54,925 bases of DNA, from the IMG/VR virus record IMGVR_UViG_3300031787_010033, positions 1-54,925 of that record, one strand, 5' to 3'. The DNA is from a virus. The position numbers were made by a program, and so were the translations under genes. Positions 1 through 54,925 of the stretch are shown piece after piece. The notes under the pieces are model-generated. The model did no database searches, had not been told where the DNA came from, and saw nothing but the letters and a program-made list of their open reading frames with translations. The first letter of the stretch is position 1. The number at the start of each line of letters is the position of its first letter.

Positions 1-1
1 C

Positions 2-1489
2 AATTATGTAAATTGCAACATTTTTAACAAATATGATGATTATTTAAATTACGATTATGTCGGATGTCAATTATTTTTAAATGCTGAAAAAACACTTGAA
101 GACAAAGATTTGTATTTTATGAGCGGTTCAGGATATTGTTTATCAAGAAAAGCATCCCAAATAATCGATGACTGTACAAATTTACCAAAAACAAAAGGAG
201 AAGAAGATTATTTTGTTGGTAGAATTCTTTCGGAAAATTATCCAAATGCTAAAAAATTTAATCATTTGCAAATAAATCCTTTTTCAGGGTGTGAATATAT
301 TCCAAATTTAATGATTGGTCATTATGTGGATGCTAATCATATGGAAATAATGAATAGCTATTATTATAAAATGAAAACTAACAACAAAATAGCTTTGTGC
401 ATGATAGTTAAAAATGAATCTAAAGTGATTCAGCGATGTTTAGATAGTGTAAAACCACTAATCGATTACGTTTGTATATCTGATACTGGATCAACAGACA
501 ACACAATTGAAATTATTAAAGATTGGTTAAAAAATAACGACATTGGTGGTGAAGTAAATGAAGAAAAATGGGAAAACTTTTCAGTTAATAGAACGAAATC
601 ATTAGAAAATTTAAGAAAACACACTGATATTGATTATGTTTTAACGATTGATGCTGATGAAATATTAAAATTTGATGAAAACTTTAATGTAAACGATTTT
701 AAAAACAATTTAACAGCAGATTTATATTATATAACATGCAAATATGCAAATATTGAATATGCAAGAACAAATTTATTTCAAAATTCTAAAAAATATTTTT
801 ATAAAAGCATTTTACACGAATATCTTGAGTGTGCAGAGCCAATTTTAAGCAGGGATACTGCAAAAGGAATATATAATGTACCTATACAAGATTCTGCGAG
901 AAATAGTGATAATGAAAAGTATCAAAAAGATGCTAAAGTCTTAGAAGATGCATTAAAAACAGAAAAAGACCCGCATTTAATTCCAAGATATACTTTTTAT
1001 CTTGCTCAATCATACAAAGATTGTGAACAAAAAGGAAAGGCAATATATTGGTACAATAAAAGAGCAGAGTTGGGAGGTTGGGATCAAGAAGTTTATTGGT
1101 CTTTATATCAAATAGCTCGATTAAAAGAAATCATGGGATATCCTGAAGATGATATTGTACAAAGTTATCTTCGAGCATATGAAAAATGCACATCAAGAAT
1201 TGAAGCATTGCATGGTGCTATTCGTTTTTGTAGAATGCATCAAAGAGATCATCAAGCTTATATTCTTGGTAGATATGCTAAAACATTAAAGATTGATAAA
1301 ACAGGTTTGTTTGTTGAAAGTTGGATATGGGATTATGGTTTAGATGATGAATTTTCTGTCTCTTGTTATTGGACAGGACACTATGAAGAAGGATTAAAAC
1401 TTTGTGAAGGTTTAATTCACAAAATACCCGAAGATCAAAAACCAAGAATCCAACAAAATATAAATTTTTTTAAAGAAAAATTAAATTAA
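2..1489 (+). CDS. Two-domain glycosyltransferase with C-terminal TPR-like helices (5' partial)
   Basis: The reading frame is open to the left edge of the window (frame from base 2), so the ATG at 110 is probably internal and the gene starts upstream. The first ~120 visible residues contain a galactosyltransferase-like stretch (FMSGSGYCLS). A GT2 domain follows: ALCMIVKNES start, SDTGSTDNT nucleotide-sugar motif, and a TIDADEI acidic (DxD-type) metal motif. The C-terminal third is helical and TPR-like (YLAQSYKD, YWSLYQIA, GAIRFCR). This order, GT2 plus TPR, is common in bacterial glycan-modifying enzymes. The expected role is transfer of sugars to phage or host surface structures in the cytoplasm. 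It converges on a reverse-strand gene only two bases away. The GT2 call is firm; the N-terminal family and the acceptor are inference. Confidence 0.8.
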   Translation, partial: NYVNCNIFNKYDDYLNYDYVGCQLFLNAEKTLEDKDLYFMSGSGYCLSRKASQIIDDCTNLPKTKGEEDYFVGRILSENYPNAKKFNHLQINPFSGCEYIPNLMIGHYVDANHMEIMNSYYYKMKTNNKIALCMIVKNESKVIQRCLDSVKPLIDYVCISDTGSTDNTIEIIKDWLKNNDIGGEVNEEKWENFSVNRTKSLENLRKHTDIDYVLTIDADEILKFDENFNVNDFKNNLTADLYYITCKYANIEYARTNLFQNSKKYFYKSILHEYLECAEPILSRDTAKGIYNVPIQDSARNSDNEKYQKDAKVLEDALKTEKDPHLIPRYTFYLAQSYKDCEQKGKAIYWYNKRAELGGWDQEVYWSLYQIARLKEIMGYPEDDIVQSYLRAYEKCTSRIEALHGAIRFCRMHQRDHQAYILGRYAKTLKIDKTGLFVESWIWDYGLDDEFSVSCYWTGHYEEGLKLCEGLIHKIPEDQKPRIQQNINFFKEKLN

Positions 1490-1491
1490 TA

Positions 1492-1737
1492 TTAATTGAT
1501 TGTTGGACTTGTTGGTATTAAATTTGCTGCATTTAAAGCATCGTAAAGTCTTATAATTAATGCTTGGTTATTTTCCTTCCAATCATCCCATTGTCGAGAA
1601 TAACCATTTTGTTTCAATTGATTAGAATATAAATTATACGTTGCTAAAAACAATTCAGCGTCTTGATTAAAATTATTCATATAATCTACACCAAATTGAA
1701 ACAACAAACCGAATTTTTGTTGGGCTTCTTTTGTCAT
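1492..1737 (-). CDS. Small hypothetical protein downstream of a fibre gene
   Basis: An 81-residue, aromatic and Asn/Gln-rich protein with no motif I recognise (LFQFGVDYMNNF, RQWDDWKENN). It lies one base downstream of the large collagen-like fibre gene and is last in that reverse-strand unit, so it is probably co-transcribed with it. Genes in this position in tail-fibre loci are often fibre assembly chaperones or small structural proteins, but nothing in the sequence proves that here. The ATG is the only sensible start. Confidence 0.5.
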   Translation of the reverse strand: MTKEAQQKFGLLFQFGVDYMNNFNQDAELFLATYNLYSNQLKQNGYSRQWDDWKENNQALIIRLYDALNAANLIPTSPTIN

Positions 1738-1738
1738 A

Positions 1739-3370
<1,632 letters not shown>

Positions 3371-3375
3371 CTAAA

Positions 3376-3383
3376 TATTTATC
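3376..3383 (-). promoter_or_regulatory. Late-type promoter octamer (GATAAATA)
   Basis: GATAAATA reads toward the fibre gene and ends 8 bases before its ATG. It matches the T4 late consensus TATAAATA at 7 of 8 positions. The phage encodes a gp55-like late sigma factor. Predicted initiation would be at or next to the start codon. Confidence 0.55.
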
Positions 3384-3391
3384 ACTTTATA

Positions 3392-3730
3392 TTATAAATT
3401 ATCCTTAATATAGATAACTCTATTAAGTTTTTTACCATCATTAAAAGATATAATCATTTCAACGTAGCCATTTTCTAAATTTATATTTTTTTCTTGATAA
3501 TTTTCTCCTAAATTTTGGGATTCTACATAAAGTTCTTCGACTAAACTTAATGCACTTTCCGTGTTTAAATTTTCACCCTTTGATGTAACAAAACCAGAAC
3601 TAGAATGAACTAAAGTATAAAGATTTGTATCTAATTCTTCATTATAATTTAAATTTAATACAATTAATTCATTAGTTTGATTATTCAAATAAACATTTGT
3701 ATATTGATCATATATTTCTACGTTTTTCAT
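3392..3730 (-). CDS. Hypothetical protein coupled to serine protease gene
   Basis: 112 residues from the ATG at 3728-3730, chosen because it overlaps the upstream protease gene's TGA in an ATGA junction and has an AGGA about ten bases upstream. An in-frame ATG 24 bases further up would add eight residues. The protein is acidic and Asn-rich (QTNELIVLNLNYNEELD, ENGYVEMIISFNDGK), predicted beta-strand rich, with no membrane segment. I do not recognise a family. Its tight coupling suggests it works with, or is a substrate or cofactor of, the protease; that is inference only. Confidence 0.6.
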   Translation of the reverse strand: MKNVEIYDQYTNVYLNNQTNELIVLNLNYNEELDTNLYTLVHSSSGFVTSKGENLNTESALSLVEELYVESQNLGENYQEKNINLENGYVEMIISFNDGKKLNRVIYIKDNL

Positions 3731-4950
3731 ATTACTGTTAGTCCTGTCTGCCAATATCTTTTTCCATTTTCTATAACAAACGGTTCTGATGATTTTCCTT
3801 CTACATATTTAACTCTTTCATTTCCTAAATTTGTTAAAGCGGTTGTTTGGCCATCCCATGCTGTTAATTGTAAAGTAGAACAAATATTATCGATGCGACA
3901 TGCATACGATGGACTATTATCTCCTAAATCTGAACCAGCAAAAGTTAAACCTACAATTTTCCATGCGCTTAAAGTTTGGCTTTCTGGATTTATTAAAGCA
4001 CAAACAGCACTTCCAGAATCTCCACCGCTACTAGCAACAGTAAATGTTCCTCTATAAGTTAAACATGATGTAAAATTTAAAATATTTCCACTAAAATTAA
4101 CACCTACAGAAACTCCAACTTGAGTAGCAGTAAGAGAACACGATTCAGAACCCCAAGGTATAGAACCTGGCCAACCAACAGGACCAGTTGTTGCACCTGA
4201 TTTAAAAATTGGATTTTTATTTATGACCAAATTATCAATTTCAGAGGTAGTGGCAAATTCAAGATTTCCATAATTTAAATTTAATTGTTTAAAAGATGTA
4301 AGTGTGTTTACTCTACTTGAATTTGTTATTGCTACGACTGCTGCATCAATTGTGTTTCCACTTGCTAAAAGCGGAACATACCTTTTTAACTTCATTGTAG
4401 ATGGATTTGTCCCAGGTAAAGCTTGGTATACTGTTGTTTGTCTATTGCTAAAACTAGAAGACAATAAAGATGCGGATCTTTCTGTATATGCGGCAACGTG
4501 TGCATTTGTTAATGCAACAAGGGTATTATCGGTGAGATCTTTACAGATAAGTCCCATAGTCCCTGTAAATACAGTGTTTCCTAAATCTAATGGATTGTCT
4601 ATTGATATTCTTGTTCCACCAATATATGTTGTTCTAGATAATCTATGTAATGAAACTGGTTCAATGGAATCGCTAATAGTATAACAAGATGGATATGCTA
4701 CAGCTTGTGGAATTTGAACAACATCGGTATTAATAATGGTTCCATCTTCTGTTGTTATTGTTGATGGTAAAATTTCATTTTGCGGAATAGATGATAATGG
4801 TTTTTTTTCTGTAAGACCAAAAACAATTGAAAGCTCATTCGTTAATTTTCCATCAACTTCTTTAAAACCATAGCCAACAGAATGAACATACTCTGGTGTT
4901 TCTTCTAAAAGCTTTTGTGTTAATTTTTCTATATCTTTAATATTATTCAT
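3727..4950 (-). CDS. Trypsin-like (chymotrypsin-fold) serine protease
   Basis: About 407 residues from the ATG at 4948-4950 (a TTG three codons earlier is less likely). The N-terminal ~85 residues (VHSVGYGFKE...LSIVFGL, KPLSSIP) resemble the leader region of bacterial trypsin-like peptidases. A catalytic triad can be read in order: His near residue 151 (ALTNAHVA), Asp near 202 (NTIDAAVVAI) and Ser near 311 (SSGGDSGSAV). A KSGATTG segment is typical of the fold. There is no obvious signal peptide, so it acts in the cytoplasm or is packaged in the virion. It sits between fibre/adhesin genes, which suggests maturation of fibre proteins or cleavage of a host surface protein. T4-like phages normally use the unrelated gp21 protease for heads, so this is an extra protease. 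Fold confidence is high, role uncertain. Confidence 0.85.
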   Translation of the reverse strand: MNNIKDIEKLTQKLLEETPEYVHSVGYGFKEVDGKLTNELSIVFGLTEKKPLSSIPQNEILPSTITTEDGTIINTDVVQIPQAVAYPSCYTISDSIEPVSLHRLSRTTYIGGTRISIDNPLDLGNTVFTGTMGLICKDLTDNTLVALTNAHVAAYTERSASLLSSSFSNRQTTVYQALPGTNPSTMKLKRYVPLLASGNTIDAAVVAITNSSRVNTLTSFKQLNLNYGNLEFATTSEIDNLVINKNPIFKSGATTGPVGWPGSIPWGSESCSLTATQVGVSVGVNFSGNILNFTSCLTYRGTFTVASSGGDSGSAVCALINPESQTLSAWKIVGLTFAGSDLGDNSPSYACRIDNICSTLQLTAWDGQTTALTNLGNERVKYVEGKSSEPFVIENGKRYWQTGLTVI

Positions 4951-5664
4951 AAGACACAAAAGTTGTAAATGTTGATGTTGGTATTATGCTAATAGGTTCG
5001 TCTATTTTATAAACTTTTATACTATTAAAATATAAATCGTTATTTGATCCTGCTTCTGTGTTTGAAACATAAAATTTAAAACCTCGAATGTTACTATATC
5101 CATTGTAGGTTATATCATTTGCAGTATATGTAGTCGTTCCTAATGTAACAGAATAACTATAAGAATTCAAATTGGTTTTTCTCAAAACAATCCTTGCAAC
5201 CATCGTTGGAGAATAGTCTTGACCTGTGCTTACTCCGTTTATAATATAATTTCCCAATCCTCCTCCACCAACGTTGAAGTTAAAAACTTCTTGGGACCAA
5301 CTAGCATCATTATAAACGCTAAATCCTTTATTTCCATTTCGGAAATTTACAGAAATAGCTGCTGATAATGCATAGCCAACAGATAAACTTGTTGGTAAAT
5401 TTCTTCTTAAGTCGATAGTATTGTTCGGTGCGGGGTTAACAAATGCGGGGTTAGCAAAAGCACCAAAAGATGTTCCATTAGTATTTATTAAGCCACCAAA
5501 CGAAGATCCAATAAATGCGCCAGCATTATTATTTGATGCAAAATCCCAAGCACTTAAACCATAGCCAAAATTGGAAGCACCAATAAAAGAACCCCCGTAA
5601 TTACTGGCAATATCTTCACCAATTAAAGAGTTTGATCCTGCTAAAGATCCCAAAAATACTCTCA

Positions 5665-5665
<1 letters not shown>
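4943..5665 (-). CDS. Putative lectin-like structural/adhesin protein
   Basis: 240 residues from the ATG at 5663-5665, which forms a TAATG junction with the upstream collagen-like gene and has GGAG about ten bases upstream; a longer frame start is unlikely. The first ~90 residues are Gly/Asn/Phe-rich with repeated IGAS, IGSS and FGAFA elements. The rest looks like a beta-sandwich of the LamG/legume-lectin type (VARIVLRKTNLNSYSYSV..., ending LYFNSIKVYKI). Its place between a fibre and a protease gene suggests a tail adhesin or fibre-tip subunit that binds glycans. The lectin fold is a judgement from pattern, not from conserved catalytic residues. Confidence 0.55.
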
Positions 5666-6741
<1,076 letters not shown>

Positions 6742-6742
6742 T

Positions 6743-6750
6743 TATTTATG
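6743..6750 (-). promoter_or_regulatory. Late-type promoter octamer (CATAAATA)
   Basis: CATAAATA ends 7 bases before the ATG of the 356-residue fibre gene. It lies in the short gap after the 635-residue gene, so the fibre could be transcribed separately. Confidence 0.55.
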
Positions 6751-8653
6751 CTAATTTTGTTATGATAATATCTGGTGGTGTTGTAGTAGTTAATGAAGGA
6801 ATCGCTAGTTCATCTTTCGTGGAAGGAAACGGTCCTCCATTAAATATATACACAGATCCTACAGGTGGCGGGGTTTGGTTCACGGCATTATGTTCTACTT
6901 GTAACCAAATTCGAGTATTTTCTTGTGTTACGTTTAATAATGCATTTCCAAATAAAATTTGATCTTGTGCAACTGCACCACTTTGAAAATCAACAATAGC
7001 TTGTACTTTTGTTGAAGATGAATAATTGTCAGATGGCTCGCTCTTAAAAAGAGTTATCATTAATTGTAAACCATCAGTTAAATCATATAAATGAATATTT
7101 GAATTAATATTATAATATCCAGTTTTTTTAATAGTCATATAATGAAGTGTGACATTTCCATTATTTGTAATTCCACCGAATGTTTCTGTATCGGTGTTTA
7201 CTACGGTATTAGTAAAAGGAATTCTGTTACCATTTTGAATATTAACTAAACTAGAATTCCAAACAGCTTTATAAATTTTAATAGTTGGGTTTGTTAATCC
7301 TGAATATGGAATAAACCTCCATCCAATAGATGATGTTGTGTAAACCAAAGAAAAATTACTCGATACATCAACACCTAAAGCACTAGCAGAAGAATTTATA
7401 TTACTACCATTTCTTGCAATAGTTAATAGATTTCCTGGCTGAATCGTTGCTGTTATATTAATAAAATCACCAATTGCAGGACTTAAAGGTAAAGTTGCAG
7501 TTAATGGACCGCTTGTTGTATCAAAAATATAACCAGCATTTGAAGACAATGTTTGGTTTAATGTAATTGATGCATAATTAAAATTTGATCCAGTAACTCC
7601 TGTTGGTCCTGTGGCTCCAGTTTGTCCTGACCCTGTTGGTCCAGTTGGACCAATAGGTCCAGTTATACCTGCTGAAACTACTGCTAAAATTAAAGATTGG
7701 TTACTACTAAATGTAGTGGTTGAATTTATTAAAGTAACTGGAAATGTAATAAAACTATTATCAGCTACAATTGGTGCTGCATTAACTCTCCATCTTTGAT
7801 AATTTGCAGAATTATTTCTATCTTGAATAATTAATGTATCATTTTCTTTAAGTAAGGCTAAAAATATATCAACATCAAGAAAGGTATCAGTTAAATGACT
7901 TGTATGAATTTGTGTTGCACTTAACTGTGTTAAATTATTCCATCTAATAGTACCAGCATTTGGTGGTGTATTTGTTGCATTAACATCTGCTTTAAATTCA
8001 TAATATGAAGTAGATGGTCCTGCTGCGCCCGTTGGTCCGATAGAACCAATTGGACCCTGTGTTCCAGTAGCACCAGTTACTCCGACACCTGTTGCGCCAG
8101 TTGCGCCAGTTGCGCCTGTTGCTCCAGAACCGAAACCACCCAAGTTCCATAAAGCAGAATTACTGCTAACAATTGAATATGTTGTTTGCCAATTACCTGT
8201 TAATTCTTTAACATCTGTTCCTTGATAATTCCAAGTGGTTCCTCCATTATTTTGAACTGAGATATAAGTTGATTGCCAATTTGCCGTTAATGCTTTAATG
8301 TCTGTACCTTGATAAGTCCAATTTGATGAATTTGTATTAACAAAGTTAGTTAAGTCAATAAATTCTGCTTCTGCATCCCAAAGAGTAGATAAAGAGCATA
8401 CTGTGTTGAATGTACTTTGCCAATTACCAGAAAGTTGTTTTAAATCTGTTCCATTATAAGCCCAAAATGAAGAATTAGCTTTAACAATACTAAATCCACT
8501 TGAGTTTCTTGGTTCTGAGTTATAAACTAAATCAATAATGTTCTGAAGGGTTGTTCGCATTTCTTCTGAACCATCATTTTTATAACCAACGACATAATCA
8601 CCAGTTAAAGGAAAAGTTCTTGAACTAAATTGTGTAAAATTCCTTTGTGCCAT
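6746..8653 (-). CDS. Modular tail fibre/adhesin with W-repeats, collagen blocks and C1q-like tip
   Basis: 635 residues. The N-terminus (QFSSRTFPLTGDYVVGY...EEMRTTLQNIIDL) resembles the virion-attachment ends of phage fibres. Residues ~55-175 hold about four degenerate repeats built on W-x-Y-x-GTD-x-K-x-L-(S/T)-x-NWQ(S/T)T(F/Y). Two short G-X-T collagen blocks follow, flanking a ~110-residue domain. The shared module LSSNAGYIF...FIPYSGLT, also present in the 356-residue fibre, comes next. The last ~170 residues are beta rich (AVWNSSLVNI, KTGYYNINSNIHLYD, ALLNVTQENTRIWLQVEH), suggestive of a C1q/TNF-like trimeric head. It precedes the 356-residue fibre in the same direction and is probably a second fibre component. 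Confidence 0.75.
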   Translation of the reverse strand: MAQRNFTQFSSRTFPLTGDYVVGYKNDGSEEMRTTLQNIIDLVYNSEPRNSSGFSIVKANSSFWAYNGTDLKQLSGNWQSTFNTVCSLSTLWDAEAEFIDLTNFVNTNSSNWTYQGTDIKALTANWQSTYISVQNNGGTTWNYQGTDVKELTGNWQTTYSIVSSNSALWNLGGFGSGATGATGATGATGVGVTGATGTQGPIGSIGPTGAAGPSTSYYEFKADVNATNTPPNAGTIRWNNLTQLSATQIHTSHLTDTFLDVDIFLALLKENDTLIIQDRNNSANYQRWRVNAAPIVADNSFITFPVTLINSTTTFSSNQSLILAVVSAGITGPIGPTGPTGSGQTGATGPTGVTGSNFNYASITLNQTLSSNAGYIFDTTSGPLTATLPLSPAIGDFINITATIQPGNLLTIARNGSNINSSASALGVDVSSNFSLVYTTSSIGWRFIPYSGLTNPTIKIYKAVWNSSLVNIQNGNRIPFTNTVVNTDTETFGGITNNGNVTLHYMTIKKTGYYNINSNIHLYDLTDGLQLMITLFKSEPSDNYSSSTKVQAIVDFQSGAVAQDQILFGNALLNVTQENTRIWLQVEHNAVNQTPPPVGSVYIFNGGPFPSTKDELAIPSLTTTTPPDIIITKLA

Positions 8654-8659
8654 ATATTA

Positions 8660-9541
8660 TTATATATTTATCAAAATGTTCCCTTCAATATCAACTAATA
8701 TTGCTCCGTCGAATGCTATTAATGCATTTGCTAGGATGTTTTCACCAGGTTGTGGAGGAAGTTCCGGTAATTCGTCTTGTGGAAGCTGTGTACCTAAATA
8801 ATCTTCCCAAGGACCGAAAACATCTTCAAAACTTTGTATGAGAGATTTTGCAGGGTCTTGTACCAATAACCTTCCATCGTAATAATCAGATTGTATTGTG
8901 TAAATTTTATTGATAGTTTCATCCATCTTTTTAAACAGCCAACCTTTAATTGTAAAACTTGTATCTGCTGTTAAACGAAAGGCTTGAGTTGGAGATATAT
9001 CAGTTGGATAGTTTAAATTAACATTTCCGCTCCATAAAATTTCTGATCTTATTTCATATGGAATAGACGATTTAGATACTGCTGGTAATTTCCAAGAAAT
9101 AATAACATAAGGATCACAATATGGAATAAAATTAGTTAAAATTTGATCCATATCCGATTGATATTTTGTCAATATTGTCATATTAACACCAATATTAATT
9201 GGAACTGGTTGGTGTATGTTTTTTACGTATGTTCCGCTTCCATCGTTAGGGACATAAGCAACATCAAATCCTTCATGTTTGTTAAACACGCGATTGTTGT
9301 CTCTTGAAATGCTTGTTATGTTAACAGCAATGACAGGTGCAGTGATTCCGCCCGGTGCGGGTGTTGTTAGACTATTTATTACCCTTTGTTTTGGTGCATA
9401 AATATATCTAACTTTAAAACCGCTCGTTGGAGCGATAGCATTTTTGTTTTTATCATATCTTTTAATGATTACATCATTAAAAGCCGAAACAAACTGCTCT
9501 AATAAAGTTTGAATTTCCCACGCAAAGGTGTAATTTTTCAT
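8660..9541 (-). CDS. 15: gp15-like tail terminator / sheath stabiliser
   Basis: 293 residues, close to T4 gp15 (272). The order of motifs follows T4 gp15: an N-terminal helix, then (I)KR and a VRYIYAPK strand (T4 has VPITYASK). A PVIAVNITSISRDNNRV strand corresponds to the T4 PRINLHLVDFSYN region. The block IGVNMTILTKYQSDMDQILTNFIPYCDPY parallels T4 IYELSIFTRYEDDMFQIVEQILPYFQPH. gp15 forms a hexameric ring that caps the tail tube and sheath and joins the tail to the neck. The gene lies just ahead of the fibre genes. A late-like octamer with one mismatch (CATAAGTA) precedes it. The C-terminal ~60 residues are acidic and proline-rich, then hydrophobic, and are not recognisable as gp15. Confidence 0.75.
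   Translation of the reverse strand: MKNYTFAWEIQTLLEQFVSAFNDVIIKRYDKNKNAIAPTSGFKVRYIYAPKQRVINSLTTPAPGGITAPVIAVNITSISRDNNRVFNKHEGFDVAYVPNDGSGTYVKNIHQPVPINIGVNMTILTKYQSDMDQILTNFIPYCDPYVIISWKLPAVSKSSIPYEIRSEILWSGNVNLNYPTDISPTQAFRLTADTSFTIKGWLFKKMDETINKIYTIQSDYYDGRLLVQDPAKSLIQSFEDVFGPWEDYLGTQLPQDELPELPPQPGENILANALIAFDGAILVDIEGNILINI
8665..8672 (-). promoter_or_regulatory. Late-type promoter octamer (GATAAATA)
   Basis: GATAAATA ends 11 bases before the ATG of the 635-residue fibre gene, overlapping the 3' end of the gp15-like gene. Confidence 0.5.
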
Positions 9542-9547
9542 TGAAAT

Positions 9548-9555
9548 TACTTATG
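9548..9555 (-). promoter_or_regulatory. Possible late-type promoter (CATAAGTA)
   Basis: CATAAGTA ends 6 bases before the gp15-like gene's ATG. It has one additional mismatch to ATAAATA, so it is weaker evidence than the other octamers. Confidence 0.35.
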
Positions 9556-9569
9556 CGCGGTTACAAGTA

Positions 9570-9824
9570 TTATAAAGGAATATTTTGTTTCTTTAAGTTC
9601 TCTATTACTTCAAAATCGATGTTTTTTCTAATGCATTTGCATATTTGATATGTTAGATTTTTAGCATCGCGGCCTAAATGACCTCTACCATAGCATTTAT
9701 TACAGCTAGAACTTGGTTTTTTAATCAACGGTAATTGACCAATATCAATTAATTTGATATCTTTTTCTGGAATTTCGTAAAATGTACCAGAAAATACACT
9801 ATATATTTGTCTATTGTTATTCAT
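9570..9824 (-). CDS. Small zinc-ribbon protein (DnaJ-like Cys motif)
   Basis: 84 residues. A CNKCYGRGH segment followed 13 residues later by CKC forms a four-Cys zinc-binding site; CxxCxGxG is the motif found in the DnaJ central domain. The rest has no recognised fold. It overlaps the preceding gene by eight bases and is in the same reverse-strand unit as gp15-like. Small DnaJ-type Zn proteins recur in T4-like phages without an assigned function; chaperone or scaffold roles are guesses. Confidence 0.6.
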   Translation of the reverse strand: MNNNRQIYSVFSGTFYEIPEKDIKLIDIGQLPLIKKPSSSCNKCYGRGHLGRDAKNLTYQICKCIRKNIDFEVIENLKKQNIPL

Positions 9825-10173
9825 TTGTATTGATTAATAATATACTATCCCAAAATTTACTGTTTTTAACTTTTTTGGGGTAAAGAATAATATTTGTTTC
9901 AATTTCTGGTGCATGTTTTGCCAACGTTTTTAGTCTATAATCAAAGTACACCAAATTATCTTCTTCGTAAAGCTCTATTTCGTATGGAATTGGTATTTCT
10001 ATTTTTTCATTATCTTTTTTTAGAGTATTCATTACAAAAGTAATGTAAAAATTACGTTGATAAAATAAAATTAATTTTCCTTGTTTATAAGTTTTATTTT
10101 TAAATTCTAAATTTAAATCTTTTTGAAGTAAAAATTTACAAGCAGTTTCAAGTTTTGATCCGTGGATAGTCAT
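9817..10173 (-). CDS. Hypothetical protein
   Basis: 118 residues, basic at the N-terminus (GSKLETACKFLLQKDLNLEFKN), then alternating strands (KLILFYQRNFYITFVMN, PIPYEIELYEEDNLVYFDYR). It is predicted to be a small alpha/beta cytoplasmic protein without Cys motifs or membrane segments. It sits one base downstream of the SH3-like gene and overlaps the Zn-ribbon gene, so it is surely co-translated with them. No family recognised. Confidence 0.55.
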   Translation of the reverse strand: MTIHGSKLETACKFLLQKDLNLEFKNKTYKQGKLILFYQRNFYITFVMNTLKKDNEKIEIPIPYEIELYEEDNLVYFDYRLKTLAKHAPEIETNIILYPKKVKNSKFWDSILLINTNE

Positions 10174-10174
10174 A

Positions 10175-10555
10175 TTATTTGTCCATAAAGGATTTCTTTT
10201 GTAAGGCCGACATTTTTCCTATTTTTTTATCGAAAAATTCTAAAAATTTATTTTGTGGTGATGTAGGGACTGCTACTACCATTTCACAAGCATCAACTGG
10301 AACATTTCTCCAATCTTGCATGATGATATCCCAAACTGTTAATAAACTTTTTGACTTTGCATCATATGGTGGAGCATATCTAGGAGGTTTAAAATTTAAT
10401 GTTTCTTTTCCAAAATCAGAATTTAAAAGAACCGTATCTAAAGTGCAAAGCATTCTTCTAGTTGCTGGATATCTTAATTTGTTGCGACGAACAAACTTTA
10501 ATTCAACAACATTTTTTAAACAAAGTTTTCTTAAATCGCCCCAACTAACTTTCAT
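10175..10555 (-). CDS. SH3-like beta-barrel protein (DUF2693-like)
   Basis: 126 residues. The pattern VVELKFVRRNK...RMLCTLD, then SLLTVWDIIMQDWRNVPVDACEMV, resembles small phage and plasmid proteins of the DUF2693 / SH3-like barrel type, where a CTL strand and a terminal WD...W(R) strand pair close the barrel. Function in those families is unknown. The gene is two bases downstream of the GroES-like gene and transcribed with it. Family assignment is from pattern only. Confidence 0.5.
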   Translation of the reverse strand: MKVSWGDLRKLCLKNVVELKFVRRNKLRYPATRRMLCTLDTVLLNSDFGKETLNFKPPRYAPPYDAKSKSLLTVWDIIMQDWRNVPVDACEMVVAVPTSPQNKFLEFFDKKIGKMSALQKKSFMDK

Positions 10556-10557
10556 TA

Positions 10558-10938
10558 TTAATCTTTTGGTTCACAAACACCAAAAATACGACTTTCGTTT
10601 AAAAATACTACATTTTTTAAACCATTCATGTTTGCTACTTGTATTCCTTTGTCATTAGGAAACATAACAACATCATCTTTTTTAACAGTTTTACAATCAG
10701 GTCCTGCGATCAATACTTTTGCTAAACGCCATGTAAAGTTAACTGTATTAATTGGAACCCAAATGGAACCTCTTTTTATTTCAGTTCCATCTTCGTTCAC
10801 ATCGATATATTGACACATTAAAATGTCATCTAAAACTTTTGTTAAGGACCAACCTTCTAGGTTCATTTCATGTCCTATGTAGTTGTCTAATTGTACTTTT
10901 CCGCCAATGCGGTCTTCTTGCTTGGGTCTTGCTATCAT
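10558..10938 (-). CDS. GroES-like co-chaperonin (gp31-type candidate)
   Basis: 126 residues. The C-terminal half follows GroES strand by strand. AKVLIAGPDCKTVKKDDVVMF parallels the GroES segment from GEVLAVG to VKVGDIVIF, and VVFLNESRIFGV parallels EVLIMSESDILAIV. The central region (CQYIDVNEDGTEIKRG) could hold the mobile loop that contacts GroEL. T4 and many cyanophages encode such a protein (gp31 or GroES-like) to fold the major capsid protein with host GroEL. No gene for a capsid protein is in the window to support it. The resemblance is structural and remote, so confidence is moderate. Confidence 0.55.
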   Translation of the reverse strand: MIARPKQEDRIGGKVQLDNYIGHEMNLEGWSLTKVLDDILMCQYIDVNEDGTEIKRGSIWVPINTVNFTWRLAKVLIAGPDCKTVKKDDVVMFPNDKGIQVANMNGLKNVVFLNESRIFGVCEPKD

Positions 10939-10944
10939 ATAAGT

Positions 10945-11322
10945 TTAATTAGACTGTATCCTCAGTTCTTCAAGTGTATTTTTATACATTTCCACTTCTC
11001 TAACAGAACATTCCAGTAAATTAGCTATGTTTTTATAATCTTCATTATCCTTACTTCTTTCGTTTTTTGTTTTTTTAATATAATTTATATTTTTTCCGTA
11101 TTTGGGAAACATTGTATAATAAAAATCTCCATAATTAATTTCAGAAAAATTCTTGGCCCATTTGTTTGTAGTCAAATTTACAATTTTAGCAAAGTGAAAT
11201 TCAGCCATAGACAACCAACGATTCAATAAAAATATTGATGGTTGATAGTTTTCGGGTTTATTTTTACTTTTCTTAAAAACCCAATTTAAAAAATCAAAAA
11301 ATCTCGTATCTCTATTTTTCAT
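10945..11322 (-). CDS. Possible clamp-loader small subunit (gp62-like)
   Basis: 125 residues, all-helical. A PSIFLLNRWLSMAEFHFAKIVNLT block, a central PKYGKNINYIKK block and a C-terminal LLECSVREVEMYKNTLEEL helix follow the layout of the short gp62-type clamp-loader subunits of distant T4-like phages (P-x-L-x-NR-x-LS, then a basic KK segment, then a small C-terminal helix). The protein would bridge the loader ATPase (gp44) and the sliding clamp. No gp44 gene is seen in the window, and the gene lies among unrelated small genes, so this is tentative. It overlaps the glycosyltransferase gene by ATGA. Confidence 0.4.
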   Translation of the reverse strand: MKNRDTRFFDFLNWVFKKSKNKPENYQPSIFLLNRWLSMAEFHFAKIVNLTTNKWAKNFSEINYGDFYYTMFPKYGKNINYIKKTKNERSKDNEDYKNIANLLECSVREVEMYKNTLEELRIQSN

Positions 11323-11993
11323 ATTTTATATTTTTGTTTAAAATGTATTGCGCTTTGACGCCATTGATCGGAATTCATACTATCTCCTAATCCAAAGTGG
11401 GTAACTTTAACTGGATAAACGCCCATTTTCAATTTATTTTTATTTGCATTTAAACAAAATGTTATATCATAATGATGAAAAGTAAAATCTTCATCAAATT
11501 TAGTATTTGTATCTAAAAGTTTTGAAACTTTAACAGCAATAAAAAGACCGTCCAATATTAATGCTCTGGAATCTGATGGACCAAAAACGGTAGTCCAATT
11601 TTGTTTGTCTTTTGAGTGCGAAACTTCGCCAACTAAATCATTTCTTTCGCACATCAAATGCCATGCAGGAATCTCAGATGACAAATTACATTTTTTAGAA
11701 CCAGCTAAACCAATAATATCATATTTTTCAAAAGCAATGTCCAACTTTTCTTTCCAAAACAAATCTTCAATAAGAACGTCATCATGCACAAAAACAATAT
11801 TTTTGTTTCTATTGTCTTCTGTAAGAAACTTATTATATATTTTAGGTAAACCTTCCTTATTTTCATAAACTACAGTGTAATTTTCAATATTTGCTTTATC
11901 AAAAAACAAACTAATTTGACTTTTACTGTGAAAATCCTTTTTAGTTTGTGGAGTTGCAACAACAAAATGATAATTATTTAAAATTTCCGACAT
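11319..11993 (-). CDS. Glycosyltransferase (GT-A fold)
   Basis: 224 residues from the ATG at 11991-11993. The longer frame would begin inside the divergent gene at 12023 with a TTG and is rejected. An IVFVHDDVLI segment supplies the DxD-like metal site. LDGLFIAVK...FDEDFTFHHYDITFCLNANK, ending VYPVKVTHFGLG, is the acceptor half typical of small GT2/GT-A enzymes that end in a catalytic His segment. It acts on an unknown acceptor. A sigma70-like element overlaps the divergent start region. Confidence 0.75.
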   Translation of the reverse strand: MSEILNNYHFVVATPQTKKDFHSKSQISLFFDKANIENYTVVYENKEGLPKIYNKFLTEDNRNKNIVFVHDDVLIEDLFWKEKLDIAFEKYDIIGLAGSKKCNLSSEIPAWHLMCERNDLVGEVSHSKDKQNWTTVFGPSDSRALILDGLFIAVKVSKLLDTNTKFDEDFTFHHYDITFCLNANKNKLKMGVYPVKVTHFGLGDSMNSDQWRQSAIHFKQKYKI

Positions 11994-12014
11994 AGATAAG
12001 AGTAAATATATCAT
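11987..12014 (+). promoter_or_regulatory. Weak sigma70-like promoter for lone forward gene
   Basis: CCGACA, a 16-bp spacer and TATCAT, ending 8 bases before the ATG at 12023. An AGTAAATA at 12001-12008 is an alternative late-like element. Both are weak matches. Confidence 0.3.
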
Positions 12015-12033
12015 ACATACACATGAAATCCAA
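12005..12033 (-). promoter_or_regulatory. Possible sigma70-like promoter for glycosyltransferase gene
   Basis: On the minus strand TTGGAT (12033-12028), a 17-bp spacer and TATATT (12010-12005), ending 11 bases before the ATG at 11993. It overlaps the start of the divergent gene. Confidence 0.35.
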
Positions 12034-12622
12034 GAAAAAAAGCCCAAAAACGACTATGAAAAAAGACTGTTGCTGCCAAAAGAAAGAAAGAAATCGAATT
12101 TTAAAAGATAATACTAAAAGAATTTCTTTGGATCTTTCCTCGTATGATGCTTTTTCAGCTAGATTCATGGCTGCTTTGTTAAAAGAACAAGAAGAAGTCG
12201 CTATAACACCATCAGAAGAACCAGCAAGTGGTGATATGAAGTCACCAGAAGAATTTACACCAGAAACAAATAAAAAAGATTTTGAAAATTCTTTAGAAGC
12301 AGAAACTGCTCCTGATCAATTTGATGTGGAGGGTAATCCAGCAGAAATGACATCAGAAACTATTAATTCTATTAGAAACTGGTCTTCAAAATTAGATGAA
12401 TTTGCAAGCTTTTTAAATGATCCTTCTTCTGAATCTTTGCATAAAATTTTGGCAGATGGTGATCGTGCAGGTAGTTTGTTACGTGGTGTAACAAGAAAAG
12501 CTTCGGATAGTATTACTCGTATTGCTGGTGAAGTAGAAAAATTAAAAGAAATTCTTAACACTTATATCATTACGGCTCCTAAAAAACTTCGTGATACGGA
12601 ACAATTAAAAGCAGGTGGCTAA
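12023..12622 (+). CDS. Lone forward-strand hypothetical protein, possibly structural
   Basis: 199 residues. The N-terminus is strongly basic with a Cys triplet (KKDCCCQKKER). A long acidic low-complexity segment (EEVAITPSEEPASGDMKSPEEF...) follows, then a helical C-terminal half (SIRNWSSKLDEFASFLNDPSSESLHKILADGDRAGSLLRG) ending in a likely coiled coil. Such acidic/helical layouts suit scaffold or internal head proteins, but I cannot name a family. It is the only forward gene in an 18-kb reverse block. Its TAA overlaps the TAG of the convergent primase gene. Confidence 0.6.
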   Translation: MKSKKKSPKTTMKKDCCCQKKERNRILKDNTKRISLDLSSYDAFSARFMAALLKEQEEVAITPSEEPASGDMKSPEEFTPETNKKDFENSLEAETAPDQFDVEGNPAEMTSETINSIRNWSSKLDEFASFLNDPSSESLHKILADGDRAGSLLRGVTRKASDSITRIAGEVEKLKEILNTYIITAPKKLRDTEQLKAGG

Positions 12623-13581
12623 AGCTTCAAAACATTATCGATAATCCTTTGATAAGGAATTTCGTTAAGATCTTCAAACATAGCCATTGCATTGAAATCC
12701 TTATAGGACATACCAGACGGCCATTTAAAAACTTTTTCACCCTTCAATAAAAGTTCTTTAGTTTTTTCTTTAGCTGTTTCATCAAATTTCGGATTATCTA
12801 AAACCCAAATTTTTTCATAAAATGGAAATTCGCTTAATTGTGATTTTTGTGTTTGTGTCAAACTTAAACCTGCTGCACTAACAGCATTTTTTACAAACAT
12901 TGCATCAATCGGTCCTTCGAAAATAAAAATATAATTTAAAGATGTATCAATTCTATCAATCCCAAATATTGTTTTATCGGAATTCTCTTTGCCCAAATAT
13001 CTAGGTTCTGTATTATCAATAGCTCTTGTTTGATAAAAACAAATTTTTTTATTTCTATCGTAAAAAGGTATACAAATCCTATTTTTATGTGTAAAATCTG
13101 TTAAACTTATAAAAAGATTCGGAGATTTATTGATAGCTTGATCTAATCTTCTTTCTTTTATATATGTCAAAGCTTTTTTAAAATATGGATTATCTAAATA
13201 ATACTTTTGTTGTGTTTCATCAAAAAGATTTATTGAATCGTATGGAAGATCTGTAACTTTTTTTCTTTTTTGTGGATTTAAAAGTGGCTTTGATCCAACA
13301 TCTGTTGAAAAAGTGTTGTTGTTTATTTCATACTGCAACTCTTCTTTTGAAAGGCCAGATACCTTCAAAATCCAAGAATAAGCAGACCAAGTTTTTGAGC
13401 AATTAAAACAATGAAAGGTGTTTGATGTTGGATAATAAAAAAGTCTTTTCTTTTTTCCTAGACTTTTACCCTCTCGGCAAACAGGACAACCAGCATTGTA
13501 AGTTCCATCATGTTTCCTAAAAACTGGATCCATTGCATATGAATAAAGTTTATTAAGAATGTAAGTTTGGGGTATGGTCAT
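12619..13581 (-). CDS. 61: DNA primase, gp61/DnaG type
   Basis: 320 residues from the ATG at 13579-13581 (a TTG three codons earlier is rejected because the promoter spacing fits the ATG). Residues ~32-61 form a zinc ribbon: CPVC, then CFNC 23 residues later. The catalytic RNA-polymerase core has RICIPFYDRNKKICFYQTRAI near 168-188. The TOPRIM domain begins IFIFEGPIDAMFV near 218-230 with the metal-binding Glu, and a WVLDNP acidic motif near 259. It makes RNA primers on the lagging strand together with the gp41 helicase encoded at 40564. It has its own well-formed promoter in the 39-base gap upstream. Strong call. Confidence 0.9.
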   Translation of the reverse strand: MTIPQTYILNKLYSYAMDPVFRKHDGTYNAGCPVCREGKSLGKKKRLFYYPTSNTFHCFNCSKTWSAYSWILKVSGLSKEELQYEINNNTFSTDVGSKPLLNPQKRKKVTDLPYDSINLFDETQQKYYLDNPYFKKALTYIKERRLDQAINKSPNLFISLTDFTHKNRICIPFYDRNKKICFYQTRAIDNTEPRYLGKENSDKTIFGIDRIDTSLNYIFIFEGPIDAMFVKNAVSAAGLSLTQTQKSQLSEFPFYEKIWVLDNPKFDETAKEKTKELLLKGEKVFKWPSGMSYKDFNAMAMFEDLNEIPYQRIIDNVLKL

Positions 13582-13589
13582 TATTCCCA

Positions 13590-13618
13590 ATCTTAAACCA
13601 GAAATTGGAAAATATCAA
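13590..13618 (-). promoter_or_regulatory. Sigma70-like promoter of primase gene, near-leaderless
   Basis: Minus strand TTGATA (13618-13613), a 17-bp spacer and TAAGAT (13595-13590). The -10 ends 8 bases before the ATG at 13581, so the transcript should start at or beside the A of the ATG. Confidence 0.65.
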
Positions 13619-13620
13619 GA

Positions 13621-14265
13621 TTAAAATTTAGCAGGGATAATATCAGAGATTAAACTTTCTTCTTCTCCGTAGCATTTACCTTCTTGTGTTAGATAAAGCT
13701 CTGTCATTTTCAATCTTTGTTCTGGATTTCCGAATATTTCAATGATTGCTGGACAATCGTCTTTTGGAAAAACTCTACCATCACCACGATGGTAAGATTC
13801 TTGAAATGCTTTGAATATCGTATCTATTTCTTCACGATAAACTGGATCGGTTTCTCTAATTCCATTATCTTCTATTTCTACTGGAGCAACTTTAGTTAAA
13901 GGTATAAAAAATAAAACATCATATAATTTTAAAGTCTCTCGGATTAAAATTCTTTGTTCATCTAAAAACTTTTCAGAAATTTTTCCATTTAAATGCAACC
14001 AAGTTGAATATGCCAATACATCAACAACACATCTATCAAAAATAGCAAATTCATCTTTTGAATACTTGACTACTTCATCAACTAAACAATTTAGAATGAT
14101 TCTTTGACTTTCTTCATTTCCATCTTTGCTATGGGGAAGATTTTTTTCTTTTAAAAGTTTTCGATATTCGCTATCGACCAACTTATACATTGGCCATTTT
14201 TTTAAAAAGTCTTGTATATAAGTTGACTTTCCTATGTTGGCTGTTCCGATTACTGCAATTTTCAT
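13621..14265 (-). CDS. P-loop ATPase/kinase (AAA_28, NadR-like)
   Basis: 214 residues. The Walker A is GTANIGKST at residues 7-15. IFDRCVVDVLAYSTW is the Walker-B-like segment of NadR/AAA_28 nucleotide-binding proteins, and a DVLFFIPLTKVAP strand follows. This family phosphorylates small metabolites (such as ribosylnicotinamide) or acts as a general P-loop kinase, and is frequent in large phages. The substrate cannot be read from the sequence. It overlaps the upstream 97-residue gene by ATGA and follows it in one unit. NAD or nucleotide metabolism is inference. Confidence 0.65.
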   Translation of the reverse strand: MKIAVIGTANIGKSTYIQDFLKKWPMYKLVDSEYRKLLKEKNLPHSKDGNEESQRIILNCLVDEVVKYSKDEFAIFDRCVVDVLAYSTWLHLNGKISEKFLDEQRILIRETLKLYDVLFFIPLTKVAPVEIEDNGIRETDPVYREEIDTIFKAFQESYHRGDGRVFPKDDCPAIIEIFGNPEQRLKMTELYLTQEGKCYGEEESLISDIIPAKF

Positions 14266-14555
14266 AAATTTTCTATTTTCTCTTTTTTGATTTCAGGAAA
14301 AAATTCTACAATTTTTTTAGTGTGTTTATCGTTAAGTTCAAAATTGTTTTGTTTATCTTCGATAATATAAACATTATCAATTAAAATTTCTGGAAAATTA
14401 TTTCGAATTTTTTTTGCTAAATTAAACATGTTTAAAGAATCTTCTTTATACCAACTTGCACAAACATCAACAGAAGAACTAAACAATAAAGATTCTAAAA
14501 TTGTTGATACCTCTTCTTTGGTTAACGAATTTAAATTAAAACTTACATTATTCAT
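14262..14555 (-). CDS. Hypothetical early protein
   Basis: 97 residues, mixed alpha/beta: FNLNSLTKEEVSTILESLLF, then VCASWYKEDSLNMFNLAKKIRNNFPEILIDNVYII, then a charged C-terminus. No membrane segment or Cys pair. It directly follows a clear sigma70-like promoter with a 7-base gap to the ATG and is coupled by ATGA to the P-loop ATPase, so the two are likely an early two-gene unit. Family unknown. Confidence 0.6.
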   Translation of the reverse strand: MNNVSFNLNSLTKEEVSTILESLLFSSSVDVCASWYKEDSLNMFNLAKKIRNNFPEILIDNVYIIEDKQNNFELNDKHTKKIVEFFPEIKKEKIENL

Positions 14556-14562
14556 GTATACT

Positions 14563-14590
14563 ATATTACTAGTATTTTAGAATAAATCAA
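14563..14590 (-). promoter_or_regulatory. Sigma70-like promoter, predicted leaderless
   Basis: Minus strand TTGATT (14590-14585), exactly 16 bp, TAATAT (14568-14563), then 7 bases to the ATG at 14555. It has the same geometry as the promoters before genes 46 and the TylF-like gene. Confidence 0.7.
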
Positions 14591-14594
14591 ATTT

Positions 14595-14966
14595 TTATTC
14601 AAACGTTGAATCTGGAATTGTTGATGGTGATGTTTGTACTCCACCAACATTAAAAATTTTCATTAAAACATCAATCGATGCTTTGATAGCAGAATCTTCT
14701 CTAGAGTCTCTTGGGTTTACATTTTTAATTTGATCAATTTGGTCTTGTGTTAATGCTGGATTTTCTTGAGAATAAAATTGTTTTAATCCTGCAATAAATT
14801 GTGCTATTTCATCATTTGATAAAATTGGAAGTTCACTCATTGTTTCAGTATCTACACCGACTTCTGGTTGGGCTTCAGGCGTTTCGTTTGCCATATCTTC
14901 TTGTTCGTTTACTAAGCCTTGTAATGGAAGATACATTTGTTCAAAAAGTTCGGAAAATTTACTCAT
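14595..14966 (-). CDS. Small acidic hypothetical protein, late-type promoter
   Basis: 123 residues from the ATG at 14964-14966 (the longer frame overlaps the upstream gene and lacks support). It begins MSKFSELFEQMYLPLQ, then an acidic Glu/Pro/Thr segment, then a helical part (DEIAQFIAGLKQFYSQ...IKASIDVLMKIFNVGG). It is preceded by a perfect TATAAATA. The style recalls small virion or scaffold proteins of T4-like phages, but I recognise no family. Late expression is the best clue to a structural role. Confidence 0.6.
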   Translation of the reverse strand: MSKFSELFEQMYLPLQGLVNEQEDMANETPEAQPEVGVDTETMSELPILSNDEIAQFIAGLKQFYSQENPALTQDQIDQIKNVNPRDSREDSAIKASIDVLMKIFNVGGVQTSPSTIPDSTFE

Positions 14967-14971
14967 ATGTT

Positions 14972-14979
14972 TATTTATA
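14972..14979 (-). promoter_or_regulatory. Perfect T4-type late promoter (TATAAATA)
   Basis: TATAAATA reads toward the 123-residue gene and ends 5 bases before its ATG. In T4, late transcription starts about six bases downstream of this box, which places the start on the A of the ATG. Confidence 0.65.
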
Positions 14980-15222
14980 CTATTTTTTTTGAAATTCAGC
15001 AAGTTCTTTTAATGCGTCTTGAAATGATAGTGCAACAACTTCGTCTTTAGGTGCTTGTTGTGGTTCTTCTTTTGGCATTATACTACGCATTTTAGCATAT
15101 ACTTCTTGTTCTAATCTTCTGATATTTGGATCTTTTTCAATTTGTGGAAAATTTCCACCAACTTGTAACATAGATACAGATGTTTTTTTAACTTGTGTAG
15201 AGTATATATCTGATAAATCCAT
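14980..15222 (-). CDS. Hypothetical protein
   Basis: 80 residues: LSDIYSTQVKKTSVSMLQVGGNFPQIEKDPNIRRLEQEVYAKMRSIMP, then a Pro/Glu linker and a short C-terminal helix (SFQDALKELAEFQKK). No motif recognised. It lies between the hairpin that follows the endolysin and the late promoter of the next gene. The ATG follows TTTATAAAA but no clear promoter or Shine-Dalgarno sequence. Confidence 0.5.
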   Translation of the reverse strand: MDLSDIYSTQVKKTSVSMLQVGGNFPQIEKDPNIRRLEQEVYAKMRSIMPKEEPQQAPKDEVVALSFQDALKELAEFQKK

Positions 15223-15247
15223 TTTTATAAATTGTTCAAAATTAAAG

Positions 15248-15280
15248 ACTTACAAAAACATAAATGTTAATTTTGTAAGT
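15248..15280 (-). terminator. Hairpin downstream of endolysin gene, possible terminator
   Basis: A perfect 10-bp inverted repeat (ACTTACAAAA at 15248-15257 and TTTTGTAAGT at 15271-15280) with a 13-base loop that contains a further ACAT/ATGT pairing. On the minus strand it lies 18-50 bases past the endolysin stop and is followed by CTTTAATTTT. The stem is AT-rich, so it is a weak intrinsic terminator or an RNA-processing/stability element. Confidence 0.5.
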
Positions 15281-15297
15281 TGTTGATAATCAAAATA

Positions 15298-16005
15298 TTA
15301 TAGAGTTGCTGCTTGAAAATGCATCCAATCGTAGTTTCTGGCTCTTCCCAAACTAATCCAGCCTTCAGATTCAACTATTTTCCAAAAATCTTCATATTCT
15401 TTTTTACCAAAAGATGCTTTGTCTTTACCCCACTTTAATTGGTTGTTGTCTGGATCTAAATCAACAGCAGCACCCCAAGAATGAATAGACCATGCAGAAC
15501 CTCCGCGCATCTTTCTGACATTTAAACAGCCACCAAAGATGTCTAATCTTAATCGAGTAATTTCTTTTTGTCCATATGTGCTCAAAGTTTTTTCAAATAT
15601 TGTATATAAAGATTTGGCACACTTTTGATGACATGTAATCTTGCTCAAAGATACATTTTTATCCCAAGCAATTTTTAATTTATATGGAACATCCAATCTT
15701 GTTTGGTTTTCACCAACTGGTCCATAAAAATTTACCATAGAATTATAGTTTTGTTTAGGCCATTTTTGTGAAAGTGGTGTATTACTACTGACAGTAGTTA
15801 CGAACTTCCAAGTTTTAGGACCAACGACACCATCGGGCTTTAAACCGTTTTTGGTTTGAAATTTTAATGTTTCTCTTTCAGTTTCAGGACCAAACGCACC
15901 ATCAACGTATGGGATCTTATAACCAGCAGATTGTAAAAACAATTGCCATTGTTTTACTTCTTCGCCAAAATCCCCTCTTTCTAATACTTTCATGTTATTT
16001 GTCAT
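15298..16005 (-). CDS. Endolysin: peptidoglycan-binding domain + M15 peptidase
   Basis: 235 residues. Residues ~8-68 are a PG_binding_1 repeat domain (LERGDFGEEVKQWQLFL...YVDGAFGPET...GLKPDGVVGPKTW). The C-terminal half is an M15 (VanY/D-Ala-D-Ala or L-Ala-D-Glu) zinc peptidase: SIHSWGAAVDLD gives His ~175 and Asp ~182, and DWMHFQ gives the third zinc ligand, His ~229. It cleaves peptide stems of peptidoglycan at the end of infection. No signal peptide is seen, so it needs the holin-like protein encoded just upstream, with which it overlaps by 11 bases. The first ATG is used; a second is four codons on. Confidence 0.88.
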   Translation of the reverse strand: MTNNMKVLERGDFGEEVKQWQLFLQSAGYKIPYVDGAFGPETERETLKFQTKNGLKPDGVVGPKTWKFVTTVSSNTPLSQKWPKQNYNSMVNFYGPVGENQTRLDVPYKLKIAWDKNVSLSKITCHQKCAKSLYTIFEKTLSTYGQKEITRLRLDIFGGCLNVRKMRGGSAWSIHSWGAAVDLDPDNNQLKWGKDKASFGKKEYEDFWKIVESEGWISLGRARNYDWMHFQAATL

Positions 16006-16471
16006 AACTTAAAGCCCATTCTATAGGAGCATATGACGGATCATCTTTATAAATTTCGGCATATTTCATAGTTTGTTCTGTGATAACCTTTTCGTCTATT
16101 TTTTCAATACTTTTAACTGTTTCAGATGAAACATTAGAAGAACTACTGTACTTTAAATCGACAACAGCTTGAACACCTAAATATGCTGCAATAATAACGG
16201 CCAAAACTTCGATTGTTTTAGTAAAAATAGTCACATAACCACTTATCAGTTCTGTTCCATTTTGTGGAAGTAAAAATAATATTCCAACACTAGCAAAATA
16301 AAAAAAACAAAGACCCAAAAAAGAAGTAAAAACTATAAAAAATTTTCTAGAAGCAAAATGATTGATTCGCTTCATTTCTTCTCGAACTGGTAATGGAGTG
16401 TTTGGTGGCACAACACCAGTATTTAAAAAAGCATAAATATTTTTAAAGGTATTTGTGACGGAATTCCACAT
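15995..16471 (-). CDS. Two-TM membrane protein, candidate holin
   Basis: 158 residues. A basic N-terminal region (VREEMKRINHFASRK) precedes two hydrophobic segments at about residues 44-70 (FFIVFTSFLGLCFFYFASVG) and 80-104 (IFTKTIEVLAVIIAAYLGVQAV). A hydrophilic helical tail follows. It is directly upstream of and overlaps the endolysin gene, the normal place for a holin. Size and topology fit a class II-like holin with a long C-terminal domain, but holins have no diagnostic motif. The alternative is a general inner-membrane protein of the lysis cassette. Confidence 0.55.
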   Translation of the reverse strand: MWNSVTNTFKNIYAFLNTGVVPPNTPLPVREEMKRINHFASRKFFIVFTSFLGLCFFYFASVGILFLLPQNGTELISGYVTIFTKTIEVLAVIIAAYLGVQAVVDLKYSSSSNVSSETVKSIEKIDEKVITEQTMKYAEIYKDDPSYAPIEWALSYDK

Positions 16472-16474
16472 AGT

Positions 16475-16999
16475 TTATAAAAACATCCATACTAAAAATG
16501 CAAACAAAGCTGCGCCACCAACGGGAATTCCTAAATTATAAGGAGGTGGTGCAAGATTCATAAACTGTAGTCCAAGCAAAACTCCACCAGCAGCGGCAAT
16601 AATTGCTGCAATGATCTTTAATCTATGATAACGCTTAACAGCACTATTATATTTCTCCATAAATTTTTGAGCCTCTGCTTGTTGAATAACTCCCCATTCT
16701 TTTAATGCATTAATTTCTTCATTTAATTTTGTAATTTCTAAAAACCCTTTTTTAATGTTTTCGTTTGCTTGAGTGAGGTTATCTTTTAGCTTTGCGTTTT
16801 CTGTTTTTGCTACATTTAACTCGATTTGCAATTCTTTAACAAGTGCTCTTGCATCTTGTATTGGATTTTTTGATTTTTCTACGACAGTAACGGGTGGTTG
16901 TGCGGGTGTTGGTGTAGCTTTAGCTTTTGGTTTCCAAAACTGTCCAAGGCTAGTACTAGATAAAACTAGTAAGATTAATAAGGGTAGTATTTTTTTCAT
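16475..16999 (-). CDS. Signal-peptide, coiled-coil, C-terminal TM protein of the lysis cassette
   Basis: 174 residues. MKKILPLLILLVLSSTSLG is a signal peptide or N-terminal anchor. A Pro/Thr-rich linker follows, then a long heptad-like coiled coil (about 45-120, ALVKELQIELNVAKTENAKLKDNLTQ). Two hydrophobic C-terminal segments come last (IIAAIIAAAGGVLLGLQF and GIPVGGAALFAFLVWMFL). A periplasmic coiled coil next to a lipoprotein gene recalls spanins, but the C-terminal membrane segments are unlike a classic i-spanin. It might be a fused spanin/antiholin-like factor. Named by position and topology only. Confidence 0.55.
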   Translation of the reverse strand: MKKILPLLILLVLSSTSLGQFWKPKAKATPTPAQPPVTVVEKSKNPIQDARALVKELQIELNVAKTENAKLKDNLTQANENIKKGFLEITKLNEEINALKEWGVIQQAEAQKFMEKYNSAVKRYHRLKIIAAIIAAAGGVLLGLQFMNLAPPPYNLGIPVGGAALFAFLVWMFL

Positions 17000-17001
17000 A
17001 A

Positions 17002-17286
17002 TTAATTGGGTTTTTTAACTTCTTTTGATTCCGATGTTTGTTTTTCTTCTTCAATTTGTTTAAGAAGAACCTCTAAGCGTTCTGCTAACGTTAAAGCTCT
17101 TTCTACCTTTGTTCCAACTATAGTGTTGGCATCACCAGCTTTAGTTAACTCGTCTTTTGTTTGTTCTAACGAGTCAATTACTCTGTTTGTGTTTGCTATA
17201 GGTGGTGCTAATTTCTTGTGTTCAGGGTTTAAACACACACATCCAGACAAAAAAGCCACACAAACCAATGCTAAAAAATAATTCAT
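17002..17286 (-). CDS. Small lipoprotein (o-spanin candidate)
   Basis: 94 residues. An N-terminal signal ends in the lipobox FLSGC at Cys16, giving a mature ~79-residue lipoprotein. The rest is helical with a coiled-coil tendency (IDSLEQTKDELTKAGDANTIVGTKVERALTLAERLEVLLKQIEEEK). It is first in the lysis cassette, before the coiled-coil membrane protein, holin-like and endolysin genes. An outer-membrane lipoprotein pairing with a coiled-coil inner-membrane protein is the spanin arrangement and implies a Gram-negative host. A late-like TGTAAATA lies 7 bases before the ATG. Confidence 0.6.
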   Translation of the reverse strand: MNYFLALVCVAFLSGCVCLNPEHKKLAPPIANTNRVIDSLEQTKDELTKAGDANTIVGTKVERALTLAERLEVLLKQIEEEKQTSESKEVKKPN

Positions 17287-17425
17287 ATATTAATATTTAC
17301 ACATGTTTTTAAAAAACCTATGAATAATTTTAAATATAAATTAAATACCTTTTACTTTATTATATTTTAAATAAAGAAGAAAACTTAAAGACGACATTCT
17401 ATTTTATCCACTTGGATATCTTTTG
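17287..17425. other. Largest intergenic gap (139 bases)
   Basis: Very AT-rich. It holds the late-like box above and a 7-bp stem (CTTTATT at 17355-17361 with AATAAAG at 17370-17376) that could weakly terminate the upstream 164-residue gene. There is also a small TATCC/GGATA stem near 17406-17419. I see no tRNA cloverleaf and no ORF. Confidence 0.4.
17294..17301 (-). promoter_or_regulatory. Possible late-type promoter of lysis cassette (TGTAAATA)
   Basis: TGTAAATA ends 7 bases before the lipoprotein ATG and heads the lysis genes. It has two mismatches to TATAAATA overall, one more than the best boxes. Confidence 0.45.
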
Positions 17426-17920
17426 TCAAGATACTCTTTTTAATTTTTTTAAAAAATTTTGTAAAAAATATTCATCTTCTCCTGTTGGAATTAAACACGG
17501 AACAGTTTTAAATGTTCCTTTTATGTTTTCAAATAAACGAACATCTTCATTTTTATTTTCAAAAAAATTAGGAAGTTTATTTTTAAGCATTGATTTACAA
17601 ACACTTATAACTTTATTTGGATTTTCATAAAAAAGTTCCCACTGTTTAAATGTGTTATTAAGTTTATAAAAACATAAGAGAGAACAATCAATATCTTTGG
17701 CTATTTTTTGAAAAACCAAAATATCATCTTCTATTTTCTGATTTAAAAAAGAAAAGACTAACTTTTTTTGAAATTTTACTTTATTTTCTTTTACTAAATG
17801 CCACTCAAACAAATAATCAACAATATCTGAAGCTAGACTTTCCAAATATTCAAAAACATCCAATATTAAAATATTATCTTTAAGATAATATACCAAATAT
17901 TGTTTTTTATTTCTTTTCAC
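17426..17920 (-). CDS. Hypothetical protein
   Basis: 164 residues, Lys/Phe/Leu-rich, predicted alpha/beta: YLVYYLKDNILILDVFEYLESLASDIVDYLFEWHLVKE, then KLVFSFLNQKIEDDILVFQKIAKDIDCSLLCFYKL. The C-terminus is basic (FLQNFLKKLKRVS). No conserved motif I can name. It overlaps the end of the double Zn-motif gene by 14 bases and is last in that unit. Confidence 0.55.
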   Translation of the reverse strand: MKRNKKQYLVYYLKDNILILDVFEYLESLASDIVDYLFEWHLVKENKVKFQKKLVFSFLNQKIEDDILVFQKIAKDIDCSLLCFYKLNNTFKQWELFYENPNKVISVCKSMLKNKLPNFFENKNEDVRLFENIKGTFKTVPCLIPTGEDEYFLQNFLKKLKRVS

Positions 17921-18446
17921 TGTCGGCCATTATAACATCTATAATGATTTCTTCCACTATTTCCTGTGGAAGTGACAAGTTTGCATATTTAATCGTTTCG
18001 TAAATTTCACTATACTGTTCCTTTAACCTATTTTTAATTTCATTTACTCTTAATGTTTGTTGTTTGTCTAATGCCGTATAGGAAGGACGTATTTGAATAC
18101 TTAAAGCCTCTAACAATGGTTGACTTGCTGTTGCAATGATATGGCAAAGTCTTTTATAAAACCTGTTTAACGGTGATGTATAATGTTGATTACCAAAATC
18201 ATTAACGTTTTCAAAAAGATATTTTAAAATTACTGATTTTTTACTATAATCTTTTGAGTTAGTTAAAAATTCAGGACCTCTAACATGTATTTTGCCATGA
18301 GGATTATAGATACAACCGCTCCCTATACTTTTTGATCCACAATAGATGCATTTGTTAGGATCATCGAAATGAACATGGGTATTAGATGGTGAAAAAAGAC
18401 ATGGGCGTCCATACGTAGTCGAATTACAATAAATACAGTGGCCCAT
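17907..18446 (-). CDS. Double Cys/His zinc-motif protein
   Basis: 179 residues. Two tandem ~30-residue zinc modules begin the protein: CIYCNSTTYGRPC...HVH and CIYCGSKSIGSGC...HVRG. Each has CxxC, a Cys eight or nine residues on, and a terminal His. The remaining ~120 residues are helical (PLNRFYKRLCHIIATASQPLLEALS, RVNEIKNRLKEQYSEIYETIKYA). Modules of the form C-x-YC-G-S-x-G-x-GC-x-Y-P are recurrent in large phages; their function is unknown to me, nucleic-acid binding being plausible. It lies just downstream of the GIY-YIG gene. Confidence 0.65.
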   Translation of the reverse strand: MGHCIYCNSTTYGRPCLFSPSNTHVHFDDPNKCIYCGSKSIGSGCIYNPHGKIHVRGPEFLTNSKDYSKKSVILKYLFENVNDFGNQHYTSPLNRFYKRLCHIIATASQPLLEALSIQIRPSYTALDKQQTLRVNEIKNRLKEQYSEIYETIKYANLSLPQEIVEEIIIDVIMADSEKK

Positions 18447-18449
18447 AAC

Positions 18450-18890
18450 TTAAATAATTACCCCATTTTGATTGTTTTTATTCAATTCTTCTTTTGGTGG
18501 TGTTCCAATTCTTACATTTATAATTCCATTATAATAATCGTCACGCAAAAGAACATTTTTTTCAATTTGTTCTTTAATTTCAAAATACGCTAAAGCCCAC
18601 TTTGAGTTGCAAGTTTTTAAAATTTTAAATTCAAAGTTTTCTTTTCCGTATTTTTGAATGTCTTCATTCAAATCTTTGGATGAACTTGTATAATTTTTCC
18701 AATCAGACTCGGTTTGAGATATTCTGTTTCTTTTTTTGCCTTTTAAGGGTTTTCTTTTAATTCTAGAAAAACATTGTTTTTTACCAATATATTTTTTACT
18801 GGTAATCAAGTTTGTTATTTCGTAGATAAAACCAAAAGTTTCTTTATCTACGACCACGTTTTCATTTAAAACCCAATGACCTAAATTCAT
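18450..18890 (-). CDS. GIY-YIG endonuclease-like protein
   Basis: 146 residues. GFIYEITNLITSKKYIGKKQ near residues 19-38 is a GIY-YIG signature (GFIY...KYIGKK). WKNYTSSSKDLNEDIQKYGKENFEFKIL follows, then the conserved Glu in LAYFEIKEQIEKNVLL and a YYNGIIN end. This is the domain of T4 Seg-type homing enzymes and related phage nucleases. No C-terminal DNA-binding module is evident, so it may be a free-standing homing endonuclease or a resident nuclease. It starts in a TAATG junction with the upstream gene. Confidence 0.75.
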   Translation of the reverse strand: MNLGHWVLNENVVVDKETFGFIYEITNLITSKKYIGKKQCFSRIKRKPLKGKKRNRISQTESDWKNYTSSSKDLNEDIQKYGKENFEFKILKTCNSKWALAYFEIKEQIEKNVLLRDDYYNGIINVRIGTPPKEELNKNNQNGVII

Positions 18891-19147
18891 TATAAATCTT
18901 TTTTATTAAGAGTTCTTCTTGTTGTATATAAAACACCTTTAGGTTGTTTTTTCTTTTTTGATTTTTTATTTGGTTGAGCAGTAGACATGGCTGCTTTGAT
19001 ATTATCGGTATAACCTTTGTCTGGATTTAAAGACGTTGGATTACTAATTTCAAATCCAGCTTCAGGTGCTCCAAAAGCTCCACCAGCACCAGAAACATTC
19101 ATTTCTTTTAATAATCCACTAACTAATTGTTGAAATTTGTTAAACAT
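18890..19147 (-). CDS. Small hypothetical protein, possibly virion-associated
   Basis: 85 residues. It begins MFNKFQQLVSGLLKEMNV, the style of the 123-residue protein at 14595. A Gly/Ala stretch (GAGGAFGAPEAGF) and a basic C-terminus (NKKSKKKKQPKG) follow. A late-like CATAAATA lies 21 bases upstream. It is divergent from the uvsY-like gene with only 26 bases between starts. A structural or DNA-binding role is a guess. Confidence 0.55.
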   Translation of the reverse strand: MFNKFQQLVSGLLKEMNVSGAGGAFGAPEAGFEISNPTSLNPDKGYTDNIKAAMSTAQPNKKSKKKKQPKGVLYTTRRTLNKKDL

Positions 19148-19157
19148 TGTGTATAAT
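19130..19157 (+). promoter_or_regulatory. Sigma70-like promoter for uvsY-uvsW-55-47
   Basis: TTGAAA, exactly 16 bp, then a perfect TATAAT, 16 bases before the ATG at 19174. The -35 lies inside the start of the divergent 85-residue gene. Confidence 0.6.
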
Positions 19158-19168
19158 CGTAGTATCTA

Positions 19169-19176
19169 TATTTATG
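19169..19176 (-). promoter_or_regulatory. Late-type promoter octamer (CATAAATA)
   Basis: Minus-strand CATAAATA, 21 bases from the ATG at 19147 and overlapping the ATG of the divergent uvsY-like gene. The distance is longer than for other octamers here. Confidence 0.35.
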
Positions 19177-19572
19177 GATATATTCAACAAATACAAAGAA
19201 GAAATTGCTGAAGATACTAAATTCGATCAAATTAATATTTTAGAAAAGCAACTTATGCTACCCGCTTTAAAACATAAATGGGTGTCTAGACTTATTGATC
19301 ATAAAAGACAAAAAAATCATTTAGAAAGTAAAAGAAAAGATTTAAAAGAACAAGTTTTAAAAAGTTTAGAAAAAAACGGAATACCAAGTGGAATTCCAAA
19401 AGCATCTTTAAATTTAAAAGTAGAATCATCAGAACCAATTAGAAAAATTGATGAAGATATAGAAGAATTAAAACTCATAGTTGAATACTTGGAAAAAGTA
19501 GAAAAAATTATGAGTTCGATAACATTTGATTTAGGAAATGCAACTAAAATAATGGTAATGGAAACAACATAA
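19174..19572 (+). CDS. uvsY: UvsY-like recombination mediator
   Basis: 132 residues from the ATG at 19174 (T4 UvsY has 137). It is helical and charged, with LPALKHKWVSRLIDHKRQKNHLESKRKDLKEQVLKSL corresponding to the conserved W-containing basic helix pair of UvsY. A C-terminal helix (IDEDIEELKLIVEYLEKVEKIMSSI) follows. UvsY loads UvsX recombinase onto gp32-coated single-stranded DNA. The gene is joined by TAATG to uvsW, as in T4 where uvsW and uvsY are near neighbours, and both partners (uvsX, 32) are in the window. Similarity is architectural, so moderate confidence. Confidence 0.65.
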   Translation: MDIFNKYKEEIAEDTKFDQINILEKQLMLPALKHKWVSRLIDHKRQKNHLESKRKDLKEQVLKSLEKNGIPSGIPKASLNLKVESSEPIRKIDEDIEELKLIVEYLEKVEKIMSSITFDLGNATKIMVMETT

Positions 19573-20993
19573 TGGTCAATTTATCACTTATAAAAAATAA
19601 TAAGCAAGTCCAAATTAATACGGATGTATTAACCCTTAGTTTAATGAGGGAGTATTTTTCTATTTTAAATCCTGCTTATAGAAGTAATAAAAAATTTATA
19701 CCAAATCGTTTACATGCCATTACACCATCAGGTAAATTTGAATTAGGACTATTGGATCATATATGTGCATATTTAGAATCTAATCAAATTCAATATAATA
19801 TTGAAGAATCTCTTTATAAAAAATATAATAATGGTTTTAAAAATCCTACTATAGAAACATTATCAATTTCGTACAGAGACTATCAAAAAAAATCAATTGT
19901 TAATGCTTTAAAAAAAGGAAAGGGTGTGATTTCTATTCCAACTGCGGGTGGAAAAACTCTTATTATGGCAGGACTTATAAAAAGTTTTCGCAAAAACATC
20001 GAAAATGATAAAGCATTAACACTAGTAATTGTACCATCTATCCAACTAGTTGAACAAACAGCTTCGGATTTCACATCTTATGGTTTAAAAAATGTTACAA
20101 AGTGGTCAGGAAGCAACCAATTAGATATAAATGCGGAAATTATAGTTGCAGGTACACAAATTCTATTAAGCAATAAGACAGATTTATCAATTTTAGATAA
20201 CATCGAGCTATTATTAATGGACGAAACGCACGGATTAAGAAAAGGAAACGAAATAAATAAAATTTTTAATTTAATTAATACAGATTTTAAATTTGGTTTT
20301 ACTGGAACATTACCACCATCAAACATTGATCAATGGAATATTTTTGGAAAACTTGGTCCAGTTGTTTACGAGGAAAAAACATTAGATTTAAAAAACCAAG
20401 AATACGTTTCAAACTTTAAAATTGTAATTTTAAACATCCGACATTGTAATATTCCTAAGTTTAAAGTAAATACAGAGCGTCCAACCGAAGCATACAATCA
20501 AGAAATTGAATATTTAATGCACAATGAAAGAAGAAACGAAGTTATTGCCAAACTAGCCGATAGACTACCAAACAATACTATTATAATGGTGGATAGAATT
20601 GATCATGGGCTTAATTTGGAATCAAAATTAAAAGAAATTTGTGAGAAAAATAGACCAATATATTTTATTCAAGGATCAACCGACATTGAAGAAAGAGAAA
20701 ATGTAAGAAATTTAATGAATAAAAAAAACAATGTAATAGTAGTCGCTGTTTCAAAAATTTTTAGTACGGGAATCAATATTCCAAATTTACATAACATTAT
20801 TTTTGCATCTGCTGGAAAAGCAAAAATTAAAATTATGCAATCAATAGGTAGAGCATTGCGTTTACACCCAACAAAAACAATGGCTACTATTTTTGATATA
20901 GCAGATAACACGAAATATGGACAAATACATTTAAGCGAACGCATAAAACTCTATAATACAGAAAAATACAACTATGAAGAAAAAACAATCTAA
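19572..20993 (+). CDS. uvsW: UvsW-type SF2 DNA/RNA helicase
   Basis: 473 residues (T4 UvsW ~503). It has an N-terminal small domain with a helicase Q-like region (SYRDYQKKSI), Walker A PTAGGKT at 123-129, a DETH box at 217-220 and motif III GFTGTLPP at 242-249. In the C-terminal RecA lobe, VSKIFSTGINIP and the motif VI QSIGRALRLHP carry the arginine finger. UvsW unwinds branched recombination intermediates and R-loops and helps switch origin replication to recombination-dependent replication. It overlaps the uvsY-like and late-sigma genes, forming one transcription unit. Confidence 0.92.
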   Translation: MVNLSLIKNNKQVQINTDVLTLSLMREYFSILNPAYRSNKKFIPNRLHAITPSGKFELGLLDHICAYLESNQIQYNIEESLYKKYNNGFKNPTIETLSISYRDYQKKSIVNALKKGKGVISIPTAGGKTLIMAGLIKSFRKNIENDKALTLVIVPSIQLVEQTASDFTSYGLKNVTKWSGSNQLDINAEIIVAGTQILLSNKTDLSILDNIELLLMDETHGLRKGNEINKIFNLINTDFKFGFTGTLPPSNIDQWNIFGKLGPVVYEEKTLDLKNQEYVSNFKIVILNIRHCNIPKFKVNTERPTEAYNQEIEYLMHNERRNEVIAKLADRLPNNTIIMVDRIDHGLNLESKLKEICEKNRPIYFIQGSTDIEERENVRNLMNKKNNVIVVAVSKIFSTGINIPNLHNIIFASAGKAKIKIMQSIGRALRLHPTKTMATIFDIADNTKYGQIHLSERIKLYNTEKYNYEEKTI

Positions 20994-21711
20994 ATTAAAA
21001 AAAGATAACAAGACAACTAAATTAAAAAAAGATAAAAAAGTTGAAGTTATTAAACCAAAACCTTCTTTCTTTAAAAAAAGAAAGAAAAAAATTATTGATT
21101 ACGATGATTTTATTGATGAAAACGAAGATTCTTCTTTAGAAGAAGATCTAGATGAAAATATCAGTTATGCATCTTCTATGTTTGACTCTGTAAGCGACCA
21201 CGAAGAAGAAGAGGTGGAAGATGTTGAAGAAGCGGAAGAAGTTGAAGAAGAACCAGTAATTGAAAAAATAAAAAACAAAAAAAAACCGGATAAAAAAGTT
21301 TTTTACGTTGAACCTAAAAAGTTTGATGAAGAAATTGTAAAATTTTACGAATCTGGTATAATGACTAACGATTTAGCAGAAATGGTTAGTAAGATTTCAA
21401 ACAAATTAAGCTATGCTCCCAATTTTATTAATTACAGTTACAGAGAAGAAATGGTCGGAGATGGTATTATTCGCATGATGAAAGCCTTAATATCTAAAAA
21501 ATATAATAGAGAAAAGGGAACCAATCCTTTTTCATATTTTACAAGAATTGCTTTTAATGCTTTTCGAAATAGAATTAAAAAAGAAAAACATATACATGAA
21601 ACTCATGAAAAATATCGCAGAGAATTAATGTCCATGTCAGAAGGATATAGTAATTTGCTTAAAAATAATAATATTCGAATCATGAAAGAAAGAGATAGAT
21701 TGTTAGAATGA
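20974..21711 (+). CDS. 55: Late sigma factor gp55 with long charged N-terminal extension
   Basis: 245 residues (T4 gp55 has 185). The conserved core lies at ~120-215. LAEMVSKISNKLSYAPNFINYSYREEMVGDGIIRMMKAL, then NPFSYFTRIAFNAFRNRIKKEKH match the sigma region 2-like core of T4 gp55 ([36 protein letters not shown]). This factor directs host RNA polymerase to TATAAATA late promoters. The first ~110 residues are a Lys-rich block followed by a strongly acidic block (EEEEVEDVEEAEEVEEEP), absent from T4. The usual hydrophobic clamp-binding tail (SLDFLYE in T4) is not evident; the protein ends KERDRLLE. It overlaps uvsW and 47. Confidence 0.85.
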   Translation: MKKKQSKLKKDNKTTKLKKDKKVEVIKPKPSFFKKRKKKIIDYDDFIDENEDSSLEEDLDENISYASSMFDSVSDHEEEEVEDVEEAEEVEEEPVIEKIKNKKKPDKKVFYVEPKKFDEEIVKFYESGIMTNDLAEMVSKISNKLSYAPNFINYSYREEMVGDGIIRMMKALISKKYNREKGTNPFSYFTRIAFNAFRNRIKKEKHIHETHEKYRRELMSMSEGYSNLLKNNNIRIMKERDRLLE

Positions 21712-22757
21712 AACTAAAAAACAAAAAAATAGGAAGTTTTTCAGATATTCATCTTGGTTTAGGCCAAGACAGCGAAATGTGGCATGAGGTTAGTTTAAAT
21801 TTTGCAAAATGGGCATCTCAAAAATTCTTAGAAGAAGGAATTGATGATATTTTTATACCTGGTGATATATTTCACAATAGAAATGAAATATCAGTAGAGA
21901 CTTTATCTATTGCAAAACAATTTTTTGATTATTTTAAAGATTTTAATATTATTATTTCCACCGGAAACCATGATAGTTTTTTAAAAAACGATAGTAATAT
22001 AAATTCAATATCTATTTTTGATGGTTGGAAAAATATAAAAATTGTTGATAAAACACCATTAATTTTAGAAACTGATTTTAATAAAAAAATAACATTTGTT
22101 CCTTGGGGATATGATATTGAAAAATTAGAAAAAGTTGATATCATCTTTGGTCACTTTGAAATAGTTTCATTTTATATGAATAACTATAAACAATGTGATC
22201 ACGGGCTGTCTTACTCTAATCTTTTTAATAAAGCTAAATTGATTGTTTCAGGACATTTTCATAAAAGAGATCACAGAACCTATAAAGAAGGTGATATAGT
22301 TTATTTAGGAAGTCCATATCAACAAAATTTTGGAGCAGTTGCAGAAGATAAAGGAATTTATATATTTGATTTAGAAAAACATTCTTTTTCTTTTATTGAA
22401 AACACATTATCACCAAAACATTATAAAATATCGGCTAAAAAACTAATCAATGATGAATATGAAGTTGAAGAACTTAAAAAAATTATACACAATAATATCG
22501 TTGCATTGGTTGTCGATCTAAAAATAGAACATGATATTATATTGGGATTAAACACAAAAATTAACAACATGAATCCACTAGTATATCGTTTAGAATATCT
22601 TGAAAATGAAGAAGATATTCAAAAAATTTCAAACGAAGAAAACTTTAATAGTGGTGATTTATTAAAAGATATTGAAGAATATATCAATACTTTAGATATC
22701 GATCATAAAAAAGAAGTTGTAGAATATTTAAAAGAAATGTATAATTCATTAGTATGA
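21708..22757 (+). CDS. 47: gp47-type recombination nuclease subunit (Mre11/SbcD-like)
   Basis: 349 residues (T4 gp47 339). All calcineurin-like phosphoesterase motifs are present: SDIHLG (12-17), GDIFH (52-56), STGNHD (84-89), FGHFE (148-151) and SGHFHKRDH (181-189). With gp46 it forms the exonuclease that resects double-strand ends for UvsX-driven recombination. It starts in an ATGA overlap with gene 55. Unlike in T4, its partner gene 46 is not adjacent but about 9 kb away, past the sugar island. Confidence 0.93.
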   Translation: MKLKNKKIGSFSDIHLGLGQDSEMWHEVSLNFAKWASQKFLEEGIDDIFIPGDIFHNRNEISVETLSIAKQFFDYFKDFNIIISTGNHDSFLKNDSNINSISIFDGWKNIKIVDKTPLILETDFNKKITFVPWGYDIEKLEKVDIIFGHFEIVSFYMNNYKQCDHGLSYSNLFNKAKLIVSGHFHKRDHRTYKEGDIVYLGSPYQQNFGAVAEDKGIYIFDLEKHSFSFIENTLSPKHYKISAKKLINDEYEVEELKKIIHNNIVALVVDLKIEHDIILGLNTKINNMNPLVYRLEYLENEEDIQKISNEENFNSGDLLKDIEEYINTLDIDHKKEVVEYLKEMYNSLV

Positions 22758-23518
22758 ATAAAGAAGAAATAGGAATAGGAATATTAGACGTTTATACGCA
22801 AGAAGATTTAAATAATTGTTATAACAGCATCCCCAAAGACTTAAAAGTATTTGTGGTTTCTGATACAAAAAATAACATACCTGAAAGCGTAGAAAATTAT
22901 AGAGTTTACGGAAATGGCGTTCCGTTTGCGTCTTTACGTAATTGGCTCATTTCACAATTTAGAATCGCAGGATTAAAACATTTTTTCTTAATTAATTCAA
23001 ATCAAATTATAAAAAACGAAAACGTTTTTGAAAACATAATTAAAAAAGCTTCAATTTTCGGAACATGGGCTATGATGGGACCATCTGAAAGCATTGTAAC
23101 TATTGATGATGAAGAAAAAAATGAAAGTTTATCAATATCAAATAAACTAAATGCTGATTTTATATATCTGTTTAATGGTATAGTTTCTAATGTTGGCTAT
23201 TTTGATGAAAGATTTTTTAATACCAAAGATTTAGATGTTGTTGATTATATTTTAAGAATGCGCGAAAAGAAAGTTTATCCGCCAAATAACTATCATCCTA
23301 TTATTGAAAAAGATATAGACGCATCAAGTAGCACAATTCAAAAAATAAACTACAAAGATATGTTAAATGCGGATCAAAGCGTTCACATGTCTTATGCTTA
23401 TTTCATGTTCAAATATCAATATATACCTTTACAAAATGAACCTGCACCAGTTCCCAGAGAAGAATTGTTAAAATCTTTAGAAGAAATTCAAAAAAATTAT
23501 AGTAAAAATGAACAATGA
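22754..23518 (+). CDS. GT-A glycosyltransferase paralogue with degenerate metal site
   Basis: 254 residues. Same fold and opening as the next two genes (EIGIGILDVYTQEDLNNCYNSIPKD), but where they have an acidic triad in IFLMEDD/IFLIEDD, this protein has FFLINSN at 78-83. The Asp/Glu needed for metal and nucleotide-sugar binding are replaced by Asn-Ser-Asn. It is probably inactive as a metal-dependent transferase and may act as a partner subunit or use another mechanism. It starts in an ATGA overlap with 47, so the sugar island is translationally linked to the recombination operon. Confidence 0.7.
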   Translation: MNKEEIGIGILDVYTQEDLNNCYNSIPKDLKVFVVSDTKNNIPESVENYRVYGNGVPFASLRNWLISQFRIAGLKHFFLINSNQIIKNENVFENIIKKASIFGTWAMMGPSESIVTIDDEEKNESLSISNKLNADFIYLFNGIVSNVGYFDERFFNTKDLDVVDYILRMREKKVYPPNNYHPIIEKDIDASSSTIQKINYKDMLNADQSVHMSYAYFMFKYQYIPLQNEPAPVPREELLKSLEEIQKNYSKNEQ

Positions 23519-24308
23519 AAAAATTGGAATCGGTTTAATAACCTGTGACCGCCCAGATTTTTTCAAAAAATCTGAAAGTTCTATTTTAGATTTAGAGTGC
23601 ATTAAAATTATAGTAGATGATGGTGAAAATAAAGTTAATTCTACTCTAAATAAAAAAAATACAAACATTCCTAAATCAGGAGTAGCTAAAGCAAAAAATA
23701 TTGCTTTAGAATATTTAATTGATCAAAAATGTGATCATATTTTTTTAATGGAGGATGATATTGAAATTATAAATAAAGAAATTTTAGAAAAATATATCGA
23801 AGCATCGAAATCAACAGGTATTAAGCACTTTAATTATGGACTTCATGGTAACCATAACTTGGGTTATAATAACGCACCAATAATTAGAAAAACCGTCAAT
23901 TATCCAGACAACACAAAAATAAATTTATATCCAAATTTACTAGGAGCATTTAGCTATTATCATATAGATGTACTTAAAAAAATTGGATTAATGGATGAAA
24001 ATTTTTATAATGCTCTTGAGCACGTAGATCACACATATCAAATAATTCAAAAAAAATATCACCCACCGTTTAGGTGGTTTGCTGATATTGAAAATTCTAA
24101 CGACTATTTAAAAGATATAGTTCCAGATCACCAACAAAGTAAAATAAGAAACGAAAATGACTTTCAACAAACTTTTATTAAAGCTTTAGATTATTTCATT
24201 TCTAAAAACGGGTTTAGTGTAGTTCAAGGTTATGGTCCTGTTGAAAAAAATTTTTCAGAAAAACAATGTTTAGATAACTTAAAAGTTATATGGAAAAACA
24301 ACCAATAG
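23508..24308 (+). CDS. GT2-like glycosyltransferase (paralogue 2 of 3)
   Basis: 266 residues. KIGIGLITCDRPDFFKKSESSI is the first beta-alpha unit. SGVAKAKNIALEYLIDQKCDHIFLMEDDIEI carries the acidic metal triad at residues 82-84. HHID-like and WFADIENSNDY segments follow in the acceptor half. It is a cytoplasmic GT-A transferase of unknown donor and acceptor. It overlaps the flanking paralogues by 11 and 19 bases. Shared segments with the following gene (KYIEASK-(S/T)-(T/S)-GI and PP(F)xWWF-like) show tandem duplication. Confidence 0.78.
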   Translation: MNNEKIGIGLITCDRPDFFKKSESSILDLECIKIIVDDGENKVNSTLNKKNTNIPKSGVAKAKNIALEYLIDQKCDHIFLMEDDIEIINKEILEKYIEASKSTGIKHFNYGLHGNHNLGYNNAPIIRKTVNYPDNTKINLYPNLLGAFSYYHIDVLKKIGLMDENFYNALEHVDHTYQIIQKKYHPPFRWFADIENSNDYLKDIVPDHQQSKIRNENDFQQTFIKALDYFISKNGFSVVQGYGPVEKNFSEKQCLDNLKVIWKNNQ

Positions 24309-25096
24309 AAAAAATAGGTGTAGGTATCGTTACGTACAATTCTGAATCTTATTTTAAAGATTTATATAACTCGCTTCCTAAAAATAAAATAGACGAACTG
24401 GTAACAGTAAACGGAGGAGAACGATATAATGAATCTTTATATGATACAAACTGGATACAACACCACAAAAATTATTATCCAGCTTTTTGTAGAAATGATT
24501 GTATCAATTTTCTAAAAAATAGAAACTGCAAGCATATTTTCTTAATAGAAGATGATATGATCATTAAAAATGAACATATATTTGAAAAATATATCGAAGC
24601 GTCTAAAACATCAGGCATAAATTACTTTTCATTTGTCAGCATGTCATGGGATTCTGGAAGTCCAAATAATAGGACCCCAAGACTTACAGTTAACTATAGT
24701 GAAAATGTTGGGATATCTTTTTATAAAAACATGTGCAATGAATTCACTTATCACAATTCATCGTGTTTTGACGAAGTTGGCGTATATGATACCCAATTTC
24801 GTGATCCCTTTGATATTGATATGGCTTACCGAGAGTCAAAAACAAAATACTGTCCTCCTTTTTGGTGGTTTCCTGATCTTAAAAACTCAGATGATTTAAT
24901 AGAAAACAACCAAAACGCCAAAAGTCGTTTACAATCCGAAAGACCAGACGGTTCTAGAGAAGAAAGAATTAGAGAACAGTGGCAGCTTTTTATAAACAAA
25001 CATGGTATTATGGTTAATGAAATACCAGACAGTACCCAAGAAGATGTAATTAATTTTTTAAAATCAATCAAAAATGAATATAGCGATAGGAATTAA
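24290..25096 (+). CDS. GT2-like glycosyltransferase (paralogue 3 of 3)
   Basis: 268 residues. KIGVGIVTYNSESYFKDLYNSLPKN opens the fold. CKHIFLIEDDMIIKNEHIFEKYIEASKTSGI contains the metal-binding EDD at 87-89. The second half has PPFWWFPDLKNSDDL, parallel to PPFRWFADIENSNDY of the preceding gene. A GT-A transferase of the same subfamily, with probably a different acceptor specificity. It overlaps both neighbours, so all three are co-translated. Confidence 0.78.
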   Translation: MEKQPIEKIGVGIVTYNSESYFKDLYNSLPKNKIDELVTVNGGERYNESLYDTNWIQHHKNYYPAFCRNDCINFLKNRNCKHIFLIEDDMIIKNEHIFEKYIEASKTSGINYFSFVSMSWDSGSPNNRTPRLTVNYSENVGISFYKNMCNEFTYHNSSCFDEVGVYDTQFRDPFDIDMAYRESKTKYCPPFWWFPDLKNSDDLIENNQNAKSRLQSERPDGSREERIREQWQLFINKHGIMVNEIPDSTQEDVINFLKSIKNEYSDRN

Positions 25097-25844
25097 TATT
25101 TTTGGAACTTGTCCAAGACAACAAAAATGTATAGAAGTTTTAAAAAAAATTTCTTTAAAATATTCTAATGTTAAACTATACAATATATTCTATCCTAATG
25201 AAAAAAATTTGGATGAGGCATTTATTCCTTTACCTTTGTTAAATGAAAAGGCCAAAGATGTTATTCATAACTCTAATTCACAAAAACCAATAGCTAAAGA
25301 GTTTTTTGATATTTTATCAAAACAAAATTGTGAATATTTTATTTTTTTAAATAGTGATATTTTATTATCTCCTAAATTTTTAAACTTAGTTTTAGAAGGA
25401 GAATATGAAACTTATTGTGTGTCTCGTCATGACACGCACCCAATTCAATCACTTGAAAATATTGTACCATATCGAATTGAAATAGCTGGTTTTGATGTTT
25501 GGGCAATCAAAAAAGATTGGTGGAGTTCTAACAATATTCATTTTGAAAAATATATTTATGCAGAACATCTTTGGGATGTGGCATTTACATTAAAAATGTA
25601 TAACCTTAGTAAATGTATTATATTAAATAAAGAATTTTATGCTGCTCATGAAAAACATGATATAAAATGGAGTGAAACAAGTCCAGAAGCAGTGTATAAT
25701 AGTAAGCTATGGGAAAAAAATCCATTATCAATTAAATGGAAACAGTTTATTTTTGAAAATTTAATCAAAAGAGAACCTTATGGGCAATTTTTAATTCCAT
25801 TAGAAAACGAAAAAGAACTTGAAGAAAAATATTTAAGATTATGA
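25074..25844 (+). CDS. Glycosyltransferase, GT-A fold
   Basis: 256 residues. It starts MNIAIGINIFGTCPRQQKCIEVLKKIS. CEYFIFLNSDILLSPKFLNLVL gives the nucleotide-sugar/metal region (NSD rather than DxD, a common variant). A DVWAIKKDWWSSNNIHFEKY...EHLWDVAFTLKMY segment parallels the acceptor-side helix of GT2 enzymes. It overlaps the preceding transferase by 23 bases and the GT9-like gene by ATGA. Donor and acceptor unknown. Confidence 0.65.
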   Translation: MNIAIGINIFGTCPRQQKCIEVLKKISLKYSNVKLYNIFYPNEKNLDEAFIPLPLLNEKAKDVIHNSNSQKPIAKEFFDILSKQNCEYFIFLNSDILLSPKFLNLVLEGEYETYCVSRHDTHPIQSLENIVPYRIEIAGFDVWAIKKDWWSSNNIHFEKYIYAEHLWDVAFTLKMYNLSKCIILNKEFYAAHEKHDIKWSETSPEAVYNSKLWEKNPLSIKWKQFIFENLIKREPYGQFLIPLENEKELEEKYLRL

Positions 25845-26542
25845 AAAAGTTAGGAATTTTATTACCAGGTAGAATAGGAGATATTATAATATGTTTACCT
25901 ATTGCCAAATATTATCACGACCAAGGTTATGATATTCATTGGCCAGTTTATGATTTTTTAATTGATAACTTTAAAGACAATATTGATTATGTATCATTCT
26001 ATCCTCTTAATACACAAAATTTAAATCCCATAGAAGATAGTGAAAAAATTTTTATTGAAAAAGGTTGTGTTATGCTAGATTTATCTTTTACATCACCAGG
26101 TACTTGGCACCGAAAAAATACACACCAGTTTGTTTCTCAAAATAGTTTATCATTTGATGAATTTCGATATAAACTCGCTAGAGTTCCATTTGAAGAAAAA
26201 TGGAATTTAAAATTTAATAGAATAAAAGAAAGAGAAATTGCTTTATATAATGAATTAGTACAAAATCCCAATTATTGCGTAGTTCAATTAGAAGTTTCTG
26301 ATGGTGTATGTCCACATCAAATTGAATATCCAAAAGATTATCAACTAATAGAGATAAAACCTTATTCTAAATCGGTTTTTGATTGGATGTATGTTCTTGA
26401 AAATGCTAAAGTTTTAGCTATGTACGACAGTTGTTTTGCTAATTTAATTGAACAAACAAATTTGAAAAATAAAAAAATTTTCTTTAAGAGAACTGGTCCT
26501 CTTACAACCCCAATTCTTAAAAATACATGGAAGATAATTTAA
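25841..26542 (+). CDS. GT-B glycosyltransferase, heptosyltransferase-like (GT9-like)
   Basis: 233 residues. LGILLPGRIGDIIICLPIAKYYHDQGYDIHW is the N-terminal G-x-GD motif of the GT9/ADP-heptose transferase family. NYCVVQLEVSDGVCPHQ and KVLAMYDSCFANLIEQT fit the shortened C-terminal Rossmann half (usual SCxLAHLA-type region). At 233 residues it is shorter than typical GT9 enzymes (~330), so domains may be trimmed. It may extend a glycan chain. It overlaps neighbours on both sides. Confidence 0.65.
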   Translation: MKKLGILLPGRIGDIIICLPIAKYYHDQGYDIHWPVYDFLIDNFKDNIDYVSFYPLNTQNLNPIEDSEKIFIEKGCVMLDLSFTSPGTWHRKNTHQFVSQNSLSFDEFRYKLARVPFEEKWNLKFNRIKEREIALYNELVQNPNYCVVQLEVSDGVCPHQIEYPKDYQLIEIKPYSKSVFDWMYVLENAKVLAMYDSCFANLIEQTNLKNKKIFFKRTGPLTTPILKNTWKII

Positions 26543-27228
26543 AACTAAATTTGAATAAAGTAACTATCGTCTCAATAAACGGTAGAGATCCTGAAAATAG
26601 CGCAAAGGCTATTAAAATAAGTTCTGAAAAAATTAATTTTTACCAAAAAATTATCATCACTAATAAAAATTTATCATATTCTGATATTGAAGTTATTAAA
26701 ATTGATGGATTAGCCAGTTTAAAGGATTATAATATTTTTTGTATCAAAGAAATGTACAAATATATTGATAGTGAGTATTGTTTGTTTGTTCAGCCTGATG
26801 GGTTTGTCGTTAATCCTTACCTGTGGACAGATTTTTTTTACAATTATGATTATATTGGTGCTCCTTGGGGCGAACATTTAACTAAAGACGTTTTACAAAA
26901 AACAAATATGCAAGGTGATGTAAAAAATATTGTTGGAAATGGTGGGTTTTCTTTAAGAAGTAAAAAACTTTTAATTGAAACATCAAAAATAGATTACAAA
27001 AATCCAGAATTAGAAGAAGATGTAATAATATCGGTTTTACACAGGAAAGATTTAAAACAAGCAGGGATAAAATATGCACCAGTTCAAATTGCTCAACAAT
27101 TTTCATTAGAAAGTTATATTAATGAAAAATCAATATTGGGTAATAGTTTTGGCTTTCATGGTTCAACAAAATATTTTCCATATTTTACAGAATATGAAAA
27201 ATTAATAAATGAAATTAATTATGTCTAA
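26527..27228 (+). CDS. DUF5672-type glycosyltransferase
   Basis: 233 residues. SEYCLFVQPDGFVVNPYLWTDFFYNYDYIGAPW is the signature block of DUF5672 proteins (a Q-x-D-x-F variant of the DxD site). VGNGGFSLRSKKL follows, the GNGG acceptor loop, and GFHG near the end. The family is a predicted GT-A transferase found in capsule/LPS and phage glycan loci. It overlaps the following dehydratase gene by eight bases. Confidence 0.8.
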   Translation: MEDNLKLNLNKVTIVSINGRDPENSAKAIKISSEKINFYQKIIITNKNLSYSDIEVIKIDGLASLKDYNIFCIKEMYKYIDSEYCLFVQPDGFVVNPYLWTDFFYNYDYIGAPWGEHLTKDVLQKTNMQGDVKNIVGNGGFSLRSKKLLIETSKIDYKNPELEEDVIISVLHRKDLKQAGIKYAPVQIAQQFSLESYINEKSILGNSFGFHGSTKYFPYFTEYEKLINEINYV

Positions 27229-28186
27229 AAAAGTTTTAATAGCAGGTATCAACGGAATGGATGGTAGCCATCTAGCCGATTTTCTTCTTGATCGAGGATA
27301 TCATATCTACGGCATCCAAAAACCAGATCAGAGTATAAACGAAAATACAACCCATTTAAAAAATAAAATAACTTTTCTTAAGGGTGATTTAGCAGATCAA
27401 CCTTCAATCTTAAAATGTTTAGAAGAATCTAATCCTGATGAAGTTTATAACTTAGCAGGTAATTCATTTTTGGAAGATTGCTGGAAAAATACCGAATCCA
27501 ATGCAAACGTGACAGGTTTAGGAACATTAAGATGGTTAGAATCAATTAAAACTTTTAATAAAAAAATTAAATTTTTCCAACCTGCATCTTCAGAAATTTT
27601 TGGAAGAATAACTGAAAATCCAGCAAATGAAAATACTTCATTTTGTCCAAAAACCCAATATGGCTGCTCTAAGCTTTATGGTTACTGGTTGTGTAAAAAC
27701 TATAGAGAAAACTATAACATGTTTATTTGTAATGGCATTTTGTTTAATCACGAAAGCGAAAGAAGAAAACCAGTTTTTGTTTCTAGAAAAATAACTCAAG
27801 GAGTTGCCAAAATAAAATTAGGATTAACCGATCACATTTCTCTTGGAAATATAGAATCAAAAAGAGATTGGGGATATGCTGTCGATTTTGTTGAAGCTTT
27901 TTGGCTTATGTTACAGCACCACACCCCAGATGATTATGTTTTATCTACTGGGCTACTACACTCAATAAAAGATCTTTTAAATGTTTCTTTTAATTATGTA
28001 GGAATTAAAGATTGGGAGAAATATATTAAAATTAACAAAGATTTTTATAGACCAGCGGAAGTTGATGTTTTAATAGGAAATTCAACAAAAGCTCAAAATG
28101 TTTTAAATTGGAAACCAAAAACAAGTTTTAATGAAATGGTTATGAAAATGGTTGATAATGACTTAAAAATAGTATATAATAAATAA
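27221..28186 (+). CDS. gmd: GDP-mannose 4,6-dehydratase
   Basis: 321 residues from the ATG at 27221 (an in-frame ATG 12 bases up is possible), the usual family length. The NAD(P) Rossmann motif is GINGMDG near 9-15. The catalytic (S/T)-Y-K set is present: FQPASSEIFG near 119-128, and YGCSK with Tyr ~147 and Lys ~151. ILFNHESERR, FVSRKIT and SKRDWGYAVDFVEAFWLML are the GDP-mannose specific signatures. It makes GDP-4-keto-6-deoxy-mannose, precursor of GDP-rhamnose, GDP-fucose and perosamine. No later-step reductase or aminotransferase is seen nearby, so the host may supply it or the methyltransferase may act on the keto sugar. Confidence 0.92.
   Translation: MSKKVLIAGINGMDGSHLADFLLDRGYHIYGIQKPDQSINENTTHLKNKITFLKGDLADQPSILKCLEESNPDEVYNLAGNSFLEDCWKNTESNANVTGLGTLRWLESIKTFNKKIKFFQPASSEIFGRITENPANENTSFCPKTQYGCSKLYGYWLCKNYRENYNMFICNGILFNHESERRKPVFVSRKITQGVAKIKLGLTDHISLGNIESKRDWGYAVDFVEAFWLMLQHHTPDDYVLSTGLLHSIKDLLNVSFNYVGIKDWEKYIKINKDFYRPAEVDVLIGNSTKAQNVLNWKPKTSFNEMVMKMVDNDLKIVYNK
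28152..28180 (+). promoter_or_regulatory. Sigma70-like promoter within the end of gmd
   Basis: TTGATA, a 17-bp spacer and a perfect TATAAT, 11 bases before the ATG at 28192. It would give the methyltransferase genes separate transcription inside the island. Confidence 0.55.
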
Positions 28187-28191
28187 ACTTT

Positions 28192-29424
28192 ATGAAAAAA
28201 TACAACACAGAACTTTTTAGTCTAGGTGAATTATATGTTTCAGATTTTATTGATCAAGAATCAGATGCAAGAGCGGGTAAACACGATTTATCGTTGGTCA
28301 TTGATGAAAGATATGGAGCAGCAAGATTAAAAGAAATTACTCCAACCGAAACAATGTATGGAAAATACTGGTATCGCAGTGGTATTAACACCACGATGAA
28401 AAACGAATTAAAAGGAATCGTTGAAAACGTTTGCAGCTTGCAAAAATTAGAAAAAGATGATCTTTGGTTAGATATTGCATGTAACGATGGAACTCTATTA
28501 TCATATGTTCCAACAGAAATCAAAAAGTTGGGAATTGATCCTGCGGATGATTCTTTCAAAAAAGAGTCATCAAAATTTGCCGATGAAATCATCCAAGACT
28601 TTTTCACATTGAAAAACTATCAAAAATCTCGTTTTCGTGATGTTAAAGCAAAAGTTATTACATGTATTGCCATGTTTTATGATTTAGATGAGCCTGTAGA
28701 CTTTTTAAAAGACATTTATGAAGTATTGGATGACAATGGCTTGTTTGTTGTTCAAATGAGCTATACGCCACTAATGATTAAACAAATGGCATTTGATAAC
28801 ATTTGCCATGAACACGTTTATTATTGGGCTTTAAGCTCCATGACAAAAGTTTTAGCTGAAGCAAACTTAAAGGTAGTTGATTGTCAGTTAAATGATGTGA
28901 ATGGCGGAAGCTTTAGACTTTACATTAAAAAGAAAATTTCAGACAACCATTCGTTCGCAACGGCCCCATATAGAGATGTTTGTAATGTAAGAGTAGAATC
29001 ATTACTGTCTTGGGAGAAAACTCTTAAATTAGACGAGAAAGAAATATGGTTAAACTTTTTTGAGCAAACAGAAAGGTTAAAAAAAGAAACTGTCGATTTC
29101 ATTAAAAATGAAAAAGCCAAAGGAAAGGTCATCTGTGGTTATGGTGCTTCAACTAAAGGAAATACTCTCTTACAGTATTTTGGTTTAGATCATTCTTATA
29201 TTGATGCCATCGCAGAAAGAAGCCCATACAAATATGGTCTTAAAACAATTGGAACAAATATACCGATTTACTCAGAAGAAAGAGTCCGAGCAATGAAACC
29301 TGACTACATGTTAGTGCTTCCTTGGCATTTTATTAACGAGTTCGTTAAAAGAGAAGACGATTACTTGTCAAATGGTGGTAAATTCATTGTTCCGTGTCCT
29401 AAATTTGAAATTATTTCAAAATGA
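28192..29424 (+). CDS. Sugar C-methyltransferase-like SAM enzyme
   Basis: 410 residues. The central SAM domain has LWLDIACNDGTLLSY (motif I) and ITCIAMFYDLDEPVDFLKDI. DNICHEHVYYWALSS is the hallmark segment of NDP-hexose C-methyltransferases (TylC3 type). The C-terminal half has GYGASTKGNTLLQYFGL and ends VLPWHFINEFVKRE, the Methyltransf_14-like domain. These enzymes C-methylate 4-keto-deoxysugars. The classic N-terminal zinc-binding Cys cluster is missing, an oddity against the family. Next to gmd, a keto-sugar substrate is plausible. Confidence 0.82.
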   Translation: MKKYNTELFSLGELYVSDFIDQESDARAGKHDLSLVIDERYGAARLKEITPTETMYGKYWYRSGINTTMKNELKGIVENVCSLQKLEKDDLWLDIACNDGTLLSYVPTEIKKLGIDPADDSFKKESSKFADEIIQDFFTLKNYQKSRFRDVKAKVITCIAMFYDLDEPVDFLKDIYEVLDDNGLFVVQMSYTPLMIKQMAFDNICHEHVYYWALSSMTKVLAEANLKVVDCQLNDVNGGSFRLYIKKKISDNHSFATAPYRDVCNVRVESLLSWEKTLKLDEKEIWLNFFEQTERLKKETVDFIKNEKAKGKVICGYGASTKGNTLLQYFGLDHSYIDAIAERSPYKYGLKTIGTNIPIYSEERVRAMKPDYMLVLPWHFINEFVKREDDYLSNGGKFIVPCPKFEIISK

Positions 29425-30056
29425 TTAATGAGTTTTATGGTCAATTCGATCCTAAAGTAGATCAAATTATAAAACAATACTTTCCTGAAAAAAAGAATGG
29501 AAAATGTATTGAAGTAGGAGCTACTGATGGTGTTTATTATTCTAACACATACCATTTTGAAAAAAATGGTTGGGATTGTCTTTGCATTGAACCTGTTCCA
29601 GAAACTTTTAATAAACTTAAAAATAATCGAAAAAATTGTTTAAACTTTGCCATTTCATCTGAAAATAAAGATGAAGTAGATTTTGAGCTTTTCACAATTA
29701 AAGATGTAGATCAGCCGCATTCCGCTATGAGTAGTCTTCAGGTAGATGACATTTTAGTAAATGATATACAAAAACATTTTTCAAATGTAGAAAGAAAAAC
29801 AATCAAAATACAAACTAGAAGATTAGATTGGTGTATTCAAAATCATTTTAATTACGATGAGATAGATTTTATATCTATTGATACAGAAGGTAATGAATTA
29901 GACGTTTTAAAATCGTTTGATGTTAATGCTTACAGTTTAAAACTTCTCATAATCGAAAATAACTACAATACATCAGAAGTAGAAGAATATTTAAAAGACT
30001 TTGGTTGGGAAAAAAAGCAAAGATCGTTTGTTAATGATTTTTTTGTCAAAAACTAA
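29421..30056 (+). CDS. FkbM-family SAM methyltransferase
   Basis: 211 residues. CIEVGATDGVYYSNTYHFEKNGWDCLCIEPVPETFNKL is the FkbM motif I-II region. DFISIDTEGNELDVLKSFD is the characteristic acidic segment near the C-terminal third. FkbM enzymes O-methylate sugars and other small molecules. It overlaps the upstream C-methyltransferase by ATGA, suggesting two methylations on one glycan. Confidence 0.9.
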   Translation: MINEFYGQFDPKVDQIIKQYFPEKKNGKCIEVGATDGVYYSNTYHFEKNGWDCLCIEPVPETFNKLKNNRKNCLNFAISSENKDEVDFELFTIKDVDQPHSAMSSLQVDDILVNDIQKHFSNVERKTIKIQTRRLDWCIQNHFNYDEIDFISIDTEGNELDVLKSFDVNAYSLKLLIIENNYNTSEVEEYLKDFGWEKKQRSFVNDFFVKN

Positions 30057-30057
30057 A

Positions 30058-30990
30058 ATGAAAATTTTATTTGTTAATCATCAAAAATCTCAATGCGGAA
30101 TATACGAAATAGGAAAAAGAATATTCGAACTTTTTGATAAAAATTTATTAAACGTAACATACGTAGAGTGTCCTTCTAAAGAAGAATATATTCAATCTAT
30201 AGAACAAAATAAACCTGACATGGTGTTATACAATTATTTTTGTGTAACTTTACCGTATATTAATAAAGAGTTTTTATCTAATTTTAAAAAAATTAAACAT
30301 ATTGGTATTATACACGATCCATTAACACCAACCGATCTAGCGTTTTATGATCATACATTCGATGCTTGGATTATACACGACGATACTAACCCAAACATCA
30401 GTTCAAAAAAATTTACAACAATTCGTCCTATTAGAAGATATGAAAATATAAATGTTAATAAGAATAACATTTTAAATATAGGATCTCACGGATTTACTGT
30501 TTCTCCTTGGAAAATGTTTGAAACAATTATTGATATAGCTCATCAAGAATTTGATGAAGTTAATATTAACATGAATTTAACAAAAGCTACCTTTGGAGGG
30601 AAAGACGATACTGCAATTTTTAATTCTTGGAAAAATAAAATTACTAAAAGTAAAGTAAATTTAAATATTACTAACCATTATTTTGAAACAGAAATAGAAG
30701 TTATTGATTTTTTATCAAAAAATGATTTAAATGTTTATTTTTACAATCCACCTCATATGTATGTAGGAGTTGGTGGTAGCGCGGATCTTGCAATTAGTTC
30801 TCAAAGATCTTTAGTAGTCAACTCAACATATATGTACAGACATTTACACAAACACTTAGGATACTATGAACAAAACAATAGCTTAATTCCCTTTTTAAAT
30901 AATCAAGAAAAAGTAAAAATGGTGTATAATGAATGGAATCCTATAAAAATGACTTTAGATTATAAAAATATGATAGAAAGGATAATATAG
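30058..30990 (+). CDS. GT-B (GT4-like) glycosyltransferase
   Basis: 310 residues from the ATG at 30058, one base after the upstream stop; a longer frame start lies inside the methyltransferase gene and is rejected. MKILFVNHQKSQCGIYEIGKRIFELF is the GT-B N-terminal Rossmann start with the CG-x-YE loop. GSHGFTVSPWKMFETIIDIAH and the late SADLAISSQRSLVVNSTYMYRHL form the donor-binding domain. The usual E-x7-E motif is not clear, so the subfamily is uncertain. Confidence 0.7.
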   Translation: MKILFVNHQKSQCGIYEIGKRIFELFDKNLLNVTYVECPSKEEYIQSIEQNKPDMVLYNYFCVTLPYINKEFLSNFKKIKHIGIIHDPLTPTDLAFYDHTFDAWIIHDDTNPNISSKKFTTIRPIRRYENINVNKNNILNIGSHGFTVSPWKMFETIIDIAHQEFDEVNINMNLTKATFGGKDDTAIFNSWKNKITKSKVNLNITNHYFETEIEVIDFLSKNDLNVYFYNPPHMYVGVGGSADLAISSQRSLVVNSTYMYRHLHKHLGYYEQNNSLIPFLNNQEKVKMVYNEWNPIKMTLDYKNMIERII

Positions 30991-30991
30991 T

Positions 30992-31243
30992 ATGGAAACA
31001 ATTGGAAATCTTATTGATAAGTTAACTATCACAAACATCAGAATATGGATGGCGGAAGATATTAAGCGTGATAAAAATGCAAGCGATAAACAAATTGCAG
31101 ATGCAACTAGAATTACCAATGTAGCTAATTCTTATCGAACAGATCTTATACAAGAAATAGACGAAAAACTAAACGAAATGGTAAAAACTCAAAAATTACA
31201 AAAATTATATAAACAAGGATCAAGTAAAATGTATGGAAAATAA
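30992..31243 (+). CDS. Small DUF6165/DUF4254-like protein of glycan loci
   Basis: 83 residues. TIGNLIDKLTITNIRIWMAEDIKRD matches the opening of small proteins that accompany glycosyltransferases in surface-polysaccharide and phage loci (TIGELIDKL-x-I-x-N-x-K-x-W type). The rest is helical (TRITNVANSYRTDLIQEIDEKLNEM). The function is unknown; an accessory subunit of a transferase is a reasonable guess from context. It has one of the few clear ribosome-binding sites here: AAAGGA about nine bases before the ATG. Confidence 0.6.
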   Translation: METIGNLIDKLTITNIRIWMAEDIKRDKNASDKQIADATRITNVANSYRTDLIQEIDEKLNEMVKTQKLQKLYKQGSSKMYGK

Positions 31244-31248
31244 TTTAT

Positions 31249-31276
31249 TTGACAAAAATAAAAAGTATATTATGAT
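31249..31276 (+). promoter_or_regulatory. Strong sigma70-like promoter
   Basis: Perfect TTGACA, exactly 16 bp, then TATGAT, 14 bases before the ATG at 31291. It is laid out identically to the promoter before gene 32 (TTGACA, 16 bp, TAAGAT, 14 bases). Confidence 0.75.
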
Positions 31277-31290
31277 TAGTAATTAAAAAA

Positions 31291-31923
31291 ATGTTTAATG
31301 TAATAACTCCTTTATCACGTTATGAAAATCTAAAATATTTAATTGATTTTTTAGAACCCTTGGGAATTACTTGGCATGTTATTACAGATAGTGATGTAAA
31401 ATTCAAAGTTTCTTTTGATCAAGATTGGATTAAGCATTATATATGTCCAAACAAAGAAGTTCATTTTTGGGAAAGATGTAACCATGCAATAAATTGGTTT
31501 TTAGATTTAGGCGTTGTACAAAACAATTTAATGTATTGTATGCTTAATGATGATGATGCATATGAGCCAGATTTCTTTAAAAAGATTGCAAAAGCTAAAG
31601 AAATTGCAGAACAATCAAAAACAAATACTGATGTTATAATATGTTCGATGGAACGAGGACACAAAATTCCGAGCACAGCGGTTCATCCAAGAATGCATCC
31701 AACAACAAAGCTTTGGGCATATCCAGAAAACATGGCAATTGGTAGTGTAGGAGTTGAGCAAATTATTTTATCTGGAGAAGTTATTTCAAAATATCGTTTG
31801 CCTTTAGAACCAGAGGGAGATGGTATGTTTATTCTTGAAGTTTTAAAACATCACCCACACATATATGTTCCACAGGCCAATGTTTGGTTTAATTACTTTG
31901 AACCTGAGAGATGGGTTAAATAG
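31291..31923 (+). CDS. GT2-like glycosyltransferase
   Basis: 210 residues. It opens FNVITPLSRYENLKYLIDFLEP. MYCMLNDDDAYEPDFFKKI carries the acidic metal motif. YPENMAIGSVGVEQIILSG and PLEPEGDGMFILEVLK form the acceptor side with an EGDG turn. It is a small single-domain GT-A enzyme. It is last in the island before gene 46 and has its own strong promoter, so it can be expressed independently of the upstream operon. Confidence 0.75.
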   Translation: MFNVITPLSRYENLKYLIDFLEPLGITWHVITDSDVKFKVSFDQDWIKHYICPNKEVHFWERCNHAINWFLDLGVVQNNLMYCMLNDDDAYEPDFFKKIAKAKEIAEQSKTNTDVIICSMERGHKIPSTAVHPRMHPTTKLWAYPENMAIGSVGVEQIILSGEVISKYRLPLEPEGDGMFILEVLKHHPHIYVPQANVWFNYFEPERWVK

Positions 31924-31926
31924 TTT

Positions 31927-31954
31927 TTGATTTTTTAAAAAAATGTGAGATAAT
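31927..31954 (+). promoter_or_regulatory. Sigma70-like promoter of gene 46, predicted leaderless GTG
   Basis: TTGATT, exactly 16 bp, GATAAT, then 7 bases to the GTG at 31962. The predicted transcript starts on the G of the GTG. Confidence 0.6.
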
Positions 31955-31961
31955 ATTTTTT

Positions 31962-33758
31962 GTGAAGTTAGTCATTTTTAAGTCTTTATTTATAAAAAAT
32001 TTTCTCTCAATCGGTGAAACCCCATTAGTAATAAAATTCCAAAAGGGAATTAATTTAATAACTGGTGAAAACAAAGATATTGGTGGGAAAAATGGGATAG
32101 GAAAAAGTACCATAGCTGATGCTTTATACTGGTGTTTGTTTGGGAATACTCTAAGAGATCTTAAAAAAGAAAAAATACAACACAATCAAAATAATAAAGA
32201 GTGTAAAGTAGTTCTTAATTTTGAAATTCATACTGAAAAAGATAAAAGAACTTATGAAGTTATTCGAGTTTTAAATCCGAGTAAAATCACAATACTGTGT
32301 GATTCCAAAGATATAACACCATCAACTTTACCTAAAAGTGATGAACATATAAAATATTTGATAAGTGCAAATGAAGAAGTTTTTAATAATGCAGTTATCA
32401 TGTCTTCTAATAATACTGTGCCTTTTATGGCACAAAAAAAAGTTGATAAAAGAAAGTTTATCGAAGGTATTTTACAATTAAACGTTTTTGGAGACATGCT
32501 CCTTAAAACTAGGTCAGATTTTAATGAATGTAAAAAACAAAATGATCTTTTGAGTAACAATTTTATAAATCATCAAAAAAATTTAGAAATGCTTGAAAAA
32601 TTAAAAAATAATGACGAAAGCAATAAAAAGAATAAAATTAAAGAACTTGAACAAAAAATAGAAATCAATCAAAAACAAATAAATAAACTTGAAAATGAAA
32701 CTACAAAATCTGGAAATAATTTAAAAAACGAAATTGCTGAATTAAACGAAAAACTTAAATTTTTAGAAAAGTTTTATAAAACACAACACACTGATATTTC
32801 AAATAAAACAAAAGAAAAAATAAAAACAGAATCATCAATTGATCAAAAAAACAAAGAAAAACAAAAAATTCTTAGTAAAGGAAATATTTGCCCAACATGC
32901 AATAGAGAATACTGTAAAGAAGATATCGACCACATCCAACAAAGTGTTAAAACAATAGAAATTGAAATTGAAAATTTACAAAAAGATCTTCAAGAATTAA
33001 ACACTCAAATAGAATCTCTACAAGAAAAACTCAAAGAAATTGAAGACGGAATTAAAAAAATTGAGAATAAACAAAAAAAGACAAGTGAAGAAATAACATC
33101 TTTACGTTTAAAAGAACAGAATATTCAAACTCTTAAAAAACAAAACACTGATTATAAAAAAGATATCAATAAAATTGAAATAGAAAAATCAAATTTTGAT
33201 TCTGACATTAAAAAATGTAAAAAAGATATTGAAAATACGCAAAGTGAGTTGGAAAACATTAAAAATAAATTAAAAGTTTTAAATACCGCAAAATATATTG
33301 TATCAGAAGAAGGAATTAAAACATATATTGTCAAAAAATTAATAGATGTTTTTAATCAGCGTTTAAATTTTTATTTAAAAAAACTACAAGCACCATGCAA
33401 ATGTGAATTTGATGAAATGTTTGAAGAAACAATTTTTAACGATAAAGGAAAAGAATGCTCTTACTTTAATTTTAGTGGTGGAGAACGTAAAAGAATTGAT
33501 ATTGCAATTCTTTTTATGTTCCAAGATATTTTGCGACTTCACACTGGAACAAGTTTTTCATTAAATTTTTATGATGAACTGTTTGATTCAGCTATTGATG
33601 ATAATGGGATTGAAAAAATCATCGAGATATTAAAAAATAAAGTTGAGAAATACGAAGAATCGGTTTATATTATATCTCATAAAAATCACACAAAGGTAAA
33701 CGTTGATAATGTTTTGCTTTTAGAAAAAAGCAAAGGAGTAACACAATTAATCAATTGA
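31962..33758 (+). CDS. 46: gp46-type recombination nuclease ATPase (Rad50/SbcC-like)
   Basis: 598 residues (T4 gp46 560), starting with GTG. Walker A is GKNGIGKST at 42-50. A long heptad coiled coil spans ~200-300 and ~325-440, interrupted by a zinc hook CPTC at 310-313. The ABC signature FSGGERKRI is at 504-512 and Walker B FYDELFD is near 536-542. It drives end resection with gp47 for recombination-dependent replication. Its own promoter sits in the 38-base gap behind the glycosyltransferase gene. The separation from 47 by the sugar island is unlike T4. Confidence 0.95.
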   Translation: MKLVIFKSLFIKNFLSIGETPLVIKFQKGINLITGENKDIGGKNGIGKSTIADALYWCLFGNTLRDLKKEKIQHNQNNKECKVVLNFEIHTEKDKRTYEVIRVLNPSKITILCDSKDITPSTLPKSDEHIKYLISANEEVFNNAVIMSSNNTVPFMAQKKVDKRKFIEGILQLNVFGDMLLKTRSDFNECKKQNDLLSNNFINHQKNLEMLEKLKNNDESNKKNKIKELEQKIEINQKQINKLENETTKSGNNLKNEIAELNEKLKFLEKFYKTQHTDISNKTKEKIKTESSIDQKNKEKQKILSKGNICPTCNREYCKEDIDHIQQSVKTIEIEIENLQKDLQELNTQIESLQEKLKEIEDGIKKIENKQKKTSEEITSLRLKEQNIQTLKKQNTDYKKDINKIEIEKSNFDSDIKKCKKDIENTQSELENIKNKLKVLNTAKYIVSEEGIKTYIVKKLIDVFNQRLNFYLKKLQAPCKCEFDEMFEETIFNDKGKECSYFNFSGGERKRIDIAILFMFQDILRLHTGTSFSLNFYDELFDSAIDDNGIEKIIEILKNKVEKYEESVYIISHKNHTKVNVDNVLLLEKSKGVTQLIN

Positions 33759-33782
33759 ATTATTATATAATTCATGTAATAT
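33755..33782 (+). promoter_or_regulatory. Sigma70-like promoter, predicted leaderless
   Basis: TTGAAT, exactly 16 bp, TAATAT, then 7 bases to the ATG at 33790. The TTGAAT overlaps the TGA of gene 46. Confidence 0.65.
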
Positions 33783-33789
33783 ATTATAT

Positions 33790-34389
33790 ATGGGAAATTT
33801 TTTAAATAAAGCATTTTTAAACCAACCAAACACATCATTATTATCACACAAGTTAGAATTTGTTGAAAGCTTCTGTCAACAAGTTATTGATAATAATATT
33901 GACGGTATTGTAGCCGAGGCTGGTGTTTATAAAGGAGGTAGCGCAAGATTAATAGCAACAGCATTTGCAAACAAACCTGTTCATTTATTTGATAGTTTCG
34001 AAGGAATGTTAGAAGATGATGAAGCACCATCTGGTGTACATAAAAAAGGACATTTTTCAGAAACTTCTTTAGAAGAAGTAAAAAATTATTTAAAAGATTT
34101 GCCAAATTGTATTTTTCACAAAGGTTGGTTTCCAGAAACGGCAAATTTTTTAAATGACGAAACGTTTTGCTTTGTTCACTTGGATATGGATTTTTATCAA
34201 AGTACTAAACATGGAATTGATATTTTTTGGCCTAGATTAAACAAAGGTGGCGTTATGATTTTAGATGATTGGGAATGGTATGCGTGTCCTGGTGTAAAAC
34301 AAGCTGCATTAGAGTTTTTTAATGAAAACATCCCTCACACCAAAACTATTGAAGCTAGTGGTGGCACATGTGCCATAATTAAACACTAA
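33790..34389 (+). CDS. TylF/MycF-type sugar O-methyltransferase
   Basis: 199 residues. IVAEAGVYKGGSARLIA is motif I. HLFDSFEGM, then FVHLDMDFYQSTKHGIDIFWPRLNKGGVMILDDWEW is the metal- and SAM-binding block of TylF/MycF macrocin O-methyltransferases, with the Asp pairs that hold Mg2+. Family members O-methylate deoxysugars. It lies outside the main island but within the same direction, beside another glycosyltransferase. It likely modifies a sugar made or moved by the island. Confidence 0.88.
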   Translation: MGNFLNKAFLNQPNTSLLSHKLEFVESFCQQVIDNNIDGIVAEAGVYKGGSARLIATAFANKPVHLFDSFEGMLEDDEAPSGVHKKGHFSETSLEEVKNYLKDLPNCIFHKGWFPETANFLNDETFCFVHLDMDFYQSTKHGIDIFWPRLNKGGVMILDDWEWYACPGVKQAALEFFNENIPHTKTIEASGGTCAIIKH

Positions 34390-34402
34390 TTCATATTAAT
34401 AT
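34375..34402 (+). promoter_or_regulatory. Weak sigma70-like promoter
   Basis: ATAATT, exactly 16 bp, TAATAT, then 6 bases to the ATG at 34409. The -35 is poor but the spacing repeats the common pattern. Confidence 0.4.
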
Positions 34403-34408
34403 ATTTTT

Positions 34409-35725
34409 ATGGCATTAAAATTAAAAGAACAAAACCCACAACCTAGTTATACTGGAAATAATTTGGTTTTTGAATATCGTCCGATGAAAACAGGTATTCC
34501 CAACCCTCCGAAAGGATTACCAATTGGAGCACCAGAATATAGCCACGTTGCGTTCAATGCCGTACATGTTCCGCAACCTCCTCCAGTAGAAATGCCAGAA
34601 ACAAAGCTTCCTAGAGCATTAAACTATTATGCTGATTATGGTGGTTGCGGTTTCTGGAGAATGATTTGGCCAGAATTTGTTTTAAATGGCTATCAAAAAA
34701 TGTGCATCAGCGGCTTAACAGCAATGGTATTAGATTTGAGATTTTACCAAGGGTTAAAAGCTATTAGAATGCAAAGACAAGCTACCCCAATTCAAAAGCA
34801 ATTCATTGCAGAACTTAAAAAAGCAAGCCCTCAAATGGGATTTAAATTACTATATGAAGTCGATGATATCGTCTTCAAAGACGACATTCCCGATTACAAT
34901 CGTTGCAAAGATGCATTCGTCCAACAAGAAATTATAGATAGTATTTTAGAAATCATTAACATGTGTGACGAAATGACAGTCACATGTAAATTCATGAAAG
35001 AATATTACCAAGAAAAAACTGGTAATAAAAAAATCACAGTCATACCAAACTATCCTCCAAAATTCTGGCTTGATAGATTTTATGATAGAGAACGTATTAT
35101 TAAACTTTTTGAAAAAAACAAAAAAAGACCGAGAATTTTGTATTCTGGTTCTGGGACGCACATCGATGTTTTGAATAGAACTGGTCTTAACGACGATTTT
35201 AAACATGTAACCGATGCTATCATTAAAGCTCGTAAAAAATTTAAATTTGTATGGAAAGGTTGCTATCCATTAGTTCTTAAACCCTATATTGATAATGGTG
35301 AAATGGAATATATTGATTGGTCCCCATTACCAGATTATCCTAAAGGATTATCTGATACTAAATGTAACGTTGCTTTTGCTTCTCTACAAAACAATACATT
35401 TAATAAATCAAAGAGTAACATTAAAATGGTAGAAGCGGGTGGTATAGGTCTTCCTGGTGCATACCAAGACATATGTACATACGAAGAAGCAGATTATAAA
35501 TTTGATTCTGGTAGTGATTTAATTGATCAATTAGAACATATCACATCCGACTTTGACCGTTACATGAGAGCATCTGATAATGCCAGAAAATTTACCGAAA
35601 ATCTTTGGTTAGAAGATCATATCAGTGAATACGAAGCGTTGTATAATACAGATTGGGGGTCTGCTGCTAGAAAAGCGATGGCACCAAATTTAATTAAAAA
35701 CAATCCAGACCAAGACACTCCTTGA
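34409..35725 (+). CDS. GT-B (GT4-like) glycosyltransferase
   Basis: 438 residues. A proline-rich N-terminal extension of ~75 residues precedes the domain start YYADYGGCGFWRMIWPEFVLNGYQKM. A LLYEVDDIVF segment, TVTCKFMKEYYQEKTGNKKITVIPNYPP, RILYSGSGTHID and KSKSNIKMVEAGGIGLPGAYQDI follow. The last carries the Glu of the donor-binding E-x7-type motif. It is a retaining GT-B transferase, acceptor unknown. The N-terminal extension (PNPPKGLPIGAPEYSH) could tether it to a virion or fibre protein. It lies between the TylF-type gene and DNA polymerase. Confidence 0.78.
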   Translation: MALKLKEQNPQPSYTGNNLVFEYRPMKTGIPNPPKGLPIGAPEYSHVAFNAVHVPQPPPVEMPETKLPRALNYYADYGGCGFWRMIWPEFVLNGYQKMCISGLTAMVLDLRFYQGLKAIRMQRQATPIQKQFIAELKKASPQMGFKLLYEVDDIVFKDDIPDYNRCKDAFVQQEIIDSILEIINMCDEMTVTCKFMKEYYQEKTGNKKITVIPNYPPKFWLDRFYDRERIIKLFEKNKKRPRILYSGSGTHIDVLNRTGLNDDFKHVTDAIIKARKKFKFVWKGCYPLVLKPYIDNGEMEYIDWSPLPDYPKGLSDTKCNVAFASLQNNTFNKSKSNIKMVEAGGIGLPGAYQDICTYEEADYKFDSGSDLIDQLEHITSDFDRYMRASDNARKFTENLWLEDHISEYEALYNTDWGSAARKAMAPNLIKNNPDQDTP

Positions 35726-35750
35726 TTTATTTCTTAAAATAGTGTAATAT
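35722..35750 (+). promoter_or_regulatory. Sigma70-like promoter of DNA polymerase gene, leaderless
   Basis: TTGATT, 17 bp, TAATAT, then 6 bases to the ATG at 35757. Confidence 0.65.
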
Positions 35751-35756
35751 TTCTAT

Positions 35757-38342
35757 ATGGGTTATAGAAATATCTATTATGATATTAAAACATCAAATGT
35801 CCATCTTTGGACTTGGGATGATGTTGGAGAAAGAACAGAAAGAATTATCCCATTTGAGCCTTTTTTGTATCTTGAATCTGAAAAAGGCAATGATGCAACA
35901 TCAATTTTTAATACGCCTTTAAAGAAAAAATCTTTTAAAACACAATTTGATAGAAATAGATTTGTTAAAGATACACCCATTAATCGATTGTTCTATAATC
36001 TTAATGTCGAACAACAGTTTTTATTAGAATATTTTAAAGACAAAATTGATGATTCAAATTTTGGACAAAACCCACTCAAAATTTTTTATTTGGATATTGA
36101 AACCTATGCGACAGACCATTTTGCTACACCAGAATCGGCAACAGACCCAGTAAACCTTATAACAATATATGATTCTTTAAGCGAAAAATATTATACATGG
36201 GGTACAAAGGATTTTTATACACAAGATGAATCAATAGTATACATCAAATGTAGGAACGAGAAAGATTTGCTTAAATCTTTTGTAAAATTTTGGAAAAGCG
36301 ATCCACCAGACCTTGTTACGGGTTGGAATGTTCATGGTTACGACATTCCCTATATCATGAATCGTCTTAGTAATTTATTCGAAGACGATTATAACAAAAA
36401 TTTATCTCCAGTTAATCATATCTACTATAGAGAGAATGTAGCAGTGAACAAGCTAGGTAGAGCAATCAACAGATGGAGTATATACGGTATAAGCATTTTG
36501 GATTATATGGAGCTTTATGAGACTCTTTGTGGCGGAAAAAGAGAATCAATGTCTTTAAATTATATAGCAGAGTATGAATTGAACGAGTCTAAAATTGCTA
36601 TCGAAACAACATCGTTATCAACACTGGCTGATACGGATTGGTATAAGTTTGTTGAGTATAACATTCAAGATGTTCGTCTTTTAATTAAACTTGAAAAAAA
36701 GTTAAAATATTTAAAGCTTGTTCGAAATCTATCATATAGAGGATTTATTCCTTTAGAGAAATCTATGGGTAAGGTTTCTATGATTACTGGTGCTGTTGCT
36801 TATCAAGCATTAAAGCAAAATTTAATCATACCAACTTTTAATACTAAAAACGAAAAAAAGAATTTTGCGGGTGGTTATGTTTATGAACCCATTCCTGGTC
36901 TTTATGAAGATTTGATAACATATGATGCTAATAGTCTTTATCCAAATACCATCATAACTTTAAATATTTCACCTGAAACTAAAATTGGAAAAATTTTAGA
37001 ATTGGGTGAAAAAGAAATCGAAATACGTTTGACAAACAATAAAGTTGTAAAACTCAGCCATGAAAAATTTAAAACTTTGATAAAAGAGGAAAAACTTTCT
37101 ATTACTAAAGCTAATATTTTATATACTCAAAAGTTTAAAGGAATTATACCAAATCTAATTGATCGACTTTATAATGAAAGAGTATCAGCTAAAAATAAAA
37201 TGTTAGAAGCCAAAAAATTAATTCGAAAGACTAAAGATGAAAAAGAAATTAAAAAATTAGAAGAATCTATCAATGATAATGATACTCTTTCTAATGTGTA
37301 CAAAACATTTTTGAATTCTATTTATGGTATTTTTTCTCAAGAATATTCACCATTGTTTGATATCGATCACGCAAAAAGCATCACCTTAACTGGACAAGCT
37401 GTTGCCAAAATGGGAGCAACAATAGTCCACAATTATATTTTATCACAAGGATTCGATTGCAAAAAAGAAGAAATTTGCGTGTACTCAGATACAGACAGTG
37501 TTTATTTTTGTTTTAAAAAGTATTTTGATTTTAAAAACATAAAATTGGTTAATGAAAAAAATCAGATAACAGAAGAAGCAAAAAAAGAAATTGAAAATAT
37601 TGGTAGCTATTTAAACGATGAAATTAATTTGTGGGCTAATAAAGAGTTAAATTCAACTGATCCCAGATACTTTTTTAAAAGAGAAAAAATTTGCGATGTT
37701 GCTCTCCTTCAAAAGAAAAAATATTATATTTTACATATTCTCGATAAAGAAGGTGTTAAAACAAATGAATTTGAATATAAAGGAATGGAAGTAGCAAAGG
37801 CTATGCATTCTAAAGAAGTGAAAGACTTGATTAAAGAGGTAATTGAAACTGCGATTATGTCCAAGGAGAGAAAAACTGCAACTAGTCTTTTTCAAAAAGG
37901 ATTTGAAAGATTTTGTAAAATGTCTGTTGAGGAAATTGCTTTAAGAAAAAAAGTAAACAATTATAGCAAATATGCTGACATGGCTGATAAAGATGGAAAT
38001 TTTGGTAAAGGTACACCCAACCACGTTAAAAGCTCAATTAACTTTAATGATGCTTTGATAAAACTAGATTTAAACAAAAAATATCCACGAATTAACAGTG
38101 GAGCAAAAATTAAAACTTTTTACTGTTCTAAAAATAAATTTGGATATGAAACAATGGGGTTTCTTAATTCTTATCCAAAAGAATTGATACAATACGTTAA
38201 ACCAGACTACAAACTTATGTTTGAAAAAAACGTTACACCAATAATTTCAAGAATTTTTCAAGTAATTGGATGGCCTACTCCAGCAGTAGGTTGTGAAGAA
38301 GCAACAGACTTGATTGAACTACTTTCTAAATCAAATATATGA
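35757..38342 (+). CDS. 43: Family B DNA polymerase (gp43)
   Basis: 861 residues (T4 gp43 898). The proofreading exonuclease has ExoI YLDIETY (Asp113, Glu115), ExoII VTGWNVHGYDIPYI (Asp196) and ExoIII YNIQDVRLL (Asp305). The polymerase has motif A YDANSLYP (Asp390), motif B K-x3-NSIYG (516-524) and motif C YSDTDS (578-580). It replicates the phage genome with gp45, gp41, gp61 and gp32, all encoded in this window. The clamp-binding hydrophobic tail of T4 gp43 is not obvious; the C-terminus is TDLIELLSKSNI. It overlaps thyX by ATGA. Confidence 0.97.
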   Translation: MGYRNIYYDIKTSNVHLWTWDDVGERTERIIPFEPFLYLESEKGNDATSIFNTPLKKKSFKTQFDRNRFVKDTPINRLFYNLNVEQQFLLEYFKDKIDDSNFGQNPLKIFYLDIETYATDHFATPESATDPVNLITIYDSLSEKYYTWGTKDFYTQDESIVYIKCRNEKDLLKSFVKFWKSDPPDLVTGWNVHGYDIPYIMNRLSNLFEDDYNKNLSPVNHIYYRENVAVNKLGRAINRWSIYGISILDYMELYETLCGGKRESMSLNYIAEYELNESKIAIETTSLSTLADTDWYKFVEYNIQDVRLLIKLEKKLKYLKLVRNLSYRGFIPLEKSMGKVSMITGAVAYQALKQNLIIPTFNTKNEKKNFAGGYVYEPIPGLYEDLITYDANSLYPNTIITLNISPETKIGKILELGEKEIEIRLTNNKVVKLSHEKFKTLIKEEKLSITKANILYTQKFKGIIPNLIDRLYNERVSAKNKMLEAKKLIRKTKDEKEIKKLEESINDNDTLSNVYKTFLNSIYGIFSQEYSPLFDIDHAKSITLTGQAVAKMGATIVHNYILSQGFDCKKEEICVYSDTDSVYFCFKKYFDFKNIKLVNEKNQITEEAKKEIENIGSYLNDEINLWANKELNSTDPRYFFKREKICDVALLQKKKYYILHILDKEGVKTNEFEYKGMEVAKAMHSKEVKDLIKEVIETAIMSKERKTATSLFQKGFERFCKMSVEEIALRKKVNNYSKYADMADKDGNFGKGTPNHVKSSINFNDALIKLDLNKKYPRINSGAKIKTFYCSKNKFGYETMGFLNSYPKELIQYVKPDYKLMFEKNVTPIISRIFQVIGWPTPAVGCEEATDLIELLSKSNI

Positions 38343-38983
38343 ATACAAAACTAATAGCTATAACAAATCCATTAATTACTGGAATTAGTAATCCCGAAGA
38401 ATTAATCACATATTGTGCTAGAGTAAGCAACCCATCTAACCAATTAAACATGGAAAGCGCACCAAAACTTTTGAATTATCTGATTAAACATAAACATTGG
38501 AGTCCATTTGAAATGGTTCATGCTACAATAGAAATTCAAACAACGAGAGCGATTGCTGCTCAAATTTTGAGACATCGTAGTTTTTCTTTTCAAGAATTTA
38601 GTCAACGTTATTCCGCAGCAACTGATTTAGAACATTTCGAATTAAGAAAACAAGGAAAAACAAATCGCCAAGTTGGAGACGAACCTGTTGATATTTCAGA
38701 ATATATAGATCTGTCAGAAGAAATTGATTCGATACAGCACCAAAGTTTAAGTTTGTATAACAAACTTATTAATAGAGGAATAGCTAAAGAATGTGCCAGA
38801 ATGGTATTACCACTTAACACAAAAACCACATTATATATGTCGGGTTCTATTAGATCTTGGATTCATTATATTGATTTAAGAGCTACGCAAGACACACAAA
38901 AAGAACATCGTGAAATCGCATTAGAAATAAAAAACATTTTTAAATCAAAATTTCCAAATGTTTCTGATGCTTTAAATTGGTAA
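38339..38983 (+). CDS. thyX: Flavin-dependent thymidylate synthase ThyX
   Basis: 214 residues, normal family length. The ThyX signature RHRSFSFQEFSQRY spans ~78-91, and SPFEMVHATIEIQTTRAIAAQILRH is the preceding conserved helix. LPLNTKTTLYMSGSIRSWIHYIDLRATQDTQKEHREIA is the C-terminal FAD/dUMP-binding block. It makes dTMP from dUMP with NADPH and methylene-tetrahydrofolate, feeding AT-rich DNA synthesis. It is translated from an ATGA junction with DNA polymerase, which ties precursor supply to replication. Confidence 0.96.
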   Translation: MNTKLIAITNPLITGISNPEELITYCARVSNPSNQLNMESAPKLLNYLIKHKHWSPFEMVHATIEIQTTRAIAAQILRHRSFSFQEFSQRYSAATDLEHFELRKQGKTNRQVGDEPVDISEYIDLSEEIDSIQHQSLSLYNKLINRGIAKECARMVLPLNTKTTLYMSGSIRSWIHYIDLRATQDTQKEHREIALEIKNIFKSKFPNVSDALNW

Positions 38984-38989
38984 AAATAC

Positions 38990-39017
38990 TTGATTATTTT
39001 TCAAACAATGCTATATT
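38990..39017 (+). promoter_or_regulatory. Sigma70-like promoter upstream of uvsX unit, leaderless
   Basis: TTGATT, exactly 16 bp, TATATT, then 7 bases to the ATG at 39025. It lies in the gap after thyX. Confidence 0.65.
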
Positions 39018-39024
39018 ATTATAT

Positions 39025-39423
39025 ATGAATAACGAAAACAACCAATTGACAATTATTTTAGATACTCTCGGAAGAACTGTGTTAGGACAACACAACAAAG
39101 AAAAAAGTACCAGTGATATTACAGCGATTACAAATCCAGTAATCTTACATGTTGTAGACGCAGGTGGTGGAAAAATGTCAATTCAATTATTGCCAATCTT
39201 TTTTAGAGAATTTCTTGCCGATAAAACGGGAGATGTTACGTTCTTCTATAAAAATAGCGTTATTACGTCTAACGACATTGACGCAATCGATTTCAGACTA
39301 CAAGCACAATACAGTCAAATGTTTAACAAACAAAATCAGTTTGTTACGCCACAAGCTCAAGCTGCCCCACAACAAGCAGCACCAGCACAACCTCATAGCG
39401 TAGTGAACCTTTTTGACGAATAA
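39025..39423 (+). CDS. Conserved hypothetical protein preceding uvsX
   Basis: 132 residues from the ATG at 39025, chosen for its promoter spacing (a longer TTG frame overlaps thyX). The N-terminal half is beta-rich (LTIILDTLGRTVLGQ, NPVILHVVDAGGGKMSIQLLPIFFREFL, VTFFYKNSVITSNDIDAIDFRL). A Gln/Ala/Pro linker follows and a short acidic-hydrophobic end, VVNLFDE. Small proteins of this LGRTVLG-x-NPV-x-HV type precede uvsX in other T4-like phages; the function is not known to me. The NLFDE tail might dock onto a partner such as the clamp. Confidence 0.6.
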   Translation: MNNENNQLTIILDTLGRTVLGQHNKEKSTSDITAITNPVILHVVDAGGGKMSIQLLPIFFREFLADKTGDVTFFYKNSVITSNDIDAIDFRLQAQYSQMFNKQNQFVTPQAQAAPQQAAPAQPHSVVNLFDE

Positions 39424-39425
39424 TT

Positions 39426-40523
39426 ATGCCTAAAAGAAAAGTTGAAAACGAAGCTGATTTTGGTTCAGCAGATATTAATGATGCATTCAAAATATTGGAT
39501 GAATTAAATCCAGATGCTGCTTTTTTAGACGAAAACAGTCTATCAACAGTAACCGATTGGATTGATACTGGTTGTATGGCACTTAATGCCATTATATCTG
39601 GATCTTTATACGGCGGAATTCCTGTTGGTAGAATAACGGGATTTGCAGGACCACAAGCATGTGGTAAAACATTAATGGTCAACAAAATAATGGCAAATGC
39701 CCAAAAAAAGGGTATGCACGTTGTTTATTTTGATACTGAAAATGCTCTAGATAAAGATACAGCCGAAAATTTGGGATGCGATTCATCTAAAATTAAACAT
39801 TGTCCAATCGAAATTATCGAAGATTGCAGAAATCAAATGGTAAAATTTTTAAAAACTGTTGTCGAAAAAGGACTTCAAGGAAAAGTAATCATCGCAATCG
39901 ATTCTTTAGGTAATTTAATTTCTACAAGAGAAGCTAAAGTTATTGAAGATGGAAAAGATTCAGCAGACATGGGAGCAAGAGCCGTTTCTTTAAAAAGTAT
40001 GCTCAGAGCAATTACACATGCTGCTGCAAAGGCAAATACGCCAATTGTTTTTACAAATCACACGTATGATAATCCTGGTGCTCTGTATCCAACTTTGGTA
40101 AAAAGTCAATCGGGAGGATCAGGACCGTTATACATGTCTTCGGTTTTAGTTCAAATGGCAACAAAACAAGAAAGAGTTAGTAGATCTGATAACAAAAATG
40201 CAACAGACGATACAACTCCGCTTTCTAAAGATATTAATGGTTTAACAATGAGGGCACTGACTACTAAAAATAGATTCGTTCCCCCATTTTTAGAATGTGA
40301 AATGTATTTGAATTTCAAATCTGGTATATCCAAATATTCTGGACTATTGGAAATGGCAGAGGGTTATGGAATCCTAACTAAACAAGGACACCGACATGTT
40401 TTAGGTGATGATATTTTAGGATTTTATAAAGATTGGAAAGATAATGATGAAGTTTGGGCAAAAATTCTACCAAAACTAGAAGAAAAGCTTAAAACCGAAC
40501 TAAAATTTAATAAAGAAAGCTGA
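39426..40523 (+). CDS. uvsX: UvsX RecA-like recombinase
   Basis: 365 residues (T4 UvsX 391). GGIPVGRITGFAGPQACGKTLMVNKIM holds the Walker A (75-82). HVVYFDTENALDKD is the Walker-B-adjacent RecA motif with catalytic Glu. VIIAIDSLGNLIS (Walker B), IVFTNHTYDN and QSGGSGPLYMSSVLVQM (L2/strand-exchange region) follow. It forms filaments on single-stranded DNA for recombination-dependent replication and repair, with the UvsY-like protein and gp32. It starts three bases after the upstream stop, without a clear Shine-Dalgarno sequence. Confidence 0.94.
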   Translation: MPKRKVENEADFGSADINDAFKILDELNPDAAFLDENSLSTVTDWIDTGCMALNAIISGSLYGGIPVGRITGFAGPQACGKTLMVNKIMANAQKKGMHVVYFDTENALDKDTAENLGCDSSKIKHCPIEIIEDCRNQMVKFLKTVVEKGLQGKVIIAIDSLGNLISTREAKVIEDGKDSADMGARAVSLKSMLRAITHAAAKANTPIVFTNHTYDNPGALYPTLVKSQSGGSGPLYMSSVLVQMATKQERVSRSDNKNATDDTTPLSKDINGLTMRALTTKNRFVPPFLECEMYLNFKSGISKYSGLLEMAEGYGILTKQGHRHVLGDDILGFYKDWKDNDEVWAKILPKLEEKLKTELKFNKES

Positions 40524-40529
40524 TTAATA

Positions 40530-40557
40530 TTGCTTTTTATCTAAAAAGCATTATAAT
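40530..40557 (+). promoter_or_regulatory. Sigma70-like promoter of gene 41, leaderless
   Basis: TTGCTT, exactly 16 bp, perfect TATAAT, then 3 bases to a first ATG (40561) and 6 to a second (40564). The second ATG matches the usual gap. Confidence 0.55.
40531..40550. repeat. Perfect inverted repeat between uvsX and gene 41
   Basis: TGCTTTTTA and TAAAAAGCA separated by TC form a 9-bp palindrome (8-bp stem, 4-base loop), followed by TTATAATTTT. It overlaps the -35 and spacer of the gene 41 promoter. It may be an intrinsic terminator for uvsX or an operator. Confidence 0.55.
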
Positions 40558-40560
40558 TTT

Positions 40561-41970
40561 ATGATGGTGAATAAAGGCTTGGTTCTTGATCATGATCAGT
40601 TTGAAAAGATTTTTATCTACAATGCTATTTTAGATCAAAATTTTCTAGAAACTGTTTTAGAGCATTCTGAAGTATCTTTTTTTAAAGATAAAAATATCAA
40701 AACCGTTTTTTCTGTTTTGAAAGAGTTTTATCTAGAACATAAAACTGTTCCAAATATCACAGAACTAAAAGCTCATCTAGTTACCCAAGAACAAAAAGAT
40801 GCTTTAAAAGAGTTGGTTCTTTCGTTTAATTCTATTGATAAGAACTACAATAAAAATGTTTTAATTAAAAATACTGAAAAGTTTTTAAAAGAAAAGGCCG
40901 TGTTGAATACGGTTGTTGAGACACACCTTGATGTTCAATCTGGAGAAATTGACAGTAGTAAAATTTTAAAAAAGTTTGAATCAGCGTGTGGTATATCATT
41001 AATGGATGATATTGGATTTGATTATTTGGAAAAAATTGACTCACATTGCGAAGATCTTCAAAAAGTTTTTAAAACACTATCTACAGGTTGGAAATGGCTT
41101 GATATTCATTTGGGTGGCGGTTTTATGGCAGAAGGTAGATCTTTGTATGTGTTCTATGGAATTACTAATGTCGGAAAATCTATATTTCTTGGAAACATTG
41201 CAACTAATATTTTAAATCAAGACAAGACAGTTGTATTAATTTCTTTAGAAATGCCAGAACAAGTTTATGCAAAAAGAATTTCTGCTCAACTTTCAAAAAT
41301 TCCTTGTGATGATTTAAAATTACAAATTAGTCCATTAAGAAACTTTTTACATGAATATAAAGTTAAGAATAAAAATTCAAAATTAATCATTAAAGAATTT
41401 CCACCCAAATCAGTTACAGTTTTAAATTTAAAAGCATACATAAACAAACTAGTTAAAAATAACATCAAACCCGATGTTATCATCATTGACTATATTAACC
41501 TTGTAGCACCAGCAATTAACAATTTAAGCTCATATGAAGGAATTAAACAAGTAACAGAGGGCATACGTGCATTATCTTATGATTTTGAGTGTCCTGTTAT
41601 TTCTGCCACACAAGCAAATAGAGCAGCAGTTTCTACACCCAAACCAGAATTAGACAAAACAAGCGAGTCTATGGGTCTTTCTCACACCGTGGACGCTCAA
41701 ATTTCCATTTGGACGGAAGAAGGAGATTCTGACTTGGGTATCATACATATGGGAGTTGAAAAAAATAGATTTGGCCCACGCCAAGTTTATACTCACTTAG
41801 AAATTGATTATCCAACTCTTTCATTGAAAGAACCAAAAGAGTTTTCCGAAGAATATTCTGTAAAAGGAAAAATGCCAAAACTTACCGATGATATCGAGTC
41901 TAGTTTAAATTCTAATATTGTTGACACTCTAAATTTTGTAGAAAATTTAAGTGAAAGTGATGAAAAATAA
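40561..41970 (+). CDS. 41: Replicative DnaB-type helicase (gp41)
   Basis: 469 residues (T4 gp41 475); the ATG at 40564 is an equally good start by promoter spacing. The N-terminal ~150 residues are helical (DnaB-N-like). The RecA fold begins LSTGWKWLDIHLGGGF with Walker A YGITNVGKS near 199-207, and LISLEMPEQVYAKRISAQL follows. DVIIIDYINLV is Walker B, and CPVISATQANRAA then DTVDAQ-like SHTVDAQISIW are the downstream DnaB motifs. It unwinds DNA 5'-3' at the fork with gp61, loaded by the gp59-like protein. It has its own promoter. Confidence 0.93.
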   Translation: MMVNKGLVLDHDQFEKIFIYNAILDQNFLETVLEHSEVSFFKDKNIKTVFSVLKEFYLEHKTVPNITELKAHLVTQEQKDALKELVLSFNSIDKNYNKNVLIKNTEKFLKEKAVLNTVVETHLDVQSGEIDSSKILKKFESACGISLMDDIGFDYLEKIDSHCEDLQKVFKTLSTGWKWLDIHLGGGFMAEGRSLYVFYGITNVGKSIFLGNIATNILNQDKTVVLISLEMPEQVYAKRISAQLSKIPCDDLKLQISPLRNFLHEYKVKNKNSKLIIKEFPPKSVTVLNLKAYINKLVKNNIKPDVIIIDYINLVAPAINNLSSYEGIKQVTEGIRALSYDFECPVISATQANRAAVSTPKPELDKTSESMGLSHTVDAQISIWTEEGDSDLGIIHMGVEKNRFGPRQVYTHLEIDYPTLSLKEPKEFSEEYSVKGKMPKLTDDIESSLNSNIVDTLNFVENLSESDEK

Positions 41971-41979
41971 TCAATAGTG

Positions 41980-41987
41980 CATAAATA
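41980..41987 (+). promoter_or_regulatory. Late-type promoter octamer (CATAAATA)
   Basis: CATAAATA ends 5 bases before the ATG of the DHH phosphoesterase gene. It is the only clear late-type box on the forward strand, and sits ahead of the gp33-position, 59 and 32 genes. Confidence 0.5.
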
Positions 41988-41992
41988 TCCTT

Positions 41993-42880
41993 ATGCAAAA
42001 CAAAGTGTATCAAGTCTTTACTCATAAAGATCTCGATGGCGCAATTAGTTTATTAACCTTTTTATGGTCGCATCCTAACGATACAATCACATATCAAGAA
42101 ATATCTAATTTAGATATAAACCCAGTTAAAGATTTTATCAATAAAACTATCAATCCACCAAAAACAATTTTATTAAATTTATATTTAAGAGAAGATTTTA
42201 TTCCCAACATGGATCAAGAAAATGTTGTTATTATAGACCACCACATTGATTCAAAAAAATACGTAGATCAATTTAAAAAATCAAAAATTGTTTATTCAGA
42301 TTATGATTCTGGTTCTATGTTTATTAGAAAACTTTTTCAAAAAAATGTAGAATTGAGCAATGACCAAAAAAAATTAATACTGTTGGCTAATGATTATGAA
42401 TCTGGTAATTTTAATTTTAACGAATCTTATGATTTAAACATTATTTTTTGGACTCAATTTAAAAATGATTTCTCAAGGTTTATTAATACGTACAAAAACG
42501 GATTTAAACCATTTACAGATTCTCAAAAAGAATTAATTCAAAGTGTAAAAAAAGAAGCTGAAAAAAAATTATCAGAGACAAAATGTTATGTTGGTCAAAT
42601 TTTGATAGAAGGACAACCTAAAAAAGTGTTAGCAGCTATGACGAATAAATTCAACAGTATTGTTGTTGATAGTTTAATCAAAAAACACAAACCCGAATTA
42701 TTATTTTATATTAATACCCAAACAGAAAATGTTAGTATTCGTCAACCAAAACAAAAAGAAATGATTAATCTTTTAAAATTTGCACAAAAATATTGCGATG
42801 GTAACGGGACAACATTATCCGCAGGTGGCAAAATTACTCCATTATTTATGGAGTTGACAAAAAAATTAAATCCGCTATGA
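41993..42880 (+). CDS. DHH/DHHA1-family phosphoesterase
   Basis: 295 residues. FTHKDLDGAISLL gives the first metal motif (D-x-DG), VVIIDHHID the DHH motif, and ANDYESG a further acidic motif near 130. The C-terminal DHHA1 part ends CDGNGTTLSAGGKITPL, the glycine-rich substrate loop. Family members include RecJ, nanoRNases and cyclic-dinucleotide phosphodiesterases. The length (295) fits the small NrnA/cyclic-dinucleotide group more than full RecJ. In a phage replication operon it might recycle short oligonucleotides or degrade host cyclic-dinucleotide signals. It overlaps the next gene by ATGA. Confidence 0.82.
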   Translation: MQNKVYQVFTHKDLDGAISLLTFLWSHPNDTITYQEISNLDINPVKDFINKTINPPKTILLNLYLREDFIPNMDQENVVIIDHHIDSKKYVDQFKKSKIVYSDYDSGSMFIRKLFQKNVELSNDQKKLILLANDYESGNFNFNESYDLNIIFWTQFKNDFSRFINTYKNGFKPFTDSQKELIQSVKKEAEKKLSETKCYVGQILIEGQPKKVLAAMTNKFNSIVVDSLIKKHKPELLFYINTQTENVSIRQPKQKEMINLLKFAQKYCDGNGTTLSAGGKITPLFMELTKKLNPL

Positions 42881-43173
42881 TTATAACATCAACACAACAA
42901 CTAGAAGAAGTATCAAACCCATCCAATGCTTTAGATGTCGAAGAATTTGAACAAATTACAATGAAATTCGGAGCATTTGTTTGTATTTGTAAAAACAAAA
43001 AAATGAATTATTTAAATTTTTTAAAATTTTTGGTAGATGATAAAAAAACGCAAAAAATTTATTTTGCTTTATTGGGAGAATCAAACCTCCAATCAATTAT
43101 TAGAACCTATTTAAGTTCAACACCAAACGTTTATAAAAAAATGTTTAGGTCAAAATTTAATAAAAAAAGATGA
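42877..43173 (+). CDS. Unknown 98-residue protein in gp33 position
   Basis: 98 residues: acidic N-terminal part (QLEEVSNPSNALDVEEFEQI), then FGAFVCICKNKKMNYLNFLKFLVDD and a basic tail (VYKKMFRSKFNKKR). It overlaps the gp59-like gene, which precedes 32. In T4 the order is 33-59-32, and gp33 (112 residues) is the late-transcription coactivator, so position and size suggest gp33. Against this, the C-terminal clamp-binding hydrophobic motif of gp33 is not visible and sequence similarity is not recognisable. Function open. Confidence 0.5.
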   Translation: MIITSTQQLEEVSNPSNALDVEEFEQITMKFGAFVCICKNKKMNYLNFLKFLVDDKKTQKIYFALLGESNLQSIIRTYLSSTPNVYKKMFRSKFNKKR

Positions 43174-43820
43174 CTCTTAACGATTCACAAAAACAAATTT
43201 ACAATTTTTATATCAAACACTTAAGAAAGGGACAACCTTATCAATTAAGAAAAAATTTTTCTGACATTGATCCCAATACGGTTGCGTTTCTTCATAAAAT
43301 TGAAACTTTCTTAAAAAGATACAATCATATTAATTGGAATGATTATTTTTTGGCATTCAATGAACTTCATCCCAATGAAAAATATCCCACTTTAAATTAT
43401 TTTACAACAAGAAGTGCTTTAAAAACCTATGCGCTTTTTCAAAAACAAAAAGAAGACAGAGATCCTGAAAAACAATTAGATGAAATAAAAAACAGTTTAA
43501 GGTTTGTTGGAATGTTTTGTTTAGAACATAAAATTTTTATTGAAGATTATATCTATCATAAAACTGGCTACATGTATTCTTGGTTGAATCACTATAGAGA
43601 ACATCGAATCAATCCTTATAGCCTTATGGAGCTTGGAGACTTTATTAGAGTTTTAGATAAAATTCCAAAAGATGAAATATATCTTTTTGCCAATAATCTT
43701 TACGAAAATTTGGTAGCTTTTAAAACAAGATATCAACAATCCCCTAAAACACAACAATTAACAAAAACAGCAACCGCTAAAGTCAAAAATTTTGTCAAAA
43801 ATAGTTTGACACTTAAATAA
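43170..43820 (+). CDS. 59: gp59-like helicase loader
   Basis: 216 residues (T4 gp59 217). All-helical. The C-terminal domain GYMYSWLNHYREHRINPYSLMELGDFIRVLDKIPKDE...NLVAFKTRY parallels T4 SSYIFKLLQSNIISFETFILLDSFLNIIDKHD...IKLKAYRKIL. The N-terminal HMG-like part is basic and aromatic. gp59 loads gp41 onto gp32-coated forked DNA. The gene directly precedes 32, as in T4. The call rests on length, helical pattern and synteny. Confidence 0.65.
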   Translation: MTLNDSQKQIYNFYIKHLRKGQPYQLRKNFSDIDPNTVAFLHKIETFLKRYNHINWNDYFLAFNELHPNEKYPTLNYFTTRSALKTYALFQKQKEDRDPEKQLDEIKNSLRFVGMFCLEHKIFIEDYIYHKTGYMYSWLNHYREHRINPYSLMELGDFIRVLDKIPKDEIYLFANNLYENLVAFKTRYQQSPKTQQLTKTATAKVKNFVKNSLTLK

Positions 43821-43833
43821 AACATGCTAAGAT
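43806..43833 (+). promoter_or_regulatory. Strong sigma70-like promoter of gene 32
   Basis: Perfect TTGACA, exactly 16 bp, TAAGAT, 14 bases before the ATG at 43848. It overlaps the end of the gp59-like gene. No Shine-Dalgarno sequence is seen in the short leader (ataaaagatataaatt). Confidence 0.75.
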
Positions 43834-43847
43834 AAAAGATATAAATT

Positions 43848-44693
43848 ATGAATAACAAATACAACGAAAGCCTATTCGATTCCCTCAAGGAAGCACTTAC
43901 CACAAAAACCAATACTGATTCAGGTTTCAAAGATTTCATGAAATTTGAACCAGATAAGACATATTTGGTTCGTCTTCTTCCTAATTTGGAAGATGGTAAA
44001 AAAACAAGATTCCATTATTACCAACACATTTTTGATAGCATTCAAACTGGTAAAAAGGTTTCAGTTCTTTGTCCAAACACTTATGGTGAAAAGTGTCCAA
44101 TCGATGAATATCGTGCAAAAATGTGGGCTACCAAAAATCAAACGTTTATCGACCAAGTTAAACCATTGAAAAAAGCAGAAAAGTGGCTTTATAATGTATA
44201 TGTAATCAGTGATCCTTCAAATCCTTCAAACGAAGGACAAGTTAAAATCCTCAATGCAGGAGCACAATTACAGAAAGTCATTCAATCTGCTATTGATGGA
44301 GACGATGCAGCAGAATTTGGTTTTAGAATTTTCGATTTGTCCGAAAAAGGATGCAATCTTAGAATTAAAGTAGAAAAAAATGCTGCTGGTTATCCAAATT
44401 ACACAAGTTCTAAATTTGTGTCACCTTCACAAATTGAAGGTCTTGAGAATACCGATGAGGTATACTCTTCAATTAAAAGTTTGGATACAATCTTCCAAAG
44501 AAAAACCTATGATGAAATCAAGGAAATTTTGGATTTCCACTTTCTCGGTAAAGAAGAAGTTCAAAAAACAGAACACCACGAAGATGACTTCAAAGTTGAT
44601 GTAGTTGAATCGGAGACTACTGAAACAGTCAAGTCAGAAGACGAGCTATCTGAGCAAGATAGAAAAATGCAAGAGATCTTAAAAGACCTGTAA
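43848..44693 (+). CDS. 32: Single-stranded DNA-binding protein gp32
   Basis: 281 residues (T4 gp32 301). The core opens with YLVRLLPN. A zinc subdomain H60...C75...C83 and WLYNVYVISDPSNPSNEGQVKILNAGAQL follow (T4 [27 protein letters not shown]), then GYPNYTSSKF. An acidic tail ends ILKDL (T4 LLNDL), the part that contacts gp43, gp59 and UvsY. T4 has three Cys and one His on zinc; here the fourth ligand position reads CPID instead of CPVC, so Asp86 replaces a Cys. It coats ssDNA during replication and recombination. Strong own promoter. Confidence 0.9.
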   Translation: MNNKYNESLFDSLKEALTTKTNTDSGFKDFMKFEPDKTYLVRLLPNLEDGKKTRFHYYQHIFDSIQTGKKVSVLCPNTYGEKCPIDEYRAKMWATKNQTFIDQVKPLKKAEKWLYNVYVISDPSNPSNEGQVKILNAGAQLQKVIQSAIDGDDAAEFGFRIFDLSEKGCNLRIKVEKNAAGYPNYTSSKFVSPSQIEGLENTDEVYSSIKSLDTIFQRKTYDEIKEILDFHFLGKEEVQKTEHHEDDFKVDVVESETTETVKSEDELSEQDRKMQEILKDL

Positions 44694-44694
44694 G

Positions 44695-45159
44695 ATGGAT
44701 CCAAGATTAGAAGCTTTAGAAGCTGCTAAACTCGCAGCAATGGTTAGCTCTCAACTTAAAAAAGTTGACCAGCTAACCGTTGAGCGAAGCTCACTACCAG
44801 CTAATAAAATTAACATCCAAGAGTTTATAAATTCAGTTCAAGATCCAAATTTTCGAACTCAAAATAAATTCTCACAAGTTCCTTCTGGTTTTGCTGCTCC
44901 ACCATCAGAGGATATTATTAGGAGAATGGTTCCAGATGCACCACAGGTAATGCCACAAATATTACCAAACGTCCCACAACCCCCACAACCAGCGCAACCA
45001 CAAAAACCAGTACAGTTAGAAGCTAATATCATTAAAAAAACTACTGATAACCAATCAGTAGTAAATTTCGATAAAAACATTGAAAAGCATTTAAAAAGTA
45101 TTAGCAAAACATTAGAGAATATGCTAAAATTACTTGAAGAAAAGTATAAAAATGAGTAA
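44695..45159 (+). CDS. Hypothetical proline-rich protein between 32 and 45
   Basis: 154 residues: N-terminal helix (RLEALEAAKLAAMVSSQLKKVDQL), a central Pro/Gln-rich linker (PNVPQPPQPAQPQKPVQ), and a C-terminal coiled-coil helix (NIEKHLKSISKTLENMLKLLEEKYKNE). No family recognised. It is sandwiched between 32 and the clamp gene, overlapping the latter by eight bases, so a replisome or transcription accessory role is plausible but unproven. Confidence 0.6.
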   Translation: MDPRLEALEAAKLAAMVSSQLKKVDQLTVERSSLPANKINIQEFINSVQDPNFRTQNKFSQVPSGFAAPPSEDIIRRMVPDAPQVMPQILPNVPQPPQPAQPQKPVQLEANIIKKTTDNQSVVNFDKNIEKHLKSISKTLENMLKLLEEKYKNE

Positions 45160-45910
45160 TGAAAGACATATTCCAATTCCAAAATCAGCTTTAGAAAAAA
45201 TTTTATTCCCAGTTAATAGGTTAACTGAAAGCTGTGTTTTAAAAACTAATAAAGACAGCATTTATACTGTTTGTTCATCTATAGATAACAGCGTTATTCT
45301 ATACGCAAAAACAAAATTGCCTATAGAAATTCAAGACTTGAAGTTAAATTTGATAAACATCAAAAAGTTTTTAACAGGTTTAGAGTGTTTGGGAGAAGGT
45401 GGTAGTTTTGAACTTATACACAAAAACAATCACTTAACTTGTAAGTCTTCAAACGAAGTCACGAAAGAAAATACACATTTTAAATATCATTTAGTTGATG
45501 ACAACATTATTAAAGAATCGACAATTAATATTGAAACAATTGCTAAATTAAAGTTTAACACAATTTTTGAAATTTCGGCGCAAAAGATTAGACAAATTAT
45601 GTCAGCTTATTCGTTCGTAAATGAAGTTAATAAGATATATTTTTATACTAAAGAAGATCAGGTGTATGCTGAGATTGATGATAAAACGCTACAAAACATT
45701 GATAACGTCTCAATGCTAGTGTCGAATCAATTTAATGGTGATGCTATATCAACTCCACTTTCAATAAAAATTGAAATTTTTAAAAGTTTAGCAACATTCA
45801 AAAATAACATTACAGTAAAAATAAATAACGAATACAAAGTCTTTATATTTCAAATTAAAGACGAACAAAATACAGAATTAAAATATATAATTTCTGCCCT
45901 TGTTAAATAA
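45152..45910 (+). CDS. 45: Sliding clamp gp45
   Basis: 252 residues from the ATG at 45152, which overlaps the upstream gene by eight bases (T4 gp45 228). The beta-clamp pattern can be followed: SALEKILFPVNRLTESCVLKTNKDSIYTVCSSIDNSVILYAK (first subdomain), LNLINIKKFLTGLECLGEGGSFELIHKNNHLTCKS (clamp repeat, as in T4 AIYDLNGFLGILSLV), and a second subdomain beginning FEISAQKIRQIMSAYSFV. The trimeric ring tethers gp43 and, in T4, activates late transcription with gp55/gp33. Identity rests on fold pattern and genome position. Confidence 0.72.
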   Translation: MSNERHIPIPKSALEKILFPVNRLTESCVLKTNKDSIYTVCSSIDNSVILYAKTKLPIEIQDLKLNLINIKKFLTGLECLGEGGSFELIHKNNHLTCKSSNEVTKENTHFKYHLVDDNIIKESTINIETIAKLKFNTIFEISAQKIRQIMSAYSFVNEVNKIYFYTKEDQVYAEIDDKTLQNIDNVSMLVSNQFNGDAISTPLSIKIEIFKSLATFKNNITVKINNEYKVFIFQIKDEQNTELKYIISALVK

Positions 45911-45934
45911 CTGTGTGAAAATAAATTATAATAT

Positions 45935-46255
45935 ATGTCTAGAAACAAAATCACAACAGTTAGTTATTTCATTAAAAGATTGCGTGACAGCGGGTATGTA
46001 ACAGATAAACTGTATACAGACTATTCCAATTCAGATGCCCGATCTTGGACTGTAGTAGTAGACCCTAAAGTTTCTTCGGTGTTTATAACGTGTTTTAATA
46101 ATCACAACTATTTTGGTGAAGAATATTTTGAAATCCATGATGGAGGACAATTTATACCTGAAAATTTTAAACTTAAAACCAGTTCAATCGAAACGGTTAT
46201 TGAATATCTAGTCAAATTTAGCATCAATAATAAATCAAATACGTATAATAAGTAA
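45935..46255 (+). CDS. Conserved hypothetical protein
   Basis: 106 residues: TVSYFIKRLRDSGYVTDKLYTDYSNSDARSWTVVVDPKVSSVFITCFNN..., then EEYFEIHDGGQFIPENFKLKTSSIETVIEYL. It is an alpha/beta protein with a distinctive DARSWT and DGGQ pattern that I associate with unassigned proteins of T4-like phages. No catalytic motif. A TATAAT lies two bases upstream of the ATG, too close to be a normal promoter. Confidence 0.6.
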   Translation: MSRNKITTVSYFIKRLRDSGYVTDKLYTDYSNSDARSWTVVVDPKVSSVFITCFNNHNYFGEEYFEIHDGGQFIPENFKLKTSSIETVIEYLVKFSINNKSNTYNK

Positions 46256-46259
46256 TAAT

Positions 46260-46652
46260 ATGGCGTACTCCAAGAAGAAAAATTTACAAAATACAAACAG
46301 TCCTTCGCTTTCTTCTTTTGAAAATGTAGTAGAAAAAAAAATGACTCAAAAACAAACTGATGACTTACAAAAAAAAGTTTTTGATGCTATCAATAATTTA
46401 GAACTTCAAAAAAGTCTAGATAAGTGGTTAAAAGAAAATAAACAATCTCAACAAATTGCAATGCGAGATTTGTCTTTATTAAAATCGATTGTTACAGAAT
46501 ATTTAGATTCTTTTCTTTTGTTTGGATATAATTTAGAAGGAGAAAGAGTTATTTTACAGAGTTTTAATAAGGCAAGAGATAGAGATGCCATTATGGAATT
46601 TTTAAAAATAGTTTTTATTAAACAACAACAAGAAAATTTTCTTGATGATTAA
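46260..46652 (+). CDS. Hypothetical helical protein
   Basis: 130 residues, helical: a basic N-terminus (YSKKKNLQN), KKMTQKQTDDLQKKVFDAINNLELQKSLDKWLKEN, then MRDLSLLKSIVTEYLDSFLLFGYNLEGERVILQSFNKARDRDAIMEFLKIVFIKQQQ, ending NFLDD. The EYLDSF-x-LFGYN-x-EGERV block looks like a conserved phage family of unknown function. The short hydrophobic-acidic end could bind a partner such as the clamp, so a transcription or replication accessory role is possible. Confidence 0.55.
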   Translation: MAYSKKKNLQNTNSPSLSSFENVVEKKMTQKQTDDLQKKVFDAINNLELQKSLDKWLKENKQSQQIAMRDLSLLKSIVTEYLDSFLLFGYNLEGERVILQSFNKARDRDAIMEFLKIVFIKQQQENFLDD

Positions 46653-46654
46653 TT

Positions 46655-47704
46655 ATGATTGAATTAGATAAAGATATTTTATGTAAAAGTCCGTTGTGGA
46701 ATCCTTCAAATTTCCCAACGGGTTCCGCTAATTTTTTAAACCCAAATTATAACATTCTCCCATTCCTTTGTGACATTTTAAAAGTTGCAAATGATGAAAC
46801 TGTCGATCCTGTGATTGTAGAACCACCAGAATTCGATTTAACACCATTCACAAATTTTATTGGTTTATTAGAGGTTGGTGATCCTAGAGTATCTTTAGGC
46901 TTAACCTTGTCTGCAACATGGCTTCATTTTCTTCCAAGAGTTATTACTCAAACCGAAGTACGTCAAGCTGGTGGTGTACAGGTAATCAATAATGTCGTTT
47001 GTGATTCAGAGGGTATGCCTGTCAGAAAAGGAACTACACAAAATGTTGAATTATCGCTAGATTTATCTGGAAGAAAAGAATATAAATTTGGTGCTTTAAC
47101 AGTTCCTCCCAGTGCATGGAACATAGACGATCTTTTAAAAAGATTTACACCCGAAGACGTTAAAGACTTTGTATCCACGTTTGTACAAACTGAAAAAGAA
47201 AAACACGCCACTCAATTTACAGATTTTATTAGCAAGTGGTTTCTTTCAAACCCACAATGGAAAGTAAGTTTATCATTTTATAAAATGACAAGAAATTATT
47301 TTGTTGTATTAGACTTAAGAAATGCATCAAATGTTTCAACACAAAGAATCTATTTGAAATATTATGATGATGTAATGTTAAAAGTAGCAAAAAATTTAAA
47401 TGTTAAAAATATAGATGTATATAATAATATGCCATTTGGTAATGTTGGTATTATGAAAGGTTTTTCTGAACAAACTTTCGATTACAAAAAAATAATGGCT
47501 ACAGAAAAATCACAAAAGGATCATTATGATTATATTATTAAAAATTTATCAATAGATCCAAGAAATGCAGCGTTATCATATAATACTTTATTTACCGCTA
47601 ATAGTGCTAATGTTGTTAACGCGATGGCTAACATGTTTTTACAACAAGCCAGAACACAAATTACAACAAATACCGCACCTGTTTCCAGTATTACTGTTAA
47701 TTAA
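46655..47704 (+). CDS. Hypothetical protein, possibly baseplate-related
   Basis: 349 residues, soluble alpha/beta: KSPLWNPSNFPTGSANFLNPNYNILPFLCDILK, then a central beta region (WLHFLPRVITQTEVRQAGGVQVINNVVCD, LSLDLSGRKEYKFGALTVPPSAWNIDDLLKRF), and a helical C-terminus ending QQARTQITTNTAP. No family recognised. It is last in the forward block and converges with its stop overlapping that of the spike gene, which hints only weakly at a tail role. Confidence 0.55.
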   Translation: MIELDKDILCKSPLWNPSNFPTGSANFLNPNYNILPFLCDILKVANDETVDPVIVEPPEFDLTPFTNFIGLLEVGDPRVSLGLTLSATWLHFLPRVITQTEVRQAGGVQVINNVVCDSEGMPVRKGTTQNVELSLDLSGRKEYKFGALTVPPSAWNIDDLLKRFTPEDVKDFVSTFVQTEKEKHATQFTDFISKWFLSNPQWKVSLSFYKMTRNYFVVLDLRNASNVSTQRIYLKYYDDVMLKVAKNLNVKNIDVYNNMPFGNVGIMKGFSEQTFDYKKIMATEKSQKDHYDYIIKNLSIDPRNAALSYNTLFTANSANVVNAMANMFLQQARTQITTNTAPVSSITVN

Positions 47705-49809
47705 CAATTTCCTAATCCGTTAAAGTCTGGTGGTGGATTTAAACTACCGTCTGGGTTAAATGAGTAGTTTCCAGTTTGTGGTGTTATATCCACATAATTT
47801 TGATTGTTAAAAGCATCGTTTGTATTGATATTATATTTTTGATTTCTTCTGCCAAGGGACGTATCAACTCTACTAGGAGAAGCACTACCACCACCACCAC
47901 TTCCAGCAAATGCTCCACCTCCACCACCACAAGAAGAAATATCACCCATCGTTTTATGTCCAGGTGACTCACCCATACCTCTAGCAGGTGCAGGTGTTGG
48001 TACATGAGTTGGATCTGGTCTAGCTGCTCTGGCTGCTGCTGAACCAGTATAACCATTAAAAGCAGGTACAGTCGTGTCGTGTGAGTGATTTTGACCTGGA
48101 CTATTATGATTATGTGTAAAATTAAACACAGGTGTTATTTGTCCAGGAATAACATAGCCAACAGCAGCACTAGTACCAGACATAACACCTGGAACAATAA
48201 CCATTAAGGGTTCTGTCCCATATGGATACCAGCCAGTAAGTCCGATTCCAGTTGGTAGACCAGTATTATCCAAAGGAAGCTCTATCATAATGCTAGAATA
48301 AGTCTCTTCTATTAAAGTTTGGATTTCGGCAAAACTTAAAATATTTGAAGTTAAAACATTATAAACATCACGGGTTGCTTTTTTAAAAAGTTTATCAAAT
48401 ATATCCAATTTAGTTGCTTTTGATGGAGAAAAATCATTCCACGTTGCGTTTGAATGAACATAATGTGCCCCACCACTGGGAGATGTTTGAATTCTTTCAG
48501 ATGGACATGTAAGATGTGTCACATACAACCCACCATCCATCATTAAAGAACCCTTTAATGCTAAATCACCACTAACGCTTAATTTTCCATTTATAAAAGT
48601 ATTATCTGATTCAATTTTAACTCCAGTGTCACCTGATCTGTCTTTAGCATCAATTAAAATATTTTTGCCTTTTAATGTTGTTTTGTTACTCGATGTTAGT
48701 GTCAATTCACCTTGGTTGGCAACAACGTTAGTCACTGCTCCAGAAAAAGAAGCTTTACCAGAAGTTTTTAAATCAACACCAGGCGATCCTGCGGAAACTT
48801 CAAATTTATTTGCAACATCAAGCAATAAACTACCAGGATTAATTAACGGATCAGAATGTATAGCTTGTTTGGTTGTTCCTTTTGCACCAAGAGCAAAATA
48901 TTCACCCGGTGTTTTTGCATTTTGTAAATATAATGCTGTTGGAACCGGATCTTTTAATGTTACAGTTGGTGCATCGTTTTTAGCTAAACCAATTTGCCAT
49001 ACGACATCACCACCTTCTCTAACTACTTTTGCACCACCCTTTCCCATTTCTGTTTGTGCGCTTGCGATTTGAAGTTTTCTTGATTCATACGCATCTGCTG
49101 CTTTACTATTTCCTTCTTGAATAGCGGTTGCTGGTGATTTTACTCTTCCGTTTTTGCAACCAGGACTACCACAACCCTTACCACCAGTTAATGATAAATT
49201 AGTTGTTGAAGCATTTAAAAAAGGAACAACTAAAAAATTTATAATTTTTTGAACTACATCCAAAGGATATGCCATGTTTGGTAAAAACTTTCTTAAAGTT
49301 TTAAAAATTTTTCCAACTAAAGCAGAACCTCTTTCCGACAAATGTTTTTGAGAACAAACTGGACAATCCATTTCTTGTCCTTCAGTAGATTTAATAGTAT
49401 CTAATTTTTCTTTATCTATTTGGCTTGTTAACCCTTGAAGTTTTTCAGCAGCGGCTCTTTGTTTGTCATTACCTGCTTGTGCTGTAACATCACCCTCAAC
49501 AAAATCATGTTTACTACCACCAATACTTGATTGAACATCACCCGTAACTGACATAAACATGTTTTGATTTGTAAACATGCATAAGTCTGATGCTGTTTTA
49601 AATACTACTTTTCCACCAATAAATTGTATTAAGCTACCAAATTTATCAGATAAAATCATATGGGATCTATCTTCTGAAATAAAAGAACCATAAGGATCTT
49701 TTACTACATGTTGTCCCATTGAAATAGAACCCGCCTCGCCGCCAATTACACTGTATTGTTTGGATTCGTTTTCGTTTAATTTTGTAGGATTATAAGAAAA
49801 AGTAGCCAT
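47701..49809 (-). CDS. Baseplate central spike / needle protein (gp5 C-terminal- or VgrG-like)
   Basis: 702 residues from the ATG at 49807-49809. The first ~110 residues have a spike-type beta pattern (GEAGSISMGQHVVKDPYGSFISEDRSHMILSDKFGSLIQFIGGKVVF). Cys pairs follow (DCPVCSQKH, KGCGSPGCKNG) that look like a zinc ribbon. A long repeat-poor beta-helix-like central stretch includes VDLKTSGKASFSGAVTNVVANQGELTLTSSNKTTLKGKNILIDA. Near residue 570 a His-rich HNHNSPGQNHSHD may bind a metal ion at the tip, as in gp5.4/PAAR-like spikes. A Gly/Ser-rich tail closes it. It follows the OB-fold/lysin hub gene, so the T4 gp5 functions appear split over two genes. Confidence 0.65.
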   Translation of the reverse strand: MATFSYNPTKLNENESKQYSVIGGEAGSISMGQHVVKDPYGSFISEDRSHMILSDKFGSLIQFIGGKVVFKTASDLCMFTNQNMFMSVTGDVQSSIGGSKHDFVEGDVTAQAGNDKQRAAAEKLQGLTSQIDKEKLDTIKSTEGQEMDCPVCSQKHLSERGSALVGKIFKTLRKFLPNMAYPLDVVQKIINFLVVPFLNASTTNLSLTGGKGCGSPGCKNGRVKSPATAIQEGNSKAADAYESRKLQIASAQTEMGKGGAKVVREGGDVVWQIGLAKNDAPTVTLKDPVPTALYLQNAKTPGEYFALGAKGTTKQAIHSDPLINPGSLLLDVANKFEVSAGSPGVDLKTSGKASFSGAVTNVVANQGELTLTSSNKTTLKGKNILIDAKDRSGDTGVKIESDNTFINGKLSVSGDLALKGSLMMDGGLYVTHLTCPSERIQTSPSGGAHYVHSNATWNDFSPSKATKLDIFDKLFKKATRDVYNVLTSNILSFAEIQTLIEETYSSIMIELPLDNTGLPTGIGLTGWYPYGTEPLMVIVPGVMSGTSAAVGYVIPGQITPVFNFTHNHNSPGQNHSHDTTVPAFNGYTGSAAARAARPDPTHVPTPAPARGMGESPGHKTMGDISSCGGGGGAFAGSGGGGSASPSRVDTSLGRRNQKYNINTNDAFNNQNYVDITPQTGNYSFNPDGSLNPPPDFNGLGNC

Positions 49810-49815
49810 TATCAA

Positions 49816-49823
49816 TATTTATT
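49816..49823 (-). promoter_or_regulatory. Late-type promoter octamer (AATAAATA)
   Basis: AATAAATA ends 6 bases before the ATG of the spike gene at 49809, in the gap after the hub gene. Confidence 0.5.
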
Positions 49824-49844
49824 AAATCATTCAAATATACAAGG

Positions 49845-51353
49845 TTAGATTATATTTGAAGGTTCGTAAGCATTTGCAAAAAATACTGGTCTTTGTGGGT
49901 TTTCTGCTTCAAAAAATACCCAAACTTTAGCACCAACTGCTGGTGTAGAATAAAAACCCATCGGTCCTCCTGCTCTTGGGCTATTAATTGGAGGGTATGC
50001 ATTTTGTCCAGCATTTGTCGTTCTAAAAATATTTGAACCATCTCCTTCTACTGAACCACCACCAGAACCATCATTATTGGCATATGCTAGTTCAGCCGCT
50101 CTTCTTTTAAGAAGACCGTCTCTAGCACCTTGATTTGTTCCCCAATATTTTAACATGTTTGGTCCTATAGAATCCCAAGTTTTACCAGAGTTATTTAAAA
50201 GTTGATTAAGTCCACCAGGACCTCGATTAAATGTATAAGATATTAATGATTCTTTTTGACTTTGTGTTAGCGTAATCCCTCGATTATTTAATGCATTATT
50301 TACCACAATAGCTCTTTTGCTTAAATCAGCAATCAATGCTCTGGATGCTTCAGCTTCGGTAATTGTTGCACCTGGTCTAGATTCTGTTCCATAACCTATC
50401 GTATAAATTCCACCATCATTTATTGCAGTAGGATTAAACCATTTTCTATCAGTACCAGCTTCCCAATCTTTTACAGCATTTAAAAAATTTTGACTAAAAC
50501 CAGTTCCCGAAACTTGCGAAGGTCCTGTTTGTGAACCTTCTCTTTCTCCTTTTTTATTATTCAGCCCATCTTTTGCTGGAACTTTTCTTGGATCAACAGT
50601 TGCAGTAGCAATAGCTTGTGATGTACCAGGATTTGTCGGAGATTGTGGTAAACTTCCATTTCTAAAAGATGATGCAAATCCAGACCACCACGAAGGAGTG
50701 CTTCCAACATTAAAAGCGGTTCTTCTACCATCTGTTCTAAAACCAATATGTAAGTGAGGACTGCTACTGTTTACTTCATATCCTATTTCTGTTGCACCAC
50801 CAACTGTACCCCACCAATTTACCATCTGACGAATTGTTTCTGGATTTTGATCATAAGTTCTAATATCAATCGCTCTTCCAGAATAATGAAGACTTCCAGC
50901 AGAATGCCTACCACCAGTTGTACTCGTTATAGTTGCGTTTGGAAACTGTCCAAAAAAAGCGGCAGTTCTTTCTTTAACAAATCCCTGTAAACCATCACCA
51001 GATATGCCTGATTTATATCTAATCGTACCAGAAGGTCCTTGAGAAGCAAAAGCTTGATCCGTTGGTATTGGCATTGGTAACCCTGTACTTTCATCAATTG
51101 GAGCACCAGTACCACCACCCCAACACGGAACCGCAGCTTCTGCCCAAGGTAACAAAGACCACAATCTTTGTTTTATTTCGTCAGTAAAAACATCAGATGT
51201 AAATGTTTTAAATTTTATATCTTTTAAGTTTTCATTCCAACCAGAATATAAAGTTGTGGAAATGTGTGGAACAAAAACTTGAACCCTTCCTCTATTTTCA
51301 GGGTCGGCTGTATTAACTACAATTCCTAAATGATTACCAGAAACTTTTTTCAT
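49845..51353 (-). CDS. 5: gp5-like baseplate hub with inserted M15 peptidase and GH24 lysozyme
   Basis: 502 residues. Residues ~8-80 are the first half of the gp5/VgrG OB fold (NRGRVQVFVPHI...LPWAEAAVPCWGGG). The second half appears only at ~460-498 (GFYSTPAVGAKVWVFFEAENPQRPVFFANA). Between them lie an M15-type zinc peptidase (~110-210; SLHYSGRAIDI with His156 and Asp163, SPHLHIGF with His202) and a GH24 lysozyme (~285-430; catalytic Glu298 in DWEAG, GGIYTIGYG, then SLISYTFNRGPG and LLKRRAAE). It degrades peptidoglycan during tail penetration. Its start is in an ATGA overlap with the upstream tail gene. T4 gp5 has only the lysozyme, after the OB fold. Confidence 0.85.
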   Translation of the reverse strand: MKKVSGNHLGIVVNTADPENRGRVQVFVPHISTTLYSGWNENLKDIKFKTFTSDVFTDEIKQRLWSLLPWAEAAVPCWGGGTGAPIDESTGLPMPIPTDQAFASQGPSGTIRYKSGISGDGLQGFVKERTAAFFGQFPNATITSTTGGRHSAGSLHYSGRAIDIRTYDQNPETIRQMVNWWGTVGGATEIGYEVNSSSPHLHIGFRTDGRRTAFNVGSTPSWWSGFASSFRNGSLPQSPTNPGTSQAIATATVDPRKVPAKDGLNNKKGEREGSQTGPSQVSGTGFSQNFLNAVKDWEAGTDRKWFNPTAINDGGIYTIGYGTESRPGATITEAEASRALIADLSKRAIVVNNALNNRGITLTQSQKESLISYTFNRGPGGLNQLLNNSGKTWDSIGPNMLKYWGTNQGARDGLLKRRAAELAYANNDGSGGGSVEGDGSNIFRTTNAGQNAYPPINSPRAGGPMGFYSTPAVGAKVWVFFEAENPQRPVFFANAYEPSNII

Positions 51354-52993
51354 TTTCCATCAAAAGGATTTAAACTAGTAATAAATGAATTTACATCAGC
51401 AGGAATTTTTCTAACACCTTCTCCAATTTGTCCTATTGATGGACTAATTGATCTAAAGTTTTCTTGGACATTTTTATAAATGAATGATGGATCTAGTGGA
51501 TGTCCATAAATATCTTCTCTATTACTATTATAAACATTTGGTCCAAGTGAGGCTGCAATAGGAGGAAATGACCCACCATATCTTTGATATATTTCACCAG
51601 CTTTTGAAAGAATGTTGCCTAATGGAGTAATTGCTGCATAACCAGGTCCAAACTTATTTACTAAAGCACCTATCAAATTTCCTTGAAGTGCCGTGGCAAC
51701 CCAAGCATAACCATAGTTAGAAAGTTGATCAGCTAAAAACCCACCAGGATCCGTACCAATTTGATTTACGGTGTCAACAATTTGTTGAACTTCTGGTGGC
51801 AAATATGCCATAGCTGTTGTAAATGGGTTTGTAACAAAATTTGATGCAATATTAACGAAATTCTGAACACTATTTAAAATATTAGTGAAAGACCCTGACA
51901 TGTTAAACAGTGATGTAAAAAAGTTAATATCATCTAGCAATACTTGCAATGTGTCTAATATTAAACATAACAAATCTAATGGTATTATTTCTTCAATAAC
52001 TTCTAACAATTTTCTTTGTATTTGAACTATAATACCATTAATCCAAGCATAAATTTTTTGAATATAAAGAATAACTCCGTTGTAAATGTCGTTGATAATA
52101 CTTTGGAAAGCACCAATAACACCATTAATTCCTGCAACTATTCTTGAAATAGAACCAAATGCTCCTTTTGGCATAGAAAGATAAGAACGAGTGCGTATAA
52201 CATTACAAAACTTTTCAATATTATTGACAGTATCAGGATGAATTTTGTTTAAGAGCTTTTCTACTAAACTTGGTGTAGTTTTTTCTGGACCAGTAATAGG
52301 ATTGTTTTCCATTCGATCTGCATTAACTTCGGTAACACCAAGTTTACCAATATCATCAAAGCAACCTTTTTGCCAAGCAGGGGTTTTTTGTAATGCTTCT
52401 AATAAACCTGGTTGTTTAGGAAGATTTAAAAAATCTGCAATAAATGCCTCATCTATAATATAAGCATCTTGTCCTTGTGTAGCAGACCTTAAAGTTTCAT
52501 TATCAAACCCATAAACTAAAAGTGATAATAAAAGATAATATTTATTAACATTCAAATCGCTGAATTGATGTTTAATTTTTGCTAATTCTCCACCAAAAAT
52601 ATAAGGATATAATGTTAGATTTGTTTTTTTCTCAAGTTCTTTAATTTCTTGTGATGTTGGTTCACTATATTCACCACTTAACATAGAAGGTGATCTTCCT
52701 GTAGGAGTTCCAAATCTTACTTGATTTGAAGCTGCTTGTGTTGTTATTCGTTTAGATGCTGCTCCTGCTGCTGTGGCAGCTTTTTGCACAGCAGGAACAC
52801 TAGAAGCTAATGTTTGAAAAACATTACTAGTTCCTCCACCAACAGTAATACCAGTTGGAGCATTTGTTTGGCCGACTGTAGTTCTTCCAGAAGTTGAACT
52901 CGATGAAAATGGATTATAACCATTAGCGATTTGATCGGCGGTTGCTGGACTAACCCCCTGAAATAAAGAATTAGTGTTTGAATTGGTTGCCAT
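51350..52993 (-). CDS. Hydrophobic baseplate/tape-like structural protein
   Basis: 547 residues. The first ~110 residues are Ser/Thr/Ala-rich and disordered-looking. A globular part follows (YPYIFGGELAKIKHQFSDLNVNKYYLLLSLLVYGFDNETLRSATQ). A long run of amphipathic to hydrophobic helices fills ~265-400 (IIVQIQRKLLEVIEEIIPLDLLCLILDTLQVLL and neighbours). The C-terminus ends PSIGQIGEGVRKIPADVNSFI. Size and hydrophobic helices are compatible with a tape-measure/hub protein like T4 gp29 (590), but there is no diagnostic motif. It is directly upstream of the gp5-like hub, with ATGA coupling. Structural role likely, identity open. Confidence 0.55.
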   Translation of the reverse strand: MATNSNTNSLFQGVSPATADQIANGYNPFSSSSTSGRTTVGQTNAPTGITVGGGTSNVFQTLASSVPAVQKAATAAGAASKRITTQAASNQVRFGTPTGRSPSMLSGEYSEPTSQEIKELEKKTNLTLYPYIFGGELAKIKHQFSDLNVNKYYLLLSLLVYGFDNETLRSATQGQDAYIIDEAFIADFLNLPKQPGLLEALQKTPAWQKGCFDDIGKLGVTEVNADRMENNPITGPEKTTPSLVEKLLNKIHPDTVNNIEKFCNVIRTRSYLSMPKGAFGSISRIVAGINGVIGAFQSIINDIYNGVILYIQKIYAWINGIIVQIQRKLLEVIEEIIPLDLLCLILDTLQVLLDDINFFTSLFNMSGSFTNILNSVQNFVNIASNFVTNPFTTAMAYLPPEVQQIVDTVNQIGTDPGGFLADQLSNYGYAWVATALQGNLIGALVNKFGPGYAAITPLGNILSKAGEIYQRYGGSFPPIAASLGPNVYNSNREDIYGHPLDPSFIYKNVQENFRSISPSIGQIGEGVRKIPADVNSFITSLNPFDGK

Positions 52994-53024
52994 ATAAAAA
53001 CTTACTCAGATAACTTATTTTTTC

Positions 53025-53052
53025 TTGATAATTTTATTTTTAAATGTATACT
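53025..53052 (+). promoter_or_regulatory. Sigma70-like promoter of dNMP kinase-like gene
   Basis: TTGATA, exactly 16 bp, TATACT, 11 bases before the ATG at 53064. It lies in the 70-base gap between divergent genes. Confidence 0.6.
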
Positions 53053-53063
53053 ATATATTTAGT

Positions 53064-53651
53064 ATGAATTATCCAATTATAGGCATTTCTGGTGCTGCCA
53101 GATGCGGAAAAGATACGTTATGTAGAGGATTAATTAGAGAATTTCAGAAATTAAACTTACCAGCCATGAGAAAATCTATTGCTGGAGATATTGTTAAACA
53201 AGATTTACAAAAAATACTTTTTGAAAAAATTGAATTTGATTCTTTTACAGAAAATAATCAAGAAAAAGAATCCGTTCGACCATTATTGGTAGAGTATGGT
53301 AAATTAATGAGACAAAAAACAAACGGTAGATATTTTATTGAAAAATTTGAATTAAAAGAAAATTGCGTTAATATTATTCCAGATATTCGATATTCAGAAT
53401 ATCCTAAAGATGAACTTTTTTGGCTTAAAAACGAAATGAAAGGTTTGTGTGTCTTTATAGAAAGAGAAGAAATTTTTGATGCCAATGAAACAGAAAAAAT
53501 TAATAATAAAATTATTAAAGAATCTGCTGATTATAATTTAAAATGGGGTAGATTAAATGAAAAATCTGAATATGAAAGAAAAATAATAGACTATCATGCA
53601 AAATTAATTATTGAAAGGTATTATTTACCACTTATTAATCGGACAGTTTGA
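53064..53651 (+). CDS. Deoxynucleoside monophosphate kinase-like P-loop protein (gp1-like)
   Basis: 195 residues from the ATG at 53064 (a longer ATA/ATT-rich frame overlaps the promoter). IIGISGAARCGKDTLCRGLI is the Walker A region with the R-x-GKDT form seen in T4 gp1. RPLLVEYGKLMRQKTNGRYFIEKF parallels the gp1 RRLMQALGTDLIVNN...W segment. NIIPDIRYSEYPKDELFWLK parallels gp1 VVPDTRQDHE. gp1 phosphorylates dTMP, dGMP and hydroxymethyl-dCMP for phage DNA synthesis. Here it is smaller than T4 gp1 (241) and sits alone between reverse-strand tail genes. Its 3' end overlaps the convergent gene by 27 bases. Confidence 0.65.
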   Translation: MNYPIIGISGAARCGKDTLCRGLIREFQKLNLPAMRKSIAGDIVKQDLQKILFEKIEFDSFTENNQEKESVRPLLVEYGKLMRQKTNGRYFIEKFELKENCVNIIPDIRYSEYPKDELFWLKNEMKGLCVFIEREEIFDANETEKINNKIIKESADYNLKWGRLNEKSEYERKIIDYHAKLIIERYYLPLINRTV

Positions 53652-53936
53652 TGCCTTTAAATAGGTTTTAACTGCTAAAAAACATCCACATTTAACACAA
53701 CGATCTTGAAACGAGTTATAATACTCGCAACCTTGACAGATAGATTTTCTTTTTTGTACTTCTTTTGAAGAAGCATTTATTGAATTTCCTTGAGATATGC
53801 TTTGAATGTTTTTAACCACATCTCTTCCTAAATTTTTTGCCATTTGTGGAAGAGTTGGAAATTTGTTTTTGTTTGACGATGCGAGTCTTTGAATTTGATT
53901 TTTTTGCATCATTTGTTTTAAATTTTCTTTATTCAT
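53625..53936 (-). CDS. Small zinc-knuckle protein between baseplate genes
   Basis: 103 residues. A basic, Gln/Asn-rich N-terminal part (KENLKQMMQKNQIQRLASSNKNKF) leads to a C-terminal Cys cluster: CQGCEYY, then CVKCGC, then ASNCPINKW, five or more Cys able to bind one or two zinc ions. The pattern R-x3-C-x2-C...C-x2-C...CP-x2-KW recurs in small unassigned proteins beside baseplate genes in T4-like phages. Function unknown, perhaps in baseplate assembly. It is two bases downstream of the gp27-like gene. Confidence 0.6.
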   Translation of the reverse strand: MNKENLKQMMQKNQIQRLASSNKNKFPTLPQMAKNLGRDVVKNIQSISQGNSINASSKEVQKRKSICQGCEYYNSFQDRCVKCGCFLAVKTYLKASNCPINKW

Positions 53937-53938
53937 AT

Positions 53939-54925
53939 TTAAAATTTATTATCTTCTTCTGGAAACAACTTACCAAAACTATCTACCTTTACAGCAACAA
54001 CTTCATTTACATATGTTTCTTGTGTAAAAAGATGAGATACTTTAGTCATTAACCACTGCCCTAAAAATCTATCATCAAAAGGATTACTATCTGCTGATGC
54101 AATTCTATCGATGAATATAAATTTACCAGGCGCTCTTAAAGTTAAACCCAAAGCTTGAAAGGTTACCGATTGTGACAAAAATAAAAAATCCAACAGCATC
54201 TCATTTCGAGCACTATTTTCTGGTATGAACGGACCCGAAAGACTTAATTCGTTTGTAGTCATCAATCCCTTTGCTTTAGTTTGATTTAAGTTTGAAATGA
54301 TTTGAGGACTGTATCCATTTTTAAAACTATAAAGTCCATTTTGAGCAATTTCTTTAAATCCTTCTAAAACGCTTTTAGCAGTATTTTGTTCCATCAGTAT
54401 CGAAAATTCTCCCGTAGTATGATTATAAAAATGAACTGCTTTATTTAAAATTTTATTATCATCAGTAGCAACCATCGGAGAAAATTTATATTTGCTAATT
54501 CGAGATGCTAAACCAGAAGTAAAATTTTTAACGTTGTTTGATTCTGAAGCATCTGCTCTAGCAACATAAGGTTCACTATCACTAGGCGACAAACCATCTT
54601 CAATTAATAACCTTTCTACTTGTTCTTCATTAGACATTTGAAATAATTTTTTTAAAGATATTAAATGCCATGCTTTATCTACGGAAGATCTACCAAAATC
54701 TAAAATTACAGGATATCCATCTGTTCCAGTACAAAAAGGTAAAATTGACTCAAGATCATCTAAAGCAAAAGTTTTTGCAACATTGTTTGCTTGCAATTTA
54801 TTACTAACACTTCCAATATCCCACAAATCTGAATTAAAATTGTTTAAAGGAATTGTTGGTTTATCAATACTACCTTCTTCAGAATAACCGACTTTAATTG
54901 GATCATTAATACCAACTGATGGATC
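53939..54925 (-). CDS. gp27-like baseplate hub protein (5' partial)
   Basis: 329 residues are visible; the frame stays open to the right edge, so the apparent TTG start at 54826 is not real and the N-terminus is missing. The C-terminal part FQALGLTLRAPGKFIFIDRI...FLGQWLMTKVSHLFTQETYVNEVVAVKVDSFGKLFPEE follows the last domain of gp27/phage gpD hub proteins (G-x-x-x-R-x-PG, G-x-W-x-V-x-x-VSH-x-F-x-x-x-x-Y). Such a trimer forms the tail-tube-to-spike adaptor that holds gp5. Its location upstream of the Zn protein, tape-like and gp5-like genes fits a baseplate hub operon. Confidence 0.65.
   Translation of the reverse strand, partial: DPSVGINDPIKVGYSEEGSIDKPTIPLNNFNSDLWDIGSVSNKLQANNVAKTFALDDLESILPFCTGTDGYPVILDFGRSSVDKAWHLISLKKLFQMSNEEQVERLLIEDGLSPSDSEPYVARADASESNNVKNFTSGLASRISKYKFSPMVATDDNKILNKAVHFYNHTTGEFSILMEQNTAKSVLEGFKEIAQNGLYSFKNGYSPQIISNLNQTKAKGLMTTNELSLSGPFIPENSARNEMLLDFLFLSQSVTFQALGLTLRAPGKFIFIDRIASADSNPFDDRFLGQWLMTKVSHLFTQETYVNEVVAVKVDSFGKLFPEEDNKF

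Follow-up and report, generated by a model that had tools for sequence, protein, structure and literature searches.

The 54,925-nt window analysed here (IMG/VR record IMGVR_UViG_3300031787_010033, positions 1 to 54,925) carries sigma70-type promoters that abut the start codons of several replication genes, which raises the question of whether these genes are expressed from leaderless mRNAs and how far such an arrangement extends in the phage lineage concerned. Judged from sequence comparison, leaderless mRNAs are very probably formed across the lineage at many gene or operon heads, both early-type and late. The restriction to key replication genes implied by the earlier note proved too narrow, since a late-type box stands before many other starts.

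The phage and its relatives

PHROG matches identify the T4-type genes 43, 41, uvsX, 46/47, 32, and 55 in the window, whose gp43 compares at 31% with that of Pelagibacter phage Mosig. At least 570 IMG/VR stretches encode a gp43 relative, and 80 of them were kept, at 40 to 100% identity; upstream signals were examined in 57 relatives. Gene starts were taken from our own caller, which uses the coding score only and no upstream motif. It missed some small early-region genes of G001, a 211-kb record of the same phage as the window, and placed the starts of the primase gene and gene 32 downstream. Rows in which the upstream region runs off the contig were excluded.

Sigma70-type sites at gene starts

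By direct reading, we confirmed a TTGA-type box, a 16- or 17-bp spacer, and a -10 box adjoining the start codon at the 97-aa gene, gene 46, the TylF-type gene, gene 43, and the gene preceding uvsX (Table 1). The layout is present before the primase gene as well, at an ambiguous start (TTG 13590, ATG 13581, or ATG 13533). In the 323-aa open reading frame, the best PHROG match starts at residue 11, i.e., upstream of 13533, and the site is missing from the gene-call list because the caller chose a downstream start. At gene 41, the proposed 16-bp spacer and TATAAT box are found, but the upstream box is TTGCTT instead of TTGA and only 3 nt separate the -10 box from the first ATG. The glycosyltransferase gene at 34409, proposed as a weak case, retains a -10-like box without a TTG box in the window copy, both boxes being present in 11 of 22 orthologs. 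Among the further genes before which gaps of 11 to 16 nt had been described, 28192 does have a sigma70-like site with a gap of 11, but a late box, ATAAATA, overlaps this site and leaves 6 nt to the ATG. The gap before 53064 is 9 nt, with an 18-bp spacer.

Table 1. Promoter-like sites and the late sigma factor gene in the window. Gap, nucleotides between box end and start codon or gene; orthologs, copies with the site.
Feature	Position	Strand	Sequence or match	Gap	Orthologs
Sigma70-type, 97-aa gene	14563..14590	-	TTGATT-N16-TAATAT	7 (ATG 14555)	1/2
Sigma70-type, primase	13590..13618	-	TTGATA-N17-TAAGAT	8 (ATG 13581)	
Sigma70-type, gene 46	31927..31954	+	TTGATT-N16-GATAAT	7 (GTG 31962)	15/27 (strict two-box)
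Sigma70-type, TylF-type gene	33755..33782	+	TTGAAT-N16-TAATAT	7 (ATG 33790)	
Sigma70-type, gene 43 (DNA polymerase)	35722..35750	+	TTGATT-N17-TAATAT	6 (ATG 35757)	17/24
Sigma70-type, pre-uvsX gene	38990..39017	+	TTGATT-N16-TATATT	7 (ATG 39025)	20/28
Promoter, gene 41	40530..40557	+	TTGCTT-N16-TATAAT	3 (ATG 40561), 6 (ATG 40564)	6/18
Promoter, 53064 gene (deoxynucleoside monophosphate kinase family)	53025..53054	+	TTGATA-N18-TACTAT	9	4/5
Late-type box	41982..41987	+	TAAATA	5 (ATG 41993)	exact NATAAATA 0/14
Late-type box (overlaps sigma70-like site)	28180..28185	+	TAAATA	6 (ATG 28192)	
Late-type box, 702-aa gene	49816..49821	-	TAAATA	6 (ATG 49809)	NATAAATA 2/3
Late-type box, tail fibre gene 1739-3367	3376..3381	-	TAAATA	8	
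Late-type box, gene 5665-6735	6743..6748	-	TAAATA	7	
Late-type box, gene 8660-9541	9548..9553	-	TAAGTA	6	
Late-type box	14972..14977	-	TAAATA	5 (ATG 14966)	
Late-type box, gene 17002-17286	17294..17299	-	TAAATA	7	
gp55-type late sigma factor	20974..21711	+	phrog_234, E 6.5e-26; T4/P-SSM4/Mosig gp55 profile, E 5.9e-20		

For counting, a two-box site was defined as TTG[AC], 15 to 18 bp, and TAnnnT, with the -10 box ending 5 to 8 nt before the start codon. Such sites occur at 8 of 65 starts in the window, compared with 0.33 in dinucleotide shuffles, so that the scan of gene starts proposed in the earlier note comes out far above shuffles. The same holds for G001 (23/212 versus 1.1), a 195-kb relative (20/200 versus 1.45), and seven other records (27/271 versus 1.6). 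Across four records, in which the window and G001 represent one phage and are not independent, the motif precedes 52 of 562 called starts (9.3%) and 156 of 26,965 other ATG/GTG codons (0.58%). When only TAnnnT at gap 6 was fixed (84 of 630 starts, each at least 20 nt from its neighbour), TTG[AC] was found at a spacer of 16 bp in 44 cases and 17 bp in 15, as had been described, and in 0 to 4 cases at each other spacer from 12 to 22. With TTG alone fixed at -34, TAtaaT appears at -12 to -7 (n = 84; base frequencies T.71, A.80, T.48, A.49, A.70, T.86).

The sites recur at the same genes in relatives (Table 1), including uvsX (13/18 orthologs) and, more weakly, gene 41; the TylF-type gene has no ortholog in the set compared. 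None of 77 orthologs of eight control genes between 41993 and 47704 has one (0/73 without gene 32, whose start the caller misplaces). The motif is also seen in some orthologs of the genes at 23508 (2/8), 24290 (1/8), 38339 (2/5), 22754 (2/3), and 13621 (1/4). That the sites arise by chance in AT-rich DNA (30% GC, with -10-like words common) from which good cases were picked has a negligible probability: a plain sigma70 scan of 28000-46000 indeed gives no excess (80 promoter-like sites versus 97.8 in shuffles), but the excess appears only over a narrow range of distances from start codons and with spacers of 16 to 17 bp, at the same genes in several divergent records, a T4-like phage of 26% GC lacks such a peak (two-box sites 1 versus 1.4 expected, late boxes 0 versus 1.6), and shuffles, non-start ATG/GTG codons, spacer, gap, and ortholog controls, and this AT-richer phage together rule it out. 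The two-box signal is one of position relative to start codons, not of the total number of promoter-like sites.

Gene 43 offers the deepest comparison. Both boxes are present in 41 of 52 nonredundant upstream regions, the window included, down to 41% protein identity, whereas shuffles pass 0.87 times on average and 5 times at most. The start codon is fixed by an in-frame stop 0 to 12 nt upstream in 10 of 12 copies checked. Among the 11 regions that miss the strict test is that of L139, which has a Shine-Dalgarno (SD) sequence in place of the two-box site and offers a chance to compare the SD and leaderless modes; an SD tetramer occurs in 3 of the 52. In T4, an RNA hairpin operator lies upstream of gene 43. 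We considered a lineage-wide counterpart and rejected it, as the inverted repeats lie at varying places and follow no rule (score of at least 8 in 12 of 74 upstream regions; shuffles 5.3, sd 2.4).

Late-type boxes and gp55

A second element, the late box TAA[AG]TA, peaks 5 to 7 nt before the start codon, at 32 to 43 of about 200 starts per record in four large records, where shuffles predict about 3 per record. TAAGTAT, ATAAGTA, TAAATAT, and ATAAATA are four of the top five 7-mers at gaps 4 to 7 (words seen there at least 5 times, 941 starts). The exact box is kept in 3 of 6 reciprocal ortholog pairs; late boxes are thus a secure genome-wide signal that can hardly be tested gene by gene. The gp55-type sigma factor encoded at 20974-21711 would be the expected reader of these boxes. 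For the gp45 sliding clamp, a T4/P-SSM4/Mosig profile returned nothing convincing (best E 0.02). In T4, the late box starts at -13, according to an extract of PMC2988020, so an 8-bp box with a gap of 5 would put +1 on the A of the ATG.

Shine-Dalgarno words and translation signals

The earlier note saw no SD sequence in its cases with gaps of 6 to 8 bases, which is correct. We rejected the idea that this is a peculiarity of those genes, as the large records have no SD enrichment throughout, their SD tetramers being at background (e.g., 15 versus 18.4 expected). In two small records, SD words reach 0.158 of 19 starts (G004; 0.053 in a control stretch) and 0.179 of 28 starts (G005; 0.071). No match to a phage-encoded IF3 or S1 domain was found in any of eight records. 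Between 47 and 87 starts per large record have neither a box nor a close upstream gene.

The AT-rich upstream words might instead be non-SD translation-initiation signals on ordinary leaders. The background level of SD words would suit this explanation, as would the A-rich upstream of starts closely behind another gene (A at -3, 0.58). It is nevertheless very improbable, since the -10 box goes together with a TTG[AC] 16 to 17 bp further up and the eight control genes, neighbouring and necessarily translated, lack the site in all 77 orthologs.

Proposed mechanism

According to the reading we favour, replication and recombination genes, presumably early, would be transcribed from sigma70-type promoters, TTGA-N16/17-TAnnnT, with about 6 nt between the -10 hexamer and the start codon, and late genes from gp55-type promoters whose TAA[AG]TA box ends 5 to 7 nt before that codon. 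In both classes, normal +1 selection would fall on or beside the first base of the start codon; from a -10 box ending 5 to 8 nt upstream, transcription is predicted to begin on the start codon itself or no more than about 3 nt away. Ribosomes would load on the 5'-terminal AUG (or GUG) without SD help, translational coupling would carry them on to downstream genes that follow closely, and the host would presumably translate such messages well.

A closer alternative, which we hold to be rather improbable, is that the promoters are real but produce very short leaders of about 1 to 10 nt, used by SD-independent initiation in the host, so that the messages are not strictly leaderless. Sites with spacers of 15 to 18 bp fall at gaps 5, 6, 7, 8, and 9 in 8, 61, 27, 26, and 17 cases (overlaps possible), and at gaps 6, 7, and 8 in 9, 7, and 8 cases among relatives of 57 to 68% identity; some late boxes lie at gaps of 8 to 12. 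Since gaps of 7 to 9 are common, short leaders of 1 to 3 nt may occur. Against this alternative, the biggest classes, gap 6 for sigma70-type sites and 5 to 7 for late boxes, are the canonical distances.

In bacteria, leaderless initiation is often regarded as a minor route (compare PMC3160421). This diverse lineage apparently depends on it to express DNA polymerase, recombinase, and late genes, and it would offer a natural setting in which to learn how well leaderless mRNAs can sustain a lytic cycle. We see even odds that the whole T4-like lineage shifted its sigma70-type and gp55-type promoters against the start codon and gave up SD-led initiation. If so, its uncultured host would use leaderless and coupled initiation as main translation routes, and the phage's own ribosomal protein bS21 might tune such translation. 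Searches bearing on the host gave four weak matches in a scan of genome contigs, all archaeal MAGs (23 to 29%), no match of the tmRNA or bS21 in a phage collection, and none of an outer-membrane-like protein in plasmids. As a practical rule, promoters help to fix gene starts here, where SD-based callers get no signal.

Comparison with other T4-like phages and known leaderless systems

Parts of six T4-like phages (T4, Pelagibacter phage Mosig, P-SSM4, Caulobacter Cr30, Campylobacter NCTC12673, and C48C1) served as controls. Unlike the large records of this lineage, all six are enriched in SD sequences (in T4, 72 tetramers versus 17.5 expected). Each has 0 or 1 late boxes at 4 to 8 nt, with no peak there, and in five the late-box peak lies at 15 to 35 nt; of the 20 late boxes found within 60 nt of a start in the examined 100 kb of T4, 14 are 21 to 29 nt upstream. 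A few two-box sites occur at short distance in Mosig (5 versus 1.6), P-SSM4 (3 versus 0.7), and C48C1 (3 versus 0.7). The TATA-type box of T4 late promoters, which depend on gp55/gp33/gp45, is often ATAAATA (PMC2988020, extract), as in this lineage, which also encodes a gp55 homologue. Here, however, TAAGTA is common beside TAAATA, and the box mostly ends 5 to 7 nt before the start.

The literature surveyed, covered mostly at title level and largely outside subscription papers, yielded no description of T4-like phages with a leaderless arrangement. The message of lambda cI, with its 5'-terminal AUG made from a phage promoter, is a leaderless message of a single phage gene. It is an isolated case, whereas this lineage has a genome-wide layout of two promoter classes. 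According to an aside in PMC5312081, phage transcripts "are often leaderless," and the AR9 leaders given there measure 26 to 491 nt.

The closest parallel is with the "TA-led" genes of Actinobacteria and Deinococcus-Thermus, described in the available parts of PMC3160421 and PMC12340547 as a class apart from SD-led genes, with TAnnnT about 6 to 7 bp before the open reading frame, or about 12 bp when measured from its first T; for leaderless genes of Deinococcus radiodurans, the distance between the -10 motif and the open reading frame is about 6 to 7 bp (PMC12340547). TAnnnT about 10 to 12 bp before the start codon is likewise found above chance here. The TA-led systems are bacterial genomes, whereas the present lineage consists of T4-like phages. 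It has a clear TTGA box 16 to 17 bp further up and a second box, of the phage late type, in the same position, and SD words stay at background level throughout its large records.

Phage, gene content, and relatives

The window (54.9 kb, 30% GC) is from a T4-like phage that, according to PHROG matches, encodes DNA polymerase (43), SbcC-like (46) and SbcD-like (47) proteins, a UvsX-like recombinase, a DnaB-like helicase (41), primase, ssDNA-binding protein (32), a DNA helicase, and thymidylate synthase; a late sigma factor was also matched, as were genes for tail fibre and endolysin. Its gp43 is 100% identical to that of G001, a 211-kb IMG/VR record of the same phage. Relatives of gp43 are encoded by at least 570 stretches, of which 80, with 40 to 100% identity, were retained; the first named phage among the matches listed is Pelagibacter phage Mosig (31%).

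In G001 there are 20 tRNA genes, along with one tmRNA gene. The ribosomal protein bS21 is located near the anti-Shine-Dalgarno sequence, and phage-encoded bS21 is of interest for this reason; it was found in 3 of 12 records, each of them one of the four with a length of about 200 kb. Three kinds of purine- and nucleotide-related proteins listed below might be relevant to modified purines in phage DNA, the adenylosuccinate-synthase/PurZ-like ones scoring under family cut-offs.

Coordinates of individual features (G and L handles denote related records or stretches)
Location	Feature	Remark
G001:70276-70491; G010:21050-21274; G017 about 9618-9755	bS21
L024:5196-5653 (-)	tmRNA gene of G001	predicted tag ADEEMLLAA
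L024:824-1765; L025:690-1703; L033:9618-10631; L025:16721-18700	GMP reductase; short adenylosuccinate-synthase/PurZ-like proteins; B12-dependent ribonucleotide reductase
G001:74084-74121; G010:23981-24018	two-box site	boxes and spacer identical in two phages; arms GACAATATT/AATATTGTC cover both boxes
L006, L012, L015, L075, L079, L082, L085, L090, L111, L113, L114, L135	inverted repeats upstream of gene 43

Sigma70-type promoters at leaderless distance

An earlier note on this DNA had proposed that many replication genes follow a sigma70-type promoter in leaderless position, with no Shine-Dalgarno (SD) sequence. The sites that it named are found in the window on direct reading, with corrections: the gene 41 site is present, but its first box reads TTGCTT and the gap of 6 nt holds for the second ATG; at 34409, the copy in the window has no TTG box; and at 28192, the "longer gap" conceals a late box that ends 6 nt before the start. 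When the starts in our own gene calls were scanned for two-box sites (TTG[AC], 15- to 18-bp spacer, TAnnnT) ending 5 to 8 nt before the start codon, every set stood well above dinucleotide shuffles: 8/65 starts versus 0.33 in the window, 23/212 versus 1.1 in G001, 20/200 versus 1.45 in the 195-kb relative G010, and 27/271 versus 1.6 in seven other records.

Of 1,126 pooled nonredundant starts, 630 lie 20 nt or more from the neighbour, and 84 of these have TAnnnT at gap 6. Above it, TTG[AC] occurs at a spacer of 16 bp in 44 cases and of 17 bp in 15; each remaining spacer length between 12 and 22 bp accounts for 0 to 4. Two-box counts (spacers 15 to 18) at gaps 5, 6, 7, 8, and 9 are 8, 61, 27, 26, and 17, overlaps being possible, and fixing TTG alone at -34 (n = 84) makes TAtaaT emerge at -12 to -7. 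The motif precedes 52/562 called starts versus 156/26,965 other ATG/GTG codons, a 16-fold enrichment in a set where the window and G001 share content. Between 28000 and 46000, the total of sigma70-like sites shows no excess; what is non-random is their placement, not their number.

The site recurs before gene 43, where both boxes (spacer 15 to 18, gap 5 to 9) are present in 41 of 52 nonredundant upstreams (shuffle mean 0.87, maximum 5), as far out as L145 (41% gp43 identity), and the geometry is undisturbed when the start codon switches between ATG and GTG. Several of the 11 failing upstreams, judged by eye, retain TTGA or a -10-like word. In L139 (an 8-kb record; 44% gp43 identity), AAGGAG precedes gene 43 and the two-box site is missing; it is possibly an SD-using neighbour of the lineage. 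Ortholog counts show the motif to be tied to particular genes: 46 (15/27), 34409 (11/22), 43 (17/24), the gene before uvsX (20/28), uvsX (13/18), 41 (6/18), and 53064 (4/5). Eight genes lying from 41993 to 47704 yielded it in 0/77 orthologs (0/73 on leaving out gene 32, for which our gene caller set the start wrongly), and it turned up in a few relatives for 22754 (2/3), 23508 (2/8), 24290 (1/8), 38339 (2/5), 13621 (1/4), and 14262, 19174, and 6746 (1/2 each). Grouped by gp43 identity, the gap 5 to 8 peak is 25 versus 0.7 (57 to 68%), 18 versus 1.0 (50 to 53%), 15 versus 1.2 (46 to 49%), and 14 versus 0.7 (40 to 45%); the five remoter relatives L016 to L020 (27 to 29%) have no two-box site at that gap. 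Three of these, L018, L019, and L020, also have few SD words (0.06 to 0.11 of starts) and are perhaps another non-SD group.

Some gene-43 promoters carry inverted repeats across the -10 region or spacer (12/74 versus 5.3 in shuffles), which are perhaps operators. The site with arms GACAATATT/AATATTGTC, where our gene calls place no start at the adjoining ATG, is perhaps a repressor site.

Late boxes at the same distance

The late box NATAAATA peaks at gap 5 to 6, with 36 cases versus 1.6 expected (748 starts, window and G001 both counted). In a ranking of 7-mers with at least five occurrences at gap 4 to 7 (941 starts, six records), TAAGTAT, ATAAGTA, TAAATAT, and ATAAATA are among the top five. 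TAA[AG]TA at gap 4 to 8 is likewise in excess in the records tabulated below, in G006 (16/91 versus 1.8 expected), and in the window (8/65 versus 1.1). The exact box is kept in 3 of the 6 reciprocal ortholog pairs usable for gene-by-gene recurrence. A sigma factor of the matching type is among the phage's genes. The T4 late box, as described in PMC2988020, spans 8 bp about one turn before the start site and begins at -13; a box of this kind ending 5 nt before the ATG would put +1 on the A.

Proposed mode of expression

We infer that sigma70 RNA polymerase initiates early-type genes on or beside the start codon and that, once gp55 is made, late genes initiate likewise from TAARTA boxes. The message would then begin with AUG/GUG, or a few bases from it, and be translated without an SD sequence; genes close behind another gene would probably be reached by coupling. 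Of this picture, the box positions, their recurrence, and the lack of SD enrichment are direct observations, and the +1 positions, the timing, leaderless translation, coupling, and the participating polymerases are our inferences.

Starts accounted for in four large records (shuffles give about 7 each for either promoter)
Record	TAA[AG]TA at gap 4-8 (expected)	Either promoter at leaderless distance	Same, starts not <=15 nt behind a co-directional upstream gene	Neither explanation
G001	40/212 (3.2)	68/212	56/111	55
G010	43/200 (3.0)	67/199	53/103	50
G016	32/208 (3.4)	56/208	46/133	87
G017	36/192 (3.0)	62/191	52/99	47

Comparison with known systems

SD tetramers are enriched in stretches of all six control phages, namely, T4 (72 versus 17.5), Mosig (44 versus 13.6), P-SSM4 (23 versus 9.6), Cr30 (30 versus 6.9), Campylobacter phage NCTC12673 (26% GC; 42 versus 7.5), and C48C1 (26 versus 10.3), whereas SD words in the lineage stay near shuffle level (15 versus 18.4, 14 versus 17.2, 23 versus 22.2, 21 versus 17.9, and 6 versus 7.8; window, 3 versus 5.1). 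They are somewhat above the control stretch in the small records G004 (0.158 versus 0.053; 19 starts) and G005 (0.179 versus 0.071; 28 starts). Late boxes in the controls are in excess 15 to 35 nt upstream, except in C48C1 (2 versus 1.9), and number 0 to 1 per phage at 4 to 8 nt. Mosig (L060-L061; 5 versus 1.6), P-SSM4 (L064; 3 versus 0.7), and C48C1 (L173; 3 versus 0.7) each show a small number of two-box sites at this leaderless distance; the arrangement may therefore extend somewhat beyond this lineage.

Leaderless genes marked by TAnnnT near the start are described chiefly from Actinobacteria and Deinococcus-Thermus (PMC3160421), with the D. radiodurans motif lying about 6 to 7 bp before the ORF (PMC12340547), and our literature search found no T4-like lineage with both sigma70-type and gp55-type promoters so placed.
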